From Faecalibacillus intestinalis (lineage in GTDB: Bacteria > Bacillota_I > Bacilli_A > Erysipelotrichales > Coprobacillaceae), in the NCBI RefSeq assembly GCF_003024685.1, contig NZ_PYLQ01000002.1, positions 75,062-139,061 on the forward strand: a stretch of 64,000 nucleotides of DNA, in the 5' to 3' direction. The position numbers were made by a program, and so were the translations under genes. Every line of letters starts with the position of its first letter. Position 1 is the stretch's first letter. Shown one piece after another: positions 1 to 64,000 of the stretch. The notes below the pieces were generated by a model. The model had not been told where the DNA came from. It searched no databases and saw only the letters and a list, made by a program, of their open reading frames with translations.

Positions 1-50
1 CAAGCTGTAATAGCTGTAAAAACAATAGCTTCAAATTTTGTTTTGGGCAT
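1..50 (-). CDS. Partial N-terminus, DUF2798-like small membrane protein
   Basis: Only the first 16 codons lie in the window (MPKTKFEAIVFTAITA, cut by the window edge). The opening resembles DUF2798 proteins, small two-helix membrane proteins of unknown function. A ribosome site (AGGAGG, minus strand, near 72-79) is about 20 bases upstream of this ATG but only about 5 bases from another ATG at 65-67. That upstream ATG opens a four-codon ORF through a run of nine A and would be in frame with the protein if the run had one more A. The family call rests on a very short stretch. Confidence 0.4.
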   Translation of the reverse strand, partial: MPKTKFEAIVFTAITA

Positions 51-87
51 TTTTATTTTTTTTTCATAAATTTCCTCCTAAAAAAAT

Positions 88-127
88 AAATGCCACCTCG
101 CCCTCTGACAGTAGCAAGGTGACATTT
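88..127. other. Imperfect inverted repeat, intergenic
   Basis: AAATGCCACCT at 88-98 pairs with AGGTGACATTT at 117-127 with one mismatch, giving a stem with an 18-20 base loop. It lies between the end of the minus-strand gene at 217-471 and the start of the partial gene at 1-50. It may act as a transcription terminator or a regulatory hairpin. There is no clear T run directly after either arm. Confidence 0.4.
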
Positions 128-216
128 AGTGTCTAGGTGTATTTTGGAGATATTTTATTTTAAAGACAAGAAAAAATATTTTTCTTGTGCATCTATCACA
201 AAAAAATAATCAAGCT

Positions 217-471
217 TTATTTATGCTCTATGCACAACAGTGCCTTTTTTAATTGTTTCTTCAAAGAGATGATCTTTATAACTTTATAAACCAAAATTCC
301 TAAAATAATCAAGCATAAACAACTTAATTGATTATATCCACCCAAATAATATTCATCAGTATTTCTAACAGGATAAATATCAATTTCTATACAAATCCAA
401 ATAAGTGCTAATACTCCTCCTGATAAATAATGCCAAAATAATTTATTTTCTATTTTCTCTTTCGTCATCAT
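217..471 (-). CDS. Small two-helix membrane protein, unknown function
   Basis: 84 residues with two hydrophobic segments, about residues 14-31 and 47-66, joined by a short polar loop containing a YYLGGY stretch. The C-terminus is basic (KKQLKKALL) and probably cytoplasmic. An AAGGAGAAAG ribosome site precedes the ATG. I do not recognise a family. Codon use is AT-rich like the host neighbours. It stands alone, with a long non-coding stretch upstream. Confidence 0.55.
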   Translation of the reverse strand: MMTKEKIENKLFWHYLSGGVLALIWICIEIDIYPVRNTDEYYLGGYNQLSCLCLIILGILVYKVIKIISLKKQLKKALLCIEHK

Positions 472-784
472 CTTTCTCCTTTATTTTAAATCTTCCAATT
501 TATGAATTATTTCTTGGGAAATAATTTGTTAAAAAGGAATTATATTATTATACTGATTCATTTTTTCAAACTAAAATAACATAATAAATAATAAAAAACT
601 TATTATCAAAATAACTATTTTTTCTATTTTATACTCTTCTATCAATGGATTATGTGAAAATTAATTTTTTTAATTATTTTGTTTTATTTATTCAATAAAA
701 TAGTTTATAATAACCATGTTGGAAGTGTAGTGTTTGTATAGAGATTGAGCATCCTTGATGGATGCTCATCTTTTTTATACCATT
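472..784. other. Non-coding stretch with a possible short transcript
   Basis: No ORF of convincing quality is seen here. The DNA is extremely AT-rich. A TATAAT hexamer at 706-711 on the plus strand precedes a strong plus-strand terminator at 746-776, so an RNA of about 60 bases starting near 717 is conceivable. The -35 region is poor, so this is a suggestion only. Confidence 0.25.
746..776 (+). terminator. Rho-independent terminator, plus strand
   Basis: TGAGCATCC (746-754) pairs perfectly with GGATGCTCA (760-768) around a five-base loop and is followed by TCTTTTTT. The T run is on the plus strand, yet the neighbouring genes are both on the minus strand, so it does not serve either of them. 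Confidence 0.6.
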
Positions 785-2317
785 TTAATAACCATGATCT
801 ACATGTTTCCATTCACCCTGTTTATTTCTTACAAGTAACCAAATCCAATCTTTATAAGTACTATTAGGATTTAAAGAACCATCTCCACCACTTCCATCAA
901 CATCAAATGTTGATGTTAAAACAATAGCTTCATCTCCACCATATTGTTGTAGTATTTCTTTAAAATAATTTTCATTATCTCCCGCATAATAAATTTCTTT
1001 TAATGTACAGCCTTTAAAATTTTCATTAAAATACTCAATAACTGTATTAATTGCTGAAGTAATATCATCATAGCTATAAATATTTGAAGTGACTTCTTTT
1101 TCTACAATATCATTTTCTTCTCTTTTTTCTATACGAACAAGCATATTGATATCTGTTTGAATAACATATTGATAAAAATCATCAATATATGCTTTATAGT
1201 TTCCTCCACTATAATGACTAGGAAGGATGACTTCTGTAAGAGGAAGTTGTTGATTCATCAAAATATCTTGTGCATGTTTAATAATTTCTATTGGGTCTTT
1301 TTCAAGAGTTGATGTAATGCTATCTGTAAAACCATATTCTTTTGAAACATATTGAATGATTTTGTTATTTTTATCATAACTAACATCAAGTCTTAAAGTT
1401 GGTTCATCTTTATCATTACTGAAATTAAAATAATTTTCTTTTTTATCTTCATAAACATAACCATTTTTCATCAATTCATCTATAACTTCTTGAGGAAGGA
1501 GTTCTTTTAATTCTTTGATTGTTTCTGATTCACTTAAAGTACTAAAACGTAAGTATTTATGTTTTGATTGCTTTAATTCGGTATTGATTTCTGTACGTTT
1601 TGTTTTTCTTTTTTGAACAAACATTTGTCCTTTTTGATTAAAAGAAAGTTCTACTTCAAAAAGTTTACTTGCTTTTGATTTATAGTTCACTTCAATTCTA
1701 AAATTATCAGAAATATCTTTTATCTTAGAGTTAAAAAGATAATCTTCTGGTTTCCAAATAACTTTTAAACCTTTTTTTGTATGATAATATTTTTTATAAA
1801 GATCATAAGAAATCGTAGTATCACTTTGATAGACTTTTCCACCTAGATGAATCTCTAAAGGATTTCCTCCTTGAACAATACGAATTGATTCTATTTTGTC
1901 ACTTTGTACATCTACTGTAAAATAACTTGTTGTAAGATACCCATCTAAATAATATTTTCCATCATAATTTTTTAAATCTAATTGCGATTGTTTAAAATCT
2001 GTTTTTTTAGAAAAATACTTTTCTTCATATTTCTTTTTCAATTGCACTTTATCCATTATATCGACCTGATCATGAATTAAATAATAATCCATAGGTGTTG
2101 CTTGAGTAGTAATAGAATTATAGGTTTGATTATAAGCAAGAATTTCAAATGTATCTTTTGTTTCTTTGTTTTGAATACCTAATACAAATAAAAGAACTAC
2201 ACAAGAAATAATCAAAATAGGTTTATAGTAATGATGTTTTTTTATAGGAATTTGTTGAAGAAGATTTTCATCAACTTGAATTTCATCATAATAATTTTTA
2301 AATGATTTATTTTTCAT
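785..2317 (-). CDS. Putative membrane-anchored anti-sigma factor
   Basis: 510 residues: a cytoplasmic N-terminus of about 30 residues, one membrane helix (about 33-48, ILIISCVVLLFVLGI), then a long extracytoplasmic domain of about 460 residues. The start overlaps the end of the upstream ECF sigma gene by 11 bases, which suggests translational coupling. This architecture and position are typical of anti-sigma factors that hold an ECF sigma at the membrane until a signal is sensed outside. The large outer domain is not one I recognise. Function is inferred from context. Confidence 0.6.
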   Translation of the reverse strand: MKNKSFKNYYDEIQVDENLLQQIPIKKHHYYKPILIISCVVLLFVLGIQNKETKDTFEILAYNQTYNSITTQATPMDYYLIHDQVDIMDKVQLKKKYEEKYFSKKTDFKQSQLDLKNYDGKYYLDGYLTTSYFTVDVQSDKIESIRIVQGGNPLEIHLGGKVYQSDTTISYDLYKKYYHTKKGLKVIWKPEDYLFNSKIKDISDNFRIEVNYKSKASKLFEVELSFNQKGQMFVQKRKTKRTEINTELKQSKHKYLRFSTLSESETIKELKELLPQEVIDELMKNGYVYEDKKENYFNFSNDKDEPTLRLDVSYDKNNKIIQYVSKEYGFTDSITSTLEKDPIEIIKHAQDILMNQQLPLTEVILPSHYSGGNYKAYIDDFYQYVIQTDINMLVRIEKREENDIVEKEVTSNIYSYDDITSAINTVIEYFNENFKGCTLKEIYYAGDNENYFKEILQQYGGDEAIVLTSTFDVDGSGGDGSLNPNSTYKDWIWLLVRNKQGEWKHVDHGY

Positions 2318-2759
2318 CAGCCTCTATCTCCTTTCTTAATTGATTTCTTGCTCGGTTTAATAAAACACGAACATTATTTTCTTTGATATGTAATAATTCT
2401 GCCATTTCTTTTGTTGAATATCCTTCATAATAAAATAAATAAAGAACTACATTATACTTTTTAGAAAGCTTATTTAAATAAGGGGTCAAATCAATTTCTT
2501 GCTTTTCAAAAATATAAGTTTGTTCATCGATTTCATCTACTTTATTATGCCAAAAAGACTTCAAAGATGTTTTACTACAATTAAGTGTTACCCTTATAAA
2601 CCAAGCTTTTTCATGTTCTAAAGATTCAAAAACAGGTTTTCTTTTCATATAACGATACATCACATTTTGAAAGATATCATCTGCTTGATCTTTTTGATGA
2701 CATTGGCTAAAAGCAAGACGATAAACCAGATCTTTTTCACGTTGAATGACTTCTTCCAT
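2307..2759 (-). CDS. ECF-type RNA polymerase sigma factor
   Basis: 150 residues with the two-domain ECF layout. Region 2 lies at about residues 8-55 (YRLAFSQCHQKDQADDIFQNV, the helix that melts the -10 region). Region 4 lies at about 95-145 (YEGYSTKEMAELLHIKENNVRVLLNRARNQL, a helix-turn-helix contacting -35). Its length is usual for small ECF factors. It is co-transcribed with the membrane protein at 785-2317. The first start is used, with a GGGAGG ribosome site just upstream. The target regulon cannot be read from the window. Confidence 0.85.
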   Translation of the reverse strand: MEEVIQREKDLVYRLAFSQCHQKDQADDIFQNVMYRYMKRKPVFESLEHEKAWFIRVTLNCSKTSLKSFWHNKVDEIDEQTYIFEKQEIDLTPYLNKLSKKYNVVLYLFYYEGYSTKEMAELLHIKENNVRVLLNRARNQLRKEIEADEK

Positions 2760-2830
2760 ATTTAAAACCTCCCTTCATTAGTAATACTTTTTAAAGGTAT
2801 CATATGTTACAAAAATTATAACATTTTCAT

Positions 2831-2859
2831 AAAAAAAATACCTTGGTATTACCAAGGTA
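2831..2859 (-). terminator. Terminator of the XRE regulator
   Basis: On the minus strand TACCTTGG (2859-2852) and CCAAGGTA (2846-2839) form an 8-bp stem with a five-base loop followed by eight T. The upstream arm overlaps the last codons and the stop of the gene ending at 2849. Confidence 0.8.
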
Positions 2860-3586
2860 AATGATCTATATTAAGTTTTTCATAATTTATATTTTGACTT
2901 TGATAATAATGAACTTGATGATTCTCATCATCAAGGATTTTAATGATATTATTTTTAAGTATGACAATCGTTACTTTTATATCACCTTTTTGACTCATAA
3001 TATAAAATTCATATTGTTTTTCTTGATTATCTTGATTAATATAAGAAATTGTAGGATTATTTGAAAATTCTGTTTTAATTGTTTTAATCTTTTTAAAATC
3101 ATTAATATTTAAATAATCACAAAATTGAATAACTTTCTTTTGTGTCAAACCACCAGAATACATAACCACTAACGAAGCAGGTTCACGATAAGCTAAAGCC
3201 AATTGGTCACCTACATAATAATCACTGCATAATCTTTGGATGATATTATTATAATTATTTTCATATTTTTGTTGTTTTTGGACTTTATACATACCAATTA
3301 ATGTAATTGCAAAAATAAAACAAACAATACTGATGATAAAAATATCTTTTCTTTTTTTCTTTCTTTTTTGAATAATATATTCATTGCTTTGAAGAAGTTC
3401 TTCATAGTCTAGTTTTAAAATAGATGTTATCTTAGCAAGTAAGGTAATATCAGGATAACCTCTTCCTGTTTCCCATTTACTAATTGTTTTGTTGCTGACT
3501 TTTAGTAAATCAGCAAGTTGACTTTGAGTGTACCCTTTTTTAAGTCTTGCATTTTTTATTGTTCTAGCAAATCTATCATTATCCAT
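2849..3586 (-). CDS. XRE-family regulator with membrane helix and outer domain
   Basis: 245 residues. The N-terminal 60 residues are a classic XRE helix-turn-helix (GYTQSQLADLLKVSNKTISKWETGRGYPD). A basic stretch (QKRKKKRKD) precedes one membrane helix at about 82-99. The last about 140 residues are outside the membrane and not recognisable. Such one-protein membrane regulators can link an outside signal to transcription. It lies upstream of the sigma/anti-sigma pair in the same direction, but its own terminator separates the two units. Confidence 0.75.
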   Translation of the reverse strand: MDNDRFARTIKNARLKKGYTQSQLADLLKVSNKTISKWETGRGYPDITLLAKITSILKLDYEELLQSNEYIIQKRKKKRKDIFIISIVCFIFAITLIGMYKVQKQQKYENNYNNIIQRLCSDYYVGDQLALAYREPASLVVMYSGGLTQKKVIQFCDYLNINDFKKIKTIKTEFSNNPTISYINQDNQEKQYEFYIMSQKGDIKVTIVILKNNIIKILDDENHQVHYYQSQNINYEKLNIDHLPW

Positions 3587-3670
3587 ATACCTTACCTCCT
3601 ACTTTAACTATACATGAACCTCATTGAAATAGAAAGAAAATGACTATCTACCAATTGTAGACATGTTTAG

Positions 3671-3695
3671 AAATGTTTCCAATTTGGAAACATTT
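3671..3695. promoter_or_regulatory. Perfect 10-bp inverted repeat, possible operator
   Basis: AAATGTTTCC (3671-3680) and GGAAACATTT (3686-3695) are separated by five bases in the divergent space between the XRE regulator and the YczE-like gene. The position suits a regulator-binding site. The T-rich flank (TTAATTTT) also permits a weak plus-strand terminator. Confidence 0.45.
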
Positions 3696-3743
3696 TTAAT
3701 TTTATAGATAAATGCTTCTATAATGCGTGGTGAGGTGATTAAA

Positions 3744-4424
3744 ATGAAAAAAAGAAGAATAAATAGTGAGATATTGTATTTAATTGCAATATTAGTTTTA
3801 TCATTTTCAATAGACTTACTGACTATTGCAAACATGGGGTTATCTGCTATAAATGGACCCGCTTATATTTTAAGTGAAAAAGTTTATTCACTTACTTATG
3901 GGCAAGCAGAATATATTGTTGAAGGGATTATTTTTATCATTTTTTGTATTTTAATGAAGAAATTTAAAATGACATATTTGAGTTCTTTTATCACAGGTGT
4001 TTTATATGCAACAATGGCAGATATTTGGAAAATAATTATTCCTTTCTTTCAAACTCAAAATGAAATATGTTTTCAATTTCGTATTGTTTATTTTTTTATA
4101 GGTTTTATACTTTCAGCAATGGCTGTCGCTATGTTTTATAAATCTTATTTATATCCTCAAATCTATGATTTTTTTGTTCAAGAAATATCAAAAAAATATC
4201 ATATTACTTTAAAAATATTTAAAACTTGCTTTGATTGTACATTCCTTATTTTATCTTTTATCATGTCTTTATTCTTATTTCATGGAATTGTTGGTATTGG
4301 TATAGGAACTATTATTGTTGCTTTGTTTAATGGAACATTCATCAGTTTTTTCAAGAATTTTCTTGATAAACATTTTATATGTATTCCAAAATTCACCAAA
4401 CTTGAAAAATATTTAAAGCTATAA
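3744..4424 (+). CDS. YczE/YyaS/YitT-type integral membrane protein
   Basis: 226 residues from the ATG at 3744, chosen because GAGGTG at 3732-3737 is well placed; an upstream in-frame ATG at 3723 lacks such a site. Five or six hydrophobic segments are visible, beginning ILYLIAILVLSFSIDLLT and followed by the family-like MGLSAINGPAYILS. This matches the YczE/YitT membrane protein family of unknown function. It is divergent from the XRE regulator and converges on the flavin reductase gene across a shared terminator. Confidence 0.7.
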   Translation: MKKRRINSEILYLIAILVLSFSIDLLTIANMGLSAINGPAYILSEKVYSLTYGQAEYIVEGIIFIIFCILMKKFKMTYLSSFITGVLYATMADIWKIIIPFFQTQNEICFQFRIVYFFIGFILSAMAVAMFYKSYLYPQIYDFFVQEISKKYHITLKIFKTCFDCTFLILSFIMSLFLFHGIVGIGIGTIIVALFNGTFISFFKNFLDKHFICIPKFTKLEKYLKL

Positions 4425-4474
4425 AAAAGGCTATAATGAAAACCTAAAAGCTAGGTTTCTTTATAGTCTTTTTA
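4424..4474. terminator. Bidirectional terminator between convergent genes
   Basis: A long imperfect stem (AAAAAGGCTATAA with TTATAGTCTTTTT, and an inner AAACCTA/TAGGTTT) lies between the stop codons of the plus gene ending at 4424 and the minus gene ending at 4472. A and T runs at the two sides suit termination in both directions. Confidence 0.7.
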
Positions 4475-4888
4475 TTCAGCAATCATCCCTTTATAGTTCA
4501 TACCATAAAGTTTAGCAAAACGACTCATTGTATATTCACCAGCCGCTAATTGTTCCTTTGTAGGTGCATATCCTTGGAAAACAAAATACATATCTTTTCC
4601 TTGTAATAAACATTCATCTACATAACCATAAAAACGATCTAAAACATTACGAATAGCTCCTGACATACTATGCCAATAAAGTGGTGAACCAATAACAATT
4701 GTATCTGCTTGTTTCATTTGTTCAATAACTTCATCTAATTGATCATCTTCAAAGTTTTGACCATAACTGCAGATTTTATAATCAACTAGATTTAATGTTT
4801 TAAATTCTTGATCTTTTAAGAATTTTTTAGTAAGTCTTACAGTATTTCCATTTTTATTAGGACTTCCATTAATAAATAAAATACTCAT
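4472..4888 (-). CDS. Flavodoxin-fold NAD(P)H-dependent oxidoreductase
   Basis: 138 residues. The N-terminal FMN-binding loop is clear (INGSPNKNGNT, residues about 6-16), and the second flavin motif GSPLYWHSMSGAIRNVLDRF lies at about 68-87. This is the NADPH-dependent FMN reductase/flavodoxin-like family, which transfers electrons from NAD(P)H to FMN or quinones in the cytoplasm. It is somewhat shorter than the usual 150-190 residues. It is the last gene of a minus-strand run that includes an SDR and an aldo/keto reductase, and it follows the 73-residue gene by 2 bases. Confidence 0.85.
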   Translation of the reverse strand: MSILFINGSPNKNGNTVRLTKKFLKDQEFKTLNLVDYKICSYGQNFEDDQLDEVIEQMKQADTIVIGSPLYWHSMSGAIRNVLDRFYGYVDECLLQGKDMYFVFQGYAPTKEQLAAGEYTMSRFAKLYGMNYKGMIAE

Positions 4889-4890
4889 TT

Positions 4891-5112
4891 TTATATCTCC
4901 CTATAACTTATATATAATTGTGTTTCATTTCTAATAATTTTATAGTGTTTAATAATATTAATTAATAAATTAATTTGATATTCTTCGATATCACCTATCA
5001 AATAAAGTTGTTCATTTGACAATAAGGGTTCAAAAGAATAATCATTAAGTTGTAATAGATTTATGATTTCATCTTTTTGTTTGCTTAGACAAACAATAAT
5101 TGCTTTTTGCAT
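4891..5112 (-). CDS. Small hypothetical protein in redox operon
   Basis: 73 residues, no membrane segment, not recognised. A hydrophobic start (AIIVCLSKQKDEIINLL) and an alternating beta-alpha pattern suggest a small ferredoxin-like fold. It is packed between the hydrolase pseudogene (13 bases upstream) and the flavin reductase (2 bases downstream), so it is probably co-transcribed. A single Cys (about residue 8) is the only notable side chain. Confidence 0.5.
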   Translation of the reverse strand: MQKAIIVCLSKQKDEIINLLQLNDYSFEPLLSNEQLYLIGDIEEYQINLLINIIKHYKIIRNETQLYISYREI

Positions 5113-5125
5113 TTTTTCACCAACT

Positions 5126-6129
5126 TTATTTATAAAATATATCTAATTTTTCAATTGCTTCTTTTACAACACTTTCTTTGTAATACGTTTGTATATGGGT
5201 TGCATCTTTAAGATAATAAAGTTCTTTTTCTTTTGTCGTAATCGCTAGTTCAAAAGCTTGTTCACTCATATAATTTGTATCAGCATGATCTCCAACCATC
5301 ATTAATAATGGTTGATCAAGAAGATACATAAATTGAACTGGATCATAAACCATCAAATCCATCAAGTTTCTTTGTAAAAAACATGAATGACTATTAGGAT
5401 GAAAATGTGTTTCTACATAATATTCATAACCTTCTCGATACATTTCAATTGGTAATTGATGCCCTACTTCTGGTTTCATCTCTGTCATATTCGCATTATA
5501 AATCAAAGTATCTTCATTTAATTCTTTTTCTCGAATAGAAGCAACCTCATGAAGTCTTTTTAACACGGTATCAACTTGACTGTTTTGAAAGCCTTCACGT
5601 CTAACCACTCCCATATTAAACATAGAGACAGTAGCTATTTTCTTTAAACGTTTATCCATTTGTCCACATGAAAGCAGATAGCCTCCACCACCGCAAATAC
5701 CTAAACCATAGATACGTTGTGAATCAACACCAGGAAATGAGAAGATAACATCAATCATCCCTCTAATATCTTCTATGCGATAATAAGGAATATCTTGTTG
5801 TCTTGGCATTCCTTCACTTTCACCAAAAAAATAGGATCACTTACAATTGTTATATATCCTTTTTCTGCCAATCTTTGTGCATATAAGCCCGCAGTTTGTT
5901 CTTTGACTGCTCCATTAGGAACAGCGATAACAATAGCAGGATATCGTTTATCTTTACTATAGTTTTTTGGTGTATAGATATTAGAAGCAATTTTTATGCC
6001 ATTTAATTGATAAGTAATTGGATATATTTGAACTTCATTTTCTTTATTTTCAGTTATAGCATTTTCATAAACCAATCCAAAAGGATTAGAAGAAAAGGGA
6101 AAAGCTTCCCTTTTATCTAATTGAATCAT
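5126..6129 (-). pseudogene. Alpha/beta hydrolase broken by a one-base frameshift
   Basis: Two adjacent ORFs make one dienelactone-hydrolase-like protein. The first (6129 to about 5826) has the N-terminal strands and a cap region ending YITIVSD. The second continues FFGESEGMPRQQDIPYYR through the nucleophile elbow GLGICGGGG and a late conserved GDHAD and His (ATHIQTY). The break falls in a run of seven T (minus strand, 5825-5831); one extra T would restore a single frame. The nucleophile position carries Cys rather than Ser, as in dienelactone hydrolases. The lesion may be a true mutation, a phase-variable tract or a sequencing error. Its start overlaps the end of the aldo/keto reductase by one base. 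Confidence 0.8.
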
Positions 6130-7109
6130 TAATGACCTCCAAACACTTTAAATTCCATTGTATTTAATTTATCATCAATTGTTTTAACTTCTTCTTGACT
6201 TAATTCAACATTACCTGCTTCAAAGTTAGATTGAAGTCTATCAAGTTTTCTTGATCCTGGAATTGGAATAATGAAATCATATTTATTAATCATCCAAGCA
6301 AGTGACATTTGTGCATTTGTAGCATGATGTTTTTCACCAATTTTAGATACGACTTCTAATAATTCATTTGTCTTTTTAATTCCTTCTTCGCTATATTGTG
6401 GCATATCAGGTCTAAAGTCTTGTTCCCCACTACCGAAATCTTTTTTTGATTGATAAGCTCCTGTAAGTGCTCCATTAGCTAAAGGAGAGAAAGCAACATA
6501 AGTAATACCTAATTCTTTACATACAGGCATTAAGTTTTCATGCCATCTTGCCATCATTGAATATCTATTTTCAATAACAGTTACTGGACATATAGCATGT
6601 GCTCTTCTTAAGTATTCTTCATTTACTTCTGAAATACCCCATGCTTTAATCTTTCCTTCTTCCATTAATTCTTTCATCACACCAGCAACAACTTCTGGTT
6701 CTACATTAGGATCAATTCTATGTTGATAGTAAATATCTACATAATCTGTTTGTAATCTTTTTAATGATCCTTCAATTGATTGTCTAATTTTTTCAGGTGT
6801 ACTATCAAATTCAAGATGATCTCCTTTATGTGTTACTCCAAATTTAGTACATAAAACAACATCTTTTCTAAATGGTTTAATAGCTTCACCTACCACTTCT
6901 TCATTATAAGCAATGCTTCCATCAGGATTAATTCCTGTATAACATTCAGCTGTATCATAGAAATCATACCCCATTTCATGCGCTTTTCTTAAAATTTCTA
7001 CAGCTTCATCTTTTGGTGTTGGTACACCACTAGCATGAGATAACCCCATACATCCTAGCCCAATCGCATTTACATACATATCTGTCTTTCCAAGTCTTAC
7101 TCTTTTCAT
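6129..7109 (-). CDS. Aldo/keto reductase
   Basis: 326 residues from the ATG at 7109, four bases after the stop of the SDR gene, with GGAAGGAAAG upstream; a longer in-frame start overlaps the SDR and is less likely. TIM-barrel aldo/keto reductase with the catalytic tetrad: Asp and Tyr in GYDFYDTAECYTG, Lys in VLCTKFG, His in YYQHRID. The C-terminal NADPH site reads IIPIPGSRKLDRLQSNFEA. It is the YajO/IolS-like type that reduces small aldehydes and ketones. It is the second gene of the SDR-led operon opposite a LysR regulator. Confidence 0.9.
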   Translation of the reverse strand: MKRVRLGKTDMYVNAIGLGCMGLSHASGVPTPKDEAVEILRKAHEMGYDFYDTAECYTGINPDGSIAYNEEVVGEAIKPFRKDVVLCTKFGVTHKGDHLEFDSTPEKIRQSIEGSLKRLQTDYVDIYYQHRIDPNVEPEVVAGVMKELMEEGKIKAWGISEVNEEYLRRAHAICPVTVIENRYSMMARWHENLMPVCKELGITYVAFSPLANGALTGAYQSKKDFGSGEQDFRPDMPQYSEEGIKKTNELLEVVSKIGEKHHATNAQMSLAWMINKYDFIIPIPGSRKLDRLQSNFEAGNVELSQEEVKTIDDKLNTMEFKVFGGH

Positions 7110-7113
7110 CTTT

Positions 7114-7953
7114 CTACTTTCCTTCCTCATAATCACATGAAGCTGATACTTCAGCCCATTTATCTAATTCTGCAATTTTTGCTTCTAATGTTGATTTAAC
7201 AGCTGTTACAGCAGCTTTACCTAATGTTAAGATTTCAGGTAAATCATCATTATGAACCACTTCTACAATCACTTTACCTGCTTTATCTGGATCTCCAGCT
7301 TGTTGATGTTTATTTTCAAAGTTACCAGGTCTTGATTTACCTACTGTTGCTTCATAATCACCAATTTGAGCTTTTGTTCCTTGTAAAGATTTCCCATCAT
7401 AGAATCTTGTTCTAAAAGCACCTGGTTGAACAACCATTGCTTTAATTCCTAATGGAGCAAGTTCTTTCATTAAACCATTTGTAAGTAATTCTAAGGCTGC
7501 TTTACTTGAAGCATAATATCCTGAACCTACAGCGGATCTTGCTGCTGCAATCGAAGTTACATTTAGAATATAGCCTGATTTTTGTTCTCTCATTTTAGGA
7601 AGAACGGCTTTAATTAATTCAATTGGTCCAAATAAATTAGTTTGATATAAAGTTTGAACTGCTTCGATTTCTCCTTCTTCTACAGCACTACGATAACCAT
7701 ATCCTGCATTATTAACAAGAACATCAATTGTTCCAAATTTATCGTATGCTTCTTTTACAGCGTTTTTAATACTATCTTGACTACATACATCTAAAGAAAC
7801 AGCTAAAGCCGTTTCTGGATAAGCTTCTACAATATCCATCACTTTATCTTTATTTCTTGCCGTAACAATTGCTTGATCCCCACTTTCTAAAACAGCTTTC
7901 GCAATTCCTTTTCCAATACCACTTGAACATCCTGTAATTAACCATGTTTTCAT
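7114..7953 (-). CDS. Short-chain dehydrogenase/reductase (SDR)
   Basis: 279 residues with all classical SDR marks: TGCSSGIGKGIA dinucleotide loop (residues about 7-18), NNAG at about 86-89, catalytic Ser in NVTSIAAARS and YYASSKAAL (Tyr and Lys) at about 150-158. Classical SDRs oxidise or reduce a carbonyl using NAD(P)(H). It is the first gene of the minus-strand operon and diverges from the LysR regulator at 8062 across 108 bases, so that regulator probably controls it. A paralogous but broken SDR/LysR pair lies at about 23.4-24.1 kb. Confidence 0.92.
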   Translation of the reverse strand: MKTWLITGCSSGIGKGIAKAVLESGDQAIVTARNKDKVMDIVEAYPETALAVSLDVCSQDSIKNAVKEAYDKFGTIDVLVNNAGYGYRSAVEEGEIEAVQTLYQTNLFGPIELIKAVLPKMREQKSGYILNVTSIAAARSAVGSGYYASSKAALELLTNGLMKELAPLGIKAMVVQPGAFRTRFYDGKSLQGTKAQIGDYEATVGKSRPGNFENKHQQAGDPDKAGKVIVEVVHNDDLPEILTLGKAAVTAVKSTLEAKIAELDKWAEVSASCDYEEGK

Positions 7954-8026
7954 TTTTTAGTTTCTCCTTTTTACACACATATTTTATTTTTTTATTACTT
8001 AAAAGTACAATACCAATAAAGAAATG

Positions 8027-8035
8027 TGCTATAAT
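8027..8035 (+). promoter_or_regulatory. Extended -10 promoter of the LysR gene
   Basis: TGCTATAAT: an extended TG at 8027-8028 and a perfect TATAAT at 8030-8035, 27 bases before the start codon. No good -35 is seen, which is usual with an extended -10. An AGGAGG ribosome site follows. Confidence 0.6.
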
Positions 8036-8061
8036 TTAAACGCATAGTAGGAGGTCATTAT

Positions 8062-8919
8062 ATGATAGAACTTAATCAACTTGAACAACTTATTTATATT
8101 GCTGAGAATAAAACAATTTCTAAAGCTGCCAAAGAATTATTAATTTCACAACCAGCCCTTTCACGCTCTATGCAAAGATTAGAAAGTGATTTAGGAGTAG
8201 AACTCTTTGATCATTATAAAAATAAAATTGTTCTTAATAAAAATGGTGAATTAGCTGTTAAGCATGCTCAAAAAATCATTAAAAGTATTCAAACAATGAT
8301 AAATGATGTACAAGATTATGATCAATCATTTCATCGTATTTCTATTGCAACTTGTTCTCCTGCACCCATGTGGGATATTGAACCTTTAATTAAAGAACTT
8401 TATCCACAAATAACAATTCAAACAGCCGTTATTAACAAAAAAGATTTACTTACAAAATTAAAAGAAAAAGAGTATCACCTTGTGATTACTCCTGAATATA
8501 TTGATGATTCTCAATATTTTTGTATTCCTTATGTTGAAGAAGATCTTTTATTATCATTACCATTAAATCATCCTCTTGCAAGTAAAAAAGAAATTAAATT
8601 TCATGATTTAGATGGTCAAACCATGCTTCTTTATTCAAATATTGGTTTTTGGCATGATTTACATATGCAAAAAACCCCAAAAACTAAATATCTCTTACAA
8701 GAAGAACGCCTTACTTTTAATGAAATTGTCAAAGCATCAACACTTCCTTCTTATACTTCTAATCTTTCTATTAAAAGAGAGGGTAAGATGTCTGATCGTG
8801 TAATTCTTCCCATTAATGAAGAAGAAGCCCATGTCACTTATTATGTTGTGATGCTTAAAAAAAATAAGAAAAAATATAAAGATCTCATTGATAAAATTGA
8901 TCATTATTATGATTATTAA
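8062..8919 (+). CDS. LysR-family transcriptional regulator
   Basis: 285 residues. The N-terminal winged helix-turn-helix is clear (LEQLIYIAENKTISKAAKELLISQPALSRSMQRLESDLGVELF, about residues 6-50), followed by the linker helix and a periplasmic-binding-fold ligand domain (about 88-285). It is divergent from the SDR/aldo-keto operon and is therefore its likely activator or repressor. The ligand domain is clearly related to the split LysR remnant at 23.9 kb and 50.0 kb (shared FxDLDGQTMLLYxNIGFW). Confidence 0.92.
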   Translation: MIELNQLEQLIYIAENKTISKAAKELLISQPALSRSMQRLESDLGVELFDHYKNKIVLNKNGELAVKHAQKIIKSIQTMINDVQDYDQSFHRISIATCSPAPMWDIEPLIKELYPQITIQTAVINKKDLLTKLKEKEYHLVITPEYIDDSQYFCIPYVEEDLLLSLPLNHPLASKKEIKFHDLDGQTMLLYSNIGFWHDLHMQKTPKTKYLLQEERLTFNEIVKASTLPSYTSNLSIKREGKMSDRVILPINEEEAHVTYYVVMLKKNKKKYKDLIDKIDHYYDY

Positions 8920-8920
8920 A

Positions 8921-8957
8921 AAAGAGCAGTGTATTTTTATTTCTTACACTGTTCTTT
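8921..8957. terminator. Bidirectional terminator
   Basis: AAAGAGCAGTGTA (8921-8933) pairs with TACACTGTTCTTT (8945-8957). It lies between the convergent LysR and EIIB genes and overlaps the last codons of EIIB. Confidence 0.65.
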
Positions 8958-9242
8958 GCTTTCTATAATAACATCTAACAAATCATTTATATGATTAATT
9001 TGTTCATTTGTAATTACTTTTGTTTCAATAGGTTTCAATAATTTACTTATATTTTTAAAATTATATCTAATTTGCGGCATAAGTAAAACTAAGTCATAAT
9101 TACCTATTACTTTACTACAATCTTCTGTATGAAATGCTTCAACTTCTATGTTCAACTGCTTTTTTTCAATTTCTTCTTGCAAAACATGACAGATATTTTT
9201 TGCTGAAATTGAAAACGAACAAATTATCGCAACTCTATACAT
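8937..9242 (-). CDS. PTS lactose/cellobiose-family EIIB component
   Basis: 101 residues. The opening strand MYRVAIICSFSIS places the phosphorylated Cys at residue 8, as in EIIB of the lactose/cellobiose PTS family, followed by the usual alternating fold with YDLVLLMPQIRYNF. It would pass phosphate from an EIIA to the sugar entering through the EIIC at 10531-11796. Its start overlaps the hydrolase gene by 8 bases. No EIIA gene is in this cluster, so it must be supplied from elsewhere. Confidence 0.8.
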   Translation of the reverse strand: MYRVAIICSFSISAKNICHVLQEEIEKKQLNIEVEAFHTEDCSKVIGNYDLVLLMPQIRYNFKNISKLLKPIETKVITNEQINHINDLLDVIIESKEQCKK

Positions 9243-10497
9243 CTTTTTCTAAAATATATAATGCATCTCTATTAAAATATGTCATTTTAATAATGCTTGT
9301 CTTTCCATTAATTGTTTGAAGTGGTGAAACATATCTTCTTGTTAAATCAATTGCAATTGCTTTATAGTTTGATAAATCTAAATTTAATTCAATGTCAATA
9401 TTGTGTGGAACATATAACACAATTTTATCATCTTTTCTAGCAATTCTAATTTCTGGATTTTCTTTTACAAGTAGTTCTTGTATAGCTTTTAACCCATATA
9501 AATCATAAGTTTCAAATATATATTTTATATAACCATAATCCCAAGCACCATCAAAGCATAAAGCTTGTTGCCAACATTTAGGAGTCGCAAATCCTTCTCC
9601 CAACGAAGCTTCAAATCCTTTATTTGTAGTATGCCAACTATAGATTCCTGCCGCTCCATAAGTAATTCCAGCACTGGCTCCAGAAAGTAAAGACATCCAT
9701 GCAGCTCTAATGATATCTTCTTTACTCCATCTTCCATACATTTGTCTAGAATATCCCATATCTTCATAACATGGTTCACTATTTATTACTGGTTTACCTT
9801 TATATTTATCTGCCATTTCTTCTGCAAGTAAGTAAGGCATTCCTAAGTTTTGAGCATTATGACCACTTTGATAAAAACATAAATCCAAATATGAATAAAG
9901 ATTATCTGGTATATATGTATATCTTCCTTTTATGTGTGTTGTATATAAACAATTAGGTGCTAATTCTTTTATTTGTTTAGCACATTTAACATAATATTCA
10001 ATACATTGTTCTGTATTAAAATCAGTATCTCCACTAATAATATAAAGTGGTTCATACTTTGTAAATGTTTCATGAATAATATTTATATAATTGTCAATAC
10101 AATCTATTGGCATAATACCTTTTGAATAAAATTGACTTGCCCATGTATCAGGAACAAAATTACACCACATTATAACAAGCGCTAATTCAAAGCCTTTTTC
10201 TTTAGCACGTGCGCACATTTTATCTGCATGCTCAAAATAAGATAAATTTAATTTTTTATAATTATATTTTCCATCAATAACTTCAAAAGGTTCATAACAT
10301 AAATCTGTGGCGGATGCGTCCCATTGAGGGAGGATGTTGATTTGTAATGTGTTAAAACCTTGTGATTTACGATAATCTAAATAATAATCCCAATCATTAT
10401 CTTTAATATTTGTAAATGCAGACCAGCATGTATCTGCTAGGTAAAAAAATGGTTTCCCATTTTTCATTAGAATATTGTTTTCTATTGTAAGTGACAT
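9235..10497 (-). CDS. Apiosidase-like (DUF4038) glycoside hydrolase
   Basis: 420 residues, a TIM-barrel family protein of the apiosidase-like DUF4038 type. The family opening is visible: KNGKPFFYLADTCWSAF at about 12-28, and GFNTLQINILPQWD at about 50-63. Later acidic barrel motifs include ISGDTDFN and PVINSEPCYEDMGYS, the likely catalytic region, and a short C-terminal beta domain (about 340-420) follows. No signal peptide is present, so it acts in the cytoplasm on a transported sugar. Lying between EIIC and EIIB genes suggests a phosphorylated disaccharide as substrate. That substrate is an inference. Confidence 0.8.
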   Translation of the reverse strand: MSLTIENNILMKNGKPFFYLADTCWSAFTNIKDNDWDYYLDYRKSQGFNTLQINILPQWDASATDLCYEPFEVIDGKYNYKKLNLSYFEHADKMCARAKEKGFELALVIMWCNFVPDTWASQFYSKGIMPIDCIDNYINIIHETFTKYEPLYIISGDTDFNTEQCIEYYVKCAKQIKELAPNCLYTTHIKGRYTYIPDNLYSYLDLCFYQSGHNAQNLGMPYLLAEEMADKYKGKPVINSEPCYEDMGYSRQMYGRWSKEDIIRAAWMSLLSGASAGITYGAAGIYSWHTTNKGFEASLGEGFATPKCWQQALCFDGAWDYGYIKYIFETYDLYGLKAIQELLVKENPEIRIARKDDKIVLYVPHNIDIELNLDLSNYKAIAIDLTRRYVSPLQTINGKTSIIKMTYFNRDALYILEKDV

Positions 10498-10530
10498 AAT
10501 TTTCCTCCTATTTATTTTCTGTTGTAAATG

Positions 10531-11796
10531 CTATTCTACGGTAGCTTCTAAACTTTGTTCTTGTTCATATCTTTGTTTATCAGAAACTTTAAAGAATGGA
10601 TACCAAATTAAACATCCAATGAAAATACATACAACTTGTAAAATTGCAGCTTGCCAACCCCCAGCAAGTAATGGTTTTAAGATAATTGGCATACACCATG
10701 GTACTTGTACACCTGTAAATCTTGGTACTAAACCTATGTACATACTGAAATAAGCAACTAATGTTTGTACAATTGGTGTTAGAATAAATGGTATTGCCAT
10801 TAATGGGTTCATAATTAAAGGATAACCAAATACAACTGGTTCATTAATTGTGAATAACCCAGGAATAATACCTAATTTCCCCATTGTCTTATTTTGTTTT
10901 GATTTAGCAAATAATAAGATAACGATACATAATGATAAAGTACCTCCTGCACCACCAATTCCACTAAAAGTATCATAGAATGTATTACATAAAATATTTG
11001 GTAAAGCTTTACCAGCAGCATATGCTTCTAAGTTAGCTGTTGCCATAGGTAAATATACAGCAGTAATTACACCACTAATAACATTTGATCCATGAATTCC
11101 AAAGAACCATAAAAGCATTTGTACTAAAATTAAAACCACTAAAGACCATACACTTCCACCTAAAGAATTTAAAGGTGTCACAATAACTGTATAAACTAAC
11201 TGTGTAAATGAACCATAAGGAGTAAATGAGAATATTGTAGCCACAGCAATGAAAATTAATCCTACTAAGATTGCTGGAATTAATGCTGTAAATGTATTAG
11301 CAATCATTGGTGGTACACCATCTGGCATTTTAATTTTTAATTTATCAACATTCATAAATGCACAATAGATTCTTGTAGCTATCAATGCAGCAATCATTGC
11401 ACCGAATAAACCTTTAGCACCCATAAATTCCATCATCAATCCACTATCTTTTGTTAGTGGTGTAGTAATAAAAAATGCAAAAACTGAAATTAATCCTGCT
11501 GGAATTTGATCACATTTAAAACTTCCAGCTAAACGATATCCAATTAAGAATGCTGCATAAATTGATAAACAGCTTGTTGTTACTGTTGATGCAGCTAAGA
11601 AATAAGTTTTAACTCCTATTTTTTCAATAAATTGTAAATAAGGATCAAATGGGAATACCCCTAAAAGACATCCAATTGAACCAATAATCAAGATAGGTAA
11701 TGTCCCCATCAATCCTTTAGAAATAGCATCTAGATAAACATTTGATGCAACCTTAGATGATAGTTCCAAAGCTTTATTAACATATTTGTTATCCAT
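10531..11796 (-). CDS. PTS cellobiose/lichenan-type EIIC permease
   Basis: 421 residues with about ten membrane segments. The N-terminus (ALELSSKVASNVYLDAISKGLMGTLPILIIGSIGCLL) and central motifs LLWFFGIHGSNV and FTINEPVVFGYPLIMNP, the sugar-binding loop, are typical of the lactose/cellobiose EIIC family. It imports and presents the sugar for phosphorylation by EIIB. It is the first gene of the operon EIIC - DUF4038 hydrolase - EIIB, driven by the promoter at 11856-11884. Confidence 0.9.
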   Translation of the reverse strand: MDNKYVNKALELSSKVASNVYLDAISKGLMGTLPILIIGSIGCLLGVFPFDPYLQFIEKIGVKTYFLAASTVTTSCLSIYAAFLIGYRLAGSFKCDQIPAGLISVFAFFITTPLTKDSGLMMEFMGAKGLFGAMIAALIATRIYCAFMNVDKLKIKMPDGVPPMIANTFTALIPAILVGLIFIAVATIFSFTPYGSFTQLVYTVIVTPLNSLGGSVWSLVVLILVQMLLWFFGIHGSNVISGVITAVYLPMATANLEAYAAGKALPNILCNTFYDTFSGIGGAGGTLSLCIVILLFAKSKQNKTMGKLGIIPGLFTINEPVVFGYPLIMNPLMAIPFILTPIVQTLVAYFSMYIGLVPRFTGVQVPWCMPIILKPLLAGGWQAAILQVVCIFIGCLIWYPFFKVSDKQRYEQEQSLEATVE

Positions 11797-11855
11797 TTTA
11801 TTTTTCCTTCCATCTCATACATATTCTAGTAGTGTTGCAACTCTCTACAACCAAA

Positions 11856-11884
11856 AGTATAATGAAAGTGGTTTCATCGGTCAA
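11856..11884 (-). promoter_or_regulatory. Promoter with LacI/CcpA-type operator in the spacer
   Basis: On the minus strand: -35 TTGACC (11884-11879), 17-base spacer, -10 TATACT (11861-11856). The spacer contains the palindrome TGAAACCACTTTCA (11876-11863), which fits the LacI-family/cre pattern with one mismatch. Binding there would block the polymerase. It drives the EIIC operon. The adjacent LacI-family regulator is the likely ligand-responsive repressor; CcpA is an alternative. Confidence 0.85.
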
Positions 11885-11932
11885 TACTCAAACTAAATTT
11901 TTATTTAAGTTTTAACTAAATATTTTACTTAT

Positions 11933-12925
11933 TTATTTAGTGCTATCACGTTCTATTATTTCAGTACTTACCATTATTTTTAATGTATTTTCATTTTCAG
12001 AAAATTTCTCTATCAATCTTTTTACTGCAACTTCCCCTAGATATCTTTTATTTACTCTGACAGTTGTTAATGATGGTGTTGAATAACTTGCAAATGAAAT
12101 ATCATCAAATCCTGTTATTGGGACATTGACATTAAGCTCTTGCATAGCTCTTATAGCCCCCAATGCAATATAATCATTAACTGCAGCGAAGGCATCTGGC
12201 ATCTCATCTTCTCCATTTATAAGTTCTACTAAGTAGTCCTTAAAATCTCTATAACTATCATCTATCGTTGGTTGAACAAAGGCTTCTAATTCTGGAACTA
12301 CATTTAATCCATTATCCATCATAGCTTGTAAATAACCCATTTTTCTTTCTTTAAAGTTATTTATTTGATTAATAGAATTAATCAATCCAATTCTTTTATA
12401 CCCTTTTTTAACTAAATAATTTGTTATTTCATACATCCCATCTCTATTATTAATAGATAAAAAATCACATTTTTGATTTGTATAAGCATTATCGATAATA
12501 ATATATGGTATTCTAAAATTTTCAAATCTTTCAACATCTTCTAACTGCATTTCTGTTCCTAAAAGAATTAATCCGTCACTTTTTGAAACATCATCAAGTT
12601 GTTGTATTTCTCCTATCTGATCACTATCTATATATATAATATTTAATCTATAATCTTGTTTCGTTGCCTCATTTTCTAAACCTCTAATCAATTCAGAAAA
12701 AAAAGGTGTGTCACCAACAACTCGCTCTTTTTTACTATAAATAACAAGTGTCAAAATACCTGTCCTTTTTCCAGTTTTAAAATATCCTAATTTTTCTGCC
12801 ACTTCTATAATATGATCTCTTTTTTCTTTACTAATAGATCCTTTTCTATTATTAAGTGCATTGCTTACTGTTCCAGGAGAAACTCCTGCTTCTTTTGCAA
12901 TTGCAGCTACTGTTACTTTTTTCAA
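11933..12925 (-). CDS. LacI-family repressor of the beta-glucoside PTS locus
   Basis: About 330 residues. LacI helix-turn-helix at the extreme N-terminus (VTVAAIAKEAGVSPGTVSNALNNR) with the hinge helix, then the periplasmic-binding-type sensor domain (GLILLGTEMQ, ITGFDDISFASYSTPSLTTV, KRLIEKF). The best start is TTG at 12925, six bases after GAGGTG; a GTG at 12934 would overlap the ribosome site. It sits between the GH1 gene and the PTS operon, all on the minus strand, with the matching operator just downstream at 11863-11876. Confidence 0.92.
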   Translation of the reverse strand: MKKVTVAAIAKEAGVSPGTVSNALNNRKGSISKEKRDHIIEVAEKLGYFKTGKRTGILTLVIYSKKERVVGDTPFFSELIRGLENEATKQDYRLNIIYIDSDQIGEIQQLDDVSKSDGLILLGTEMQLEDVERFENFRIPYIIIDNAYTNQKCDFLSINNRDGMYEITNYLVKKGYKRIGLINSINQINNFKERKMGYLQAMMDNGLNVVPELEAFVQPTIDDSYRDFKDYLVELINGEDEMPDAFAAVNDYIALGAIRAMQELNVNVPITGFDDISFASYSTPSLTTVRVNKRYLGEVAVKRLIEKFSENENTLKIMVSTEIIERDSTK

Positions 12926-13008
12926 TATAATCACCTCTTCTTTGATTATATCACAATAAACAAATAACTAAATATTTATTATCTTTATTTACCTTTAAAA
13001 TAAAAAAA

Positions 13009-13052
13009 GATATGATATTTTTAAGATTTCACTTTTTAAAAATTATCATATC
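13009..13052 (-). terminator. Terminator after the GH1 gene
   Basis: On the minus strand GATATGATAATTTTTA (13052-13037) pairs with TAAAAATATCATATC (13023-13009), followed by a run of seven T. It ends the GH1 transcript before the LacI gene. Confidence 0.75.
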
Positions 13053-13061
13053 CATTATTTC

Positions 13062-14576
<1,515 letters not shown>

Positions 14577-14629
14577 CTATATCATAAGATAAATAATTAT
14601 TGTTGTATGTTCATTATTAGAAAATACTT

Positions 14630-15475
14630 TTACATATTTTCTAACATACTTTTTGTTCTTTGATAATCCTGTGAAGGTTTTGTATTATACTCTAATAAGT
14701 CGAATGATGATAAATATGACATTTCTTCTTCATTTAATTGAAAGTCAAATAAATTTAAATTATCTTTCATATATTGTTTTTCCATCGGACGTGTAATAAC
14801 ACTTATTCTATTTTGTACAAGATATTTCATCGCAATTTGTCTTGTTGTTTTATTATACTTTAATGCTATACTTTTTACTTTATCATCTTCATAAATAGGC
14901 AAAGTTTCTTCTTTACCAAAGACTTGATATCCTTGTAAGACTGTTCCTTTTTCATTCATAACTTCTAACATTTGTTTTCTTTGACATCTTAAAGTAACCT
15001 TTATTTGATTAACAACCGGAATAATTTTATTAAAATGAACTAAATCAAGATATTGACTCTCTTGATAATTAGATATACCAATACTTTTAATGAATCCTTC
15101 TTCATACATCTTTTCAAGTTCACGATAAGCATGATATGTATTCCCATAAGGCCAATGAATAAAAACAAGATCAAAATAATCTGTTTGTAGTTTTCTCATT
15201 GATTCTAATAAAGACTTTCTAACTTATTCTCCTTCAAAGTTTGTAAACCATACTTTTGTCGTTAAAAAGATTTCATCTCTTGGAATTCCAGCTTTTCTTA
15301 AAGCACTGCCTACAATTTGTTCATTTCCATATATTTGAGCACAATCAAACAAACGATAACCTTCTTCATAAGCTTCTTTTAATATTTTTGTACACTCCTC
15401 TTCATCAAAAATATTCATTGTTCCAAAGCCTAATAATGGCATTTTTAAACCATTATTTAATATAATATAATCCAT
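14630..15475 (-). pseudogene. Aldo/keto reductase interrupted by an in-frame stop
   Basis: One aldo/keto reductase reading frame of about 281 codons beginning MDYIILNNGLKMPLLGFGT (15475) and ending near 14630. It is interrupted by TAA at 15224-15226 (after VWFTNFEGE). Reading through gives VRKSLLESMRKLQTDYFDLVFIHW in the same frame, so a single substitution explains it. Tetrad parts are visible: RLFDCAQIYG, TTKVW, FIHWPYG. The MerR-type promoter upstream is intact, suggesting a recent loss. An in-frame ATG at 15199 could restart a fragment, without a good ribosome site. Confidence 0.85.
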
Positions 15476-15516
15476 ATAATTCTCCTTTACATCTATTATT
15501 TTTTTACTACAATAGA

Positions 15517-15547
15517 ATTGTAATACCCTCGTGTAACTCGAGGTCAA
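15517..15547 (-). promoter_or_regulatory. MerR-type promoter with 19-bp spacer and dyad
   Basis: On the minus strand: -35 TTGACC (15547-15542), a 19-base spacer, -10 TACAAT (15522-15517). The spacer holds the dyad ACCTCGAG-n5-CGAGGGT (15544-15525). Long 19-bp spacers that MerR proteins untwist are the hallmark of this regulator class. It serves the aldo/keto reductase pseudogene and overlaps the upstream region of the divergent merR gene. Confidence 0.88.
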
Positions 15548-15557
15548 GGAGAAAACA

Positions 15558-15965
15558 ATGTATACATTAAAACAAGCATGTCAAATATTAAATTTAACTG
15601 AACATACTATCCGCTATTATACAGATATCGGTATTGTAGAAGTAAAAAGAGATAAAAATAATCATCGTTTATTTGATGAGCAAGCACTCGATTGGCTTAA
15701 AGGAACTAAATATCTAAGAGAACTTGGAATGTCTATTCAAGATATCAAACTTTTTCATGAATTATGTAAAAAAGAAGGCGATCAAGCAATTCAAGAGCGT
15801 CTTGATATTTTAATAAAACAAAAAGAAAAAGCTGAAGAAGAACTTGAAGCGGCAAAACAACGTCTCCAATTTTTGAATCATAAAATCGAAAAAGAAAAAA
15901 GGATTCTGAATCATCTTATTGATGATAATCAAAATCCAAGTAAAAAAATATATACTAAAGATTAA
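15558..15965 (+). CDS. MerR-family transcriptional regulator
   Basis: 135 residues. Winged helix-turn-helix at 1-70 (YTLKQACQILNLTEHTIRYYTDIGIVEVKRDKNNHRLFDE), then a long dimerisation coiled coil at about 75-120. The short C-terminus lacks metal-binding Cys residues, so it belongs to the small-molecule or redox-sensing type, like regulators of aldo/keto reductases. An AAGGAG site precedes the ATG. It is divergent from the aldo/keto reductase pseudogene and almost certainly binds the 19-bp spacer between them. Confidence 0.9.
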   Translation: MYTLKQACQILNLTEHTIRYYTDIGIVEVKRDKNNHRLFDEQALDWLKGTKYLRELGMSIQDIKLFHELCKKEGDQAIQERLDILIKQKEKAEEELEAAKQRLQFLNHKIEKEKRILNHLIDDNQNPSKKIYTKD

Positions 15966-16073
15966 TACTTACTTTACTTATGAACAATTGCGTTCCATTG
16001 TGAATAAAAAATTATTTCTTTATATATCTAGTTGCTGTACTTTTTCCTATCATTCCAAGTAATCCTTCTTTTC

Positions 16074-16532
16074 TCATTTTGCTTGTTTTTCTATTGTTTT
16101 TACATCTTTTGTACCAAATACTCCTAAAGCACATATAAGAATACTAACAACAAAGAATAAAACCATACTTATGTTTTGATACAGTTACCATTCTTTCAAT
16201 AATTGGATTAATACCATTTAAAAGAGCTAAAACAACACTATAAACAATAGCAATCAAATAAATATTATGAACCAAAATAAAACTAAAACCAAAAATAGAT
16301 GAAATAACTAATAAAATCATATTTACTTTCTTTTTATCATATCGATCACATAAATCACTAATAAATGGTCGGGTTATCATAGATAAAATATAAGAACATG
16401 ATACAACAAAACTTACTTCACTTGCTTTATCTTTATCCATTAAATATACTGAAATAAGTCCAGAAAAAACAAAGCCATAGATAAATAATAAAACATATAC
16501 ATCAAAAAATAACTACCTTCGTATTTTTTTAT
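16074..16532 (-). pseudogene. Remnant of an MFS transporter
   Basis: Three pieces of one MFS protein are visible. An N-terminal piece (16532 to about 16465) reads KKYEGSYFLMYMFYYLSMALFF in a frame whose expected ATG is ATA. Next is a frameshifted continuation with the loop DRYDKKKVN and helices to about 16155. Last is a C-terminal tail in another frame (SILICALGVFGTKDVKTIEKQAK, stop at 16074-16076). About eight helices are missing between pieces two and three. A lost start, a one-base deletion in a T6 run and a large internal deletion make it clearly non-functional. Confidence 0.8.
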
Positions 16533-16541
16533 GATTGTCTC

Positions 16542-17357
16542 CTAAAAATCAAAATTATCTGGATCAGGTCCTGTTCTTTTATGTTGATTTAATTGATTAA
16601 TTAATTCAACATCTTCATTTTCTAGTACAAAATTAAAGAGATCTATATTTTCTTTAATTCTATTTTCATGAACTGATTTAGGTAATATAACAATACCTTT
16701 TTGTAATAACCATCTTAAAATAATTTGTGCCGATGATTTTTGATATTTATTAGCAATTTCTTGAATTTTTGGATTGTTTAAACAAGCTCCACTTCCTAGT
16801 GGTGACCATGCTTCAACACCAATTTTATTTTCTTTACAATATTGAATTGTTTCTTCATCAACCATTTGCGGATTAGTTTCTATTTGATTAATACTAGGAA
16901 CAATGTGAACCTTTGATAATAGATTTTGAAGATGTGATTTTCTAAAGTTAGAAACTCCTATACTTCTAGTTAATCCTTCTTTTTGTAATTTTTCCATTTC
17001 TAAATATGCTTCTACATAACCTTCAGCTGGCCAATGAATCAAATAAAGATCAACATAATCTAATCCTAAGTTTTCCAAACTTTTCTTTAAAGCTTCTCTC
17101 GTGTTACCACTACGAACATCATCATTCCATAATTTTGTTGTAACAAAAATTTCATTTCTTGGTATACCACTTTCTTTGATTGCTTCACCAACAGCTTTTT
17201 CATTATGATAAACTGCAGCTGTATCGATATGGCGATAACCATTTTTTAATGCTGTCAAAACTGCATTTTTTGTACCTTCATGACTTTGCCACACACCTAA
17301 CGCCACTACTGGCATTGTTAAACCATCATTTAATTTAATTCTTGTATTTTTATTCAT
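16542..17357 (-). CDS. Aldo/keto reductase (2,5-diketogluconate reductase type)
   Basis: 271 residues from the ATG at 17357, where AGGAG is nine bases upstream; the ATG at 17366 directly abuts that site. Catalytic tetrad: Asp/Tyr in HIDTAAVYHNE, Lys in VTTKLWNDD, His in LYLIHWP. The NADPH loop reads IVILPKSVHENRIKENID. The VALGVWQ opening matches the AKR5 group, which reduces diketo-sugars and other aldehydes. Its start overlaps the SDR gene by 8 bases, so the two are translationally coupled. Confidence 0.92.
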   Translation of the reverse strand: MNKNTRIKLNDGLTMPVVALGVWQSHEGTKNAVLTALKNGYRHIDTAAVYHNEKAVGEAIKESGIPRNEIFVTTKLWNDDVRSGNTREALKKSLENLGLDYVDLYLIHWPAEGYVEAYLEMEKLQKEGLTRSIGVSNFRKSHLQNLLSKVHIVPSINQIETNPQMVDEETIQYCKENKIGVEAWSPLGSGACLNNPKIQEIANKYQKSSAQIILRWLLQKGIVILPKSVHENRIKENIDLFNFVLENEDVELINQLNQHKRTGPDPDNFDF

Positions 17358-18069
17358 AATCTTCATCTCCTAATTTCCATCCATAATCGTTGTGATATAT
17401 CATTAATTTTGTCATTCCACCATCAACACAAATATTTTCACCTGTAATAAATCCAGCTTCTTCACTACATAAAAAAAGTACTAAATGAGCAATATCATCA
17501 ACTTTACCCACTCTTTTTACAAGATGTTGATTAACATCACTTCCTTGATATTCTTTATTTTCTGTATCGATCCATCCAGGAGAAATACTATTAACTCTTG
17601 CCTTTTTAGAAAGCGAAACAGCCAAGGCATGAGTTAGTGCTGAAAGACCACCTTTAGCTGCACTATAGCTTTCACTTTGTGGTTGTGACATACGATCTCT
17701 CGTTGATGAGATATTAATGACGCATGCATCTTCATTTAAATAATCTTTTAATAATTTTACTAACATAAAAGGACCTGTAACTCCTACTTGTAATGCTTCA
17801 TTGAATTCTTCATAGCTACAACTATCAATTCCTTTAAATATAGGCTTAGCATTATTAATAATATAATCTACATGTCCATAGTCTTTGATAACCTTATTTG
17901 TAAAACATATTAGATCCTCTTTATTCCCTATACTCCCTACAAAATAGCCATTATCTAAAACATCAATTATACAAACATGCGCCCCTTGTTTTTCAAACGT
18001 CTCTTTAATACACCTTCCAATTCCTTTTACACCACCAGTTAATACAACAACTTTATTTTCAAATTTCAT
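17350..18069 (-). CDS. Short-chain dehydrogenase/reductase
   Basis: 239 residues from the second ATG (18069), preceded by AAGGA at a usual distance. Classical SDR motifs: TGGVKGIGRCI loop, IINNAKP (variant NNAG), catalytic Ser in INISSTRDR, YSAAKGG (Tyr/Lys), and SPGWIDT. The C-terminus GFITGENICVDGGMTKLM matches 3-oxoacyl-reductase-like SDRs. It follows the Fe-S aldo/keto reductase by 9 bases and overlaps the next aldo/keto reductase, so the three form one operon. Confidence 0.9.
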   Translation of the reverse strand: MKFENKVVVLTGGVKGIGRCIKETFEKQGAHVCIIDVLDNGYFVGSIGNKEDLICFTNKVIKDYGHVDYIINNAKPIFKGIDSCSYEEFNEALQVGVTGPFMLVKLLKDYLNEDACVINISSTRDRMSQPQSESYSAAKGGLSALTHALAVSLSKKARVNSISPGWIDTENKEYQGSDVNQHLVKRVGKVDDIAHLVLFLCSEEAGFITGENICVDGGMTKLMIYHNDYGWKLGDEDYE

Positions 18070-18078
18070 TTTCATTCC

Positions 18079-19185
18079 TTATTTATCAAAAACATTTGAT
18101 ACTTCTTTTAATAAAGAAATAATTTTAAGATGTTGTGGACAAACACCTTCACATTGACCGCATTTAAGACATTGATTCGCCTTTGCATGATCATCACTTG
18201 TATGATCTTGATACCATGTTTGATAACGTGAACTTTCACCATAAAGTATTTGACTGTTATAAGCTGTAAATAGATCTGGAATTTGTATATTTAAAGGACA
18301 TCCTGGTGTACAATAACGACATCCTGTACATGGAATAGTTGGTTTAGATAAAACTGTTTTTGTTACTTGATCTACAAGTTTATATTCTTCATTATTTAAG
18401 GGCACAAAGTTTGACATTGTTGCTAAATTATCATTCATTTGTTCAAGCGTTGACATTCCTGATAAAATCGTCATTACACCTTCCTTAGATGCTATAAATC
18501 TTAAGGCCCATGAGGCAATTGATTTTGAAGAATCATAATTTTTATAGATTTGTTCAATATCCTCACTAAAACTTGCAAGTGTTCCACCTTTAATTGGTTC
18601 CATGACCACAACTGGTTTATGATGTTTTCTAGCAATCTCTAAATTTTTTTTAGATTGAATAACCCCATTATTCCAGTCTAAATAATTGAGTTGTAATTGA
18701 ACAAAGTCTACTTCTGGATGTTCTGTTAGTACTTGATCTAAAAATTCAGGTGTATCATGAAAAGAAAAACCAATATTTTTAATTTTGCCTTGCTTTTTCA
18801 TTTCTTTAATAAAATCAAAACAATGATATTTTTCATAGGTAAGATAGTGTTTCTTTTCTATACTGTGTAATAAATAAAAATCAAAATAATCAACACCACT
18901 TAACGACAATGATTCTTCAAAGATTCTTTGAACATCATTTTCATCTTTTAATTTCCATGCAGGTAGCTTATCAGCTATCGTATATGCTTCTCTTGGATAG
19001 CGTTCAACTAAAGCTTTTTTCATAGCTTTTTCACTACCAGCATAAGCATAAGCTGTATCAAAATAAGTAAAGCCTGATTTCATAAAAGCATCTACCATAG
19101 TATTTACTTTTTCTTGAATAATTGTTCCATTTTTATCTTTTGGTAATCTCATTAAACCAAAACCTAATTTTGAATTTGATAACAT
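18079..19185 (-). CDS. Aldo/keto reductase with C-terminal 4Fe-4S ferredoxin domain
   Basis: 368 residues. The aldo/keto reductase barrel covers about 1-270: Asp/Tyr in YFDTAYAYAG, His in DFYLLHSIEK. A ferredoxin-like tail holds two Cys clusters, CTGCRYCTPGCPLNI and CLKCGQCEGVCPQHL, enough for two 4Fe-4S centres. This is a well-known fused family in gut Firmicutes, where electrons may come from ferredoxin rather than NADPH. It is first in a three-gene minus operon; a GAGGAG site precedes the ATG. Confidence 0.92.
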   Translation of the reverse strand: MLSNSKLGFGLMRLPKDKNGTIIQEKVNTMVDAFMKSGFTYFDTAYAYAGSEKAMKKALVERYPREAYTIADKLPAWKLKDENDVQRIFEESLSLSGVDYFDFYLLHSIEKKHYLTYEKYHCFDFIKEMKKQGKIKNIGFSFHDTPEFLDQVLTEHPEVDFVQLQLNYLDWNNGVIQSKKNLEIARKHHKPVVVMEPIKGGTLASFSEDIEQIYKNYDSSKSIASWALRFIASKEGVMTILSGMSTLEQMNDNLATMSNFVPLNNEEYKLVDQVTKTVLSKPTIPCTGCRYCTPGCPLNIQIPDLFTAYNSQILYGESSRYQTWYQDHTSDDHAKANQCLKCGQCEGVCPQHLKIISLLKEVSNVFDK

Positions 19186-19514
19186 TTTTCTCTCCTCTTT
19201 CCTTAATCCACTTATAGTTTAAAAAAGAACTCTTTTCCTTACAATATTTCATCATTCAATTAAAATGCCATTTTAGAAAACACATCTTAAAATTATTATT
19301 TTTGTAAATAAAATTTACATTTCCTAATTATGATAATGATTATTTTATAAATACCTTTTTAAACTTCTTATGATATCTTTTCTTCAAAATAAAAAAAGAT
19401 ATCATAGGAGTGAGGTGAAAAGATGAAACATATTTATTTGGAAACATTATTTAATAAAAGAAAAAAGATTCAAGGATGGTATAATTCTTAAAAAAATAGA
19501 TTAAAAAAAACAAA
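19186..19514. other. Non-coding stretch with inverted repeat and a 22-codon ORF
   Basis: TATGATATCTTTT (19369-19381) pairs perfectly with AAAAGATATCATA (19394-19406). Just after it, GAGGTG and ATG at 19423 open a 22-codon ORF (MKHIYLETLFNKRKKIQGWY, stop at 19489-19491) of unknown meaning. It may belong to the insertion-sequence remnant that follows. The rest (19186-19368) is AT-rich with no further structure noticed. Confidence 0.4.
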
Positions 19515-19938
19515 ATGAAAAGGACACAAGGAGAAAGAATTATCTATCCAGTGGGAGAGGAATTCGATGTAGAGAAAGTAGTAAAAGATACAAGAAGTGA
19601 ATATGAACGTATCAATATAACATTTATAAATCATCATTGTGAAAGATGCTCACTGAGAGGAAAATATACAAAATCAAAATTTGGAAGAGAAATAACACAT
19701 ATTTTCCAGATGGAAGAATATCAAAAAGAAGCAAGAAGAAATGTGAAAAGCGGTGAAGAATTAAAGCTGATGTTTCAAAGAAACAATGAAACAGAAGGAA
19801 CATTTGGAGACTGGAAAAGCTAACCAAAAATATGACAGATTGTATCGTCGAGGAGAAAATGGTGTAAAATTGGAGATATATCTGGTGGCAATAGGTCATA
19901 ATATAAGGAAATATCATAGCCAAAAGAAAATAAAATGA
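19515..19938 (+). pseudogene. C-terminal remnant of an IS1182-like transposase
   Basis: About 100 codons (19515-19820) carry the Cys motif HCERCSLRGKYTKSKFGR and the late IS1182/DDE motif NNETEGTFGDWKS. A stop (TAA 19821) and a frame change follow. Then KYDRLYRRGENGVKLEIYLV and AIGHNIRKYHSQ, the typical C-terminal helix of these transposases, run to TGA at 19936. The catalytic front half is missing. It is a dead relic. Confidence 0.75.
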
Positions 19939-20100
19939 ATTAAAAAAGCGGTAGTTCTTTTTAAGTACATCAAAAAAACAAGTTCACATTGAAAAAAGTG
20001 AATACGATGATTTTGATATTTCTTTAAGAAAATAAAAAGAAAGGCTGTAACCTTTCGAAAGTTGTTAAAAATCTACTTACTCGTTACAACACCCCCCCCT

Positions 20101-21225
20101 TTATTTTTTTATTACTCTTTTCGAGATACCAAAAATAAGAATAAGAATAATATATAAAATCCCAGTAATAATAAATTGACTATTTAACGAAGAGGTAAAA
20201 TGATTTAAAAGCACACCATAATAAGGTGTAATAAAAGACCCTAAACTTTGTAATATTAAAAGTGCTGTTGTTCCAACACTACCATAGATTGCTACTTTTT
20301 CCTGTAAAAAGGGAACAAAAGCCATATAACCATAACCAAGCAAGAATGCTGATATATAAACAATCCATAAATTATGAATACATCCTGCTAAAATAAATGA
20401 TACTGCACAAATAATATAGAATAAAATAAGGGAATGATCTTTTAATCTATTATAAATAGTGCCATACATAGCGCCTGCAAGAAGTGATCCAATAGAAATC
20501 AACATAATAACAGTAGAGCCATCTCTAACACTTCCATAATGATTAATTGTAATTAAAGAAGAGCCTTTAATTACAAAGAAAGTTGCAAAATTAACAGACA
20601 TAAAAGACAAGATTGAATAAAAAATTATTCTTTTATAATTCACTTCTTGCTGAACTTCTTTTGAATTTTGGCTATCTTTTGCATTAGGAACATATTTTAA
20701 AACAAAAAAGAAAATCAAAAATGCAATAACATATACCAGAAAAGAAACATGCCACCCATAAGCAAGTAACATTCCTGCTACATAAGTCGTTAAAAAACTA
20801 CCTAATCCTCCAATTGATCCTTGTAGTCCAATCATTTGACTTCTTTCTTTTCCATCAAATAAACTTGCAATCATAATTAATAAATTAGAATTAATCATTC
20901 CTACCCCAAAACCAAAAATAGCTCTTGAAATAAGCATGATATATACTTCTTTAATAAAATAAGGAATAATTCCACCTATTCCACAAATAAGCAATCCTAT
21001 TAAAAGTGATGTCTTATGATTCATTCTTTTTGCTAAAAAACCATTTAATAAAATAGCAAGCATTACAAATAACGAAGGAATTGTTGTCATTAGCTCAATC
21101 GTAGATAAAGCAACATTTTTAAAATTATCTGCTATAGCTGGAATATTTCCAGCAATTGCATTTTGACTTGCTGTTACTAAGCAACAACTCAATATAGCTA
21201 TTTTTAATATCATTTTTTTATTCAT
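20101..21225 (-). CDS. Major facilitator superfamily transporter
   Basis: 374 residues, 12 membrane segments. The MFS loop motif is visible between helices 2 and 3 (GFLAKRMNHKTSLLIG) and again near GAMYGTIYNRLKDHSLILF. The N-terminal helix with SQNAIAGNIPAIAD resembles sugar or drug exporters of the AraJ/YnfM type. A run of eight C (20092-20099) sits just downstream of the stop. It diverges from the AraC-family regulator at 21321, which probably controls it. The substrate is unknown. Confidence 0.85.
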   Translation of the reverse strand: MNKKMILKIAILSCCLVTASQNAIAGNIPAIADNFKNVALSTIELMTTIPSLFVMLAILLNGFLAKRMNHKTSLLIGLLICGIGGIIPYFIKEVYIMLISRAIFGFGVGMINSNLLIMIASLFDGKERSQMIGLQGSIGGLGSFLTTYVAGMLLAYGWHVSFLVYVIAFLIFFFVLKYVPNAKDSQNSKEVQQEVNYKRIIFYSILSFMSVNFATFFVIKGSSLITINHYGSVRDGSTVIMLISIGSLLAGAMYGTIYNRLKDHSLILFYIICAVSFILAGCIHNLWIVYISAFLLGYGYMAFVPFLQEKVAIYGSVGTTALLILQSLGSFITPYYGVLLNHFTSSLNSQFIITGILYIILILIFGISKRVIKK

Positions 21226-21320
21226 ATTTTCACCTCACTAGCATTATATCAAGAACCTAATGATTAAAATTAATCATTTAAATAGACTATTTTTAATATA
21301 TAATAGATATGGTGATAAAA

Positions 21321-22328
21321 ATGATAAATAAACTAATACAATTTGATTTAGATGAAAAACTCTTTAGAGAATATTACTATTTAGATAAAACATCTAAAAA
21401 CATTCAAGACTTCAAACTAAAGTATCAAGATGATGCTTATAATTTAAATATTGTTCTAAATCCTGAAATTCTTCAAACCCATAGTTTAGAAGAAGATTAT
21501 TTTGAAAAAAATCAAGATATAATTATTTTAAAACATCCCCGTTACATTCCTTTTTTTATTCATGATCATGATTATTTTGAAATCATATATATCCTAAAAG
21601 GAAATGCCATTCAAACGATAGAAGATAAAGTAGTTGAATTACAAGCTGGTCATCTTTTCTTACTAGCCCCTCAAATAAAACACGGTATTAAAGTTTTTAA
21701 TGATGAAACAGTCCTATTAAATATTTTAATTAGAAAAAGTACATTTCTAGATACATTTTCTGATTACATGAAAGAATATGATATAACTTTTGATTTCTTT
21801 TTAAGTCATTACTATGCAAAAGATAAAATCAGTTATCTTCATTTTCATAGTAAGCAAGATATACAAATACAAAATATTATTTTACAAATGTACGAAGAAA
21901 ATAACATGCAAGATTCTTATTCGAATACAATTTTATGCCATTTATTTTCTTTATTGCTTGCTTACATACAAAGAAAAACTCAAGAAAACACTGAAATCAC
22001 AACAAATATCGAAAAGAATGAAAACTTAAAAATCATTCAATATATAAACGATCATTATAAAACAATTTCTTTAGAAAAAATAAGTCAACATTTTCATTAT
22101 TCAATTCCTTATTGTTCTAAATGGATAAAAGAAAAGACTGGTTATTCTTATTATGAATTATTAACACACATTAAATTACAAAAAGGCAAACAATTATTAC
22201 TTAATACAACTTTATCAATTTCTCAAATTTCTAAACAACTCAGTTACAAAAATCCCGAATCTTTTATTCGTACCTTTAAAAAATACGAAGCCATAACTCC
22301 TCAAGCATATAGAAAAAATGAACAATAA
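21321..22328 (+). CDS. AraC-family transcriptional regulator
   Basis: 335 residues from the ATG at 21321, with a GGTGAT-type site upstream; an ATG at 21309 is also in frame. N-terminal cupin sensor at about 60-150 (HDHDYFEIIYILKGNAIQTIEDKVVELQAGHLFLLAPQIKHGI). C-terminal double helix-turn-helix at about 235-333 (LEKISQHFHYSIPYCSKWIKEKTGYSYYELL ... ISQISKQLSYKNPESFIRTFKKYEAITPQAYRK). The sensor probably binds a sugar. It is divergent from the MFS gene. Confidence 0.92.
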   Translation: MINKLIQFDLDEKLFREYYYLDKTSKNIQDFKLKYQDDAYNLNIVLNPEILQTHSLEEDYFEKNQDIIILKHPRYIPFFIHDHDYFEIIYILKGNAIQTIEDKVVELQAGHLFLLAPQIKHGIKVFNDETVLLNILIRKSTFLDTFSDYMKEYDITFDFFLSHYYAKDKISYLHFHSKQDIQIQNIILQMYEENNMQDSYSNTILCHLFSLLLAYIQRKTQENTEITTNIEKNENLKIIQYINDHYKTISLEKISQHFHYSIPYCSKWIKEKTGYSYYELLTHIKLQKGKQLLLNTTLSISQISKQLSYKNPESFIRTFKKYEAITPQAYRKNEQ

Positions 22329-22360
22329 AACCTATTGTTCATTTTTTCAAACATCGAATA

Positions 22361-22735
22361 TTAAGCTTTCCATAATCCATGTAGATTACAATATGCATAA
22401 ACTTCTTCCACTGTTTCATTATCACAAAGTTTAAAATCAACCGCTGGTTTTTCACCAGGTTTTAAATATTTTCTTTGAATGCCTTGATCTGTTTTTAAAG
22501 AAATCCATTCAATCCAATGTTCTGCAAACATTGGATGTTCAACTTCTCCTACTTCAACATGTACAAGATCACCTTCTACTGTATAAACTGGTACATGTTT
22601 TTCAACAGCTCCATCTTCAATACCAGCTTGGAGTTCTTGCATCACTTCACCACAACATACAACTGGTACTCCTTTGTCTTCAACTTTTTCAATAATGTTT
22701 CCACAATGTTTACAAATATAAAATTTTTGTTCCAT
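22361..22735 (-). CDS. dfx: Desulfoferrodoxin (superoxide reductase)
   Basis: 124 residues, the length of two-domain desulfoferrodoxins. The desulforedoxin domain has Cys8, Cys11, Cys27 and Cys28 for centre I. The neelaredoxin domain has His47 (EKHVPV), His67 (EHPM), His73 (EHWIEW), Cys116 and His119 (CNLHG) for the catalytic square-pyramidal iron. It reduces superoxide to peroxide in anaerobes. It stands alone, and an Rrf2 regulator is the next gene on the same strand. All ligands are present. Confidence 0.95.
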   Translation of the reverse strand: MEQKFYICKHCGNIIEKVEDKGVPVVCCGEVMQELQAGIEDGAVEKHVPVYTVEGDLVHVEVGEVEHPMFAEHWIEWISLKTDQGIQRKYLKPGEKPAVDFKLCDNETVEEVYAYCNLHGLWKA

Positions 22736-22844
22736 AGCCTTTTCCTTCTTTCATTATCTAGTAATTATTCCTATTTATAATATACTCCATTATTCACTAA
22801 ATAACAAGAAAAGTACATATTTTTACAAAAAAAAGTAGTTTGCA

Positions 22845-23288
22845 CTACTTCATTTCCTGTTGAACATAAAATCTTGTATCTTCAATAACATCTTTTAAAG
22901 TAATGGAAGATAATTCATCTTCCATTGCTTTTTGTACTCTCATTAATTTATTATCTAAGATATTATGTATATTCTTTCCTACTGGACAATTATTATTGGG
23001 ATTTTCATGAAAATGGAATAATTCACCATTTTCTACACATTCTACTGATTGATAAATATCAAATAACGTAATTTGATCTAATGGTTTAGCAATCGTAGTA
23101 CCTCCTGTTCCTCTTTGAACATTTAATAAATGACTTTTCTTTAAAGAAGAAAGTATTTTTCTAATGATTACTGGATTGACATTAATACTTGTAGAAAGAA
23201 AATCACTTGTTATCTTTTGATCTTTTCCAAAGGTATCGATACACGCAAATATATGAACAGCTATTGTAAATCTACTTGAAATTTGCAT
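22845..23288 (-). CDS. Rrf2-family transcriptional regulator
   Basis: 147 residues from the ATG at 23288, preceded by AAAGGGGAA at a good distance; a longer upstream frame lacks a ribosome site. The opening MQISSRFTIAVHIFACIDTF and winged helix SDFLSTSINVNPVIIRKILSSLKKSHLL, followed by GTGGTTIAKPLDQITLFDIYQSVE, are typical of the Rrf2 family. It lacks the three clustered Cys of IscR or NsrR, having one in NNNCPVGK, so it is of the YwnA-like type. The neighbouring truncated SDR may have been its target. Confidence 0.88.
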   Translation of the reverse strand: MQISSRFTIAVHIFACIDTFGKDQKITSDFLSTSINVNPVIIRKILSSLKKSHLLNVQRGTGGTTIAKPLDQITLFDIYQSVECVENGELFHFHENPNNNCPVGKNIHNILDNKLMRVQKAMEDELSSITLKDVIEDTRFYVQQEMK

Positions 23289-23381
23289 AACATATTCCCC
23301 TTTCGTTTTTATCTTACAAAACACAAATTGTAATGTCAATCATTACATTTGAATCTTATTCATCAAAGTTTGTTTGATCAC

Positions 23382-23905
23382 TTATATCTTTCCATTTTTT
23401 ATTTCATTAATTTGATCAGATAAAATTTTTACTACTAAATTTGTTGTACCTTTACCTAAAAGAATCATTTTAGGATAATCTTCTTTTTCAATTGTTGAAA
23501 CAATGACTTGAGCTGCTTTATAAGGATCTCCTTTTTGACCAAATGGATCTTGAGCTAATCTTTGACGTGCTTCCTTAATTTTCGCATAATCATCTATACC
23601 TCTATCTTCACTAGGAATATGTGAAACCCTAAAATTTGTTCTAAAAGGGCCTGGTTCAACAATCATTACCTTTATTTCTAAAGATTCTACTTCATCCCTT
23701 AAAGAAATACTCATCTTTTCTAATGCCGATTTGCTTGCTGAATAATAACCACTTCCACCATTACATGTCAATGCTCCTAATGATGAAATATTGATAATTG
23801 CGCTAGATTTTCGTTTTCTCATTTCTGATAAAACTTCTTTAATTAGACAAACTGGTCCTAAAAAATTAGTATTAAATAATTCTTTTACACCCTCCAATTC
23901 GCCCT
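23382..23905 (-). pseudogene. SDR lacking its N-terminal third
   Basis: The frame starts abruptly inside the protein with EGELEGVKELFNTNFLGPV, matching the middle of the intact SDR at 7114-7953 (EEGEIEAVQTLYQTNLFGP). The catalytic Ser (NISSLGAL) and YYSASKSAL remain, but the NAD(P) loop and NNAG are gone. The break at about 23905 abuts a LysR fragment on the other strand, so one deletion removed the start of both divergent genes. An in-frame ATG gives a 171-codon frame without a convincing ribosome site. Confidence 0.85.
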
Positions 23906-24069
23906 CTTAATGATCTTTATCAGTTAATTAATCAAGAATTTTCTAATATTCATTATGAATCAAAAGTCTGTTCATCTGAAGAAGACTTAATAAAAGGATT
24001 ATATAATGAGGCGTTTCAACTCATTATTCTCGATGAAAATGTTATTTGCCACTCATGGTGTAGTAAGTT
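23906..24069 (+). pseudogene. LysR ligand-domain remnant, left part
   Basis: Reading frame RPLNDLYQLINQEFSNIHYE and onward to LIILDENVICHSWCSKF matches the first part of the LysR ligand domain at 8062-8919 (EPLIKELYPQITIQTAV ... YHLVITPEYIDD). The helix-turn-helix half is missing on the left. On the right the frame enters the island (EETS, stop). The continuation is at 50007-50380, on the other side of about 25.9 kb of foreign DNA. Confidence 0.85.
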
Positions 24070-24071
24070 TG

Positions 24072-24134
24072 AAGAGACTTCTTAATCACTCAATTTTAGA
24101 GAATGGGAGCTCCAAATTGATTAAAAAGTCTCTT
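24072..24134. repeat. Inverted repeat at the left end of the island
   Basis: AAGAGACTTCTTAATCA (24072-24088) pairs with TGATTAAAAAGTCTCTT (24118-24134), one mismatch in 17, around a 29-base loop. TGATTAAAAA also occurs at the right end (49990-49999). It may bind the recombinase or act as a terminator that blocks read-through from the host. Confidence 0.65.
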
Positions 24135-24475
24135 GAGGCTTATTTTTTTACCTCAAAGGGCAAAATTGTACTTTTTTAAAAACATTTCAAAGCAATACGA
24201 CTTTTTGTGTATAGTGTAAGAAACTTTTTTACCGACACGAAATCCAGGAAAATGAGAAAAGTTATGTTGCGATCCTGTAAAAAGGCGTCTGAGCAATGGG
24301 TTATGTGTAAGGAATTTTTTTCGGTTTCTTACACGAACCTTGGAAACAGAATAGCCTGCCCATAGGGATACCAGATTTTTTCTGGAAATACGTCCCGGAA
24401 ACATCAGAACCCGGTACAGGAACGGATATGGGGTGAGAACAGGAGCCAAATTAGAGAAAGGGGGGGCGTCAGAGG
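24135..24475. other. Non-coding leader before the serine recombinase
   Basis: About 340 bases with no convincing ORF. GTGTAAGAAAC (24214-24224) and GTTTCTTACAC (24324-24334) form a perfect 11-bp inverted repeat 99 bases apart, each next to a T-rich tract, and a third related GTGTAAGGAA lies at about 24305. These may be recombinase-binding sites or regulatory elements at the transposon end. Confidence 0.4.
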
Positions 24476-25955
24476 ATGGCACAGACACAGGGATTCATGA
24501 CAGCGTTGTATGAGCGTCTTAGTCGTGATGACGAATTAAACGGAGAGTCCCAATCAGAAAAAGCTTCTGGAGCAGTATGCAAAGGAACATGGCTTTACAA
24601 ATCTGATTCATTTTACGGATGATGGAATTTGCGGCACAAGATTTGACCGCCCCGGCTTTCTTGCCATGATGAAAGAAGTGGAGTCCGGGAAAGTTGGGAC
24701 GATCCTGATTAAAGATATGAGCCGAATGGGAAGGGATTATCTGAAGGTTGGGCAATATATGGAACTGCTTAGACAGAAGAATGTGCGTCTGATTGCAATG
24801 AATGAGAATGTAGATAGTTTTCGGAAGGATGATGATTTCACCCCATTCCGAAATATTATGAATGAATGGTATGCAAGGGATACCAGCAAGAAGATTAAAT
24901 TAACCTTTAAGGCAAAGGGAAAATCCGGCAAGCATGTAGCCAGCACAACACCATACGGTTACTTAAAATATCCGGAGAACCCTGACCACTGGATTGTTGA
25001 TGAAGAAGCAGCGAAGATTGTACAGCGAATTTTTCATATGACCATGGACGGGCGTGGACCGTATCAGATTGCAAGGATTCTGAAAGAGGAACAGGTGGAG
25101 ATTCCGGCAGTGCATATGGCGAAAAAGGATGCAGGGTTATGGAAAGGCAGGGTGGATGAAATCAAAGATCCTTATGGATGGGGTTCCTCCACTGTTGTAG
25201 GGATTTTGAAGAAACGAGAGTACCTTGGTCATACGGTGAACTTTAAAACCAGAAAACATTTCAAGGATAAGAAAAGTCATTATGTCGGGGAAGATCGGTG
25301 AACAGTATTCGAGGACACACAGGAACCTATCATGGATCAGGAAACCTTTGATAACGTCCAGAGGATCAGAAGCAATGTAAGAAGATACCCAGATGGATGG
25401 AGAGAAGCACATCCTTTGACCGGACTGATGTATTGTGCGGATTGTGGAGCGAAAATGTATGTTCACCGGGTAAACAATGGAAAGAGAGTTCCACAGTATA
25501 CCTGTTCAGCATACTCAAAGATTCCGGTTGGAACACTCTGCCCGACACAGCACAGGATCAACGCTGATGTGGTCATGGAGCTTATCAAGGAGCTTTTAAA
25601 AGCGATTGCAGAATATTCCCAGCTGAACCGGGAAGAGTTCATAGAGACGGTGAGAAAGGCACAGACCTCACAGCAGTCCAGTGAGATTACAAGGCTGAAA
25701 AGCAGGCTGTCAGAAGCACAGAAGCGTGTACAGGATCTGGAAAAACTGCTCTGCCGGATTTATGAAGATAACATTCTTGGCAAGTTGCCGGATGAACGTT
25801 ATGCAGTTCTGGACGGGCAGTATTCTAAAGAGCAGAAAGAACTGTCAGCAGAGATTGCAGAGATGGAAGCAGAATTATCCGGTTATGAGGAAGAAAAGCA
25901 GTGGCTTAAAAAACAGAATTTCAAAAATACTGCTGAAGATGCATATACGGGATAA
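24476..25955 (+). pseudogene. TnpX/TndX-like large serine recombinase, broken
   Basis: The catalytic domain starts MAQTQGFMTALYERLSRDDE (Ser nucleophile in RLS) but loses frame at about 24552, where a short deletion (around GESQ/NQKKLLEQYAKEHG) is evident. The second frame covers the rest of the resolvase domain (ILIKDMSRMGRDYLKVGQYM), the recombinase domain and, after a TGA for Trp at 25299, the zinc-ribbon (MYCADCGAKM ... CPTQHRI) and coiled coil. It ends early at AEDAYTG, just before an att-like motif, without the usual last 70-100 residues. Three independent lesions: inactive. It resembles recombinases of Tn4451/Tn5397-type elements. Confidence 0.88.
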
Positions 25956-25958
25956 ATA

Positions 25959-25971
25959 CAAATCGGAATTT
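25959..25971 (+). repeat. att-like motif, copy 1
   Basis: CAAATCGGAATTT. It shares AATCGGAATTT with copies at 29095 and 37722 (reverse) and lies four bases after the truncated recombinase frame. It probably marks the edge of the radical-SAM cassette. Confidence 0.55.
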
Positions 25972-25995
25972 ACTTCTACTTAGACATACAAACTG

Positions 25996-26049
25996 TTGAC
26001 AGTAAAACTCCTATATAGTATTATTTGATAAAATACTATATAGGAGTTT
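25996..26049 (+). promoter_or_regulatory. Promoter with 18-bp perfect inverted repeat (MarR operator)
   Basis: -35 TTGACA (25996-26001), 17-base spacer, -10 TATTAT (26019-26024). AAACTCCTATATAGTATT (26005-26022) and AATACTATATAGGAGTTT (26032-26049) are perfect inverted arms. The left arm covers the spacer and most of the -10; the right arm contains the AGGAG ribosome site. MarR binding would shut the promoter, and in RNA the hairpin would hide the ribosome site. Confidence 0.88.
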
Positions 26050-26053
26050 TTGT

Positions 26054-26491
26054 ATGAAAATGAATGGCGGATTTCTTGTTACCAAAATAAAACAACTTGG
26101 AGATCGAATCTTTGAGAAGATTCTCAGCGAAAAGAATATTGATGCGTTTAACGGAGCCCAGGGGCGTATTCTTTATGTACTGTGGCAGGAAGATGGAATC
26201 TCAATCAGGTCACTCTCGATTAAATGTGGATTAGCGATAACTTCTCTTACTACGATGCTGGAAAGAATGGAAAATCGAGGGCTGATAAGACGCGTTCAGT
26301 CTGAAACAGACAAAAGGAAAACACTCCTGTTTCTGACTGAAAAAGCACATGCCTTAAAGGACGAATACGATTCTGTATCTGATAAAATGGGCAGTATTTA
26401 CTACAAAGGTTTTTCGAAGGAAGAAATTACCCAGTTTGAGGAATACCTCGACCGTATCAGAAAGAATCTTGAGGAGTGGCAGAAATCATGA
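26054..26491 (+). CDS. MarR-family regulator of the radical SAM mobile pair
   Basis: 145 residues with the MarR winged helix: AQGRILYVLWQEDGISIRSLSIKCGLAITSLTTMLERMENRGLIRR and the wing ETDKRKTLLFLTEKA. It is the first gene of a three-gene operon with two radical SAM proteins, overlapping the next gene by four bases (ATGA). This matches the arrangement described as the radical SAM mobile pair system, which always has a MarR-type gene. It probably represses the operon through the large inverted repeat at 26005-26049. Confidence 0.88.
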   Translation: MKMNGGFLVTKIKQLGDRIFEKILSEKNIDAFNGAQGRILYVLWQEDGISIRSLSIKCGLAITSLTTMLERMENRGLIRRVQSETDKRKTLLFLTEKAHALKDEYDSVSDKMGSIYYKGFSKEEITQFEEYLDRIRKNLEEWQKS

Positions 26492-27177
26492 GTATTTGTA
26501 TCAAAGATCAGATTCAAAACATGAATATCGTCATCGGATGTACAGTGGGGTGTGCATATTGCTATGCCCGCAATAATGTGAAACGCTGGCATATGATTGA
26601 TGACTTTGCTAACCCTGAATTCTTTCCGGGTAAGCTCAAGATGATGGAAAAAAAACGTCCGCAGAACTTTCTTCTTACCGGCATGAGCGATCTTTCCGGC
26701 TGGAAGTCAGAATGGAGAGACGAGGTATTTGAAAAAATCCGTGAAAATCCACAGCATCAGTTCCTGTTCCTTACAAAGCGACCAGATCTGCTGGATTTTG
26801 ATACAGATTTAGAAAACGCATGGTTTGGTGTTACGGTGACGAGAAAAGCAGAACTGTGGCGTATTGACGCACTACGGGAAAATGTCAGAGCAAAACACTA
26901 TCATGTTACCTTTGAGCCGCTATTCAACAATCCAGGTTCAGTTGATCTTTCCGGGATCAACTGGATCGTTGTCGGCACCATGACTGGAGTTCAGAGCAGA
27001 AAGGTTCATACGGAGCAGGAGTGGGCATGGTCTCTGACAGATCAGGCGCATATGCTTGACATTCCGGTATTTATGAAGGAAGATCTTGCCCCTATCATAG
27101 GGAATGAAAATATGATTCAGGAAATGCCGGATGAATTCAATAAAGTGTTGGAGGTACAGAGATCATGGCAGAAGTAA
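26488..27177 (+). CDS. Radical SAM mobile pair protein A (DUF5131-like)
   Basis: 229 residues from the ATG at 26488, which overlaps the MarR stop; a GTG at 26476 is a poorer start. The radical SAM cluster motif is C-x3-C-x2-C at Cys18, Cys22 and Cys25 (GCTVGCAYCYA). Later motifs (LTGMSDLSGW, FLFLTKRPD, WFGVTVTR, EPLFNNPG) match the phage Gp37/Gp68-like DUF5131 radical SAM family. It binds a 4Fe-4S cluster and S-adenosylmethionine. The substrate is unknown. It overlaps its partner by 13 bases. Family name from memory. Confidence 0.82.
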   Translation: MSICIKDQIQNMNIVIGCTVGCAYCYARNNVKRWHMIDDFANPEFFPGKLKMMEKKRPQNFLLTGMSDLSGWKSEWRDEVFEKIRENPQHQFLFLTKRPDLLDFDTDLENAWFGVTVTRKAELWRIDALRENVRAKHYHVTFEPLFNNPGSVDLSGINWIVVGTMTGVQSRKVHTEQEWAWSLTDQAHMLDIPVFMKEDLAPIIGNENMIQEMPDEFNKVLEVQRSWQK

Positions 27178-28073
27178 TAAATGGAATCCTCATTAATGAG
27201 GCGGAAACAAAGAACATCATGACCAAGTCCAGTCTGCCTGTAGGCGGTTACTCGGTCAATCCATATGTAGGCTGTACACACGCCTGCAAGTATTGCTATG
27301 CTTCTTTTATGAAGCGCTTTACCGGACACAAGGAGGAATGGGGCACTTTCCTTGATGTGAAACATTGGCCGGAAATTAAGAATCCGAAGAAATATGCCAG
27401 ACAGCGGGTGGTCATCGGTTCTGTGACAGATGGCTACAATCCACAGGAGGAGCAATTCGGGAATACCAGAAAACTTCTGGAGCAGCTGATCGGCAGTGAC
27501 GCAGATATTCTAATCTGCACAAAGTCGGATCTTGTGGTACGAGATATTGATCTGCTGAAGAAGCTTGGACGAGTAACCGTTTCATGGTCGATCAACACAC
27601 TAGATGAAAATTTCAAGAACGATATGGACTCTGCTTCTAGCATTGAGCGCCGTATCGCTGCTATGAAGCAGGTATATGAAGCAGGTATCCGTACAGTCTG
27701 TTTCGTATCTCCGGTATTCCCCGGTATCACGAATTTTGAAGCAATCTTTGAGCGGGTAAAGGATCAGTGCGATCTGTTCTGGCTCGAAAATCTCAATCTT
27801 CGAGGCGGTTTCAAAAAGACAATTATGGATTATATCGCCGGAAAATATCCTGATCTTGTACCACTTTACGACGAGATCTATAACAAGCATAACCGCAGCT
27901 ACTTTGAAGCACTTGAAGTAAAAGCTGAGGAAATGGCTAAGAAGTATGATTGCCCATTTGTGGATAATGAAATGCCTTATGGTAGAGTCCCGCAGGGACA
28001 TCCGGTGATCGTAGATTATTTCTATCATGAGGAAATCCGAGGGACAGAGAATACAGGAAAAAGAAATCGTTAA
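27165..28073 (+). CDS. Radical SAM mobile pair protein B (SPL-like)
   Basis: 302 residues. Cys37, Cys41 and Cys44 form C-x3-C-x2-C (GCTHACKYCYASF). The barrel (VVIGSVTDGYNPQE, ILICTKSDLVVRDIDLL, VTVSWSINTLD, ENLNLRGG) is that of spore-photoproduct-lyase-like radical SAM enzymes. GGAGG precedes the ATG, which lies inside the end of protein A. Two radical SAM enzymes with a MarR regulator on a mobile element recur across Firmicutes, with unknown substrate; repair of modified DNA or RNA is a guess from the SPL likeness. Confidence 0.82.
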   Translation: MAEVINGILINEAETKNIMTKSSLPVGGYSVNPYVGCTHACKYCYASFMKRFTGHKEEWGTFLDVKHWPEIKNPKKYARQRVVIGSVTDGYNPQEEQFGNTRKLLEQLIGSDADILICTKSDLVVRDIDLLKKLGRVTVSWSINTLDENFKNDMDSASSIERRIAAMKQVYEAGIRTVCFVSPVFPGITNFEAIFERVKDQCDLFWLENLNLRGGFKKTIMDYIAGKYPDLVPLYDEIYNKHNRSYFEALEVKAEEMAKKYDCPFVDNEMPYGRVPQGHPVIVDYFYHEEIRGTENTGKRNR

Positions 28074-28181
28074 TCTAAATGAAAATTAAACTGATGATGG
28101 TGGAGAGATTTATTTATCGCCATTTGAAATCGAAAAGTTCTTGTTTGAAAAATAGAGAAATTGTAAAATTGAAGAAAAAAG

Positions 28182-28221
28182 AAATGCACAGTTCTTAGCT
28201 TATCGAGAGCTGTGCATTTTT
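28182..28221 (+). terminator. Terminator of the radical SAM operon
   Basis: AAATGCACAG (28182-28191) pairs with CTGTGCATTT (28210-28219) and is followed by T-rich sequence. It also could serve the convergent cupin gene. Confidence 0.75.
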
Positions 28222-28239
28222 GTAAATAAATACTTTTAA

Positions 28240-28593
28240 TTAGCCGATTACGGCGTCCTCTGCTGTAAAATGTTCCAGAGAATTTTCTTTTACCTGAATG
28301 CAGATATAAGTAATTCCGGAAATATCGGATGCAAAAAACTGACGCTTTGCAGCAGGTGCGATTTTTAGCCAGTCTCCAGTTGAAAGGCTGATTTCTTCTC
28401 CATCAATTATTGCTTTGCCGTTACCTGAAAGAATTCCATAGATTTCTTCATTTTCTTTATGAGAATGAACAAATGGGACATTTGCTCCTGCAGGTAGTTC
28501 GTTTAAACTGATTTCTGAACCTGTTAAAGACAACTTTTCATGCAGCTCAATTCGGTTTTCCTTTCCAATAGTTGTTTTTGTGTAATTTGTCAT
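28240..28593 (-). CDS. Small cupin-domain protein
   Basis: 117 residues, one beta-barrel cupin. Motif 1 resembles PFVHSHKENEEIYGILSGNGKAI (two His and Glu as metal ligands) and motif 2 follows at LSTGDWLKIAPAAKRQFFA. Single-cupin proteins next to HxlR regulators often handle toxic aldehydes or act as quinone-related enzymes; the exact role is unknown. It is divergent from the HxlR gene. A GGAGGT ribosome site precedes the ATG. Confidence 0.82.
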   Translation of the reverse strand: MTNYTKTTIGKENRIELHEKLSLTGSEISLNELPAGANVPFVHSHKENEEIYGILSGNGKAIIDGEEISLSTGDWLKIAPAAKRQFFASDISGITYICIQVKENSLEHFTAEDAVIG

Positions 28594-28639
28594 AATAATA
28601 CCTCCATAGTTGATTTGTAGTTTCTAATTACATGGCATT

Positions 28640-28668
28640 AGTATAGTGTGAGACACATACAAAAACAA
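28640..28668 (-). promoter_or_regulatory. Promoter of the cupin gene with HxlR-type site beside it
   Basis: Minus strand: -35 TTGTTT (28668-28663), 17-base spacer, -10 TATACT (28645-28640). An AAGTACGCACC stretch just upstream (from about 28667), with TTGTAACTGCAC following on the plus strand, is the likely HxlR-binding region shared with the divergent regulator. Confidence 0.7.
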
Positions 28669-28735
28669 GTACGCACCTTTTTGTAACTGCACACTCAAAA
28701 TTGAATGTGTTACAATAGACTCGGAGGTGAGAATT

Positions 28736-29068
28736 ATGCGAGCAAAAGAAGAATTACCGGAATGCCCAGTTGCAACAGCAGTATCTCTCATCGGAGGAAA
28801 ATGGAAACTGCTGATTTTGCGTAACTTGAAAGAGCGCCCATGGAGATTCAATGAGCTACAACGAAGTATAGATGGTATTTCACAAAAGGTTTTGACAGAT
28901 AGTTTAAGACAAATGATGAGTGATGGACTGGCATATCGCCACGATTACCATGAGCAGCCACCGAGAGTTGAATACGGATTAACGGAACTCGGAACAAAAA
29001 TGCTTCCAATTGTTAATTCACTTGCTGACTTTGGTAACTACTATAAATCACTTTTTGAACAAAATTAA
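28736..29068 (+). CDS. HxlR-family transcriptional regulator
   Basis: 110 residues from the ATG at 28736 with CGGAGGTGA upstream; a GTG at 28727 overlaps that site. Typical HxlR: conserved early Cys (ELPECPVATAVSLIGGKWKLLILRNL), then FNELQRSIDGISQKVLTDSLRQMMSDGL and wing YGLTELGTKML. The single Cys may sense aldehydes or redox state. It is divergent from the cupin gene. The integrase end of IME1 begins a few tens of bases after its stop. Confidence 0.9.
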   Translation: MRAKEELPECPVATAVSLIGGKWKLLILRNLKERPWRFNELQRSIDGISQKVLTDSLRQMMSDGLAYRHDYHEQPPRVEYGLTELGTKMLPIVNSLADFGNYYKSLFEQN

Positions 29069-29094
29069 GTACGTTAGTATTTGAAAAGCTCGAA

Positions 29095-29113
29095 CAATCG
29101 GAATTTGTGGAGA
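29095..29113 (+). repeat. att-like motif, copy 2 (left end of IME1)
   Basis: CAATCGGAATTTGTGGAGA, direct repeat of the site at 37502-37520 with two mismatches. It lies about 120 bases from the integrase stop, as expected for a tyrosine-integrase element end. Confidence 0.65.
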
Positions 29114-29177
29114 GATTTCCTGAACTTTCCTTATTTTACAGGCTTTTCAGCCCATTAAATAGTGAAATGATATGTAT

Positions 29178-29227
29178 TTTCCCTTATTTTTGCCCTTATG
29201 CGGAATCCGCAAGGGAAATAAGGGAAA
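29178..29227. terminator. Integrase terminator and arm-type repeats
   Basis: TTTCCCTTATTT (29178-29189) and AAATAAGGGAAA (29216-29227) pair perfectly, with inner GCCCTTATGCGG/CCGCAAGGG. The AAGGGAAATAAGGG units recur at the other end of IME1 and at both ends of IME2, so they are likely integrase arm-binding sites as well. Confidence 0.6.
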
Positions 29228-29234
29228 TTTTTAG

Positions 29235-30530
29235 TTAAGCATTGCTCGCTACTTTATCAAGAAGTCTTGCGGAATCCCGTTTTGCTTTTCTTGTTGAGTG
29301 AGCGTAAATATTCATTGTGGTACTGACATCAGAGTGTCCTAACAGTTCCTGTACATCTTTCGGTGCAGCTCCATTGGAAAGCAGATTGCTGGTATAAGTG
29401 TGACGCAACTGGTGAAAATGGAAATCTTCAAATCCTTCCAGCTTCTTTGCCACTGATCTGCATACAATGCTGAGTGTACTCGGCAGTTCCAAAGAGCCAT
29501 CTGGTCGCAGGCAGACAAAGGAGATTTCTTTGTAATCTGTCGGGACTTCCTGTGTTCCGTCAAGATGATAGTATTCATAATATACCCTGTTTTTCACATG
29601 CACTTCTTTGTAGTAATTGCGGTGATATAATTCGCCATACTGCATCCGGTTTTTGAGCTGTTCTTTTCTGGCAGCTTTCAGTATTTCAGTCAGCGTATCT
29701 CCAAAATCAACAATCCTTACTTTTTTCCGTTTCGTTGGTCCGATAATATTTTTGTGTTTCATGCCGTCGTAGCGGATACTGCGTTTTATGGTCAGGCATT
29801 GTTCCTCAAGGTTAATGTCCTGCCATGTAAGACCACAGGTTTCCCCGATACGGAGCCCGGCATAATACGCAATTTGAATCGGAAGAATAGCAGGTGGATT
29901 TTTCTTTTCCAGATATTGGATAAGCCGTTCATAATCCTCATGTGAAATCGGCTGTGTACCTTCTTCCACTTCATCATCGGAAAAGAGGTCAACTTCCTCT
30001 GCCTGCTTTTTCAGCTTAATATACTGCATCGGATTGAAACTGATTAACTGTTTTGGAAATACTGCAAAACGGAATGACTGCTGTAACACTGCGGAAAAAG
30101 AATGGATATAATCTTTGCTGTATCCCTTTTTTACTTTCCCGTCTGGAAACTCACCACCGAATGTAAGCAGATCAAGAAATGCCTGTAAATGTTCGGCAGT
30201 AACTGTTTTCAGTTTGCGGTCTGCAATCGGGTGTTTTTTGATACATCGGATTGCACCAAGATAATTTTCCACTGTACCGTTGCTGAGTGTCCCAGTTTTC
30301 AGTTCTTCTTCTGCCCACATATCCAGAAGTTCCCCTACGGTAAGATTATCTGCCTTTGCAACAAACTTCTTATCTTCGTAGTCTTCCAGTGCCTTGCGGA
30401 GAAGCTTTTCCGTCTCACTTTTACTTTCGGTTCCGGCGTATTCTTTCTGAACCATTTTACCGCTTGCATCTTCTACATAGAAACGATAGTACCATTTTTT
30501 TCCTTTTTTTCTAACAGATCCTTTTGCCAT
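29235..30530 (-). CDS. Tn916-type tyrosine integrase of IME1
   Basis: 431 residues from the ATG at 30530, preceded by AAAGGAG; a longer upstream frame is unlikely. N-terminal arm-binding sheet (KGKKWYYRFYVEDASGK), SAM-like core-binding domain (about 60-165), catalytic domain with Arg in YYAGLRIGETCGL, HQLRHTYTSNLL (His373, Arg376), LLGHSD (His399) and nucleophile Tyr at about 409 (MNIYAHST). It integrates and, with excisionase, excises the element. All catalytic residues are present. Closely related to the integrase at 48469-49764. Confidence 0.93.
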   Translation of the reverse strand: MAKGSVRKKGKKWYYRFYVEDASGKMVQKEYAGTESKSETEKLLRKALEDYEDKKFVAKADNLTVGELLDMWAEEELKTGTLSNGTVENYLGAIRCIKKHPIADRKLKTVTAEHLQAFLDLLTFGGEFPDGKVKKGYSKDYIHSFSAVLQQSFRFAVFPKQLISFNPMQYIKLKKQAEEVDLFSDDEVEEGTQPISHEDYERLIQYLEKKNPPAILPIQIAYYAGLRIGETCGLTWQDINLEEQCLTIKRSIRYDGMKHKNIIGPTKRKKVRIVDFGDTLTEILKAARKEQLKNRMQYGELYHRNYYKEVHVKNRVYYEYYHLDGTQEVPTDYKEISFVCLRPDGSLELPSTLSIVCRSVAKKLEGFEDFHFHQLRHTYTSNLLSNGAAPKDVQELLGHSDVSTTMNIYAHSTRKAKRDSARLLDKVASNA

Positions 30531-30595
30531 AATCGTATGTCTCCTTTCGATATCAGACAATCGGAACTGCTGAAATGCTTCTTGCGTGTAGGCAT

Positions 30596-30615
30596 CTTAT
30601 GGACAAGTCCATAAG
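30596..30615. repeat. Palindrome resembling an oriT arm
   Basis: CTTATGGAC (30596-30604) and GTCCATAAG (30607-30615) form a perfect 9-bp dyad with a two-base centre. ACTTATGGAC also occurs at the oriT (32239-32248). It lies in about 60 extra bases between the integrase and XRE genes that IME2 lacks. Confidence 0.5.
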
Positions 30616-30690
30616 CCAATTCGCCGCTCGTCAAATCTGTAAACAGCTTGACTCGCTTGCGCTCATTGTATCATAACTCCGATTATCTTA

Positions 30691-31320
30691 CTATACCGAT
30701 TCAGAATCGTCATACATAACTTCGGATAAAAGATTTGCAAGCCTTTGTTCTGCCGCTTCCGGTTTCTTTGAATAGAGCCTTACAACATCTGCCATATCAT
30801 TAAATGCGTTGACAGTATGTGTGATCTCCCTGAGAAACATAATCTCATTATATTCATCTTTCGATTCAAATCCCATTACTTTGGCAATGTCCGCATCTTT
30901 GGTACTGCCTTTGTAATTTTTACAGGCGAACTGAAACGAATCCAGAAACAGTTCATATTGCTTTAACATTAACAGCAGTAAGTCTTTAGAAAAAGCGTCT
31001 TCTGTTTTATTGAGGTCAAGAGGAAACTGTTTGAGAATGTCGCCCATCGCATCACGAATCTGCAATTCTTTCTTATCCGTAATATCAGTTTCATATTCAT
31101 CGGTTTCCCCTTTGAGCCATTCAATCGATACATGAAGTGCTTCCGAAAGACCTTCCAGTACCATCTTTTTGGTATTGTCAATCGAACCATTCTCATAACG
31201 CAGGATTGTGGAAGCGGTAACTCCCATCTTCTCTGCGACATAAGGCTGTGTCAGATTTAATTCCAGACGGCGCTGTTTTGCCCTGCTGCCGATCAGCTTG
31301 CGTAGTTCTTTATCTTTCAT
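30691..31320 (-). CDS. XRE-family switch regulator of IME1
   Basis: 209 residues from the ATG at 31320 (MKDKELRKLIGSRAKQ), with AAAGGAGG upstream. Helix-turn-helix at about 8-60 (LNLTQPYVAEKMGVTASTILRYENGSIDNTKKMVLEGLSEAL). The C-terminal helical part is unique to these elements. It lies between integrase and excisionase, divergent from the latter. The dyad TTGCATATTGCAA overlaps the -35 of its own promoter, so it probably represses itself and the excisionase. Confidence 0.85.
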   Translation of the reverse strand: MKDKELRKLIGSRAKQRRLELNLTQPYVAEKMGVTASTILRYENGSIDNTKKMVLEGLSEALHVSIEWLKGETDEYETDITDKKELQIRDAMGDILKQFPLDLNKTEDAFSKDLLLLMLKQYELFLDSFQFACKNYKGSTKDADIAKVMGFESKDEYNEIMFLREITHTVNAFNDMADVVRLYSKKPEAAEQRLANLLSEVMYDDSESV

Positions 31321-31351
31321 GCTGATGTGCCTCCTTTTTCGGTATGTCATT

Positions 31352-31387
31352 ACTATACCACGCAACAAAATATATTGCAATATGCAA
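31352..31387 (-). promoter_or_regulatory. XRE promoter and operator, IME1
   Basis: Minus strand: -35 TTGCAA (31380-31375), 17-base spacer, -10 TATAGT (31357-31352). The dyad TTGCATATTGCAA (31387-31375) includes the -35. The same dyad stands at the same place in IME2. Confidence 0.85.
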
Positions 31388-31418
31388 TTTTAAGAAAAGC
31401 AGCAAAATTTCATAATGC

Positions 31419-31476
31419 TTGACAAAGCAATATAAACACGCTATACTGACAGCACAAATAAAATTGCATAATGCAA
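31419..31476 (+). promoter_or_regulatory. Excisionase promoter and operator, IME1
   Basis: -35 TTGACA (31419-31424), 17-base spacer, -10 TATACT (31442-31447), then dyad TTGCATAATGCAA (31464-31476) in the leader, just before the AAAGGAGG ribosome site. Repressor bound to the dyad would block transcription of the excision and mobilization genes. Confidence 0.85.
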
Positions 31477-31495
31477 TTCGAAAGGAGGTGGTCAT

Positions 31496-31726
31496 ATGAC
31501 GCAAAGAAAGATTGCCTTATCTATTGAGGAAGCTGCTGATTATACGGGAATTGGCAGGAACACCCTGCGAAAGTTGGTAGAGTGGAAGAAACTTCCGGTA
31601 TTGAAGGTTGGGAGAAAAGTCCTGATCAAAACGGATATGCTGGAACTTTTTATGGAAGCCAACGAGGGCAGGGACTTGAGGGATAAGGGAAATGTGAAAG
31701 CAGTCACAAGAAACGGTTCAACTTAA
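31496..31726 (+). CDS. Excisionase (helix-turn-helix, Tn916 Xis type) of IME1
   Basis: 76 residues: MTQRKIALSIEEAADYTGIG and then RNTLRKLVEWKKLPVLKVGRKVLI, a winged helix of the excisionase/MerR-like family. It bends DNA and steers the integrase toward excision. The first ATG has an AAAGGAGG site. It is 93% or so identical by eye to the IME2 copy at 47351-47581. It is transcribed away from integrase, toward the mobilization genes. Confidence 0.88.
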   Translation: MTQRKIALSIEEAADYTGIGRNTLRKLVEWKKLPVLKVGRKVLIKTDMLELFMEANEGRDLRDKGNVKAVTRNGST

Positions 31727-31870
31727 AAAAGCGGTTCCCGAAGAAACCGCCAAAGGTTCTATCAGACCGGAGTCATGATATACCTACACGCAAGCAGATT
31801 ATACCATGTACTTCGTCTGACAGACAACAGGAAACTTATGTTTGGAAAAAAAGAAAGGACGATGATATTT

Positions 31871-32185
31871 ATGGCAAGATCAACAAAGAGTTATGAGGAG
31901 CGTATGCTCCAGTTGGAAAAGAAAGAACAGGAAAGCCTTGAGAAAGCAAAACAGTATGCAGCACAGAAACGGGAACTGAAGAAACGTCAGAAAGATGTGG
32001 AAACCAAAAAACGGACACACAGGCTCTGCCAGATTGGCGGTGCAGTGGAATCGGTACTGGGTTCTGCGATTGAGGAAGATGATATCCCAAAGCTGATCGG
32101 CTTCTTAAAAAGGCAGGAAGCAAATGGGAAATTCTTCTCAAAGGCAATGCAGAAAGAGCCAGTTGCAAATACGGAGGAAGTGTAA
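31871..32185 (+). CDS. Small DUF3847-like mobilization accessory protein
   Basis: 104 residues from the ATG at 31871 (MARSTKSYEERML), the start used by the IME2 copy; upstream in-frame sequence lacks conservation. A charged N-terminal helix (LEKKEQESLEKAKQYAAQKRELKKRQ) precedes RTHRLCQIGGAVESVLG and IPKLIGFLKRQEANG. This resembles small proteins found before MobA/MobL genes in many Clostridial elements, probably MobC-like oriT helpers. The family name is tentative. It ends exactly at the oriT segment (TAATG junction). Confidence 0.7.
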   Translation: MARSTKSYEERMLQLEKKEQESLEKAKQYAAQKRELKKRQKDVETKKRTHRLCQIGGAVESVLGSAIEEDDIPKLIGFLKRQEANGKFFSKAMQKEPVANTEEV

Positions 32186-32470
32186 TGCCGGAGGGAGTGG
32201 AGTTTCCATTCCCTTCATTGCTTTTTTATGAAGGGCGCACTTATGGACAACCAGAGGTCGTCCGTATAAGTTTGCCACAGGTGGCAACCGGTCTGCGCTT
32301 ACGCTTGCCGGGCTCGTTCCGTCGGCGGGGCTTTCAGCCAGACCTGCTCATGCCGCAGGAGGCACTCTTCGCCAGAGGGGCACATTCCATGCAGGCTGTT
32401 ATGCACAGGGCACTCTTACGCAGAGGGTGCTCCGGCAGATACCATTTTCTTTTAGGAAAAACGTTACCTG
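32185..32470 (-). other. oriT: oriT region of IME1 with IncQ-type nic
   Basis: On the minus strand TAAGTGCGCCCT (32243-32232) matches the IncQ/MOBQ nic consensus, with an imperfect hairpin upstream (ACTTATACGGAC / GTCCATAAGT) and a TTGCCAC/GTGGCAA dyad beyond. About 250 bases here are nearly identical to the IME2 copy, much more so than the flanking genes. An ORF of 117 codons (32185-32538) overlaps the segment in both elements. The DNA-level conservation suggests it is mainly a DNA site, but translation is not excluded. Confidence 0.8.
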
Positions 32471-32513
32471 CCGGAAATCAAAGCCGGATACGGCAGAATG
32501 GGGGAAACGGAGC

Positions 32514-34235
32514 ATGGCGATTTTTCATTATACAGTAAAGATTGTTGGACGCAGCAAAGGAAAATCCATCATATCGGCGTCTGCTTATCTCAATGGCGAT
32601 GTGATGAAAAATGAAGAAACAGGCAGGATCAGCTACTATACTTCAAAAAAAGAAGTCGTTTATACCAGCCTGCTGATGTGTGAAAATGCACCACAGGAAT
32701 GGCAGAATGTACCTGCTGAAAATATCAGACGGTTCCAGAAATCTGTCCGATATAAAAGGGCAGATAACCAAAATGCTGCACTGGAAAAATTCAAACTTAC
32801 TTTTCAGAAGCAGCGTTTATGGAATGAAGTCTTGAGGATAGAAAAAAGTTCAGATGCACAACTCGGCAGGTCATTTGAGTTCTCACTTCCGAAAGAATGG
32901 AGCCGACAGGAACAGATTGATTATACAACTGAATATATTCAAAAGACCTTTGTAGATAAGGGAATGTGTGCGGATTGGAGTATCCACGATAAAGGAGATG
33001 GTAATCCCCATGTGCATTTACTGGTGACGATGCGACCATTCAATTCAGACCACTCATGGGGTAACAAAGAAATCAAGGATTGGGAGTTTGTCAGAGATGA
33101 AAATGGAAATATTGTGGTGGATGAATCCCATCCGGACTGGTGGCAGGATAAAAAGAACCCTGACCGTCATGGAATCCGAATCCCCGTACTTGATGAAAAT
33201 GGAGTCCAGAAAGTCGGGACAAGGAACCGCAAACAGTGGAAACGTGTATTAACCGATGCTACCGGGTGGAACAATCCGAAAAATTGTGAGCTATGGCGGA
33301 GCGAATGGGCAAACGTCTGTAATGCACATTTGAAAACGGAAAATCACATTGACCATCGTTCTTATGCAAGGCAGGGAAAATTAGAGATACCGACGATCCA
33401 TGAGGGCGCAGATGCCAGAAAAATTGACGAGAAATTTCAAAACGGACAGACATCCTCTACTTCATGGAAAGTAGAGGAAAACCAGATCATAAAAAGACAA
33501 AATGCACTGCTGGATAAAATACAGATTTCTTTTGGAAAAGTATCCAGTGCATTAACACAATGGAAGGAGCGATTGCGTGACATTAGAAGAAAGCCGGGAA
33601 GTCATTTCCATGATGGAGACAATGATAAACCAGATCGAGGAACAGCAGAATCTTATGGCAGAGATGGTACAGGAATTGCAGGAACGGGACAGGCAGCTCC
33701 TGTCTTTTCAGGAGCAGAACCAGAGTTTAAAAAGCTTAAACAGCGAATTATCCAGGCTGCTAAATCTTTTGCCAGATACAGAAGAACTGCTCTCACAGAT
33801 CGAGCAACAGAAAACCAGAATCGAACAGTTGGAAAACGAGAATCAGCAATGGCAGGAATTAACGCAGAAGCTGAACAACGAGAACAGCTTATTGCAGAAA
33901 CAGAACAGCGAATTGCTGACCTTAAACAGCAGATAGAGAAAGCGAGGGAGATCGATGAGCGAATGCAGAAACTTAGAGAACGTCGGGCAGGTGGAAGAAC
34001 TTCTGCTGATGACCGAACAGATGCAGGACGAACTGGATCAGAAAGACCAGACAATCCAGGAACTAAACAGGCAGCTAAGCGAATCGCTGACCTTGAACGA
34101 GAAATTGAACAGCGAAAACAGAGCCGAGAATATCGAAGCATTGCGGACAAGATTAAGGCAAACAGAGGAACGATTGACCAGCGAGACAGACAGCAGGAAA
34201 AGAGCCGACGCAGAAGCCGTGGCATGGAAATTTAA
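32514..34235 (+). CDS. MobA/MobL-family (MOBQ) relaxase of IME1
   Basis: 573 residues from the ATG at 32514 (MAIFHYTVKIVGRSKGKS), matching the IME2 start. The N-terminal relaxase domain has the metal-binding HVH (His166, His168 in GDGNPHVHLL) and the family-typical SASAYLNGDVMKNEETG. The C-terminal third (about 355-573) is charged and coiled, and its DNA also encodes two other proteins in the +1 frame. It nicks oriT and pilots the strand during mobilization by a helper system. Confidence 0.92.
   Translation: MAIFHYTVKIVGRSKGKSIISASAYLNGDVMKNEETGRISYYTSKKEVVYTSLLMCENAPQEWQNVPAENIRRFQKSVRYKRADNQNAALEKFKLTFQKQRLWNEVLRIEKSSDAQLGRSFEFSLPKEWSRQEQIDYTTEYIQKTFVDKGMCADWSIHDKGDGNPHVHLLVTMRPFNSDHSWGNKEIKDWEFVRDENGNIVVDESHPDWWQDKKNPDRHGIRIPVLDENGVQKVGTRNRKQWKRVLTDATGWNNPKNCELWRSEWANVCNAHLKTENHIDHRSYARQGKLEIPTIHEGADARKIDEKFQNGQTSSTSWKVEENQIIKRQNALLDKIQISFGKVSSALTQWKERLRDIRRKPGSHFHDGDNDKPDRGTAESYGRDGTGIAGTGQAAPVFSGAEPEFKKLKQRIIQAAKSFARYRRTALTDRATENQNRTVGKRESAMAGINAEAEQREQLIAETEQRIADLKQQIEKAREIDERMQKLRERRAGGRTSADDRTDAGRTGSERPDNPGTKQAAKRIADLEREIEQRKQSREYRSIADKIKANRGTIDQRDRQQEKSRRRSRGMEI
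33577..33936 (+). CDS. Coiled-coil protein encoded inside the relaxase gene (+1 frame)
   Basis: 119 residues, GTG start with AAGGAG 8 bases before. Almost entirely coiled coil rich in Gln, Glu and Leu, ending LLTLNSR. It lies wholly within the relaxase gene in another frame. The IME2 copy (45146-45505) has the same length, start position and stop, and by my hand alignment 85 of 119 residues are identical; the relaxase frame over the same DNA is only about 54% identical. Selection therefore acts on this frame. The layout recalls mobB inside mobA of IncQ plasmids. Confidence 0.75.
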   Translation: MTLEESREVISMMETMINQIEEQQNLMAEMVQELQERDRQLLSFQEQNQSLKSLNSELSRLLNLLPDTEELLSQIEQQKTRIEQLENENQQWQELTQKLNNENSLLQKQNSELLTLNSR

Positions 34236-34923
34236 GTATGAAAAAGCAGAGCAGGAAAAACTTTATGCACAGACACACCAAAAGACGGTAGAGGTAGCTG
34301 TTGAGAAAAAAGTGCCTTATGAGAAATGTGAAAAATGTGACCGTACTGCTTACCGGAAAGCAAAAGAAAAATGCGATAGCCGTAAAAGCCAGTTAGAAAA
34401 GAAATATAAAAATATGACGATTGGTTATGAAAGTATCTTGTTTCTACTGGCATGGTACAGCATAACAACAACACTGTTTACTGCGATTCTTTCGCCGGTT
34501 TTCCTTAACGACTGTATCGTCTTTTTCGGTGCGTTAGGAAAAGGAATGGGAAGTTTATTTCGGGAGTTTGTGACAGGTGCAGACTCTTTCGGACAGTTAA
34601 GCAGTGGAATACCTAACAGTATTCTTTCCGGGATTGTGTACTGGCTGATTGCCGGTACTGTCATGGCAATTTTATTCGTAATAACCGGGTGGCTGATAAT
34701 CGGGATTGGTTATCAGGTAGGAAAAATCTACCGGAAATATTGTTGGGATATCATCAGTATCGTGGTAGCGATAACGAGTACAGCTGTTGTAATTTACTTT
34801 GGAGAATGGATTAAAAACGCTAATCCGATAAATCTTATTGTATTGCTATTACTGTCGCATATTATTTATATTGGAATCAGATGTTATGTGAAAGACTGGA
34901 TGGAAGAACGAGGATATTATTAA
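33955..34923 (+). CDS. Membrane protein with coiled-coil N-terminus overlapping the relaxase end
   Basis: 322 residues, 18 bases after the 119-residue gene and in the same frame; the first 280 bases overlap the relaxase. Coiled coil at about 10-105, a Cys pair motif YEKCEKCDRTAYRKAKEKC, then about four membrane helices (SILFLLAWYSITTTLFTAIL, SGIVYWLIAGTVMAILFVIT, ISIVVAITSTAVVIYF, NLIVLLLLSHIIYIG). A GAGGGAG site precedes the ATG. It may link the relaxosome to the helper secretion channel at the membrane, as IncQ MobB does. The function is inferred. Confidence 0.75.
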   Translation: MSECRNLENVGQVEELLLMTEQMQDELDQKDQTIQELNRQLSESLTLNEKLNSENRAENIEALRTRLRQTEERLTSETDSRKRADAEAVAWKFKYEKAEQEKLYAQTHQKTVEVAVEKKVPYEKCEKCDRTAYRKAKEKCDSRKSQLEKKYKNMTIGYESILFLLAWYSITTTLFTAILSPVFLNDCIVFFGALGKGMGSLFREFVTGADSFGQLSSGIPNSILSGIVYWLIAGTVMAILFVITGWLIIGIGYQVGKIYRKYCWDIISIVVAITSTAVVIYFGEWIKNANPINLIVLLLLSHIIYIGIRCYVKDWMEERGYY

Positions 34924-34927
34924 AAGA

Positions 34928-34957
34928 GGACAGGGAAATTTCATAATCTTCCTGTCC
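34928..34957 (+). terminator. Hairpin after the IME1 mobilization genes
   Basis: GGACAGG (34928-34934) pairs with CCTGTCC (34951-34957), four bases after the stop codon. The T tail is weak (TTAG), so termination may be partial. Confidence 0.45.
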
Positions 34958-35009
34958 TTAGTAAGGGACTATTGATTGTTTATATAAAGAAAAAGTATAT
35001 AAATAAATC

Positions 35010-35063
35010 TTGACAATTAGTACGAACTTGGACTATAATACAAAAGTCCGGATTCGTACTAAT
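35010..35063 (+). promoter_or_regulatory. Promoter and operator of the MarR-MATE operon
   Basis: -35 TTGACA (35010-35015), 18-base spacer, -10 TATAAT (35034-35039). Perfect 11-bp inverted arms ATTAGTACGAA (35016-35026) and TTCGTACTAAT (35053-35063) flank the -10, with inner GGAC/GTCC. This is the likely binding site of the MarR protein encoded next, giving auto-repression relieved by an inducing compound. Confidence 0.88.
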
Positions 35064-35078
35064 TTAAGGAGGAAAAAG

Positions 35079-35537
35079 ATGAGAAAAGATAATAATATGA
35101 TAATACAGTTGCAACGATATTATGCTTTATGGAAAGAATGTACAGCAATGTATGAGGAATGGTCAAAGGATCAGGGACTGTCTTCAAATGGAGTTTTTGC
35201 TTTGCATTCATTTTATGAAAGTAATGGAAGATGCACGCAGAAAATGATAAGTGAAAAATGGAATATACCTAAGCAAACGGTAAATACGATACTAAAAGAT
35301 TTTCAGAAAAAAGGATACATCAATATGGTATCTGATGATTCAGACAAGAGAAATAAGCTGATATGCCTCACAGAATCAGGAATGGAATATACGAAAGATA
35401 TCATAGAAAAACTGCACTCAAAAGAAATATATGTAATCGAAAAAATGGGATTAGAGAATATAGAAAGTCTTAATGATAATACAGAGCTGTTTATCAGACT
35501 TTTCAAGGAAGGAGATTGTAAGAAAAATGAATCATAA
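35079..35537 (+). CDS. MarR-family regulator of MATE cargo
   Basis: 152 residues from the ATG at 35079 preceded by AAGGAGG; an upstream in-frame start lies in the promoter and is rejected. MarR fold: GLSSNGVFALHSFYESNGRCTQKMISEKWNIPKQTVNTILKDFQKKGYI with wing SDKRNKLICLTESG. The gene overlaps the MATE gene by 11 bases. It probably senses the compound exported by that pump. Lower GC than the mobilization genes suggests the cargo has a separate origin. Confidence 0.9.
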   Translation: MRKDNNMIIQLQRYYALWKECTAMYEEWSKDQGLSSNGVFALHSFYESNGRCTQKMISEKWNIPKQTVNTILKDFQKKGYINMVSDDSDKRNKLICLTESGMEYTKDIIEKLHSKEIYVIEKMGLENIESLNDNTELFIRLFKEGDCKKNES

Positions 35538-36846
35538 ATCATTATTTTTTAAATATGTTATTCCATCTATTATAGCATTTGCATTATCAGGAATATATGC
35601 GATAGTGGATGGATATTTTGTAGGCAATACCATAGGAGATGCTGGACTTTCGGCTATTAATATTGCATATCCGATTGAGGCTTTGATTCAGGCTCTTGGA
35701 ACAGGAATTGGTATGGGAGGAGCTGTTTATTACTCAATTAATGCAGCAGAAAAGAAAGGAAAACGGGCAGAAGAATTTATTGCTACAAGCTGGTGGCTTC
35801 TTGTAATAGTAAGTGTTATCAGTACCATAATTATTTACTCCTTTTCGTCTAAAATTTTAGGATTGCTTGGAGCAGATGGAATTATATTAACAAATGCGAC
35901 AGATTATATCAAAATTATAGCACTTGGAGCAATATTGCAGATTCTTGGAACTGGAATGATGCCATTCATTAGAAATTATGGAAACTCTTTCTGGTCAATG
36001 TTTGCGATGGTTGGTGGATTCATAACCAATATTGTTCTGGATTTTATCTTTGTATGGATATATGAAATGGGCATGAAAGGTGCAGCCACAGCTACAATAG
36101 CCGGACAGGGTGTGACTGCAGCAATTGCAATCATATACGCATTATATAATAAAAAGTTTTATGTGTATGTATCCTTAAAAAATGTAAAAGAAATGTGTGG
36201 CGCTATATTCAGAGTAGGTCTTGCACCATTTGGGCTAGCATTGACTCCTAATATTTCATTGGTGTTTATAAACCGATTCTCCGCTTCTTATGGGGGAGAA
36301 AAAGCTATTGCAACTTATGCATGTGTATCCTATATTATCTGTATCATATATCTCATATTGCAGGGCGTAGGTGATGGAAGTCAACCTTTAATGAGCCGTT
36401 TTTATGGTGAGAAGGATCAAGAAAGCCTGAGAGGAGTTCAGAGAATGGCATACATTTTTGCAATAATTCTTGCTGTTTGTGGTGGAATTATCATGTATGT
36501 AAACAGAGCAAATATTGGAGGGGTTTTCGGAGCTTCTTATGAAGTAAGTATTGAGATTTCTAAAATTGTACCTATATTTTTAGTGTCATTACCATTTGTT
36601 GCGATTACCAGAATAGCGACAGCTGGATTTTATGCTACTGAAAAAAGTGGATTGTCATACATTCTTACATTCATTGAACCAGTATTGATGCTGATATTTA
36701 TGCTTGTTTTACCACCTTTATTTGGTGGACAGATTATGATATGGTGGAGTACGGTATTGGCACGTGTTTTTTCAGCGATTCTGGCATTCATACTAATAAA
36801 ATATTGCGAAAAGGGAGATTTGCAATATGGAATACAGAAAATTTAA
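35527..36846 (+). CDS. MATE-family multidrug efflux transporter
   Basis: 439 residues from the ATG at 35527 (MNHKSLFFKYVIPSIIAFAL), with GGAAGGAG upstream inside the MarR gene. About twelve membrane helices in two similar halves, with the MATE marks SGIYAIVDGYFVGNTIGDAGLSAINIAYP and the second-half repeat QGVGDGSQPLMSRFYGE. It expels cationic drugs or dyes using a Na+ or H+ gradient. It is the main cargo of IME1. Confidence 0.92.
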   Translation: MNHKSLFFKYVIPSIIAFALSGIYAIVDGYFVGNTIGDAGLSAINIAYPIEALIQALGTGIGMGGAVYYSINAAEKKGKRAEEFIATSWWLLVIVSVISTIIIYSFSSKILGLLGADGIILTNATDYIKIIALGAILQILGTGMMPFIRNYGNSFWSMFAMVGGFITNIVLDFIFVWIYEMGMKGAATATIAGQGVTAAIAIIYALYNKKFYVYVSLKNVKEMCGAIFRVGLAPFGLALTPNISLVFINRFSASYGGEKAIATYACVSYIICIIYLILQGVGDGSQPLMSRFYGEKDQESLRGVQRMAYIFAIILAVCGGIIMYVNRANIGGVFGASYEVSIEISKIVPIFLVSLPFVAITRIATAGFYATEKSGLSYILTFIEPVLMLIFMLVLPPLFGGQIMIWWSTVLARVFSAILAFILIKYCEKGDLQYGIQKI

Positions 36847-36893
36847 CAATCAGATAGTAGCAAGAATAATCTAGGTTTATCTATTGTATTTTT

Positions 36894-36928
36894 AAGGACA
36901 GCCTCATAGCAATAGGGCTGTCCTTTTA
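36894..36928. terminator. Terminator after the MATE gene
   Basis: AAGGACAGCC (36894-36903) pairs with GGCTGTCCTT (36916-36925), flanked by TTTT on the left and TTTTAAAA on the right, so it can work in both directions. A related GGACAGC hairpin occupies the matching place in IME2 (38936-38974). Confidence 0.8.
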
Positions 36929-36979
36929 AAATTATGAAGCTAATTTTTAATAAATTCTAGTAGATTTTGATTGGAATAA

Positions 36980-37216
36980 TCATAACTCTAATGAATCTTC
37001 AGCATCTACCCACATCTGTAAATTCCCATCAAGATATAACCTTGCATATTCTAATGGCTCATCGATTGCAAGCGATGTCAAAGCACAATCAGATCCAGGT
37101 GTGGTTCTTAAATTTTTTTCTGCTTCCCAACAATCAATACGGAGTATATAGCCCGTATTAGTATATACATCAATGCTGTTGCACTGTGGATTGTATTCTG
37201 CAAATATTGTTCTCAT
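36980..37216 (-). CDS. Small DUF6061-like protein, IME1 copy
   Basis: 78 residues from the ATG at 37216 (MRTIFAEYN) with AAGGAG upstream. Conserved features: SIDVYTNTGYILRIDCWEAEK, then LTSLAIDEPLEYARLYLDGNLQMWVD. A near-identical paralogue lies at 38601-38840 in inverse orientation. This small family is common in Clostridial mobile elements and has no known function; the DUF number is from memory. It sits next to the inner end of the element, beyond the cargo. Confidence 0.75.
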   Translation of the reverse strand: MRTIFAEYNPQCNSIDVYTNTGYILRIDCWEAEKNLRTTPGSDCALTSLAIDEPLEYARLYLDGNLQMWVDAEDSLEL

Positions 37217-37501
37217 CGTATCCCATCTCCTTATCATTTAATCAATCAGTAGTAGCAAAAATTAAGAAGCATTTCAATCAGTTCACCATGTCACTTTTAT
37301 TTTGTGTTATACTGTCTTATAGATTTTTCTTGCCCTTGTATTTGCCCTTATCAGAGTGCATAAACACTGATGGGACGATATAACACAAGGGAAATAATAA
37401 GGGAAAGCTCACCTGCGACAAATCCAGTGTTTTCAAGGGGTTGCGAAGAATTTAATAATAAAATATAACAGTTATTAAATTTCTTAAAACAGGTGAAATC
37501 T

Positions 37502-37520
37502 CAATCGGGATTTATGGAGA
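37502..37520 (+). repeat. att-like motif, copy 3 (right end of IME1)
   Basis: CAATCGGGATTTATGGAGA, a direct repeat of 29095-29113 with two differences. Confidence 0.6.
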
Positions 37521-37525
37521 AGACA

Positions 37526-37714
37526 ATGATGGATAAAAAGACACAAAAAATAGGAGTGATTTGTTCAATTGTACAGATTATATTAAGCATAATATGCTTG
37601 ATTTATAGTGCGATAAATCAAGAAAATATTATAATGTGGGTATTATTTTTATGCTCTGGAATTTTATCGTTAAGCTCGAATATTAGTAGAAACAATAAAA
37701 AAGAAGACGAGTGA
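37526..37714 (+). CDS. Small two-helix membrane protein, unknown
   Basis: 62 residues from the ATG at 37526 (GGAG six bases upstream). Two hydrophobic helices (GVICSIVQIILSIICLIYSAI and MWVLFLCSGILSLSSNI) and a charged tail NNKKEDE. Not recognised. It lies between the right end of IME1 and att-like copy 4, so it may be a fragment of a module trapped between recombination sites. Confidence 0.5.
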   Translation: MMDKKTQKIGVICSIVQIILSIICLIYSAINQENIIMWVLFLCSGILSLSSNISRNNKKEDE

Positions 37715-37721
37715 GGAAGTG

Positions 37722-37736
37722 CAAATTCCGATTTTG
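37722..37736 (-). repeat. att-like motif, copy 4 (reverse)
   Basis: CAAATTCCGATTTTG; on the minus strand CAAAATCGGAATTTG, containing the AATCGGAATTT core of copies 1 and 2. It stands alone in the interval between the two IMEs. Confidence 0.5.
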
Positions 37737-37854
37737 TAGAGGACTCGATGAATCCTTGTAATATTGGGTGTTGCATGAATGTTAATTTGCGTTGCTTGAT
37801 GTATTGAGGGCTAATCAGTATACTAGTTTTATCAAACGAAAGGAGCAACTAGAG

Positions 37855-38295
37855 ATGCTTGGTGAAAATATAAAAACTTATCGACAGAAAAAAGGATATA
37901 CACAGGAAGAGGTTGCCAACAGACTTCATGTGACAAGACAGACTATTTCAAAATGGGAAAAAAACTATTCGGTTCCAGATGCTGAAGTACTTGTAAAATT
38001 AGCAGATGTATTAGAGGTTCAAACAAGTCAGTTACTTGGAGTAAAGGCAGATAGTGATGCGCAAACAACTGAAGAAAAACAGAATGCTTATGCAGAGCAA
38101 CTAGTACATATTGCCGAGCAGATGGCAGTCAAAAATCGTCAAAGTAAGAGAATATGGAAAACGATAGGAATAGCGTTTGCAGTAATCATTGCCGTATGTA
38201 TTATTCTTATAGTTATGAATATTGCATTTTTTTCTGTTTATCCGACCACAGAGGATGTTCGGACACACGAAGAGACTATTATGTTGGAACAATAG
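37855..38295 (+). CDS. XRE-family regulator with C-terminal membrane helix
   Basis: 146 residues from the ATG at 37855 (MLGENIKTYRQKKGYTQEEV) preceded by AAAGGAG. Helix-turn-helix at 7-60 (VANRLHVTRQTISKWEKNYSVPDAEVLVKLADVLE), one membrane helix at about 112-136 (WKTIGIAFAVIIAVCIILIVMNIAFF), then only about 10-20 residues. The stop comes six bases before att-like copy 5, so the original C-terminus may have been cut when IME2 joined. It lies in the 0.8-kb interval between the two IMEs. Confidence 0.75.
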   Translation: MLGENIKTYRQKKGYTQEEVANRLHVTRQTISKWEKNYSVPDAEVLVKLADVLEVQTSQLLGVKADSDAQTTEEKQNAYAEQLVHIAEQMAVKNRQSKRIWKTIGIAFAVIIAVCIILIVMNIAFFSVYPTTEDVRTHEETIMLEQ

Positions 38296-38600
38296 AGTTA
38301 CAAATTCCAGTTGATATTTCACATATTTTAGGAAATTTAATAACTGTTATATTTGATTATCAAATTCTTCGCAAACCCTTGAAAATACTAAGTTTGTAGC
38401 AAGTGAACTTTCCCTTACTCTTTCCCTTGTGTTACATTTTCCCATTGCTTTTCATGAACCTTAATATGGGAAAAATTAAGGGAAAGAAAATTTCATAACA
38501 CAATATAACATATAACAATAACGACATGGTGAACTGATTGAAATGTTTTCGATATTTAACTCTGTAACTGATTATCAAAAGAAAATGGAGATAAGATACG
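38296..38600. other. Inner end of IME2, non-coding
   Basis: About 300 bases without a gene: att-like copy 5, a GAAATTTAATAA/TTAT-AAATTC dyad, a CCTTGAAAA block, and repeated TTTCCCTT / AAGGGAAA units (38409-38488) that match those near the integrase end. Likely integrase core and arm sites plus the promoter of the following small gene. Confidence 0.6.
38301..38313 (+). repeat. att-like motif, copy 5 (inner end of IME2)
   Basis: CAAATTCCAGTTG, matching AAATTCCAGTTTG at 49890-49902 over AAATTCCAGTT. On the minus strand this reads CAACTGGAATTTG, a variant of the IME1 motif. Confidence 0.55.
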
Positions 38601-38840
38601 ATGAGAACAATTTATGCAGAATATAATATAAACCACGATAGTATTGATGTTTACACAAGTGCTGGATATATGCTTCGCATTGATTGCTGGGAAGCTGAAA
38701 AAAATTTAAAAACCACATATGGATCAGAATGTGCGCTTACTTCATTGGCTGTGGATGAGCCTTTGGAATATGCAAGATTATATCTTGATGGCAATTTACA
38801 GATGTGGGTGGATACAGAAGATTCATTAGAACTTTATTAA
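38601..38840 (+). CDS. Small DUF6061-like protein, IME2 copy
   Basis: 79 residues beginning MRTIYAEYNINHDSIDVYTS, close to the IME1 copy (36980-37216) throughout, with the shared YLDGNLQMWVDTEDSLEL end. A GGAG site precedes the ATG. Function unknown. Its constant place at the inner end of both elements suggests a backbone role, not cargo. Confidence 0.75.
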   Translation: MRTIYAEYNINHDSIDVYTSAGYMLRIDCWEAEKNLKTTYGSECALTSLAVDEPLEYARLYLDGNLQMWVDTEDSLELY

Positions 38841-38935
38841 GCAAGAAGTGAGATAGTGTTGTAGGGAGTTTCCTGTAGTTAAAGATACCACACCCGATAT
38901 GATGAACCCACGCTTATACACTACCAGCTATGATA

Positions 38936-38976
38936 AAAGAAAGGACAGCAATTTGACACTGCTGTCCTTTCTTTTA
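38936..38976 (+). terminator. Terminator after the DUF6061-like gene
   Basis: AAAGAAAGGACAGCA (38936-38950) pairs perfectly with TGCTGTCCTTTCTTT (38960-38974). The T-rich end lies on the plus strand. Confidence 0.8.
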
Positions 38977-39038
38977 TAAAATTGCAGTACACAGAAAAAA
39001 GCTGTAAAATGAAAAATATATTTGTCCTTGTAACAATT

Positions 39039-39061
39039 CTCGGACATTTGCCTGTTATACT
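39039..39061 (+). promoter_or_regulatory. Promoter region of the two-component genes with CTCGGACATTTG box
   Basis: CTCGGACATTTG (39039-39050) precedes a -10 TATACT (39056-39061). The same 12-mer recurs before the ABC operon at 40882-40893, so it is the likely response-regulator site. No good -35 is present, which suits activator dependence. Confidence 0.65.
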
Positions 39062-39089
39062 ATCTGCAAAAAGAAAAGGAAGTGATAAT

Positions 39090-39779
39090 ATGAAGCATAT
39101 TTTAATTGTCGAAGATGATAATCTTTTGAATAAAACGCTTACTTATAATTTGGAATTGGACGGTTACACAATAACTTCTGTTCTGAATGCAAGGACAGCC
39201 GCTGAATCATTAAAAACAAACATTTTTGATTTGGTATTGCTGGATATAAATTTACCAGACGGAAATGGTTATGACCTATGCCGTCTTATCAAGCCAGAGC
39301 ATCCTGATACAGTAGTTATATTTCTAACTGCCAACGATCAGGAAAGCAATCAGATACGGGGATATGAAGCTGGTGCAGTGGATTATATCACGAAACCTTT
39401 TTCGATTAGTGCTTTGCAGCGAAAAATCAAAGCCATGTTCGCTATGTTGGAGCATCACAAACCAGCTAAGGATATTTACGAGGATGGTAGCTTGTTTCTG
39501 GATTTTTCGGAACAATTTGCAAGTTTGAACGGGAAACCATTAGCACTTTCTGCGATGGAATATAAAATGTTGAACCTATTTCTTAAAAATCCGAAGCAGG
39601 TACTTACTCGCCAACAATTTTTAGAAAAACTGTGGGATGTTGATGAAAAATATGTAGATGAACATACCCTTACTACTTCTATCAGCCGTATTCGCAGTAA
39701 GATTGAAGCGGATGGCGACACATATATCAAAACGGTTTATGGTATGGGGTATCAATGGACAGGAGGCGAAAAGAAATGA
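39090..39779 (+). CDS. OmpR-family response regulator (VncR/BceR-like)
   Basis: 229 residues from the ATG at 39090 (MKHILIVEDD), preceded by AAAGGAAG. Receiver domain at 1-115 with acidic pocket (VEDD), phospho-Asp in LVLLDINLPDG and Lys in YITKPF. Winged-helix domain at about 130-225 (MEYKMLNLFLKNPKQVLTRQQFLEKLW ... TLTTSISRIRSKIEADG ... IKTVYGMGYQW). It overlaps the kinase by four bases. It probably switches on the ABC transporter downstream in response to an antimicrobial peptide. Confidence 0.92.
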   Translation: MKHILIVEDDNLLNKTLTYNLELDGYTITSVLNARTAAESLKTNIFDLVLLDINLPDGNGYDLCRLIKPEHPDTVVIFLTANDQESNQIRGYEAGAVDYITKPFSISALQRKIKAMFAMLEHHKPAKDIYEDGSLFLDFSEQFASLNGKPLALSAMEYKMLNLFLKNPKQVLTRQQFLEKLWDVDEKYVDEHTLTTSISRIRSKIEADGDTYIKTVYGMGYQWTGGEKK

Positions 39780-40807
39780 ATCTGAATAACCTTTCTGCTA
39801 AGAAAATTTGTAGACTGGTTAGTGCTGGCATGGTTTTCTCTATGCTGGTAATTACCGGTATTTTCGGCGGTATAATGCAGGATATACGAATTTTTATAGT
39901 GGGTGGAACATTGACACTCTGTGCGTTTTTCTGGATTTGGCTATTGGTGCTGATTTTTGGAAAACGCCTTTCTCATTTTACTTCTAATTTGTGCCGGACG
40001 CTGGACAACATGATTGATGGAAACGAGGAATTACAAAAGTCAAATGATAGTGAAACTCTTTTTGCCCGTATCAACCACCGCTTAATTCGGTTGTATGAGA
40101 TTATGCAGAAAAACCGGCACAAGGTAGACATGGAACGACAGGAGCTTCAAATGCTGATTTCTGATATTTCACATCAAGTTAAAACGCCTGTCAGCAATTT
40201 GCAAATGGTAACGGACACACTTTTAACAAAGCCTGTTTCAGAAGAAGAACGGATGGACTTTTTACAAGGCATACGTAGTCAGACTGATAAACTGGATTTT
40301 CTGTTCCAAGCACTGGTTAAAACGTCCCGGTTGGAAACCGGAGCAATACGATTAGAAAAGAAAGACAGCAGCTTATTCCATACGCTTGCACAAGCCATGA
40401 GCAGTATTGTATATGCCGCAGAGAAAAAAGAAATTGCTGTATCCGTGGATTGCCCGGAAAATTTGATAATCTCCCATGACAGCAAGTGGACAAGCGAAGC
40501 CCTTTTCAATCTGCTGGACAATGCAGTAAAATACACTCCGTCAGGTGGAAAGATTTCTGTATCAGTGGTTCAGTGGGAAATGTACGTAGAGGTCAAAGTG
40601 ACCGACACCGGCAAGGGCATTTCAGAAAGCAATCAGGCTGCCATCTTCCGGCGCTTCTATCGTGAGGAAGAAGTACACGATCAACAGGGTGTGGGAATAG
40701 GTTTGTATTTGGCTCGTGAGATTGTAACAAGGCAAGGGGGCTATATCAAGGTTGTTTCAGAGCTGAGGCAAGGCTCAGAATTTTCTATTATGCTTCCTGT
40801 AAGGTAA
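39776..40807 (+). CDS. Sensor histidine kinase
   Basis: 343 residues, ATG overlapping the response-regulator stop. Two N-terminal membrane helices (about 15-33 and 38-58) with almost no loop between them, as in intramembrane-sensing kinases. H-box ISDISHQVKTPVSNLQM (phospho-His in SHQ), N-box NLLDNAVKYT, G-boxes VTDTGKGIS and GVGIGLYLAREI. Lack of an outer domain suggests that the partner transporter does the sensing, as in Bce-type modules. Confidence 0.92.
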   Translation: MNLNNLSAKKICRLVSAGMVFSMLVITGIFGGIMQDIRIFIVGGTLTLCAFFWIWLLVLIFGKRLSHFTSNLCRTLDNMIDGNEELQKSNDSETLFARINHRLIRLYEIMQKNRHKVDMERQELQMLISDISHQVKTPVSNLQMVTDTLLTKPVSEEERMDFLQGIRSQTDKLDFLFQALVKTSRLETGAIRLEKKDSSLFHTLAQAMSSIVYAAEKKEIAVSVDCPENLIISHDSKWTSEALFNLLDNAVKYTPSGGKISVSVVQWEMYVEVKVTDTGKGISESNQAAIFRRFYREEEVHDQQGVGIGLYLAREIVTRQGGYIKVVSELRQGSEFSIMLPVR

Positions 40808-40828
40808 GATATAACCACTTTTTTTGAA

Positions 40829-40915
40829 ATGTCCGAGCGTTGTAACATTTCACTCTGATTTTCGATAAAAATTTTTTCTATCTCGGACATTTGTGTAACA
40901 TTTGTGGTTTACAAT
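40829..40915 (+). promoter_or_regulatory. Regulatory region of the ABC operon
   Basis: ATGTCCGAG (40829-40837) and CTCGGACAT (40882-40890) form an inverted pair; each is followed or preceded by TGTAACATTT. A -10 TACAAT lies at 40910-40915. The second box extends to CTCGGACATTTG, as before the two-component genes. Likely operator for the response regulator. Confidence 0.65.
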
Positions 40916-40958
40916 GGCTTTATCAACAGATAGAAAGCCTTGAAAGGAGCATTTGAAT

Positions 40959-41624
40959 ATGAGCATTTTACAAACAATCGACTTAAAGAAGTATTACGGC
41001 ACAGAACCAAATATTACTCGTGCCCTTAATGGTGTAAATTTTACTGTGGAACAGGGAGAATTTGTTGCCGTAGTTGGAACTTCCGGCAGCGGTAAGTCTA
41101 CATTGCTTCACATGATGGGAGGACTTGATACCCCCACTTCCGGCAGCGTGATTGTACGGGGAGAAGAACTCGCAAAAAAGAATGATGATGAATTGACAAT
41201 TTTCCGCCGTCGTAACATCGGATTTATCTTCCAAAATTATAATCTGGTTCCGATTTTGAATGTATATGAAAATATCGTCCTGCCTGTGGAACTGGATGGC
41301 GATACAGTAGACCAGAAATTTATGGACGAAGTTGTGTATATGTTGGCTTTAGAAGATAAACTGGAAAATATGCCGAACAATCTTTCAGGCGGTCAACAGC
41401 AACGTGTAGCGATTGCACGAGCTTTAATTACGAAGCCTGCGATTATCCTTGCTGATGAACCGACCGGAAATCTTGATAGCAAGACCAGTGCAGATGTGTT
41501 AGGGCTTTTGAAGCATACCAGCGGAGAATTTAATCAGACCATTGTAATGATTACTCACAACAACGAGATCGCTCAACTCGCAGACCGCATTGTACGGATT
41601 GAAGATGGTAAAATTGTTGGCTAA
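40959..41624 (+). CDS. ABC transporter ATP-binding protein
   Basis: 221 residues from the ATG at 40959, AAAGGAGC upstream. Walker [11 protein letters not shown]-loop [10 protein letters not shown], signature [15 protein letters not shown], Walker [12 protein letters not shown], His switch ITHNNE. This is the MacB/BceA/LolD type that energises FtsX-like permeases. It is followed 14 bases later by its permease. It is likely to give resistance or sensing toward a cell-envelope antimicrobial. Confidence 0.93.
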
Positions 41625-41638
41625 AGGAGGTGGGAATT

Positions 41639-43966
41639 ATGAATTATCCTTTTGAAAATGATACCAGTGCAGTAATTAAAAAATTAGCACGAAAAAGTGT
41701 GCGTTTTGATAAGAAGAAAAACTTATTTTGCCTTTCGGCAATTATTGTAGCCGTTGCTATGATAATGATGTCGTTGCTCACAGTGCAAAATATCATTTAT
41801 CAAAATCAGAAAGAAATCGAAGGATTACATCAAGGGATTTTCTTTGACATTACGCAGGACAGTAAAGAAAAGTTGTTAGCAAACGAAGAAGTAAAAAGTG
41901 TAGGACTTTCCTGTAATATCAAAACAGTGAAAGAAAATTCTAAAGAACTGTCTCTGATTTATTATGATGATGACATGCTTAGTTTGATTCCTGCCTTTGA
42001 CGGAAAATATCCAGAGAAAGCAAGTGAAATTGCTGTTACAGATGCCTTTTTTGCCAGTGAAAATAAGTCTCCGGAAATCAACGCCATAGTTCAGTTGAAT
42101 CTGGATGGTACTTTGAAGAATTATACTATTGTTGGTATTTATCATGATAAAACTTCTACCGCTTATCCTGTTTTTGTTTCACTTGAAAAATGCCGGGAAT
42201 TACGTGGAAATAACCTGCTTAATGGATATGTTTGGCTTGAAAATGCAGATACCCTTACAAAAGACGAAGCAACAGAAATATTATCTCAAATTTCAGAGGA
42301 GACTGGACTGAATAATTGGACAGTCAGCAGTTACTATGATTATGTAAATACAACTTTGTCCTTCAGTAATTATGCGGTATATGGTGTAGTTGCTGCCATT
42401 TTGTTTTTAGCTGCCGCACTTGTAATTTACAGCATTTTCTATATTTCGGTTGGACAAAAAGTTGCTGAGTTCGGACAGCTTCGGACAATAGGGGCAAGTA
42501 AAAAGCAAATTTATAAAATAGTTCTTAAACAGGGTTATATGCTTGCAGTTCCGGGGATTTTAATTGGTAGTATCATGGGAACGATCATCAGCTATTGTCT
42601 GCAATCAAAAGGCTGGTCAGTATTTGCATTTATTGTTTCTCTATGTGGCGCATGCCTTTTTGGAATACTGCTTGTTTATATTAGTGTTCGTAAACCAGCA
42701 AAAATTGCAGCGAATACTTCTCCAATTTCCGCCCTGAAAAATCCAGTGGGAATTGTAAATTACCGCACTCACAAAAGACATCGTATTACGCCTGTATATT
42801 TAGCGAAAATCAGCTTTTCCAGAAACAGAAAAAAATCTCTATTGACCATTTTATCATTGGGACTGTGCGGAGTTATATTTTTCCTTGCAGCAAGTTATCA
42901 GAGTTCTTTTAATGCCGAGAGTATGGCTCGTTATTGGGATATGAAGTACGGAGATTTCAAAATCAGCATTGATTTAGAAAACGAAAGTGAAAATTTGGAT
43001 GCTCTCTTGCAGAAAGAATATTTTTCTGATTATGTAAAGCGTGTTGGAGATATAGAGGGAGTTAGCAATATATTTACTTATGCTACCGTACCAGTTGATT
43101 TCTCAACAGACAATGATATTTCAGATAGCACCTTGATGCTCGGCTATAATGAAAAGGATTTGGCGTCGCTAAATGCAGCGGTTTTGTCTGGAAATATTAC
43201 TGATGATACAGAATTAGTTGTAAGTGATCCCGAACGTATTTATGATGTTTACCATTGGAAACCTCAAATTGGGGATACTGTGACCTTTAATTTCAAAAAT
43301 CATAGTGGTAAAACAATAACAAAAGCATTCAAAATTGGTGCAATCACTTCCAGCAATGATGGAATGGGTGGCTATATTTTCAGAATGCCGGAAAATATGC
43401 TCAAAGAACTTGCAGGTTATGACTGTACATACGCAATCGAAATACAAGCAGAAGCTGAATATCAGGAGATAATCGAGCAAGAACTCAAATTACTCGTTTC
43501 TGACAATAGGGATGTTCGCTTACAAACCCTTCAAGATTTTATTGTAGAACACCAATCAGACAATCGTGCAGGTTTTACATTAGCTTATGCGATTGCAGCC
43601 ATCTTGTGGATATTTGCGGTCATCAATCAAATCAATCTTACTGTGACAAATCTTTTATCACAGAAACAGGAAATGGGCACACTAAAATCTATTGGTATGA
43701 CAAATAAGCAGTTGAAGCAAGCATTTATGATGGAAGGTCTTTTTACTACTTTGATTGCATTGCTTATAACTGCTGTTGTTGGAATCCCCGGCGGATATGC
43801 AATCGGTATATTTTTGAAAAATGCAGGCATGTCTACGGGATTTGTATTTCCGGTTGTTGCTTTTACTCTTTTTGCTGTTGCTATGTTTATGCTTGAAAGT
43901 TTGATGACAATATTGCTTATTCATTCATGGAAGAAGCAATCTGTTATTGCAATAATGCGAAATTGA
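41639..43966 (+). CDS. ABC transporter permease with two FtsX domains
   Basis: 775 residues from the ATG at 41639 (MNYPFENDT), AGGAGG upstream. One helix near 40-60, an outer loop of about 170 residues, three helices (VVAAILFLAAALVIYSIFYIS ... ), then the second half with helix, a larger outer domain (about 430-640) and three last helices (IAAILWIFAVI, LITAVVGIPGGYAIGI, FTLFAVAMFMLESLM). FtsX marks GQLRTIGASKKQIYKIV and GTLKSIGMTNKQLKQAF occur once in each half. It acts with the ATPase and the two-component system. Confidence 0.92.
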   Translation: MNYPFENDTSAVIKKLARKSVRFDKKKNLFCLSAIIVAVAMIMMSLLTVQNIIYQNQKEIEGLHQGIFFDITQDSKEKLLANEEVKSVGLSCNIKTVKENSKELSLIYYDDDMLSLIPAFDGKYPEKASEIAVTDAFFASENKSPEINAIVQLNLDGTLKNYTIVGIYHDKTSTAYPVFVSLEKCRELRGNNLLNGYVWLENADTLTKDEATEILSQISEETGLNNWTVSSYYDYVNTTLSFSNYAVYGVVAAILFLAAALVIYSIFYISVGQKVAEFGQLRTIGASKKQIYKIVLKQGYMLAVPGILIGSIMGTIISYCLQSKGWSVFAFIVSLCGACLFGILLVYISVRKPAKIAANTSPISALKNPVGIVNYRTHKRHRITPVYLAKISFSRNRKKSLLTILSLGLCGVIFFLAASYQSSFNAESMARYWDMKYGDFKISIDLENESENLDALLQKEYFSDYVKRVGDIEGVSNIFTYATVPVDFSTDNDISDSTLMLGYNEKDLASLNAAVLSGNITDDTELVVSDPERIYDVYHWKPQIGDTVTFNFKNHSGKTITKAFKIGAITSSNDGMGGYIFRMPENMLKELAGYDCTYAIEIQAEAEYQEIIEQELKLLVSDNRDVRLQTLQDFIVEHQSDNRAGFTLAYAIAAILWIFAVINQINLTVTNLLSQKQEMGTLKSIGMTNKQLKQAFMMEGLFTTLIALLITAVVGIPGGYAIGIFLKNAGMSTGFVFPVVAFTLFAVAMFMLESLMTILLIHSWKKQSVIAIMRN

Positions 43967-44022
43967 TGATAGAAAGCTTTTCATATCTCGGTCAGCTCCA
44001 CAATTACATTACTCTGCTGATA

Positions 44023-44064
44023 CAGCCAGTCCGTAAATTCTTTCGGGCTGGCTGTTCCTGTTTT
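44023..44064 (+). terminator. Terminator of the ABC operon
   Basis: CAGCCAGTCCG (44023-44033) pairs with CGGGCTGGCTG (44044-44054), one G-U pair, followed by TTCCTGTTTTT. A further dyad TACTGT-CTAT-ACAGTA lies at about 44134-44150, before the convergent gene, with unclear role. Confidence 0.7.
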
Positions 44065-44161
44065 TACAGCCTTTTTTCTCTGTAATACTTCTTTTCATAC
44101 AGTAAATTTTCACTAGGCTGGTATGGAGTAATTTTACTGTCTATACAGTAAGTTGAAAATA

Positions 44162-45127
44162 CTAATATGGTCTTTTTTCTAACCAAACTTTAAGATAACA
44201 TCTAATTCCAACATATGCGCCCTGCGAAAGTACGAAAAGCAATAGAAGATTTACTGACAGTACTTTTTTGATTGATTCTCCAAAATAAATGACAATAGCA
44301 ACACTTGTCAGTATCATTAGTAGAGTAATAACATCCCAACAGTTTTTCTTATATAATTCTATAACCTTTATTTCTATCAGTATCGCCAGCATCCCTGTTC
44401 CTGCCATACATATTCCTACAATCAATATTAGCAATAACCAATATACCATTCCGGCTATAAAAGCATTTGGAATTTTTGTACTAATCTGTGCCGCAGAATG
44501 CCCGGCATCAATCGTCCATCCGACAAAGGTTTGTATGAATGATGCTAAATCATTGAAGAATGATTTACAATCGACAAGGAACATATCTGACTGTACTGCC
44601 TGAAAAAGAGTGGTTGTCAATGAATACCATGCAAGAAGGAACAAGGTTGTTTGGAACATTACCGTTTTTGCTTTATACTGTCCTGCAAGTCGCTCTTTTT
44701 GTGTTTCGTATTTTGCTTTTGCATTCTGATAGGCTGTCCGGTTACAGGCTTCACATTTTTCATAGAGTACCGGCTTTTCTACCGGTATTTCTACGATTTT
44801 CTGATGTGTCCGGGCATAATCCCGTTCCTGTGTTAAATAGCATATTTTATCTTGACATTCCTCTATCATGACGTTTGCGCTTCGCAACTTCTCTTTCTCG
44901 ATCCGCAATGCTCTGTCTGCCAGCTTCAAGTCGTTCTTTAATGCTTGAATATTCCCGACTCTGTTCTCTTTGTTTAATTTCTCGTTCAAGGTCAGAGATT
45001 CGCTGAGCTGCGTCTTCAGTTCCACGATAAGCTGTTCTTTCTGTTCTAGTTCTTCTTGTATCTCCTCGGTCAAGAGCAGAAGTTCTTCCAACTGTTCGGC
45101 GTTCTTTGATTCTCTGGATTCGTTCAT
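44162..45127 (-). CDS. Membrane protein with coiled-coil N-terminus, IME2 copy
   Basis: 321 residues, counterpart of 33955-34923. Coiled coil at about 8-100, Cys motif YEKCEACNRTAYQNAKAKYE, then four or so membrane helices (TLFLLAWYSLTTTLFQAV, AGMVYWLLLILIVGICMAGTG, VITLLMILTSVAIVIYFGE, NLLLLFVLSQGAYVG). Its first part overlaps the relaxase in another frame. Conserved between the two elements in length and topology, so it is a real gene. Likely role in relaxosome docking (inference). Confidence 0.75.
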   Translation of the reverse strand: MNESRESKNAEQLEELLLLTEEIQEELEQKEQLIVELKTQLSESLTLNEKLNKENRVGNIQALKNDLKLADRALRIEKEKLRSANVMIEECQDKICYLTQERDYARTHQKIVEIPVEKPVLYEKCEACNRTAYQNAKAKYETQKERLAGQYKAKTVMFQTTLFLLAWYSLTTTLFQAVQSDMFLVDCKSFFNDLASFIQTFVGWTIDAGHSAAQISTKIPNAFIAGMVYWLLLILIVGICMAGTGMLAILIEIKVIELYKKNCWDVITLLMILTSVAIVIYFGESIKKVLSVNLLLLFVLSQGAYVGIRCYLKVWLEKRPY

Positions 45128-46568
45128 CTATATCACGTCCTTTCTCTATCTGCTGTTCCAGTTCAGCAATTCGGTGTTCTGTTTCAGTAATAAACTGTTT
45201 TCGCTGTTCAGCTTCTGTGCCAATTTCTGCCATTGCTGATTTTCGTTTTCCAAAAGCTCTATCTTCGTTTTCTGTTCTTCCATCTTGGAAAGCAGTTCCT
45301 CGGTATTTGGCAAAATGTTGAGCAGCTCGGTTAACTCGTTGTTTAATTTTTGTAATTTCTGATTCTGTTTTTGCATAAGAGAGAGTTGAGTGTCCCGGTT
45401 CTGCATTTCCAGAATCATTTCTGCCATTAGGTTCTGCTGTTCTTCGATTTGACCAATCATGGATTCCATTAAGGGTATAATTTCCCGGCTTTCTTCTAAT
45501 GTCATTTAATCGCTCCTTCCATAATGATAATGCACCCGATACTTTCCCAAAGGTGTTTAGTATCTTTTGCAATAACGTGTTTTGTTGTTTTATGATTTGA
45601 TTTTCCGCTACTTTCCACGAGCCTTTTATTTCCTGCCCGGCAAAAAACTTTTGTTCAATCTTTCTTGCGTCAGCTCCTTCATGGATGGTAGGAATCTGGA
45701 GTTTTCCCTGCTTTTCATAAGAACGATGATCAACTTGATTATGCAAAGGCAGATGTTCATTACATACCTTTGCCCATTCACTCCGCCACAGTTCACAATT
45801 TTTTGGATTGTTCCATCCAGTAGCATCGGTCAGCACCCGTTTCCATTGCAGGCGGTTTCTTGCTCCAATCTTCTGAATTCCGTTTTCGTCTAATACAGGG
45901 ATACGGATTCCATGACGGTCAGGGTTTTTCTTATCCTGCCACCAGTTCGGATGGGATTCATCAATCACGATATTTCCGTTTTTATCTCTGACAAAATCCC
46001 AATCCTTGACTTCTTTCTTTCCCCAAGAATGATCCGGGTTAAAAGGACGCATAGTTAGAAGCAGATGGACATGGGGGTTGCCATCCCCTTTGTCGTGGAT
46101 ACTCCAATCAGCGCACATTCCTCTATCTACAAAAGTTTTTTGGATATAGTCGGTTGTATATTGAATTTGTTCCTGTCTGCTCCATTCTTTGGGGAGGGCA
46201 AATTCAAATGACCTGCCAAGTTGGGCATCTGCATTTTTTTCAATCTTCAATACCTCATTCCATAACCTCTGTTTTTGAAATGTGATTTTAAATTTTTTTA
46301 TAGCAGCTTCTTTATCTTCTGACCTTTTGTATCGGACAGACTTTTGAAAGCGTTTTATATTTTCCTCTGGTACTATCTGCCATTCAGAAGGTGCGTTTTC
46401 GCACATCATCAGACTGGTGTAGACCACTTCTTTTTTAGAAGTGTAATAACTGATACTCCCGGTTTCTTCGTTTTTCATCACATCCCCATTGAGATATGCA
46501 GAAGCGGAGATAACAGATTTTCCTTTACTTCGTCCGACTATTTTGATTGTGTAATGAAAAATCGCCAT
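44847..46568 (-). CDS. MobA/MobL-family (MOBQ) relaxase of IME2
   Basis: 573 residues from the ATG at 46568 with AGGAGGAA upstream. MAIFHYTIKIVGRSKGKSV start, SASAYLNGDVMKNEETG and the HVH metal site in GDGNPHVHLLLTM. The N-terminal 350 residues are very close to the IME1 relaxase; the C-terminal third diverges more while the overlapping frame stays conserved. It nicks the IncQ-type oriT at 46838-46849. Confidence 0.92.
   Translation of the reverse strand: MAIFHYTIKIVGRSKGKSVISASAYLNGDVMKNEETGSISYYTSKKEVVYTSLMMCENAPSEWQIVPEENIKRFQKSVRYKRSEDKEAAIKKFKITFQKQRLWNEVLKIEKNADAQLGRSFEFALPKEWSRQEQIQYTTDYIQKTFVDRGMCADWSIHDKGDGNPHVHLLLTMRPFNPDHSWGKKEVKDWDFVRDKNGNIVIDESHPNWWQDKKNPDRHGIRIPVLDENGIQKIGARNRLQWKRVLTDATGWNNPKNCELWRSEWAKVCNEHLPLHNQVDHRSYEKQGKLQIPTIHEGADARKIEQKFFAGQEIKGSWKVAENQIIKQQNTLLQKILNTFGKVSGALSLWKERLNDIRRKPGNYTLNGIHDWSNRRTAEPNGRNDSGNAEPGHSTLSYAKTESEITKIKQRVNRAAQHFAKYRGTAFQDGRTENEDRAFGKRKSAMAEIGTEAEQRKQFITETEHRIAELEQQIEKGRDIDERIQRIKERRTVGRTSALDRGDTRRTRTERTAYRGTEDAAQRISDLEREIKQREQSREYSSIKERLEAGRQSIADREREVAKRKRHDRGMSR
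45146..45505 (-). CDS. Coiled-coil protein inside the relaxase gene, IME2 copy
   Basis: 119 residues starting MTLEESREIIPLMESM, with ATG and AAGGAG upstream. Same length, position and stop as the IME1 copy at 33577-33936, about 71% identical by hand alignment. Almost all coiled coil, Gln- and Leu-rich, ending LLNWNSR. Eighteen bases separate it from the membrane protein gene in the same frame. Confidence 0.75.
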   Translation of the reverse strand: MTLEESREIIPLMESMIGQIEEQQNLMAEMILEMQNRDTQLSLMQKQNQKLQKLNNELTELLNILPNTEELLSKMEEQKTKIELLENENQQWQKLAQKLNSENSLLLKQNTELLNWNSR

Positions 46569-46609
46569 GTCTGGATTCCTCCTTTCTGCACATCCGGCAT
46601 AGATTTCCG

Positions 46610-46895
46610 GCAACATTGCTTTCAATTTTAGAAAAAGCAGCATTGCCGGAACGCCCTCTGCGTAAGAGTGCCCTGCGCATAGCAGTCTGCATGGAATGCG
46701 CCCCTCTGGCGAAGAGTGCCTCCTGCGGCATGAGCAGGTCTGGCTGAAAGCCCCGCCGACGGAACGAGCCCGGCAAGCGTGAGCGCAGACCGGTTGCCAC
46801 TTGTGGCAAACTTATTGGGACGACCTCTGGTTGTCCATAAGTGCGCCCTTCATGAAAAAGCAATGAAGGGAATGAAAAACTCATCCCCTCCGCCA
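46610..46895 (+). other. oriT: oriT region of IME2 with IncQ-type nic
   Basis: TAAGTGCGCCCT at 46838-46849 on the plus strand is the IncQ/MOBQ nic consensus. Upstream are the imperfect stem ACTTATTGGGAC / GTCCATAAGT and the dyad TTGCCAC/GTGGCAA near 46794-46809. The roughly 250-base block continues to about 46640 and is nearly identical to the IME1 copy. A 123-codon ORF (46525-46896, minus) runs through it, matching the IME1 ORF. Confidence 0.8.
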
Positions 46896-47210
46896 TTACA
46901 CTTCCTCCATATCGGTATTGGCTTCTTTCTGCATTGCCTTTGAGAAAAACTTCCCATTGGCTTCCTGCCTTTTCAGAAAACCAATCAGCTTTGGGATGTC
47001 TTCCTCCTCAATAGGTGCACCAAGAACGGATTCCACTGCACCGCCAATCTGACAGAGCCTATGGGTTCGTTTTTTACTTTCTTCGGCTTTCTTTCGTTTC
47101 AGAAGTTCTTTCTTCTGTGTTGCATATCTTTTCGCCTTTTCAAGGCTTTCCTGTTCCTTCTTTTCCATTTCAAGCATTCGTTCTTCATAACTTTTTGTTG
47201 ATTTTGCCAT
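46896..47210 (-). CDS. Small DUF3847-like mobilization accessory protein, IME2 copy
   Basis: 104 residues, MAKSTKSYEERMLEMEKKEQ start. Charged helix followed by KRTHRLCQIGGAVESVLGA and IPKLIGFLKRQEANGKFFSKAM, as in IME1 (31871-32185). A GGGGAATG-type site precedes the ATG. Its stop overlaps the start of the oriT ORF. Probably binds oriT or the relaxase; not proven. Family name tentative. Confidence 0.7.
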   Translation of the reverse strand: MAKSTKSYEERMLEMEKKEQESLEKAKRYATQKKELLKRKKAEESKKRTHRLCQIGGAVESVLGAPIEEEDIPKLIGFLKRQEANGKFFSKAMQKEANTDMEEV

Positions 47211-47350
47211 GATTACATTCCCCTTTCTTTTGCAAACATAAGTTCTCGGTTGCGTATCAGAAGAAGCACATGGTATAATCTTCTTGCGTGTAGGTATATC
47301 ATGGCTTCGGTCTGATAGAACCTTTGGCGGTTTCTTTGGAAGCCGCCTTT

Positions 47351-47581
47351 TTAATTTGCCGCAGTTCTTGTTACGGCTTTTACATTTCCTCTATCCCTCA
47401 AATCACGACCTTCATTCGCTTCCATAAACATTTCCAGAATATCGGTTTTAATCAGGACTTTGCGACCAACCTTTAATACTGGAAGTTTCTTCCATTCTAC
47501 AAGCTGTCTTAAGGTATTTCTGCCGATTCCCGTATAATCAGCAGCTTCTTCGATGGATAATGCAATTTTTCTTTGCGTCAT
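47351..47581 (-). CDS. Excisionase of IME2
   Basis: 76 residues, nearly identical to the IME1 excisionase (differences include RQL for RKL, DIL for DML and the last residues). Winged-helix excisionase family. AGGAGG precedes the ATG. It is transcribed from the promoter at 47627-47655 and runs toward the mobilization genes. Confidence 0.88.
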   Translation of the reverse strand: MTQRKIALSIEEAADYTGIGRNTLRQLVEWKKLPVLKVGRKVLIKTDILEMFMEANEGRDLRDRGNVKAVTRTAAN

Positions 47582-47600
47582 ATAATCACCTCCTTATAAA

Positions 47601-47655
47601 TTGCATTATGCAATTCTTGTGATGTAAGTATATCCTTTCCAAATCTTTTTGTCAA
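47601..47655 (-). promoter_or_regulatory. Excisionase promoter and operator, IME2
   Basis: Minus strand: -35 TTGACA (47655-47650), 17-base spacer, -10 TATACT (47632-47627), then the dyad TTGCATAATGCAA (47613-47601) between the start point and the ribosome site. Same design as IME1. Confidence 0.85.
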
Positions 47656-47686
47656 GCGTTACGAAATATTAAAAATAATTTTTATA

Positions 47687-47722
47687 TTGCATATTGCAAT
47701 TTCAGAAAAACAATGCTATAAT
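47687..47722 (+). promoter_or_regulatory. XRE promoter and operator, IME2
   Basis: Dyad TTGCATATTGCAA (47687-47699) contains the -35 TTGCAA (47694-47699); 17-base spacer; -10 TATAAT (47717-47722). Auto-repression is likely. Confidence 0.85.
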
Positions 47723-47752
47723 TCATACATACCGAAAAAGGAGGCAGTCAGC

Positions 47753-48382
47753 ATGAAAGATAAAGAACTACGCAAGCTGATAGGCAGCAGAATAAAACAG
47801 CGCCGTCTGGAATTGAATCTGACACAGCCTTATGTCGCAGAAAAGATGGGTGTTACCGCTTCTACAATCCTGCGTTATGAGAATGGTTCGATTGACAATA
47901 CGAAAAAAATGGTGCTGGAAGGTCTTTCGGAAGCACTCCATGTATCCGTGGAATGGCTCAAAGGGGAAACAGATGAATATGAAACCGACATTACGGATAA
48001 GAGAGAATTACAGATTCGTGATGCGATGGGAGATATTCTGGAACAGTTACCGCTTGCCCTTACCAAAGAAGAAGATGCTTTTTCAAAAGATTTATTACTG
48101 CTGATGTTAAAACAATATGGTCTGTTTTTGGATTCCTTCCAGTTCGCCTGCAAAAACTTCAAGGGAAATGCTGGTCAGACGGATATTGCCAAAACAATAG
48201 GGTTTGAATCGAATGATGAATATAATGAGATTATGTTCTTAAGGGAAATCACTCCTACCATCAATGCTTTTAATGAGATGGCAGACATTGTAAGGCTCTA
48301 TTCCAAGAAACAAAAAACAGCAGAACAAAGGCTTGCAAATCTTTTATCAGAAGTCTTATACGAAGATTCCGAATCGGTATAG
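47753..48382 (+). CDS. XRE-family switch regulator of IME2
   Basis: 209 residues from the ATG at 47753 with AAAAGGAGG upstream. Same helix-turn-helix as the IME1 protein (LTQPYVAEKMGVTASTILRYENGSIDN), diverging mainly in the C-terminal half. It is divergent from excisionase and precedes integrase. It likely holds the element in the integrated state by repressing excisionase. Confidence 0.85.
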   Translation: MKDKELRKLIGSRIKQRRLELNLTQPYVAEKMGVTASTILRYENGSIDNTKKMVLEGLSEALHVSVEWLKGETDEYETDITDKRELQIRDAMGDILEQLPLALTKEEDAFSKDLLLLMLKQYGLFLDSFQFACKNFKGNAGQTDIAKTIGFESNDEYNEIMFLREITPTINAFNEMADIVRLYSKKQKTAEQRLANLLSEVLYEDSESV

Positions 48383-48468
48383 TAAGACAACCGGAGTTAT
48401 GATATACTTACACGCACGAAGCATTTCATCAGTTCCGATTGTCTAATATCGAAAGGAGACATACGATT

Positions 48469-49764
48469 ATGGCAAAAGGATCTGTAAGAAAAAAAGGAAA
48501 GAAATGGTACTACCGCTTCTATGTAGAGGACGCAAGCGGCAATCTTGTTCAGAAAGAATGCGTTGGAACAGAAAGCAAAAGTGGAACTGAAAAGCTGCTC
48601 CGTCAGGCAATGGATGATTATGAGAAAAAGAAATTTGTTGCCAAAGCGGAAAATCTCACAGTCGGACAACTTCTGGATGTGTGGGCAGAGGAGGAATTAA
48701 AAACAGGTACGCTCAGCAATGGTACGGTGGAGAATTACCTCGGAACAATCCGAAATATTAAGAAACACCCATTGGCAGAACGGAAACTGAAAAATGTAAC
48801 CTCTGAACATTCGCAATCCTTTTTTGATTTGCTTTCCTTCGGGGGAGTTCATCCCGACGGAAAAGAGAGAAAGGGTTACAGCAAAGATTACATCCATTCT
48901 TTTTCCGCAGTCATGCAGCAGTCCTTCCGCTTTGCAGTATTTCCAAAACAGTATATTACGTTTAATCCCATGCAGTATATTAAACTGCGGTATCAGACGG
49001 ATGAAGTTGATTTGTTTTCAGACGAGGACATGGACGGAAATATCCAACCAATTTCACGAGAAGATTATGAAAGATTGCTTGCTTATCTGAAAAAAAAGAA
49101 CCCAGCCGCAATACTTCCAATCCAGATAGCCTATTATGCCGGGCTTCGTATTGGAGAAGCCTGCGGTTTGGCGTGGCAGGACGTAAATCTGGAAGAACAA
49201 TGCCTTACCATAAGACGTAGCATCCGATACGATGGCTCAAAGCGCAAATATATCATCGGACCAACCAAGCGGAAAAAAGTGAGGATTGTTGATTTTGGAG
49301 ATACGCTGGTAGAGATTTTCCGTAATGCCCGGAAAGAGCAGTTAAAAAATCGAATGCAGTACGGAGAACTTTATCACACGAACTACTACAAAGCGGTCAA
49401 AGAGAAAAACAGAGTGTACTACGAATATTATTGCTTAGACAGAACAGAGGAAGTCCCGGCAGATTATAAAGAAATTTCTTTCGTCTGTTTAAGACCGGAT
49501 GGTTGTCTGGAACTTCCAACTACTTTGGGGACTGTTTGCAGAAAGGTGGCAAAAACATTAGAGGGATTTGAAGGCTTTCATTTCCACCAGTTACGTCACA
49601 CCTATACAAGCAACCTTTTAGCAAATGGAGCTGCCCCAAAAGATGTGCAGGAACTGTTAGGACACTCAGATGTAAGTACCACAATGAATGTCTATGCTCA
49701 CTCCACAAGAGATGCTAAACGAAAATCAGTTAGGCTTCTTGATAAAGTGGTAGGCAATGATTAA
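48469..49764 (+). CDS. Tn916-type tyrosine integrase of IME2
   Basis: 431 residues from the ATG at 48469, AAAGGAG upstream. Arm-binding sheet KGKKWYYRFYVEDASGN, catalytic Arg in YYAGLRIGEACGL, HQLRHTYTSNLL, LLGHSD and Tyr in TTMNVYAHST, all present. Closely related to the IME1 integrase, differing throughout. It lies about 125 bases from the att-like end of IME2. Confidence 0.93.
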   Translation: MAKGSVRKKGKKWYYRFYVEDASGNLVQKECVGTESKSGTEKLLRQAMDDYEKKKFVAKAENLTVGQLLDVWAEEELKTGTLSNGTVENYLGTIRNIKKHPLAERKLKNVTSEHSQSFFDLLSFGGVHPDGKERKGYSKDYIHSFSAVMQQSFRFAVFPKQYITFNPMQYIKLRYQTDEVDLFSDEDMDGNIQPISREDYERLLAYLKKKNPAAILPIQIAYYAGLRIGEACGLAWQDVNLEEQCLTIRRSIRYDGSKRKYIIGPTKRKKVRIVDFGDTLVEIFRNARKEQLKNRMQYGELYHTNYYKAVKEKNRVYYEYYCLDRTEEVPADYKEISFVCLRPDGCLELPTTLGTVCRKVAKTLEGFEGFHFHQLRHTYTSNLLANGAAPKDVQELLGHSDVSTTMNVYAHSTRDAKRKSVRLLDKVVGND

Positions 49765-49769
49765 AAAAA

Positions 49770-49817
49770 TTCCCTTATTTCCCTTGTGATTATCTCATAA
49801 GGGTAAAAATAAGGGAA
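49770..49817. terminator. Integrase terminator and arm-type repeats, IME2
   Basis: TTCCCTTATTT (49770-49780) pairs with AAATAAGGGAA (49807-49817), with inner CCCTTGTGA/TCATAAGGG. The same AAGGGAAATAAGGG units occur at all four IME ends. Confidence 0.6.
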
Positions 49818-49889
49818 ACTACATATCATTTCACTAATGGACAGGCGGGAAAGCCTATAAAATGGGGAAAGTTAGAGAGATAATTATAT

Positions 49890-49902
49890 AAATTCCAGTT
49901 TG
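49890..49902 (+). repeat. att-like motif, copy 6 (integrase end of IME2)
   Basis: AAATTCCAGTTTG, matching copy 5 over 11 bases. The IME1 integrase end aligns to this region from ATATCATTTCACTA (49826) to about here and then diverges, which supports a boundary. Confidence 0.6.
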
Positions 49903-49933
49903 TCGAACTCAAAAATATTATTAAATGAAAAGG

Positions 49934-49970
49934 TAGAGTGTATAGAGAAATCTATATGCTCTATTTTTTT
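49934..49970 (+). terminator. Strong terminator at the right end of the island
   Basis: TAGAGTGTATAGA (49934-49946) pairs with TCTATATGCTCTA (49951-49963) through G-U pairs, loop of four, then seven T. Confidence 0.85.
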
Positions 49971-50006
49971 GCTCATTTTTAGAAAAAGTGATTAAAAAAC
50001 TATTGA

Positions 50007-50380
50007 CATTTTGTTACTGGGAAAGTGAAGAACTCTATTTTTCTCTTCCAAGCAATAATCTTTTAATAAATAAAAAAGAACTTTCTTTTAAAGATCTTGA
50101 TGGTCAAACAATGCTACTTTATAAAAATATTGGTTTTTGGAAAGAAAGAGTATTAAAACATATGCCTCATACACATTTCATTATAGAAAATAATCGTCAT
50201 GATTTTCTTAAACTCTTAGATCATTCTGATTTTGTTTGCTTTACAACCGACCTAGCAATAGAAGAAGGTATCTTAAAAAATCGTGTTATTAAAGAAATAA
50301 GTAATCCAGAAGCATTAGTTCCATTTTATATCTGTTGCTTAGAAAAAAATAATAAAAAATATCAATACCTATTTAAATAA
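50007..50380 (+). pseudogene. LysR ligand-domain remnant, right part
   Basis: Frame FCYWESEELYFSLPSNNLLI onward continues the LysR fragment that ends at 24069. LSFKDLDGQTMLLYKNIGFW matches the intact LysR (FHDLDGQTMLLYSNIGFW) and the C-terminus aligns to its end. A GTG/ATT start at 49988 only reads through the island edge. Together with the left part this shows where the island was inserted. Confidence 0.85.
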
Positions 50381-50403
50381 AATCGTTTCTTTCGTTCCAC
50401 TCA

Positions 50404-50433
50404 TTTTGCAACGAAATACTTTTCGTTGCAAAA
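50404..50433. repeat. Perfect 13-bp hairpin
   Basis: TTTTGCAACGAAA (50404-50416) and TTTCGTTGCAAAA (50421-50433), four-base loop. It lies just after the LysR remnant. Role unknown. Confidence 0.5.
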
Positions 50434-50466
50434 CATTGCAAACAATTTTTTCATTTTAATAAAAAT

Positions 50467-50512
50467 AGTCCATAAACACTAGATGTTCTAGTATCTATGG
50501 ACTTTATTTTTT
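50467..50512 (+). terminator. Terminator of the former LysR gene
   Basis: AGTCCATA (50467-50474) pairs with TATGGACT (50496-50503), with inner ACTAGA/TCTAGT, followed by TTATTTTTT. Confidence 0.75.
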
Positions 50513-50610
50513 GTCGATCCTTATACATTTTATTCATCGTTTCCATCTATTATTTATATTTCAATAATTTTTTGATGTCAAAATGATGTCAATATATTTT
50601 AAAAAAACAA

Positions 50611-50640
50611 AAAAACCTTGAATTTATCAAGGTTTTTTAA
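50611..50640 (-). terminator. Terminator of the rpsF-ssb-rpsR operon
   Basis: AAAAACCTTG (50611-50620) pairs with CAAGGTTTTT (50628-50637); the minus-strand T run follows. It lies directly after the rpsR stop. Confidence 0.8.
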
Positions 50641-50646
50641 TAGTTA

Positions 50647-50877
50647 TTATTCACCAACGTATGGTAATAATCCCATTTGTCTAGCACGTTTGATAGCTAC
50701 TGCTAATTGTCTTTGATATTTAGCAGAAGTTCCAGTTACACGTCTAGGAATGATTTTACCGTTAGCTGAAACAAATCTTTTTAATAAATCAACATCTTTA
50801 TAATCGATGTAAGTAATTTTGTTTTTTGTAAAATAACAAACTTTTCTTCTACCCATTCTTTGTCTTTTAAAAGCCAT
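50647..50877 (-). CDS. rpsR: 30S ribosomal protein S18
   Basis: 76 residues, usual length. Family core: [49 protein letters not shown]. It binds 16S rRNA with S6 on the platform of the small subunit. Last gene of rpsF-ssb-rpsR, the conserved Firmicute order. A GGAG ribosome site precedes the ATG. Confidence 0.97.
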
Positions 50878-50894
50878 GTTCTTATACTCCTTTT

Positions 50895-51377
50895 CTAAAA
50901 TTGAATATCGTCTTCCATGATATTAAATGAATTATCAAAATCTTTTTCTAATTCAACTGTTTGCATATCTTGGAAATTATCTGTTTGTGGTTGAGCAGGT
51001 TGAGAATATTGATTATTCATCATACCTTGGTTCATAGAACTTTGGTTTCTTTCTCTTTGAGCTCTTGTTTCTAAGAATTGAACAGAGTCACAAACAACTT
51101 CTGTAACGTATACGCGTTGTCCTTGAGCATTATCATAAGATCTAGAACGAAGTCTACCTTCAACTCCTACTAAAGATCCTTTTGCACAATATTGTGCAAC
51201 ATTTTCAGCGACTTTATTCCATACAACGCATGAAATATAATCAGCTTGTTGCCCATCTGCAGAATTATAGTTACGATTTAACGCTAACGTAAAACTTGTA
51301 ACTGCAGCCCCGTTTCCAGTTCTTCTAAGTTCTGGATCACGAGTCATTCTACCAACCATAACAACTCTATTAATCAT
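50895..51377 (-). CDS. ssb: Single-stranded DNA-binding protein
   Basis: 160 residues from the ATG at 51377 ([18 protein letters not shown]), with AGGAGG nine bases upstream; TTG at 51383 is a less likely start. OB fold at 1-105, Gln/Asn-rich linker, and acidic tail MEDDIQF, the docking site for replication and repair proteins. It lies between rpsF and rpsR, the usual place of the housekeeping ssb. Confidence 0.96.
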
Positions 51378-51394
51378 CGTCAAATGCCTCCTAA

Positions 51395-51676
51395 TTATTT
51401 ACGAAGAGTTAAGTGACGTAATACTGAAGCGTTGATTCTTGATAAACGTTCGAATTCAGCGATTTCAGCTGGTGCACAAGTTACATCTACTACAACATAG
51501 TAACCTTTTGTGTAATCTTTAATTTCATAAGCGAAATCACGTAATCCCCATTCGTTGACATTATCAACTGAACCACCGTTAGCAGTTAAGATTGATTTGA
51601 AGTTTTCAATTAAAGTATTTCTAGCTTCTTCTTCAACATCTGGTTTTACAATAAACATAATTTCATATTTATTCAT
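51395..51676 (-). CDS. rpsF: 30S ribosomal protein S6
   Basis: 93 residues: KYEIMFIVKPDVEEEARNTLIENF, WGLRDFAYEIKDYTKGYYVVVD and RINASVLRHLTLRK are all S6 marks. First gene of the operon; AGGAGG precedes the ATG. A small hairpin (GCTTACT/AGTAAGC) lies in the leader about 30 bases before the ribosome site and may be involved in autogenous control. Confidence 0.97.
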   Translation of the reverse strand: MNKYEIMFIVKPDVEEEARNTLIENFKSILTANGGSVDNVNEWGLRDFAYEIKDYTKGYYVVVDVTCAPAEIAEFERLSRINASVLRHLTLRK

Positions 51677-51750
51677 CTCTTTTACCTCCTATGGTCTTTT
51701 GGCTTACTTTTTAGTAAGCAGGCAGTAAAATAATCTTTACATGCTCGTCC

Positions 51751-51779
51751 ATTATATCTTATTGTTTACTTTTATGCAA
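51751..51779 (-). promoter_or_regulatory. Promoter of the rpsF operon
   Basis: Minus strand: -35 TTGCAT (51779-51774), 17-base spacer, -10 TATAAT (51756-51751). The leader is about 65-70 bases, with a hairpin at 51701-51719. Confidence 0.8.
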
Positions 51780-51855
51780 TAATAAAATGATTATTTTATG
51801 TAATTTTACCCCTTTATAGGCATGTTTTTTTCATATTCTATATTGAGGTGATATT

Positions 51856-52200
51856 ATGAATTATCTATTATTTTTATTTTGGATATTTTTTATGATTTTA
51901 TTTCATTATTTAATCAAAAATGATTTTTCTTTTATTCAAAAATATCTTAATAAACTTTTTAAATATTCTCCCTTATTTAAAGAATATTTAAAAAAGTATT
52001 TAAAAACTATTTTATATACATTTTTTACTTTTATTGTGGGTAAGACTTTTGAACATCTTGATATGTGGGTAGATTTGTTTTTTGTTTCTATATGGATGTT
52101 AGTAGATGAAAAAGAAAATATAAATATTGAAAATAAAAAAGAAACAATACCTTCTTTAATAGGTATTGTTCTAGGTTTATTACTCCAATACTTTATATGA
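51856..52200 (+). CDS. Hypothetical membrane protein
   Basis: 114 residues with hydrophobic segments at about 2-20, 50-65, 70-83 and 98-113, and a very basic middle (KYLNKLFKYSPLFKEYLKKYLK). Not recognised. A GAGGTGAT site precedes the ATG. It converges on, and overlaps by 21 bases, the gene at 52180-52530, which makes a shared 3' end. Confidence 0.55.
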   Translation: MNYLLFLFWIFFMILFHYLIKNDFSFIQKYLNKLFKYSPLFKEYLKKYLKTILYTFFTFIVGKTFEHLDMWVDLFFVSIWMLVDEKENINIENKKETIPSLIGIVLGLLLQYFI

Positions 52201-52530
52201 TTTTACTTTTACATTTTGAATATCTTTATTATTAATATCTAATTGACCATCATAATAAATATATATCCTATTTCCTTTTTTTAATCCTTTATTAGATTCT
52301 ACTGCTCCCGCAATAGAAATTAAATACTTTTGATGATCATTTGTTTCTATCAATAATGTTTCATCACCCACATTTTTAATTGTTCCTACAATTGTTTTAT
52401 ATTGACTTAAATTTTCTTGATCATCAGATTTAAAATGAAAATATCCAAAAATAACTCCTATTAAAACAAATAAAGTAATTAAAATCCAAACTATACTCTT
52501 TTTCTCTTTTCTAATATGCTTACCTTTCAT
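52180..52530 (-). CDS. Membrane-anchored protein of unknown function
   Basis: 116 residues: basic N-terminus, one helix (about 13-31), then an outer beta-rich domain (IVGTIKNVGDETLLIETNDHQKYLIS ... GNRIYIYYDG) that looks like a small OB-type barrel. Its ATG overlaps the stop of ispD, so the two are co-translated. Not recognised as a named family. Confidence 0.55.
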   Translation of the reverse strand: MKGKHIRKEKKSIVWILITLFVLIGVIFGYFHFKSDDQENLSQYKTIVGTIKNVGDETLLIETNDHQKYLISIAGAVESNKGLKKGNRIYIYYDGQLDINNKDIQNVKVKSYKVLE

Positions 52531-53165
52531 TTTAAATCTTCCTGTGTTGTAATTTTTAAATTACTATAATCTCCTAATACTGCCTTAATATCCTTATCTA
52601 TATATCTTTCAAATAATTGACTATCATCAGTCGCAACATATCCTTCATCTTTTGCCTTTTGATAAGCCACCTTAATATCTTCACTTTTAAATACTTGTGG
52701 TGTTTGAGCCTGCATCAAAGTTTCTCTTTTTAAAGTTTTAACAACAATACCCTCTTTCACTTCTTTAATAGTATCTTTACAAGGAACCATTAATAACCCA
52801 GCATCATATGTTTTTAAACATTCAACTAAATCATTAATACTTTGTTTACTTACATAAGGTCTTGCTCCATCATGAATAAAAACATAATCCTCTGTTACTT
52901 TTTGTAAACCTTCATAAACACTATCTTGTCTTTCTTTACCACCAAAAACATACTCAATTCTTGAATCATTAACTAATGTTCTTATATCATCTATTTCATT
53001 TTCTTTCGTTACAACAATAATTTGTTTACATCTATTATCCTCTAAAAAATGAGAAATATTCATTTCATAAACTGTTTGATGATTGATTTTATAAAAGATC
53101 TTATTATATTTTAAACCAGTTCTTTTTCCACTTCCTGCACATAAAAGAATTAAACTATAGTTCAT
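52527..53165 (-). CDS. ispD: 2-C-methyl-D-erythritol 4-phosphate cytidylyltransferase
   Basis: 212 residues from the ATG at 53165 with GAGGTG upstream. Nucleotide loop LLCAGSGKRTGLKYNKIF (a variant of LAAGxGxRM...PKQ), FGGKERQDSV, YVFIHDGARPYVS and the late VPCKDTIKEV, all IspD marks. It joins MEP and CTP in the non-mevalonate isoprenoid pathway. TarI, a ribitol-phosphate cytidylyltransferase, is the closest alternative; the short length favours IspD. Confidence 0.85.
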   Translation of the reverse strand: MNYSLILLCAGSGKRTGLKYNKIFYKINHQTVYEMNISHFLEDNRCKQIIVVTKENEIDDIRTLVNDSRIEYVFGGKERQDSVYEGLQKVTEDYVFIHDGARPYVSKQSINDLVECLKTYDAGLLMVPCKDTIKEVKEGIVVKTLKRETLMQAQTPQVFKSEDIKVAYQKAKDEGYVATDDSQLFERYIDKDIKAVLGDYSNLKITTQEDLK

Positions 53166-53222
53166 ACTTTTCACCTCATGATTATTTTATCACACTGTGA
53201 TAAAATAATAAAATTTACATAG

Positions 53223-53246
53223 ATATTTCTAGAAATATGATATAAT
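53223..53246 (+). promoter_or_regulatory. Palindrome and -10 before the nucleotidyltransferase
   Basis: Perfect 16-base palindrome ATATTTCTAGAAATAT (53223-53238) directly before TATAAT (53241-53246). It replaces the -35 region, so it could be an activator or repressor site. Confidence 0.5.
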
Positions 53247-53270
53247 CTAACTTAGAAAAAGGAGAATTTT

Positions 53271-54188
53271 ATGAATACAACACTTATTATTATGGCGGCT
53301 GGAATTGGTTCACGCTATGGAAAAGGAATTAAACAACTAGCGAAAATCGGTCCTCATGACGAAATCATTATGGATTATTCCATTTATGATGCTCTTGAAG
53401 CTGGTTTTAATAAAGTCGTTTTTATTATTAGAAAAGACATCGAAAAAGAATTTAAAGAAGTTATTGGTAATCGTATTGAAAAACACATTCAAGTTGAATA
53501 TGTTTTCCAAGAAATTAATAATATTCCTGAAGGGTGTACAGTACCCGAAGGTAGAATCAAACCTTGGGGAACTGGACAAGCTATTTTATCTTGTAAAGGA
53601 ATCGTTAATGAACCATTTGTCATTATCAATGCTGATGATTATTATGGAAAAGTTGCTTTTAAAAAGCTCCATGATTTTTTAATTGAAGATAGTCATAGAA
53701 ATAGTGAGTTTACCATGGCCATGGCTGGTTTTATCTTAAAAAATACTTTAAGTGATAACGGTACAGTCACTCGTGGTATTTGTGTAGAAGATGAAGAAGG
53801 TTATTTACATAGAGTTATTGAAACAAAGGGTATTATTAGAAATAATCAAGGAACAATTGATTGTGATACAGAAGAAAGCAAAGATATTATTCAAGAAAAC
53901 AATCGTGTTTCTATGAATATGTGGGCTGGTTATCCTTGTTTTATTGATTATCTTGAAAATGGTTTTAAAGAATTCTTATTAGATGATAGTGGAGATGAAC
54001 TTACTAAAGAATATTTATTACCTATTATTGTTGATCAATTAATTAAAACAAATAGAGCTTCAGTAAAAGTATTAGAAACAACAGATAAATGGTTTGGGGT
54101 TACTTATCCTGAAGATAAACAAGCAGTTCAAGATTCTATTAAAGAACTTATTGAAAAAGGAATTTATCCAGAAAAATTATGGAAATAA
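53271..54188 (+). CDS. Sugar nucleotidyltransferase-like protein
   Basis: 305 residues. GT-A nucleotide-binding loop TLIIMAAGIGSRYGKGIKQL at 4-23, then IINADDYYGK with the metal-binding Asp at about 120-128. This is the NTP-transferase superfamily, which activates sugar phosphates with NTP. The exact product is not clear from motifs, and this subgroup is commonly annotated simply as nucleotidyltransferase. An AAAGGAG site precedes the ATG. It stands alone. Confidence 0.8.
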   Translation: MNTTLIIMAAGIGSRYGKGIKQLAKIGPHDEIIMDYSIYDALEAGFNKVVFIIRKDIEKEFKEVIGNRIEKHIQVEYVFQEINNIPEGCTVPEGRIKPWGTGQAILSCKGIVNEPFVIINADDYYGKVAFKKLHDFLIEDSHRNSEFTMAMAGFILKNTLSDNGTVTRGICVEDEEGYLHRVIETKGIIRNNQGTIDCDTEESKDIIQENNRVSMNMWAGYPCFIDYLENGFKEFLLDDSGDELTKEYLLPIIVDQLIKTNRASVKVLETTDKWFGVTYPEDKQAVQDSIKELIEKGIYPEKLWK

Positions 54189-54204
54189 AAAGTCTAGCTT
54201 AAAG

Positions 54205-55275
54205 TTAGACTTTTTCATTGTCATAAATCATTGGTACAACACGACTATTACCTAAAAAGACAGAAAGTACATCTTCTTTCATATCTAATCCACTATAAAT
54301 AAAATCCACAAGTTTCTCTATATCCACTTGTAAAATAGCAATCTTTTGACTTTGATGATAATCAAATTCAATAACAGCACATTGTCTTATAATTCCCCAT
54401 TTCGTATCTTTGGTATCTCCTAAATAATCAGGTAACACAAGAAAATTATATACACCTATATTTGATTCATTTTCTTTTTCATAAATACGTTGAAATTGTT
54501 CTTGATAGAAAAACTGTTTATAAATATCTAGGTTCCTTGGTAAATAATAAGCTTCTTTTTCATAATCCCAGCCATAATATTTAGCATCAAGTATACAACA
54601 ACTCTTTTGTGGTCTTTCATATTTAGGATTTTCTAGGATTCTTTCACAAACAATATCTGGGATATTCTTTTTATTTTGATTGATAAAAACACTTTCTCTT
54701 TCTTGAACAATTTGTTTTTGTTTATGATCTTTTGTCTGTTTTCCTATTGCATTCCAATGATAAGTATTATATTTTGTATCATTAATATCTATTTCTTTAT
54801 CTAATAATTGACTATTAAAGAGAACATCACCTTTTTGAATACTGATTTGATTTTGAAAAAATTCTCCTATCATCCATTCAAAAACCATTTCAAATTTAAA
54901 AGTAATGATTTCTTGACAACTAGAACTTGTTTTATTTTCTTCTATAGTTTTTTTGCACCAATTTTCAATAGATTCATACTTATTTATCAAATCACACTTT
55001 TTTTCATTAACTACAAAATATAAATCAAATAATCTTGCATATTTATATAATAATATTTCTTTATCAATGCTATCTTTAATAATAACTGATTTTGGTAAAG
55101 ATAAAATTAATCTATCTTTATCTAAAAGAATGCCTACAAAATTACTTATATACATCCATTCTTTTGTTTCTTTATCCATATTTCTTCTAAAAAGTGATTC
55201 TTTAACATTCTCTATTACTTCTTGATATTTATTATAATCAACGGCTTTACCATCTTGAATTAACTCTATTTCCAT
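54205..55275 (-). CDS. LlaJI-like restriction endonuclease, orphan
   Basis: 356 residues. A PD-(D/E)xK core is visible: IPDIV at about 202-206 and CCILDAKYYGWDY at about 225-237, where DAK gives the metal and Lys residues. The N-terminal part (SNFVGILLDKDRLILSLPKSV, YARLFDLY) resembles LlaJI-family nucleases, which normally work with a GTPase or McrB-like partner and methylases. None of those genes is in the window. It may be a solitary remnant or act with distant partners. Host-like codon use. Confidence 0.65.
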   Translation of the reverse strand: MEIELIQDGKAVDYNKYQEVIENVKESLFRRNMDKETKEWMYISNFVGILLDKDRLILSLPKSVIIKDSIDKEILLYKYARLFDLYFVVNEKKCDLINKYESIENWCKKTIEENKTSSSCQEIITFKFEMVFEWMIGEFFQNQISIQKGDVLFNSQLLDKEIDINDTKYNTYHWNAIGKQTKDHKQKQIVQERESVFINQNKKNIPDIVCERILENPKYERPQKSCCILDAKYYGWDYEKEAYYLPRNLDIYKQFFYQEQFQRIYEKENESNIGVYNFLVLPDYLGDTKDTKWGIIRQCAVIEFDYHQSQKIAILQVDIEKLVDFIYSGLDMKEDVLSVFLGNSRVVPMIYDNEKV

Positions 55276-55340
55276 TCTTTTATCCTCTACCTAACATATC
55301 TATGATATCTCTATTTAAGAAAAACTGTCAAATAGAAAAA

Positions 55341-55364
55341 AAGCTTTTGCTTATGCAAAAACTT
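55341..55364 (-). terminator. Terminator, minus strand
   Basis: Minus strand AAGTTTTTGC (55364-55355) and GCAAAAGCTT (55350-55341), loop ATAA, then a T run. It ends the transcript of the HAD gene at 55477-56283. Confidence 0.7.
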
Positions 55365-55476
55365 CTAAAAACAAATCAATACAAAATAAACAAATATCTC
55401 AATCAACAGCATCAGTTGTAAAACAATACTAATTATTCATATTTTCTTTGATAATAGATTTTAATTCTTTTTACTC

Positions 55477-56283
55477 TTAAAGAATATATTTTTCAATATA
55501 ATTTCCTATTCCATCATGATCATTATCATCGGTAATATAATCAGCTACACTCTTTGTTTTTTCACTACCATTAGCCATAACGACACCAATACCAGCATTT
55601 AATGTCATATCATAGTCGTTATCTGCATCTCCAAATGTAACAATATCTTTAATATCAATATGATGTAATTTTAATATTTCTTTAAGTCCTGCAGTTTTTG
55701 ATATTCTTGGATCCATGTATTCGTACAATACACTCGCTGTTTTAAGTGATGATGATTTATAATCATCACTATGAAATGTTTTAGATCTTTCAATGATTTG
55801 ATCCATATATTCAGGTTTACAAATAATAATAAGCTTAGCTTTAGGTGACGTTAAATATTCATCATAATCAACAACCTTATAAGGAACACGGTCTCCTTTA
55901 GAAAGATCTTGAATATATTCATCATCCTTTGGTGAATAAAAAATACCATCTTCAGGAATCGCAAAATTACAATCCATATCTTCATAATGCTTTACAATTT
56001 CTTTAATCAACTCTCCATCTAATGGATATTGAGCTTTAGAAATATCAAACGTATAATCATAAATTTCCGCTCCACCAGTACCAACAATCATATCTACCAA
56101 ACCTTCAATACCCCAAGTACCAAGTAATGTTTGAATACTATTAACATCTCTACCTGTTGATAAACCAAAAAGAATTCCTTTTTCTCTAGACTTTTTAATC
56201 ATTTCAACTGTCTTCTTTGTAACTACACCTTCACTTGAAAGAAGTGTTCCATCTATATCACACATAATTGCTTTTACGTTCAT
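55477..56283 (-). CDS. Cof-type HAD-family phosphatase
   Basis: 268 residues. HAD motif I MCDIDGTLLSS (Asp nucleophile), motif II FGLSTGRDVNSI, motif III Lys in SKTAGL, motif IV FGDADNDYDMTLNAGIGVVMANG. The large cap domain is of the Cof/IIB type, acting on sugar phosphates or similar. It follows the RpiR regulator and GH1 gene on the same strand, so it may dephosphorylate a sugar phosphate in that pathway. Confidence 0.92.
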   Translation of the reverse strand: MNVKAIMCDIDGTLLSSEGVVTKKTVEMIKKSREKGILFGLSTGRDVNSIQTLLGTWGIEGLVDMIVGTGGAEIYDYTFDISKAQYPLDGELIKEIVKHYEDMDCNFAIPEDGIFYSPKDDEYIQDLSKGDRVPYKVVDYDEYLTSPKAKLIIICKPEYMDQIIERSKTFHSDDYKSSSLKTASVLYEYMDPRISKTAGLKEILKLHHIDIKDIVTFGDADNDYDMTLNAGIGVVMANGSEKTKSVADYITDDNDHDGIGNYIEKYIL

Positions 56284-56501
56284 AAAAATACCTCCTACTC
56301 AAATCATAAATAATCTTTTCAATTGAAACAATTAGAGTACAAAAAAAAGAATTTTTTTCTCAAATTCTTTTTTCTCTTAATTATAAATTAGAATTATTTT
56401 CTCATTATTTTTCATTGTTTTTTCAAAATTTAGTGATTTTGTATATAGAAAACTCATTGTTTTTTTGTTGAATTGATAACAAAATTATCATTTATTGAAA
56501 T

Positions 56502-57359
56502 TTATTTAATAGTCCCTTCTACAATATTATTATAATAAGCCAATTTCTTTTCAATATTCTCTTGATAATCCAATTTAAAATAACATGTATATAAAACATC
56601 TAAAATATAAAGAATAGAAAGTCGTGTTGAAAAAGATGAAATCTTTTTATAATGATTTTCATAAGGTGATATATAGAGTTGATAATCTGGATCAAAATCT
56701 TTAAATGTATAGTCATACGATGAAATTAAAACGATTGGTGTTTTTACCTTATGCAATATACGAGGTAAAATATCAGATAATATACCTCTTCCTCCAAAAG
56801 TAATAATAATTGCTAGATGATTTTCATCACTACTTGCAGCTATAAGTCTTTGTTGGTATTCATCAACAGGAACATTTACTTGGATACCTATTTCCTGCAT
56901 TTGAAATTGAAAATTTAAAGCAAAATTAATATTTCCTGCAGAAGTATACACATCTATGATTTGTGCTTTTTCCATTGCTGAAGCAATAAGACGTAATTGG
57001 TCTAGACTAAAAAGATTAGCTGTTAGATTAAGGGTTTGTTCATAATCTTCTTTGATTTTTTGAATAATTTCATAATGTGTTTGAAATTGATTAACAGGAA
57101 AATCAAAATTAAAATCTTCATTACTTTTTCTATAGTCATCAAGAGAACTTGTTATTTTTATTTTTAAGTCAGAAAATCCTGATAGTCCTAATTTATCACA
57201 TAAACGATAGACTGTTGCTGTTGAAACAAAACATTCTTTTCCTAAATCTTTAGATGACATTTTTAAAACATCTTCTGGATGTTTTAAGATATAATCTGCC
57301 AAGATTCTTTCATTTTTTGATAGTTCTTTGTTTTCTTTTAAATTTATAAATAGATTCAT
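56502..57359 (-). CDS. RpiR/MurR-family transcriptional regulator
   Basis: 285 residues. N-terminal helix-turn-helix at about 15-65 (NERILADYILKHPEDVLKMSSKDLGKECFVSTATVYRLCDKLGLSGFSDLK), then a SIS sugar-phosphate isomerase domain (about 120-260: IDVYTSAGNINFALNFQFQMQEIG, LAIIITFGGRG). It likely senses the phosphosugar made by the neighbouring GH1 enzyme and regulates it. The upstream region contains the GH1 terminator. Confidence 0.92.
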   Translation of the reverse strand: MNLFINLKENKELSKNERILADYILKHPEDVLKMSSKDLGKECFVSTATVYRLCDKLGLSGFSDLKIKITSSLDDYRKSNEDFNFDFPVNQFQTHYEIIQKIKEDYEQTLNLTANLFSLDQLRLIASAMEKAQIIDVYTSAGNINFALNFQFQMQEIGIQVNVPVDEYQQRLIAASSDENHLAIIITFGGRGILSDILPRILHKVKTPIVLISSYDYTFKDFDPDYQLYISPYENHYKKISSFSTRLSILYILDVLYTCYFKLDYQENIEKKLAYYNNIVEGTIK

Positions 57360-57446
57360 ATCATCACCATCCTTATTTTAATGCATTTATACCCATAAAT
57401 GCATTTTTTTCATATACTAAAAAAATTTCAATTTTCCAAAATAAAA

Positions 57447-57468
57447 GTGCCTACACTTGGTAGACACC
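57447..57468 (-). terminator. Terminator after the second GH1 gene
   Basis: Minus strand GTGTCTACC with GTAGGCAC (57468-57447), one G-U pair, then TTTTATTTT. Confidence 0.75.
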
Positions 57469-57475
57469 TTCTCTT

Positions 57476-58876
57476 TTACTCAAATTCATTAGTTCTAGCA
57501 ACTTCTCTAATCCATGAAGCTGATTTCTTTTCTTTACGCTTATAACCATCATCTAAACATACACGAACAAATCCATATCTGTTTTTAAAAGCATTACACC
57601 ATGACCAGTTATCAATAACACCCCAATAATGATATCCTAAACAGTTTGCTCCATCTTCAATTGCTTTTGCAATCCATTCTAAATGATCTCTTACAAATTC
57701 AATACGATAATCATCTTGAACAGTTCCATTTTCATCCATATATTTTTCTTCACCTTCAACACCCATTCCATTTTCAGAAATAAAGAAAGGTAAATCTGGA
57801 CATTCTTTTTTAATTTTCATACCAAAATCATAAATACCTTTTGGATAAATTTCCCATCCACGATAAACATTCATTTTTCTTTCAGGCCAAATATATGGTT
57901 TAGAAATACATGGTAAACCATTTTCATCAAATTTACTATCTGGTGCTTGAACACGTGTTGGTTGATAATAGTTAAATCCTAACCAATCTACTTTACCTTG
58001 AGCTAAAATAGCTTCATCTCCAGGACGACGATTGATTTCTACTTTCCAATCATTTTCTACTGTATCTAAAACATCTTGTGGTAAATGTCCATGAGCAACG
58101 ACATCTAACCACCATCTGTTGTGTAATCCATCTGTCATACGTACTGCTTCTAAATCTTCAGGAGTTGGATTTTCTTTTGTATAAGGTGGAGCAAAACAGT
58201 TGATCATACCGATTTTTGCACCTTCACAAAGTTTTCCTTCTGCTTTTAATTTTCTAAAGTTTGCGACAGCTAAACAATGCGCTAAAGTAATATTATATTG
58301 TACATTGATTGATTGTTTGAAATCTTTTTGATATGGATACCAAACACCATGTAAGAATTGTTGTTCTGGTTCTACAATAGGTTCATTGAAAGTAAACCAA
58401 TATTTTACTTTATCTCCAAATTCTTCCATTGCAATCTTTACAAAGTTCGCATAAGCTTCAACAACTTCTCTATTTTGCCATCCACCACGTTTAACTAAAT
58501 ATTCAGGCATATCAAAGTGATACATATTCATAAAAATATCAATACCATTTTCATTTGCACAATCAATTAATTTATGATACCAAGCAGCACCTTCTGGATT
58601 TAATTTACCATCTTGATCTAATAAACGAGTCCATTGCATAGAAGTTCTAAATGATTTAAAATTTAAACTTTTTAATAATTTAATATCTTCTTCATATTTA
58701 TGGTACATATCATTTCCAACATATGATCCCACATTATTAAAGAAAGCATTAATTTCTTGATCAGAATACATATCCCAATAAGAACGTAATCTTCCACCTA
58801 CATTCCAGGCACCTTCTGTTTGAGGTCCTGACATTGCTGCACCAAAAAAGAAATCTTTAGGTAATTTAATCGTCAT
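57476..58876 (-). CDS. 6-phospho-beta-glucosidase/galactosidase, GH1
   Basis: 466 residues from the ATG at 58876, where GGAGGAAGAAAAG is well placed; a longer start at 58900 overlaps that site. GH1 marks: LPKDFFFGAAMSGPQTEG, acid/base Glu in YWFTFNEPIVEP, nucleophile Glu in PFFISENGMG, and C-terminal WSWCNAFKNRYGFVRVCL with KRKEKKSASW, the phosphate-binding region. Second GH1 enzyme in the window, of a different subgroup. Next gene is an RpiR regulator. Confidence 0.92.
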   Translation of the reverse strand: MTIKLPKDFFFGAAMSGPQTEGAWNVGGRLRSYWDMYSDQEINAFFNNVGSYVGNDMYHKYEEDIKLLKSLNFKSFRTSMQWTRLLDQDGKLNPEGAAWYHKLIDCANENGIDIFMNMYHFDMPEYLVKRGGWQNREVVEAYANFVKIAMEEFGDKVKYWFTFNEPIVEPEQQFLHGVWYPYQKDFKQSINVQYNITLAHCLAVANFRKLKAEGKLCEGAKIGMINCFAPPYTKENPTPEDLEAVRMTDGLHNRWWLDVVAHGHLPQDVLDTVENDWKVEINRRPGDEAILAQGKVDWLGFNYYQPTRVQAPDSKFDENGLPCISKPYIWPERKMNVYRGWEIYPKGIYDFGMKIKKECPDLPFFISENGMGVEGEEKYMDENGTVQDDYRIEFVRDHLEWIAKAIEDGANCLGYHYWGVIDNWSWCNAFKNRYGFVRVCLDDGYKRKEKKSASWIREVARTNEFE

Positions 58877-59016
58877 CTTTTCTTCCTCCGTTATTTTCAT
58901 GATTATTATACTGTCATTATATCATGAAACTAGAGTTGTTAGAGGAAATGTATTCTATTTTCTTACTTATTTCTTTTTCTTTATAATCATGTAAATAAAA
59001 TACAAAAATGCCCCTA

Positions 59017-60951
59017 TTAGGACATTTGTTTAATTTGTTTCATCATTTTAGATAGATTAATCGGAACATGTTCCTCTTTTAATAAATTGTGTATTTTCTC
59101 AATAGAAATATGTTCACGTAAATGAATAATTTTTTCTATTATTTCTTTAGATAAAGGTTGATATTCAATTATTTGATCAACCTTATCAAACAATTCATGC
59201 CTTAAATACTTAGTTTGTCTACTCTTTTTAAATCCCATACAACAACGTGACGTACCTGTTTGACTCATTATAAAAACAACATTTTCAAAACTAATCTTTC
59301 TTTTAGCTTGATCTTCATAATATCCATCATCTAAGATTTGTGAAAATAAATGAATAATTTCTTCACATGCTTGATCAATATGATCTAATAATAAAACAGT
59401 ATGTGGATAACTTTGTAAAGTTGATAAAAGAAGACTTGGTTGTTCATGATATGTTTCTAGAAGTTTATAAAGGGAATGGCTTTCTTGATATTGATTCATA
59501 TCTAATTTTAAATAATGATAATTTAGATATTTAGCTAAGGATTTAGCCGTTAATGTTTTACCACAACTTGTTGGTCCATAAATAAAAAAGGAGATAGGTA
59601 ATTGTTTATGTTGAAATGTTTCAATCATTTGATGAATTCCTTTTTCTTGACCTAAAATATCTTTATTTAATTGTTTTTCTAATTTTTGGTAATCCATTTG
59701 ATGATGAATTGTAATATTTAAATACTTTTCAATTGTTTCTACAATTCTATTCTTTGTAAGTTCTTTTTCATGATAAAATTTAGCTTTAACACATGATAAA
59801 TCTAAGATATCAATCGCTTTATCAGGATAAGTTCTATTTTTAATATGACAATCTACTAATTCTATTAATTCTTTTAAAAGTACATTATCTATTTTAATTT
59901 GATGATAACTTTCATAATAACCTTTAATTCCTTTTAATATCTCTAATGTTTCCTCTTTTGTATTTTCTTTTAAAGTGACAATAGAAAACCTTCTATTCAT
60001 TGCATGATCTTTTTCAAAATGTTTATAATATTCATCAATAGTTGTAGCACCAATAACCGTCATATCTTTTCTAGCAAGATAAGGCTTTAAAATATTAGAA
60101 GCATCAATTGCCCCTTCAGCTCCACCAGCCCCAATGACATTATGAATTTCATCAATAAAAATAATCACATTATCCAAGTCTTTTACTTTATCAATAATCT
60201 TTTTAAACTTCTCTTCAAATTCACCACGATACTTTGTACCCGCAACCAGTGAAGATAAAGAAAGTTCATAAATAATCTTATTCTTCAAAGAATCTACTAC
60301 TTTTCCTTGATTGATCATCATTGCTAATTTTTCTACTAAAGCTGACTTACCTACACCCGCTTCACCAATAATCAAAACATTATTTTTTTCTTTTTTAGAT
60401 AAAATAGTACATACTTGATCAATTTCATTTTCTCTACCAATAATTTTATATTTTTTAGTCTTCACTTTTTTATTAATATTGACAAGTGTTGGTATTTGAT
60501 CCAATGGTGTTTCAAAAGCAGATTTTTCCTGCAACAAATAAACAACTTCTTCTACATCTACATGATATTTTTGTAATATTTCATAAGCAACTGATTCTTT
60601 TTCTTTTAATAAAGAAATAATTAAGATATTTAAAGTCACTTGATCTTGATTTTTATCTTTAGCGTATTCAATACTTCTCTCTAATATTCTTTTTACACTT
60701 TGACTATATTCCATATAAAAAGGTTGATCATCATTTGTGCCAAACAACCTTTTTATATCTTCTTCTACAACTGCATCATTGACATCATATTTTTGTAATA
60801 ATCTTTTTAATTGATTATCATGAATCTTTAATAATGAAAGCAATAAATGTTCACTTCCAACATTTTGATGACCAAAATCAAAAGATAAACTTTCAGCTAC
60901 CACAATCGCCTTTTGTGCTTGTTCATCAAATTCTCTCAACAATGACTTCAC
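59017..60951 (-). CDS. Clp-type AAA+ ATPase with shortened, variant second module
   Basis: 644 residues, short for ClpC (about 810). Clp N-domain at 1-145 (FDEQAQKAIVVAESLSFDFGHQNVGSEHLLLSLL). AAA module 1 at about 170-400: Walker A GEAGVGKSAL, Walker B VIIFIDEIH. Module 2 at about 425-640: Walker A YGPTSCGKTLTAKSL, but Walker B reads LLLDHID, with His where the catalytic Glu is expected. MGF at SRCCMGFKKS resembles a ClpP-docking loop. The C-terminal small domain is brief. Probably an unfoldase with one working ring. Only part of the usual Clp family roles can be assumed. Confidence 0.85.
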   Translation of the reverse strand: MKSLLREFDEQAQKAIVVAESLSFDFGHQNVGSEHLLLSLLKIHDNQLKRLLQKYDVNDAVVEEDIKRLFGTNDDQPFYMEYSQSVKRILERSIEYAKDKNQDQVTLNILIISLLKEKESVAYEILQKYHVDVEEVVYLLQEKSAFETPLDQIPTLVNINKKVKTKKYKIIGRENEIDQVCTILSKKEKNNVLIIGEAGVGKSALVEKLAMMINQGKVVDSLKNKIIYELSLSSLVAGTKYRGEFEEKFKKIIDKVKDLDNVIIFIDEIHNVIGAGGAEGAIDASNILKPYLARKDMTVIGATTIDEYYKHFEKDHAMNRRFSIVTLKENTKEETLEILKGIKGYYESYHQIKIDNVLLKELIELVDCHIKNRTYPDKAIDILDLSCVKAKFYHEKELTKNRIVETIEKYLNITIHHQMDYQKLEKQLNKDILGQEKGIHQMIETFQHKQLPISFFIYGPTSCGKTLTAKSLAKYLNYHYLKLDMNQYQESHSLYKLLETYHEQPSLLLSTLQSYPHTVLLLDHIDQACEEIIHLFSQILDDGYYEDQAKRKISFENVVFIMSQTGTSRCCMGFKKSRQTKYLRHELFDKVDQIIEYQPLSKEIIEKIIHLREHISIEKIHNLLKEEHVPINLSKMMKQIKQMS

Positions 60952-61002
60952 CTCTTTCCTTATAATAGTATGTACAAACTGAATAATTATTAGTACACAC
61001 CA

Positions 61003-61365
61003 TTAAGAAAACATCTTAATCAACCAAGATTTCTTTTTAATTTCTTTACTTGATGTACAATAAGAAACTTGTAACTTTCCTTCTAAAGATTTACCTTTAC
61101 CTTCACCTAATACAATCGTATAAAGACCATTATAATATTTTGCATTAAAATCATCTTGATGATCTGCTAAAACTTGATAAACATCATCAACACCTTTGAC
61201 CCATTTTTTATAATTTAAAAGAAGTTGATCTTTTACTTTGTACATTTCATCAATATCTTCTTGTTGATAAGAAGAACCAATGATCTTATATCTTGGTGTT
61301 TCATTTACTGCACAGACGCTTGTTAAATTCATCATAATTAAAAGAAAAATAATGATTTTTTTCAT
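61003..61365 (-). CDS. SpoIIR-like secreted protein, short
   Basis: 120 residues from the ATG at 61365 (GAGGTG upstream); a longer frame extends into the divergent gene and is rejected. Signal peptide MKKIIIFLLIMMNLTSVCAVN. The mature start RYKIIGSSYQQEDIDEMYKVKDQLL resembles the first conserved block of SpoIIR, and the C-terminal SKEIKKKSWLIKMFS recalls its end, but the central block is missing. SpoIIR signals across the septum to activate the SpoIIGA protease. It may be a divergent or degraded version; the family call is uncertain. Confidence 0.5.
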   Translation of the reverse strand: MKKIIIFLLIMMNLTSVCAVNETPRYKIIGSSYQQEDIDEMYKVKDQLLLNYKKWVKGVDDVYQVLADHQDDFNAKYYNGLYTIVLGEGKGKSLEGKLQVSYCTSSKEIKKKSWLIKMFS

Positions 61366-61428
61366 AAACTTCACCTCAAGTTCATTATGTTCGTTTATAA
61401 TAAAAATAAACATAAGGAGTGAACTTTT

Positions 61429-62109
61429 ATGAGTCGTATCATGCAAAAAGAAATAAAAAGTGAAATGAATGATTTTTTCTTTGCGAAAGATCATTTAGAT
61501 TTTTATCATGAATATGTCAACGTTGAACAAAAGTATTTAGCAGGTATTAAGGAAGTAAGAACAAAATTAGAAATTTTAGATGATGAATTTCATCATCGTT
61601 TTGATCATAATCCTATTCATCATATGGAATGGCGTTTAAAATCTCCCCATAGTGTTGTTGAAAAAATGAAAAGAAGAAATCTTCCTGTAGAAGTTTCATC
61701 AATCAAAGGAAATATTGAAGATATTGCGGGAATACGTGTGATTTGTCATTATATTAAAGATATTTATCGTATGTCTGATCTTCTTTTAAGACAAGATGAT
61801 ATTCATTTATTAAAGATTAAAGATTATATTAAAAATCCTAAAGAAAATGGTTATCGTAGTTTACATCTTGTTGTAGAAGTTCCTGTTTATTTAGCGAATG
61901 AAAAAGTAATGGTTCCTGTAGAAATACAAATTCGTACTATTGCGATGGATTTTTGGGCAACATTAGAACATCATTTACGTTATAAAAATGATAAAGAAAT
62001 TTCTGATGATATTCGTAATCGTTTATCAGATTGTGCTAAAAGCATTACAGATATTGATTATGAAATGGAAGATATACATAATGAAGTCTTTGGGCATCAT
62101 AAAATCTAA
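61429..62109 (+). CDS. relQ: Small alarmone synthetase, GTP pyrophosphokinase family
   Basis: 226 residues, synthetase domain only. Marks: EWRLKSPHSVVEKMKRR, GNIEDIAGIRVICHYIKDIY, YIKNPKENGYRSLHLVVEVP (substrate loop) and EIQIRTIAMDFWATLEHHLRYK. It makes (p)ppGpp from GTP/GDP and ATP without the hydrolase and regulatory domains of RelA. An AGGAG site precedes the ATG. It is divergent from the SpoIIR-like gene. RelP is the alternative name; length and motifs favour RelQ. Confidence 0.88.
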   Translation: MSRIMQKEIKSEMNDFFFAKDHLDFYHEYVNVEQKYLAGIKEVRTKLEILDDEFHHRFDHNPIHHMEWRLKSPHSVVEKMKRRNLPVEVSSIKGNIEDIAGIRVICHYIKDIYRMSDLLLRQDDIHLLKIKDYIKNPKENGYRSLHLVVEVPVYLANEKVMVPVEIQIRTIAMDFWATLEHHLRYKNDKEISDDIRNRLSDCAKSITDIDYEMEDIHNEVFGHHKI

Positions 62110-62110
62110 A

Positions 62111-62136
62111 AGCTAACGCAAAACCGTTAGCTTTTA
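62111..62136 (+). terminator. Terminator after the alarmone synthetase
   Basis: AGCTAACG (62111-62118) pairs with CGTTAGCT (62125-62132), then TTTTAT. Confidence 0.85.
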
Positions 62137-62328
62137 TCATATAATTATTTAATTAAAATAATAGCAAATTCCTGCTCTTTCACTTTTTCTACCTTTATCA
62201 TATCATTTTCATCAGCATCATTATGTCAAAAAAATCGACCTCTTTATAGTGGACTATCTGTCCAATGACAACCTTTATATACCATGCTACTATCATTTAA
62301 AGAAACAAAAGGAAAGGATGGTATTTTT

Positions 62329-63309
62329 ATGGTTGATTTGATTGAAAAAAATGAAGTTGTGCAGTTCAAAGATGGAAATTTTGTATTAGATATAAATGTC
62401 TCTTCTAATGGTGAAACAGTATGGTTAACATTAGATCAAATGAGTAAGCTTTTTAACAAAAATAAGTCTACTATTTCTAGACACATAGCTAATATTTTTA
62501 ATGAAAAAGAATTAGACGAAAAGAGTTCTGTTGCAAAAAATGCAACTCAACTAAAAAGATATGACCCTCGTACTAAGAAAGACAGAATCGCTGTAGTCGA
62601 TGTTAATTATTACAATTTAGATGTTATTATCTCTGTAGGTTATATAGTTAAATCTAAACAAGGAATTCTTTTTAGAAAATGGGCTAATAGTATATTAAAA
62701 GAATATCTTTTAAAAGGTTATGCTGTTAATGATCGTCATTTTCAAGATATTGATTACGTAACAACAATGCTTGATCAATATAGAAATGCAGGTGGACAAT
62801 TACCGAGTAGTATTTCTATGTTAGAATTTCTAAAAGCTTATCAAAGAGGCTTTAAGATTCTTGATGATTATGATCATCATCATTTAGAGGTTCCTGTTGG
62901 CCAAAAAGATACTTATGTTCTTCGTTATGATGAGTGTATAAATCTTATACATAATACGATGTTTGAAAATAGAGGAGATTTATTTTCTATTGAAAGAGAT
63001 GATTCTTTTAAAAGTAGTATTTCAACGATTTATCAAAGTTTTGGAGAGATTGATTTATATCCAACTTTAGAAGATAAAGCAAGTGCTTTACTGTATTTTA
63101 TTGTTAAAAATCATAGTTTTATTGATGGGAATAAAAGAATTGGAGCAACTATTTTTCTTTACTTCTTAAATCAGAACAATGCTCTTTATAAAAATGGTAA
63201 AGAAAGAATTAATAATGATGCTCTTGCTACTCTTACTATCCTTGTCGCAAGTTCTAGACCTGAAGATAAAGAAATTATGATACAACTTATCAAAACTATT
63301 ATTAAATAA
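62329..63309 (+). CDS. RhuM-like DNA-binding/Fic domain fusion protein
   Basis: 326 residues from the ATG at 62329, preceded by AAAGGATGG; an upstream in-frame ATG at 62284 is less likely. N-terminal RhuM-like domain (about 20-140: ETVWLTLDQMSKLFNKNKSTISRHIANIFNEKEL ... VVDVNYYNLDVIISVGYIVKSKQG). C-terminal Fic/Doc domain with the core HSFIDGNKRIGATIFLYFL (consensus HPFxDGNxR), which adds AMP to target proteins. No separate antitoxin is adjacent. It could be a toxin, a phage-defence or a regulatory protein. Confidence 0.85.
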   Translation: MVDLIEKNEVVQFKDGNFVLDINVSSNGETVWLTLDQMSKLFNKNKSTISRHIANIFNEKELDEKSSVAKNATQLKRYDPRTKKDRIAVVDVNYYNLDVIISVGYIVKSKQGILFRKWANSILKEYLLKGYAVNDRHFQDIDYVTTMLDQYRNAGGQLPSSISMLEFLKAYQRGFKILDDYDHHHLEVPVGQKDTYVLRYDECINLIHNTMFENRGDLFSIERDDSFKSSISTIYQSFGEIDLYPTLEDKASALLYFIVKNHSFIDGNKRIGATIFLYFLNQNNALYKNGKERINNDALATLTILVASSRPEDKEIMIQLIKTIIK

Positions 63310-63310
63310 A

Positions 63311-63341
63311 AAAAATAAGGAATCGCTAGATTCCTTATTCA
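63311..63341. terminator. Bidirectional terminator
   Basis: AATAAGGAATC (63314-63324) pairs with GATTCCTTATT (63329-63339), four-base loop. It lies between the convergent Fic and hsp20 genes and overlaps the end of hsp20. Confidence 0.8.
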
Positions 63342-63775
63342 ATATAGATAGTAGAACTATTTTCTACTTGTTTCATATCTGCTTTTGGAACAGATAAACG
63401 AAGAACGCCACCTTCATATTTAGCTTTGATATCTTCTTTTGGAATATCTCCTAAATAGAAGCTTCTTGACATATTTCCAACATATCTTTCTTGTCGGATA
63501 TAATGTCCTTGTTCATCCTTTTCATCTTTATCCAATCCCTTACTTGTTGAAATTGTTAAATAACCATTTTCATAATTGATATTGATATCTTCTTTTTTAA
63601 AGCCTGGAAGATCAATATCTACTTCATAGGTATTATCTGTTTCCCTTACATCTGTTTTCATCATATTTCTTCCATGTTTTCCATATAATGGATTTTTCTT
63701 TCCAAAAAAATCTTTATCCATTTCATCAAAGAAATCATCAAATAAATTTTCTGTAAATAGACTAGGCATCATCAT
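63335..63775 (-). CDS. hsp20: Small heat-shock protein, Hsp20 family
   Basis: 146 residues. Alpha-crystallin domain at about 40-140: MMKTDVRETDNTYEVDIDLPGFKKEDININYENGYLTIS, then YVGNMSRSFYLGDIPKEDIKAKYEGGVLRLSVPK with the GVL motif. An ATP-independent holdase. Its promoter overlaps a CIRCE element, so HrcA represses it until heat or misfolding stress. AAGGGG precedes the ATG. Confidence 0.95.
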   Translation of the reverse strand: MMMPSLFTENLFDDFFDEMDKDFFGKKNPLYGKHGRNMMKTDVRETDNTYEVDIDLPGFKKEDININYENGYLTISTSKGLDKDEKDEQGHYIRQERYVGNMSRSFYLGDIPKEDIKAKYEGGVLRLSVPKADMKQVENSSTIYIE

Positions 63776-63883
63776 AAGTCATTACCCCTTTCAATCTTGA
63801 TACTTAGTTTTGCATCGTTGTTTCAAGCGGTGTTAACTTTGAAACTAGGTTCTTTATTAATCCCTTTCCTAATTTCTAAATAC

Positions 63884-63926
63884 ATTATAGTTCTTACTTT
63901 TAGCACTGTCAATAGGCGAGTGCTAA
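63884..63926 (-). promoter_or_regulatory. hsp20 promoter with CIRCE element
   Basis: CIRCE: TTAGCACTG (63900-63908), nine bases, GAGTGCTAA (63918-63926), one mismatch from consensus TTAGCACTC-N9-GAGTGCTAA. Minus strand: -35 TTGACA (63912-63907) inside CIRCE, 17-base spacer, -10 TATAAT (63889-63884). HrcA bound here blocks the -35. Confidence 0.95.
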
Positions 63927-63942
63927 TTTTTTGTAAAAATTT

Positions 63943-63971
63943 TGTGAAGCCTTGATTTTACGGGCTTCACA
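63943..63971 (-). terminator. Terminator of an upstream minus-strand gene
   Basis: TGTGAAGCC (63943-63951) pairs perfectly with GGCTTCACA (63963-63971); on the minus strand AAATTTTT follows. A minus-strand gene probably ends near 63980, where IECESK-stop can be read, but too little is visible to name it. Confidence 0.6.
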
Positions 63972-64000
63972 GGAATTTTTCACTTGCTTTCGCACTCAAT

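Follow-up and report, generated by a model that had tools for sequence, protein, structure and literature searches.

Results

The outer element and the host gene

The window is the whole 64,000-nucleotide stretch of DNA from Faecalibacillus intestinalis that was analysed. It contains an element of the large serine recombinase (LSR) type (24067..50020, +), which frames the island and splits a host gene. The split open reading frame breaks off at 24067 after ...NVICHSW and resumes at 50021 with ESEELYF..., giving W-ESEELYF when the two parts are joined. We take this gene to be LysR-like on our own reading, as Pfam gives no match to the C-terminal piece. In the congener G001 the flanking genes are 1.5 kb apart and the split gene is absent. 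No tRNA targets were found in the 64-kb window. The outer element and the gene it splits were missed in the earlier reading of this DNA.

The termini of the LSR element are GGTGTAGTAAG... at the left and ...TTTTGTTACTGG at the right, with GG at the crossover. The left terminus follows unrelated DNA in G172 and G014, where it is succeeded by an intact serine recombinase of 627 amino acids, and it has also been recorded after unrelated DNA in L240/L241. The right terminus is present in at least nine genomes, and both termini lie on one contig in G172. The LSR gene of the window (24476..25893, +; Pfam Resolvase/Recombinase) is broken by a frameshift and an in-frame stop and has lost its 3' end, with homology ending at 25893; the homologue in L255 is intact (627 amino acids). 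An LSR gene at one end, a short core dinucleotide and defined termini identify the frame as an LSR element.

The motif and its cores

Inside this frame lie, in order, cassettes B and C, a first IME (IME1), cassettes D1 and D2, a second IME (IME2) and a short tail. Six cores, each with a six-base coupling sequence, are found at the junctions. Core 1 (25963..25968, TCGGAA) is the left end of the cassette pair BC, where homology to other B copies diverges. Core 2 (29098..29103, TCGGAA) separates C from the integrase end of IME1, and core 3 (37505..37510, TCGGGA) separates the distal end of IME1 from D1. Core 4 (37726..37731, TTCCGA) lies between D1 and D2, core 5 (38305..38310, TTCCAG) between D2 and the distal end of IME2, and core 6 (49893..49898, TTCCAG) between the integrase end of IME2 and the tail. 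A further core-like site, TTCTTG followed by TTTG (28138..28143), is the left end of C and forms the edge of C in L048 and L137.

The original prediction placed variants of one att-like motif at or very near module edges, and all of these copies are present: at 25959 (CAAATCGGAATTTA), 29095, 37502, 37722 (reverse), 38301 (reverse, AAATTCCAGTT) and 49890 (reverse). All six lie at junctions, but the copy at 37722 is inside what had been called the XRE interval and divides it into cassettes D1 and D2. The variant that had been assigned to IME2 as its own (38301 and 49890) is there too, but it is the same core with the coupling sequence TTCCAG in place of TTCCGA. Each of the six copies is the exact start or stop point of homology to other genomes. 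The core is a short quasi-palindrome.

The tail (49899..50020, +) forms the right end of the outer LSR element and begins at a core. It recurs in at least nine genomes and at C1:190910-191036 in the host, and contig C1 carries a second remnant comprising the tail and an IME distal end. Most other copies of the tail also begin with a core, so the outer LSR element looks like a landing platform. The right edge of the tail was considered as another core and rejected, as it is the LSR terminus.

Counts of the motif were rejected as evidence. A 14-mer with up to three mismatches has 10 copies in the 64-kb window, where shuffles give an expectation of 14.1. With up to one mismatch, AATCGGRATTTRNG matches the 2.79-Mb host genome eight times and its reversed control 15 times; four of the eight matches, including both exact ones, lie within the island. 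The position of the exact copies, inside the island, fits the expectation that the motif is rare elsewhere in the genome, but the count itself is not significant. Since the count does not exceed chance in the window or the control in the genome, the significance of the motif comes from its positions. A 19-bp core matrix, derived mainly from other genomes, scores 12.4-27.7 at 25955, 29090, 37721, 38300 and 49888, and no other position in the 64 kb scores above 11.8.

The two IMEs

IME1 (29104..37504, +) contains an integrase (29235-30560, -), an XRE gene (30691-31380, -), a Tn916-like Xis (31496-31726) and a MobA/MobL relaxase (32427-34235), together with DUF6040, MarR, MATE and DUF6061 genes. 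IME2 (38311..49892, -) is an inverted relative, with a DUF6061-type ORF, a two-component system, an ABC/FtsX transporter, DUF6040, a MobA/MobL relaxase, Xis, XRE and an integrase (48439-49764, +). The two share inverted homology across the entire backbone and both ends, and their integrases are 82% identical. The cargo is MarR-MATE in IME1 versus the two-component system and ABC/FtsX transporter in IME2. In the ORF and Pfam inventory both carry an integrase and a relaxase without conjugation pore genes, which makes them IMEs. Several arm-type AAGGGMAAA repeats are found at each of the four IME ends.

The integrase matches PF00589 (E=2.3e-28). Its best solved relatives are the chains 6emy, 6en0 and 6emz (E about 1e-11, the match covering the C-terminal catalytic part only), which we take to be the Tn1549 Int structures of PMC5871717. 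The Xis matches PF09035 with 32.7 bits against a cut-off of 22.9 (E=8.8e-8), and so belongs with the Tn916-like excisionases.

IME1 is present at three unrelated sites, in L010, L011 and L012, with 99.6-99.8% identity, and the cargo of IME2 is 100% identical over 5160 bp in L041, at another unrelated site. The original prediction would have failed had homologous elements ended elsewhere; at different sites in other genomes they stop at identical bases, at both the integrase end and the distal end. When the flanks are rejoined at L010 and L035, open frames of 600 bp are restored. These are presumably HsdS and HsdR, recognised from knowledge of those proteins and not by profile search, and their restoration indicates that cores lying within genes are preferred targets as well.

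In about 40 elements the integrase end follows one rule: the element finishes in ...AAA, six variable bases follow (TTCCGA, TCCCGA, TTCCAG and TTCAAG are examples), and then comes a TTTG-like target. Both IME ends read AAA-N6-TTTG, in a fixed frame in which only the six bases vary, and the two ends of one element often have different six bases (L011, L012, L035). The identity of 17/19 claimed for the IME1 copies at 29095-29113 and 37502-37520 is borne out, and these repeats are imperfect because the coupling sequences differ between element ends. The mismatches thus reflect the coupling sequence, which varies in Tn916-type recombination, and do not come from decay, a point that the earlier reading missed. 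The Tn1549 integrase melts the crossover region and tolerates heterology of 5-7 bp (PMC5871717). The IMEs have the variable 5-7 bp coupling sequence and the many targets of the Tn916/Tn1549 type. Their target is AAA-N6-TTTG instead of the Tn916 consensus TTTT-N6-AAAA, and they are therefore assigned to a related integrase type and are not filed as Tn916.

Integrase-less cassettes

Cassette B (25969..28073, +) contains a MarR gene and the radical SAM mobile pair A and B, without a recombinase. Both enzymes score above the curated cut-offs of TIGR04471 and TIGR04470. In a sample of 397 Lachnospiraceae genomes, together with 12 IME-bearing genomes, about 25 copies with the same edges were found. 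From the outside inwards the left end reads CAAA, the coupling sequence TTCCAG and TTTGGAGAATTG; the right end reads GCTAAC, the coupling sequence TTCMAG and TTTG, beyond which lies outside DNA. A second core slightly further in is used by the B copies of the window, L113, L118 and L140. There are 15 distinct outside 8-mers among 18 left junctions, and the outside sequences of the 17 right junctions are all distinct. The recognisable right core of B is lost in the BC pair of the window.

Cassette C (28144..29097) contains a cupin gene (-) and an HxlR regulator (+) and has its own pair of cores. It recurs in L048, L130, L136, L137, L139, L144 and L146. The order is B-C in the window, L113, L139 and L141, and C-B in L144, L146 and L140. 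IME ends adjoin B or C in L113, L116, L124, L126, L141 and L154, and in L048 the arrangement is C, IME, B, IME'.

Cassette D1 (37511..37725, +) has one small ORF, starting near 37529, and recurs in L206, L207 and L224 with different neighbours. Cassette D2 (37732..38304, +) encodes an XRE-family regulator and is found at 94.5% identity in L205, again with other neighbours. The same modules bounded by the motif were expected in other genomes, and this has been found for B, C, D1 and D2. That the segments between the IMEs lack an integrase and recur as cassettes on their own was missed in the earlier reading.

No arm repeats are present in cassettes B, C, D1 and D2, in contrast to all four IME ends, and no IME backbone remnants were found in them. 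The cassettes share with CIMEs the att-like sites at both ends and the lack of integrase and transfer genes; they do not have the character of a decayed ICE or IME.

Core-bounded arrays in other genomes

Scanning with the 19-bp matrix reveals series of cores at spacings of 0.5-4 kb, and the genes in between mostly point the same way. The arrays have only 2-6 cores each and occur scattered. Genes often end in a stop codon immediately ahead of a core, and many cassettes comprise one gene (0.2-0.6 kb); additional units, 0.39-0.57 kb long, have cores at both ends. The cargo includes an S51 peptidase, a serpin, MsrAB, a nucleoside phosphorylase, MATE, an Lsa-type ABC-F protein and a TetM/W-family protein. 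In one array, resistance genes of the TetM/W and Lsa types lie in segments delimited by cores. The Tet segment of L174 is not claimed as a proven cassette, as it may belong to an element like IME_Rho_tet.

One neighbour cassette, 98-99.6% identical between its copies, has three different sequences beyond its core, and another array segment has about eight different sequences before its core. Homology of 93-99% continues across non-coding DNA and breaks off sharply at the core. Breakpoints were compared in 22 large regions with B, C, the IMEs and the tail masked: 21 of 120 lie no more than 15 bp from a core, where 0.92 would be expected and the highest count in 500 trials was 5. A larger set gives 80 of 329 at cores against 3.4 expected, but it includes loci fetched by core-ended queries and is biased by them, so we rely on the smaller test. 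The exact core pattern has 104 matches in 15 array genomes versus 5 for the reversed control, and 15 versus 6 in 15 other genomes, a weak enrichment. This Int family occurs in 10 of 19 genomes with B and in 29 of 378 others (p=1.3e-6, uncorrected for genome relatedness); a close Int is absent from 9 of the 19.

For seven B insertions tested, no precise empty site was found in 397 genomes, because both flanks are themselves shuffled. The flanks each recur alone, cut at the core and joined to different partners. A true head-to-tail junction of B, the sign of a circle, was not found in 329 genomes. Single matches of this kind in G172 and L149 were rejected, as they look like other modules that start alike. 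The sole circle-like junction, in L140, joins the end of C through TCGGAA to B; C in that genome is also broken.

Discussion

Cores, IMEs and cassettes

By sequence comparison, cores bound IMEs and cassettes alike, and the units reappear in new contexts and orders. We consider it likely that a tyrosine integrase of the Tn916/Tn1549 type uses the motif (AAA-N6-TTTG) as its core recombination site, and that integrase-less cassettes are shuffled by IME integrases in an integron-like manner. The stepwise build-up originally proposed, through integrases that recognise related sites, fits all tests run, both the shared ends and the recurring core-bounded modules.

An IME integrase, with Xis, would recombine any two cores, excising and inserting IMEs. 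Cassettes, which have no arms, would be moved by an IME integrase acting in trans, or would be carried along with a neighbouring IME. Arm repeats are present at IME ends and absent from the cassettes, so the cassettes may be core-only partners, loosely as attC is to attI. The IME relaxase would allow the whole set to be transferred by a helper conjugation system. The older LSR element would have been the platform, and the core 122 bp inside its right terminus may be where loading began. A circle of B would carry the junction GAAATCGCTAAC-N6-TTTGGAGAATTG, and one of BC the junction GCTCGAACAA-N6-TTTACTTC.

It is unlikely that only the IMEs move, at relaxed CAAA-N6-TTTG targets, and that the segments between them are ordinary DNA rejoined at cores through IME deletion or recombination. 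Scattered targets such as hsdS and hsdR are demonstrably used by IMEs, many cores adjoin IME ends, and if two IMEs recombined, a core would remain as a scar. However, the approximately 25 copies of B keep both ends with unrelated DNA on both sides, usually without an adjoining IME; C, D1, D2 and others behave in the same way, and repeated deletions would not regenerate the same two-ended unit elsewhere. Quite unlikely, too, is that the cassettes are CIMEs, that is, decayed IMEs or ICEs which keep attL and attR, were accreted by later integrations and are moved in cis by a neighbouring IME. This would suit the position of B and C beside IME ends and the arrangement in L048, and CIME accretion is established (PMC5704250). 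The cassettes, however, have neither an IME backbone remnant nor the arm repeats of IME ends, and many consist of one gene, 0.2-0.6 kb long, whose stop codon falls a few bases short of the core.

Many cores directly follow a stop codon, and a short quasi-palindrome could be a terminator or promoter element, with the edges being gene or operon boundaries kept by selection. We regard this as very improbable, as the homology of 93-99% runs through non-coding DNA to an abrupt stop at the core, the six inner bases vary while their flanks are constant, and the same cores end IMEs. It also needs non-coding breakpoints unrelated to cores, and the opposite is seen. That the motif is a chance AT-rich palindrome is hardly credible: its count in the window is not above shuffles, but comparison with other genomes independently places a junction at every copy.

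Relation to known systems

The integrase chemistry is of the Tn916/Tn1549 kind, and integrons match the behaviour described here but not the parts. Tn916/Tn1549-type conjugative transposons have a related tyrosine integrase, a Tn916-like Xis, a variable 6-bp coupling sequence, many targets and arm-type repeats near the ends (PMC5871717, PMC8138268). They differ in their TTTT-N6-AAAA target; here the site is AAA-N6-TTTG, the elements are IMEs with a MobA/MobL relaxase, and cores also bound integrase-less cassettes. In CIME accretion of the ICESt1 type in Streptococcus, integrase-less att-flanked segments likewise lie beside integrative elements (PMC5704250), but these are decayed elements at one fixed target gene, whereas the units here have 1-3 genes, no relic backbone, and are shuffled between many loci and species.

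Like integron arrays, the arrays consist of mostly co-oriented promoter-gene-stop-site units whose order is shuffled and whose recombinase would come from elsewhere, and cassettes recur in different orders with junctions at the site. Unlike integrons, they have no single attI platform, and a core of about 20 bp takes the place of attC; only this core is shared, and the adjoining sequence is cassette-specific. An IntI integron was rejected, as the Int scores 52-58 bits with TIGR02249 against a cut-off of 265. The outer frame resembles LSR IMEs (Tn4451 type, IME_Rho_tet) in its LSR gene near one end, short GG core and interrupted gene, but it is broken, and the inverted termini of IME_Rho_tet are 21 bp long and lie 81-90 bp beyond the recombinase (PMC12904643).

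The enzymes of B score as the radical SAM mobile pair (TIGR04470/TIGR04471), a pair that NCBI already names mobile; the unit, its edges and its shuffling are defined here. No paper using the name "radical SAM mobile pair" was found in the open-access literature searched. Nor was a description found of a cassette system of this kind in Lachnospiraceae, which is weak evidence given that the search covered open-access literature only.

We offer more tentatively, as a possibility at somewhat less than even chances, a general non-IntI form of cassette capture in Lachnospiraceae and neighbouring gut Firmicutes. Arm-less AAA-N6-TTTG cassettes, with cargo ranging from regulators to resistance genes of the ABC-F and Tet ribosomal-protection types, would be acted on in trans by the Tn1549-like integrases of small IMEs and would land beside essentially any core. 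Integrons are the textbook route for collecting promoter-gene-site units. A parallel system using a Tn916-type integrase, if true, would account for the movement among gut commensals of single genes and operons that lack a recombinase, the radical SAM mobile pair being one example, and the core of about 20 bp would be a simple searchable signature for annotating otherwise unexplained islands.

The core, a short AAA-N6-TTTG site, bounds both the IMEs and the integrase-less cassettes. IMEs of the IME1/IME2 family split type I restriction genes at core-like sequences at two compared loci (L010 and L035), and the reading frames are regained once the IME flanks are rejoined. We take these genes to be hsdS and hsdR. 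Clustered AAGGGMAAA repeats in both orientations are found at all four IME ends in the window (29177-29227, 37330-37406, 38409-38485 and 49778-49818), these are probably integrase arm sites.

An array is present at L174:454-11076 (G191:C1). Its core-bounded segments carry a nucleoside phosphorylase, MsrAB with a cupin, a ribosomal protection protein of the TetM/W/O/S family (639 aa) with a methyltransferase, cassette B (MarR and a radical SAM pair) and an Lsa-type ABC-F protein. In L140 (G235:C22) the unit of cassette B and the cupin-HxlR cassette C is circularly permuted, running from the end of C through TCGGAA and B to the start of C; C is broken, with 623 bp missing. This arrangement could be a trace of a circular intermediate.

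The host genome contains a second remnant (L007, C1:189397-191036), in which the IME distal end (88%) is followed by a piece of about 0.4 kb and the right-terminal tail of the large-serine-recombinase (LSR) element. In the window, a 65-bp stretch (25894-25958) separates the truncated LSR gene from the first core; it resembles an unrelated ORF's 3' end and perhaps represents a lost cassette.

Leader segments of about 120-170 bp, each beginning with a core (for example TTTGYCAACTTGCCCTTTGAGAGAGG), occur upstream of many different genes. They were traced with the L143_right and tail query segments (loci L179, L191-L199 and L208-L213). It is possible that these segments are mobile promoters.

Follow-up and report, generated by a model that had tools for sequence, protein, structure and literature searches.

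A conserved coiled-coil gene in the +1 frame of the relaxase genes of two IMEs from Faecalibacillus intestinalis

Two related IMEs lie tail to tail and in opposite orientation at positions 29235-49764 of the window, the 64,000-nucleotide stretch of Faecalibacillus intestinalis DNA analysed here (contig NZ_PYLQ01000002.1, positions 75,062 to 139,061). In each, the 3' part of the relaxase gene is shared with genes in a second reading frame (Table 1). The catalytic part of the IME1 relaxase occupies codons 1 to about 350; codons 355-573 form an overprinted C-terminal tail ending in ...KSRRRSRGMEI. A sequence-only reading of this DNA had placed a 119-residue ORF wholly inside mobA/mobL in the +1 frame, followed 18 bases later in the same frame by a membrane-protein gene. 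These positions hold in both IMEs, and the membrane protein belongs to the DUF6040 family. The DUF6040 gene starts inside the relaxase gene, 18 nt past the nested stop, and extends 0.7 kb past the relaxase end in both elements; in IME1 the overlap with the end of the relaxase gene takes in its first ~93 codons. Starts, ribosome sites and stops also agree between the elements, as had been claimed: AAGGAG lies 7 nt before the nested gene, GAGGGA lies 5 nt before the DUF6040 gene, and the two accessory genes are spaced identically.

Table 1. Features of the two IMEs, with positions in the window
Feature	Position	Strand	Evidence
IME1 tyrosine-type integrase, 441 aa (element context)	29235..30560	-	matching position in Agathobacter record annotated tyrosine-type recombinase/integrase
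IME1 relaxase, MobA/MobL (MOBQ-class, PF03389), 573 aa	32514..34235	+	PF03389 E=4.5e-72
AAGGAG ribosome-binding site of IME1 nested gene, 7 nt before start, within relaxase codons W-K-E-R	33564..33569	+	
IME1 nested gene, +1 frame, GTG start, 119 aa, wholly inside relaxase gene	33577..33936	+	
GAGGGA ribosome-site-like sequence, 5 nt before IME1 DUF6040 gene	33944..33949	+	
IME1 DUF6040 membrane-protein gene, 322 aa	33955..34923	+	PF19506 E=1.6e-95
IME2 DUF6040 membrane-protein gene, 321 aa	44162..45127	-	PF19506 E=2.5e-108
IME2 nested coiled-coil gene, ATG start, 119 aa, in-frame TAA immediately before ATG	45146..45505	-	
AAGGAG site of IME2 nested gene	45513..45518	-	
IME2 relaxase, 573 aa, 71% identity to IME1 relaxase	44847..46568	-	
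IME2 tyrosine-type integrase, 441 aa (element context)	48439..49764	+	by layout match with Agathobacter record

MarR/MATE-like genes follow IME1; IME2 is followed by genes for a response regulator, a histidine kinase, an ABC transporter and an FtsX-like permease. In both layout and cargo, the Agathobacter plasmid NZ_CP143948 matches IME2. Just 5' of both relaxase genes lies a block (32185-32513 and 46569-46896) that is highly similar between the IMEs. It encodes a similar odd ORF in each (MxEGxxFPSLLFxEGRTYGQPEVVxISLPQ...). Instead of a gene, this block may be the oriT region.

Both relaxases pass the PF03389 model, with 243 and 251 bits against a gathering score of 26.7. Tyrosine 25 and histidines 158, 166 and 168 are invariant in the relaxase alignment; following published work on MobA_R1162 (PMC6856555), we equate these with the catalytic tyrosine and the three-histidine metal motif (HDK...NPHVH). 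Scores against the NCBIfam MobQ equivalog NF041496, 164 and 168 bits, fall under its curated cut-off of 200. Judged by these family models, the window relaxases are MOBQ-class relatives that lie outside the equivalog.

The two DUF6040 proteins score 319 and 361 bits against PF19506 (gathering score 23.4), a Pfam family of unknown function. An N-terminal coiled coil spans about residues 1-108, and hydropathy counts together with the model place several hydrophobic helices in the C-terminal half; relatives read directly have three or four hydrophobic segments. The model of the IME2 protein is of middling confidence (pLDDT 75.5, pTM 0.36) and consists of a helix of ~105 residues followed by several others. 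The nested 119-aa protein, which includes the stretch NILPNTEELLSK, matches no family in Pfam, NCBIfam or PHROGs, giving only generic coiled-coil matches under the cut-offs. Its model (pLDDT 94) has two long helices, residues 3-64 and 68-118, with a break at a conserved LP-x-TEELL motif, and the protein is predicted to be a soluble helical hairpin or kinked coiled coil. Foldseek searches of the PDB with the nested and DUF6040 proteins gave no useful match, and a PDB sequence search with the DUF6040 profile returned two chance matches of coiled-coil type. Could the nested gene be a tandem duplicate of the DUF6040 coiled coil? Alignment of the two with hhalign gives 83% probability, a score that is open to coiled-coil bias; homology signals among coiled coils are weak.

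Is the nested ORF a gene at all? The simplest alternative is that it is an untranslated by-product of the composition of the relaxase tail, in which few codons produce +1 stops. When synonymous relaxase codons are shuffled, a +1 run of the observed length is kept in 12-86% of trials for the 119-codon sequences, and in 2% of trials for a 232-codon case. The length of the run is weak evidence because shuffling often keeps one equally long; the pattern of conservation decides. Between the two IMEs, the nested frame is 70.6% identical and the relaxase frame over the same DNA 51.7%, close to the 71% and 54% that the sequence-only reading had counted by hand. The catalytic part of the relaxase is 82% identical.

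The frame-specific constraint that the sequence-only reading had proposed to look for in a larger alignment is present there, in five clades. Over relaxase codons 1-354, the mean pairwise difference at codon positions 1, 2 and 3 is 0.163, 0.104 and 0.439. Over the nested ORF it is 0.371, 0.267 and 0.189, and over the 5' part of the DUF6040 gene 0.383, 0.278 and 0.312. Such an inversion over the nested ORF is what constraint on the +1 frame would leave, with the third position of each +1 codon falling on relaxase position 1. As controls, two +1 ORFs that arise by chance elsewhere in the relaxase gene show ordinary values (0.18/0.09/0.42 at codons 192-246 and 0.17/0.12/0.45 at codons 248-314). 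The shift is significant in each of the five clades separately, with chi-square p values of 7e-8 to 1e-10.

Selection was also estimated by counting substitutions by their effect in both frames under parsimony, with calibration by simulation along the tree. A second simulation run, with recombinants removed and with two trees and two transition biases, agrees with the earlier one. In this simple model w over the nested ORF is 0.3-0.4 in the nested frame and 0.85-1.0 in the relaxase frame; in the catalytic part of the relaxase it is 0.12-0.16. Over the DUF6040 overlap both frames are mildly constrained, with w of 0.7 for the relaxase and 0.5-0.7 for DUF6040. Removing the +1 constraint from the model of the nested ORF costs 91-131 log-likelihood units. 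The reverse shuffle gives a different result from the first: when +1 synonymous codons are shuffled, the relaxase frame stays open in 0 of 2000 trials for each of ten sequences, with a mean of 5-10 stops. Because this shuffling always breaks the relaxase frame, its openness is under selection. By these patterns the relaxase tail over the nested ORF is near-neutral in its amino acids, and what selection mainly preserves there is an open frame leading to a conserved basic C-terminus. The nested frame, by contrast, evolves under purifying selection, with the frame-specific constraint that marks an overprinted protein-coding gene. The inverted codon-position pattern in all five clades and the likelihood difference at w of 0.3-0.4 make a compositional by-product exceedingly improbable, as does the fact that start, ribosome site and stop persist down to 54% identity and across differences in length.

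The same data bear on a second alternative, that what is constrained is not a +1 protein but RNA or DNA (a structure, a second oriT or a recombination site). Mobilization regions do carry such sites, and recombination breakpoints fall at the start of the nested gene. The variation, however, has the three-base period of the +1 frame, with most freedom at relaxase position 1 and most conservation at position 3; both frames remain open through the length differences among homologues; and no Rfam family is found between 29000 and 50000. We consider this explanation to have next to no chance of being correct.

How widespread is the nested gene? The relaxase served as query in a single scan of 84,980 species genomes, which returned 60 loci. 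The +1 ORF is present in 52/52 loci that have at least 54% relaxase identity and include the region, so absence from most homologues, which would have counted against the gene, is not what is seen. Of the remaining eight loci, L078 and L081 are truncated at contig ends, L079 and L087 align with the relaxase over just part of its length, and L083-L086 are distant, at 30-39%. The collections scanned may omit records very close to the window's own genome. Carriers are rare in searches of sampled genomes, with just one further close match among the genomes drawn, and a scan of viral_contigs found no relatives. Homologues with the nested gene come mostly from Lachnospiraceae and their neighbours. 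In four loci (L036, L037, L052, L082) the relaxase has an early in-frame stop with the nested ORF intact; these stops may be real decay or sequence error.

Across the homologues the nested gene starts at the equivalent relaxase codon (355 in most) whether with ATG or GTG, and its products range from 78 to 232 aa. Start, ribosome site and stop are all kept down to 54% identity and across these changes in length. The ribosome site sits in a relaxase Trp-Lys-Glu. Within the relaxase domain, Lys-Glu is written AAGGAG at 1 of 74 pairs; at the nested ribosome site it is so written at every Lys-Glu, and variants with Lys to Arg or Glu to Gly keep a purine-rich GGGAG or AAGGGG site. Could ribosomes instead reach the +1 frame by frameshifting, producing a fusion of relaxase and coiled coil? 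The +1 gene begins just past the catalytic part, and slippage could be promoted by the ribosome-like site. In IME2 and in many of its relatives, however, the +1 frame has TAA immediately before the nested ATG, so that its open length equals that of the ORF and a frameshift upstream would terminate. Together with the retention of an initiation codon (ATG or GTG) and of a ribosome site at 7-nt spacing, this leaves frameshifting very improbable. From the conservation data, we regard the coding status of the nested ORF as close to certain.

What might its product do? The sequence-only reading compared the locus with mobA/mobB of IncQ plasmids and singled out the separate soluble coiled-coil protein as the point of difference. 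A better parallel is mbeA/mbeB/mbeD of ColE1, in which a separate soluble coiled coil, MbeD, already occurs. There, by our check of the frames, mbeB and mbeD lie in tandem in the +1 frame inside the 3' part of mbeA, as the accessory genes do in the IMEs. MbeB (172 aa) has a coiled coil and one hydrophobic or membrane segment; MbeD (77 aa, GTG start) is a soluble coiled coil. The plasmid pSNC3-Kan has mobA/mobB/mobD arranged as in ColE1 (PMC9282650). The differences are clear. The gap between accessory genes is 6 nt in ColE1 and 18 nt in the IMEs; the order is reversed, the membrane gene of ColE1 being the first of the two; mbeB and mbeD each stop within mbeA, whereas the IME DUF6040 gene runs far past the relaxase; and the ColE1 relaxase is of a different family, MOBP5, from Gram-negative plasmids, rather than MOBQ-class. 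Pfam matches up to E 0.1 include no MbeB or MbeD family, and BLASTP gives E 5.6 and 0.18. Thus the IME arrangement resembles that of ColE1 in architecture, its closest precedent, and membership of that system is not shown by sequence.

In IncQ1 plasmids (RSF1010/R1162) a MOBQ-class relaxase gene, mobA, is overlapped in its 3' part by mobB (PMC5572225). MobB of R1162 is reported to make the relaxosome more stable, and the transport signals of the relaxase to depend on it (Perwez and Meyer 1999; Parker and Meyer 2007, both as cited in PMC3297438 and PMC6098607). IncQ1 has a single overlapping accessory gene and a primase fusion; the IMEs have two +1 genes. None of the window proteins was named MobB in general scans with Pfam, NCBIfam and PHROGs, and the IncQ likeness described here is one of architecture. 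We know of no DUF6040-like protein in IncQ1. Among the papers searched, none mentions DUF6040 and none was found that describes this relaxase/+1 overlap in Clostridia. The +1 economy is known from ColE1; as far as these searches show, it is undescribed for this widespread gut family.

We propose that the nested ORF is a genuine gene that forms, with the DUF6040 gene, a +1 accessory cassette over the 3' tail of the relaxase gene, and that the two products are relaxosome accessories like MobB, MbeB and MbeD. Weighing all the analyses, we give this reading a probability of roughly 0.7. In such a mechanism, modelled on MobB of R1162/RSF1010 and MbeB/MbeD of ColE1, the 119-aa protein would act as a soluble adaptor of coiled-coil type, and DUF6040 would be anchored in the membrane with a coiled-coil arm reaching into the cytoplasm. 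The adaptor would pair with the DUF6040 coiled coil or with the relaxase tail. Adaptor and anchor might then bring the nicked complex of relaxase and oriT to the membrane and keep it beside the coupling protein that a helper conjugative element provides. The relaxase tail would be a flexible basic linker that carries an end signal past the overlap, and the overlap itself would tie together the expression and inheritance of the three proteins. If the pair acts in this way, it supplies a missing part of those mobilization systems in gut Clostridia whose cargo is of resistance type. A further consequence would be that embedding of accessory genes in the +1 frame of relaxase tails arose or was kept in Gram-positive MOBQ and MOBP systems, besides ColE1 and IncQ.

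The pair could have some other role, such as entry exclusion, copy control or another part of plasmid maintenance. MbeD of ColE1 is named a mobilization/exclusion protein in its record, and the two genes are separable. In one subtype (L073-L077) the coiled-coil gene stands alone, encoding 130-232 aa and followed by excisionase and integrase genes; a scan of plasmids for a nested protein of this type found no match. In another, DUF6040 stands alone, overlapping a MOBQ relaxase by ~335-554 nt (L084, pRUMAL04, pRGI00363 and M. gnavus unnamed1). Against such a role, the full DUF6040 gene overlaps the relaxase tail at every locus whose neighbourhood was read, and it does so with two relaxase families. 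We judge a function other than mobilization unlikely.

The ends of the relaxases are alike. In the IME homologues and in distant MobQ and MobP relaxases, the C-terminus is a short basic stretch with a glycine-containing end (RGMSR, RGRSR, DRGISL, RGMHL and similar). Ends of this kind (RGxS, GGMHL type) are common to the MobQ and MobP relaxases of unrelated plasmids in L083-L102. We infer from position and composition that this shared end is a candidate transport signal, and that the relaxase reads across the accessory genes to reach it. At L085, which has no overlapping gene, the relaxase is 314 aa long and has no long tail; its end is still DRGISL.

Which came first, the tail or the gene within it? 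The sequence-only reading spoke of genes carried inside the relaxase. The overlap is real, but the direction may be the reverse: the tail looks laid over the accessory genes, because the relaxase frame there is nearly unconstrained apart from its openness. The alternative is that the tail is old and that the coiled-coil gene arose within it by overprinting. Similar relaxase ends (DRGxS/GGMHL type) in MobQ proteins without an overlap indicate that the end itself is old. Overprinting of an old tail is nonetheless improbable to us, given that the long tail over the nested gene is close to neutral as relaxase sequence and changes in length together with that gene (78-232 aa), and given a relaxase at L085 that ends in DRGISL with no such tail.

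Two loci, L039 and L064, are natural recombinants. As far as about codon 360 they match the IME2 type at 92-98% identity; beyond it they match the IME1 type at 82-99%, and the breakpoint falls at the start of the nested gene. By these alignments, relaxase tail and nested gene are exchangeable as a unit onto another catalytic domain. With such recombinants available, the nested overlap is unusually well suited to measuring selection in both frames at once.

The layout had been described for the two IMEs, and both do show it; it is not confined to them, since DUF6040 also overlaps the tails of MOBQ and MOBP relaxases on plasmids. Five small plasmids have a DUF6040 gene overlapping a MOBQ or MOBP relaxase tail in the +1 frame. 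In pCD-METRO and a Waltera plasmid the relaxase is MOBP (PF03432), and the overlap in pCD-METRO is ~335 nt. More broadly, relaxase tail, coiled-coil gene and DUF6040 gene may make up a mobile accessory cassette on one stretch of DNA that passes between catalytic domains of the MOBQ and MOBP classes, the relaxase frame being hardly more than a linker that is kept open as far as a C-terminal secretion signal, and the tail being shaped by the genes it overlaps. We put this forward tentatively, as an idea with somewhat less than even prospects.

Long same-strand overlaps are rejected by gene finders. In the annotated record checked for this family, from Agathobacter, the nested coiled-coil ORF is missing and the DUF6040 gene is short by ~73 codons. 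In the records read that annotate DUF6040, those of other plasmids among them, the start is later than the open +1 frame permits. The PF19506 model starts at about residue 89 of the window proteins, and the open frame extends ~75-145 codons further upstream in the relaxase, a part omitted from the records. ORF4 of the C. difficile metronidazole-resistance plasmid pCD-METRO was described as a hypothetical protein with a MutS2 signature (PMC6992631). It is a DUF6040 protein (L091, NZ_OM972905.1, 1682-2695), and its open frame begins within the PF03432 relaxase gene, in +1, ~300 nt 5' of the start that the annotation gives.

MobQ plasmids of lactobacilli, lactococci, staphylococci and enterococci have relaxases of the same class (PF03389) with a basic C-terminal end, as in the IMEs. 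Unlike the IMEs, those checked outside the DUF6040 and L086 groups have no long +1 tail ORF. A +1 gene is not common to all MobQ relaxases: the lactic, staphylococcal, enterococcal, E. coli and Acinetobacter plasmids checked have none. A Limosilactobacillus MAG (L086, 4887-5396) has a distant MobA/MobL relaxase with a different ORF of 169 aa wholly nested in its +1 frame, behind an AAGGAG site. There is one plasmid relative, in L. reuteri.
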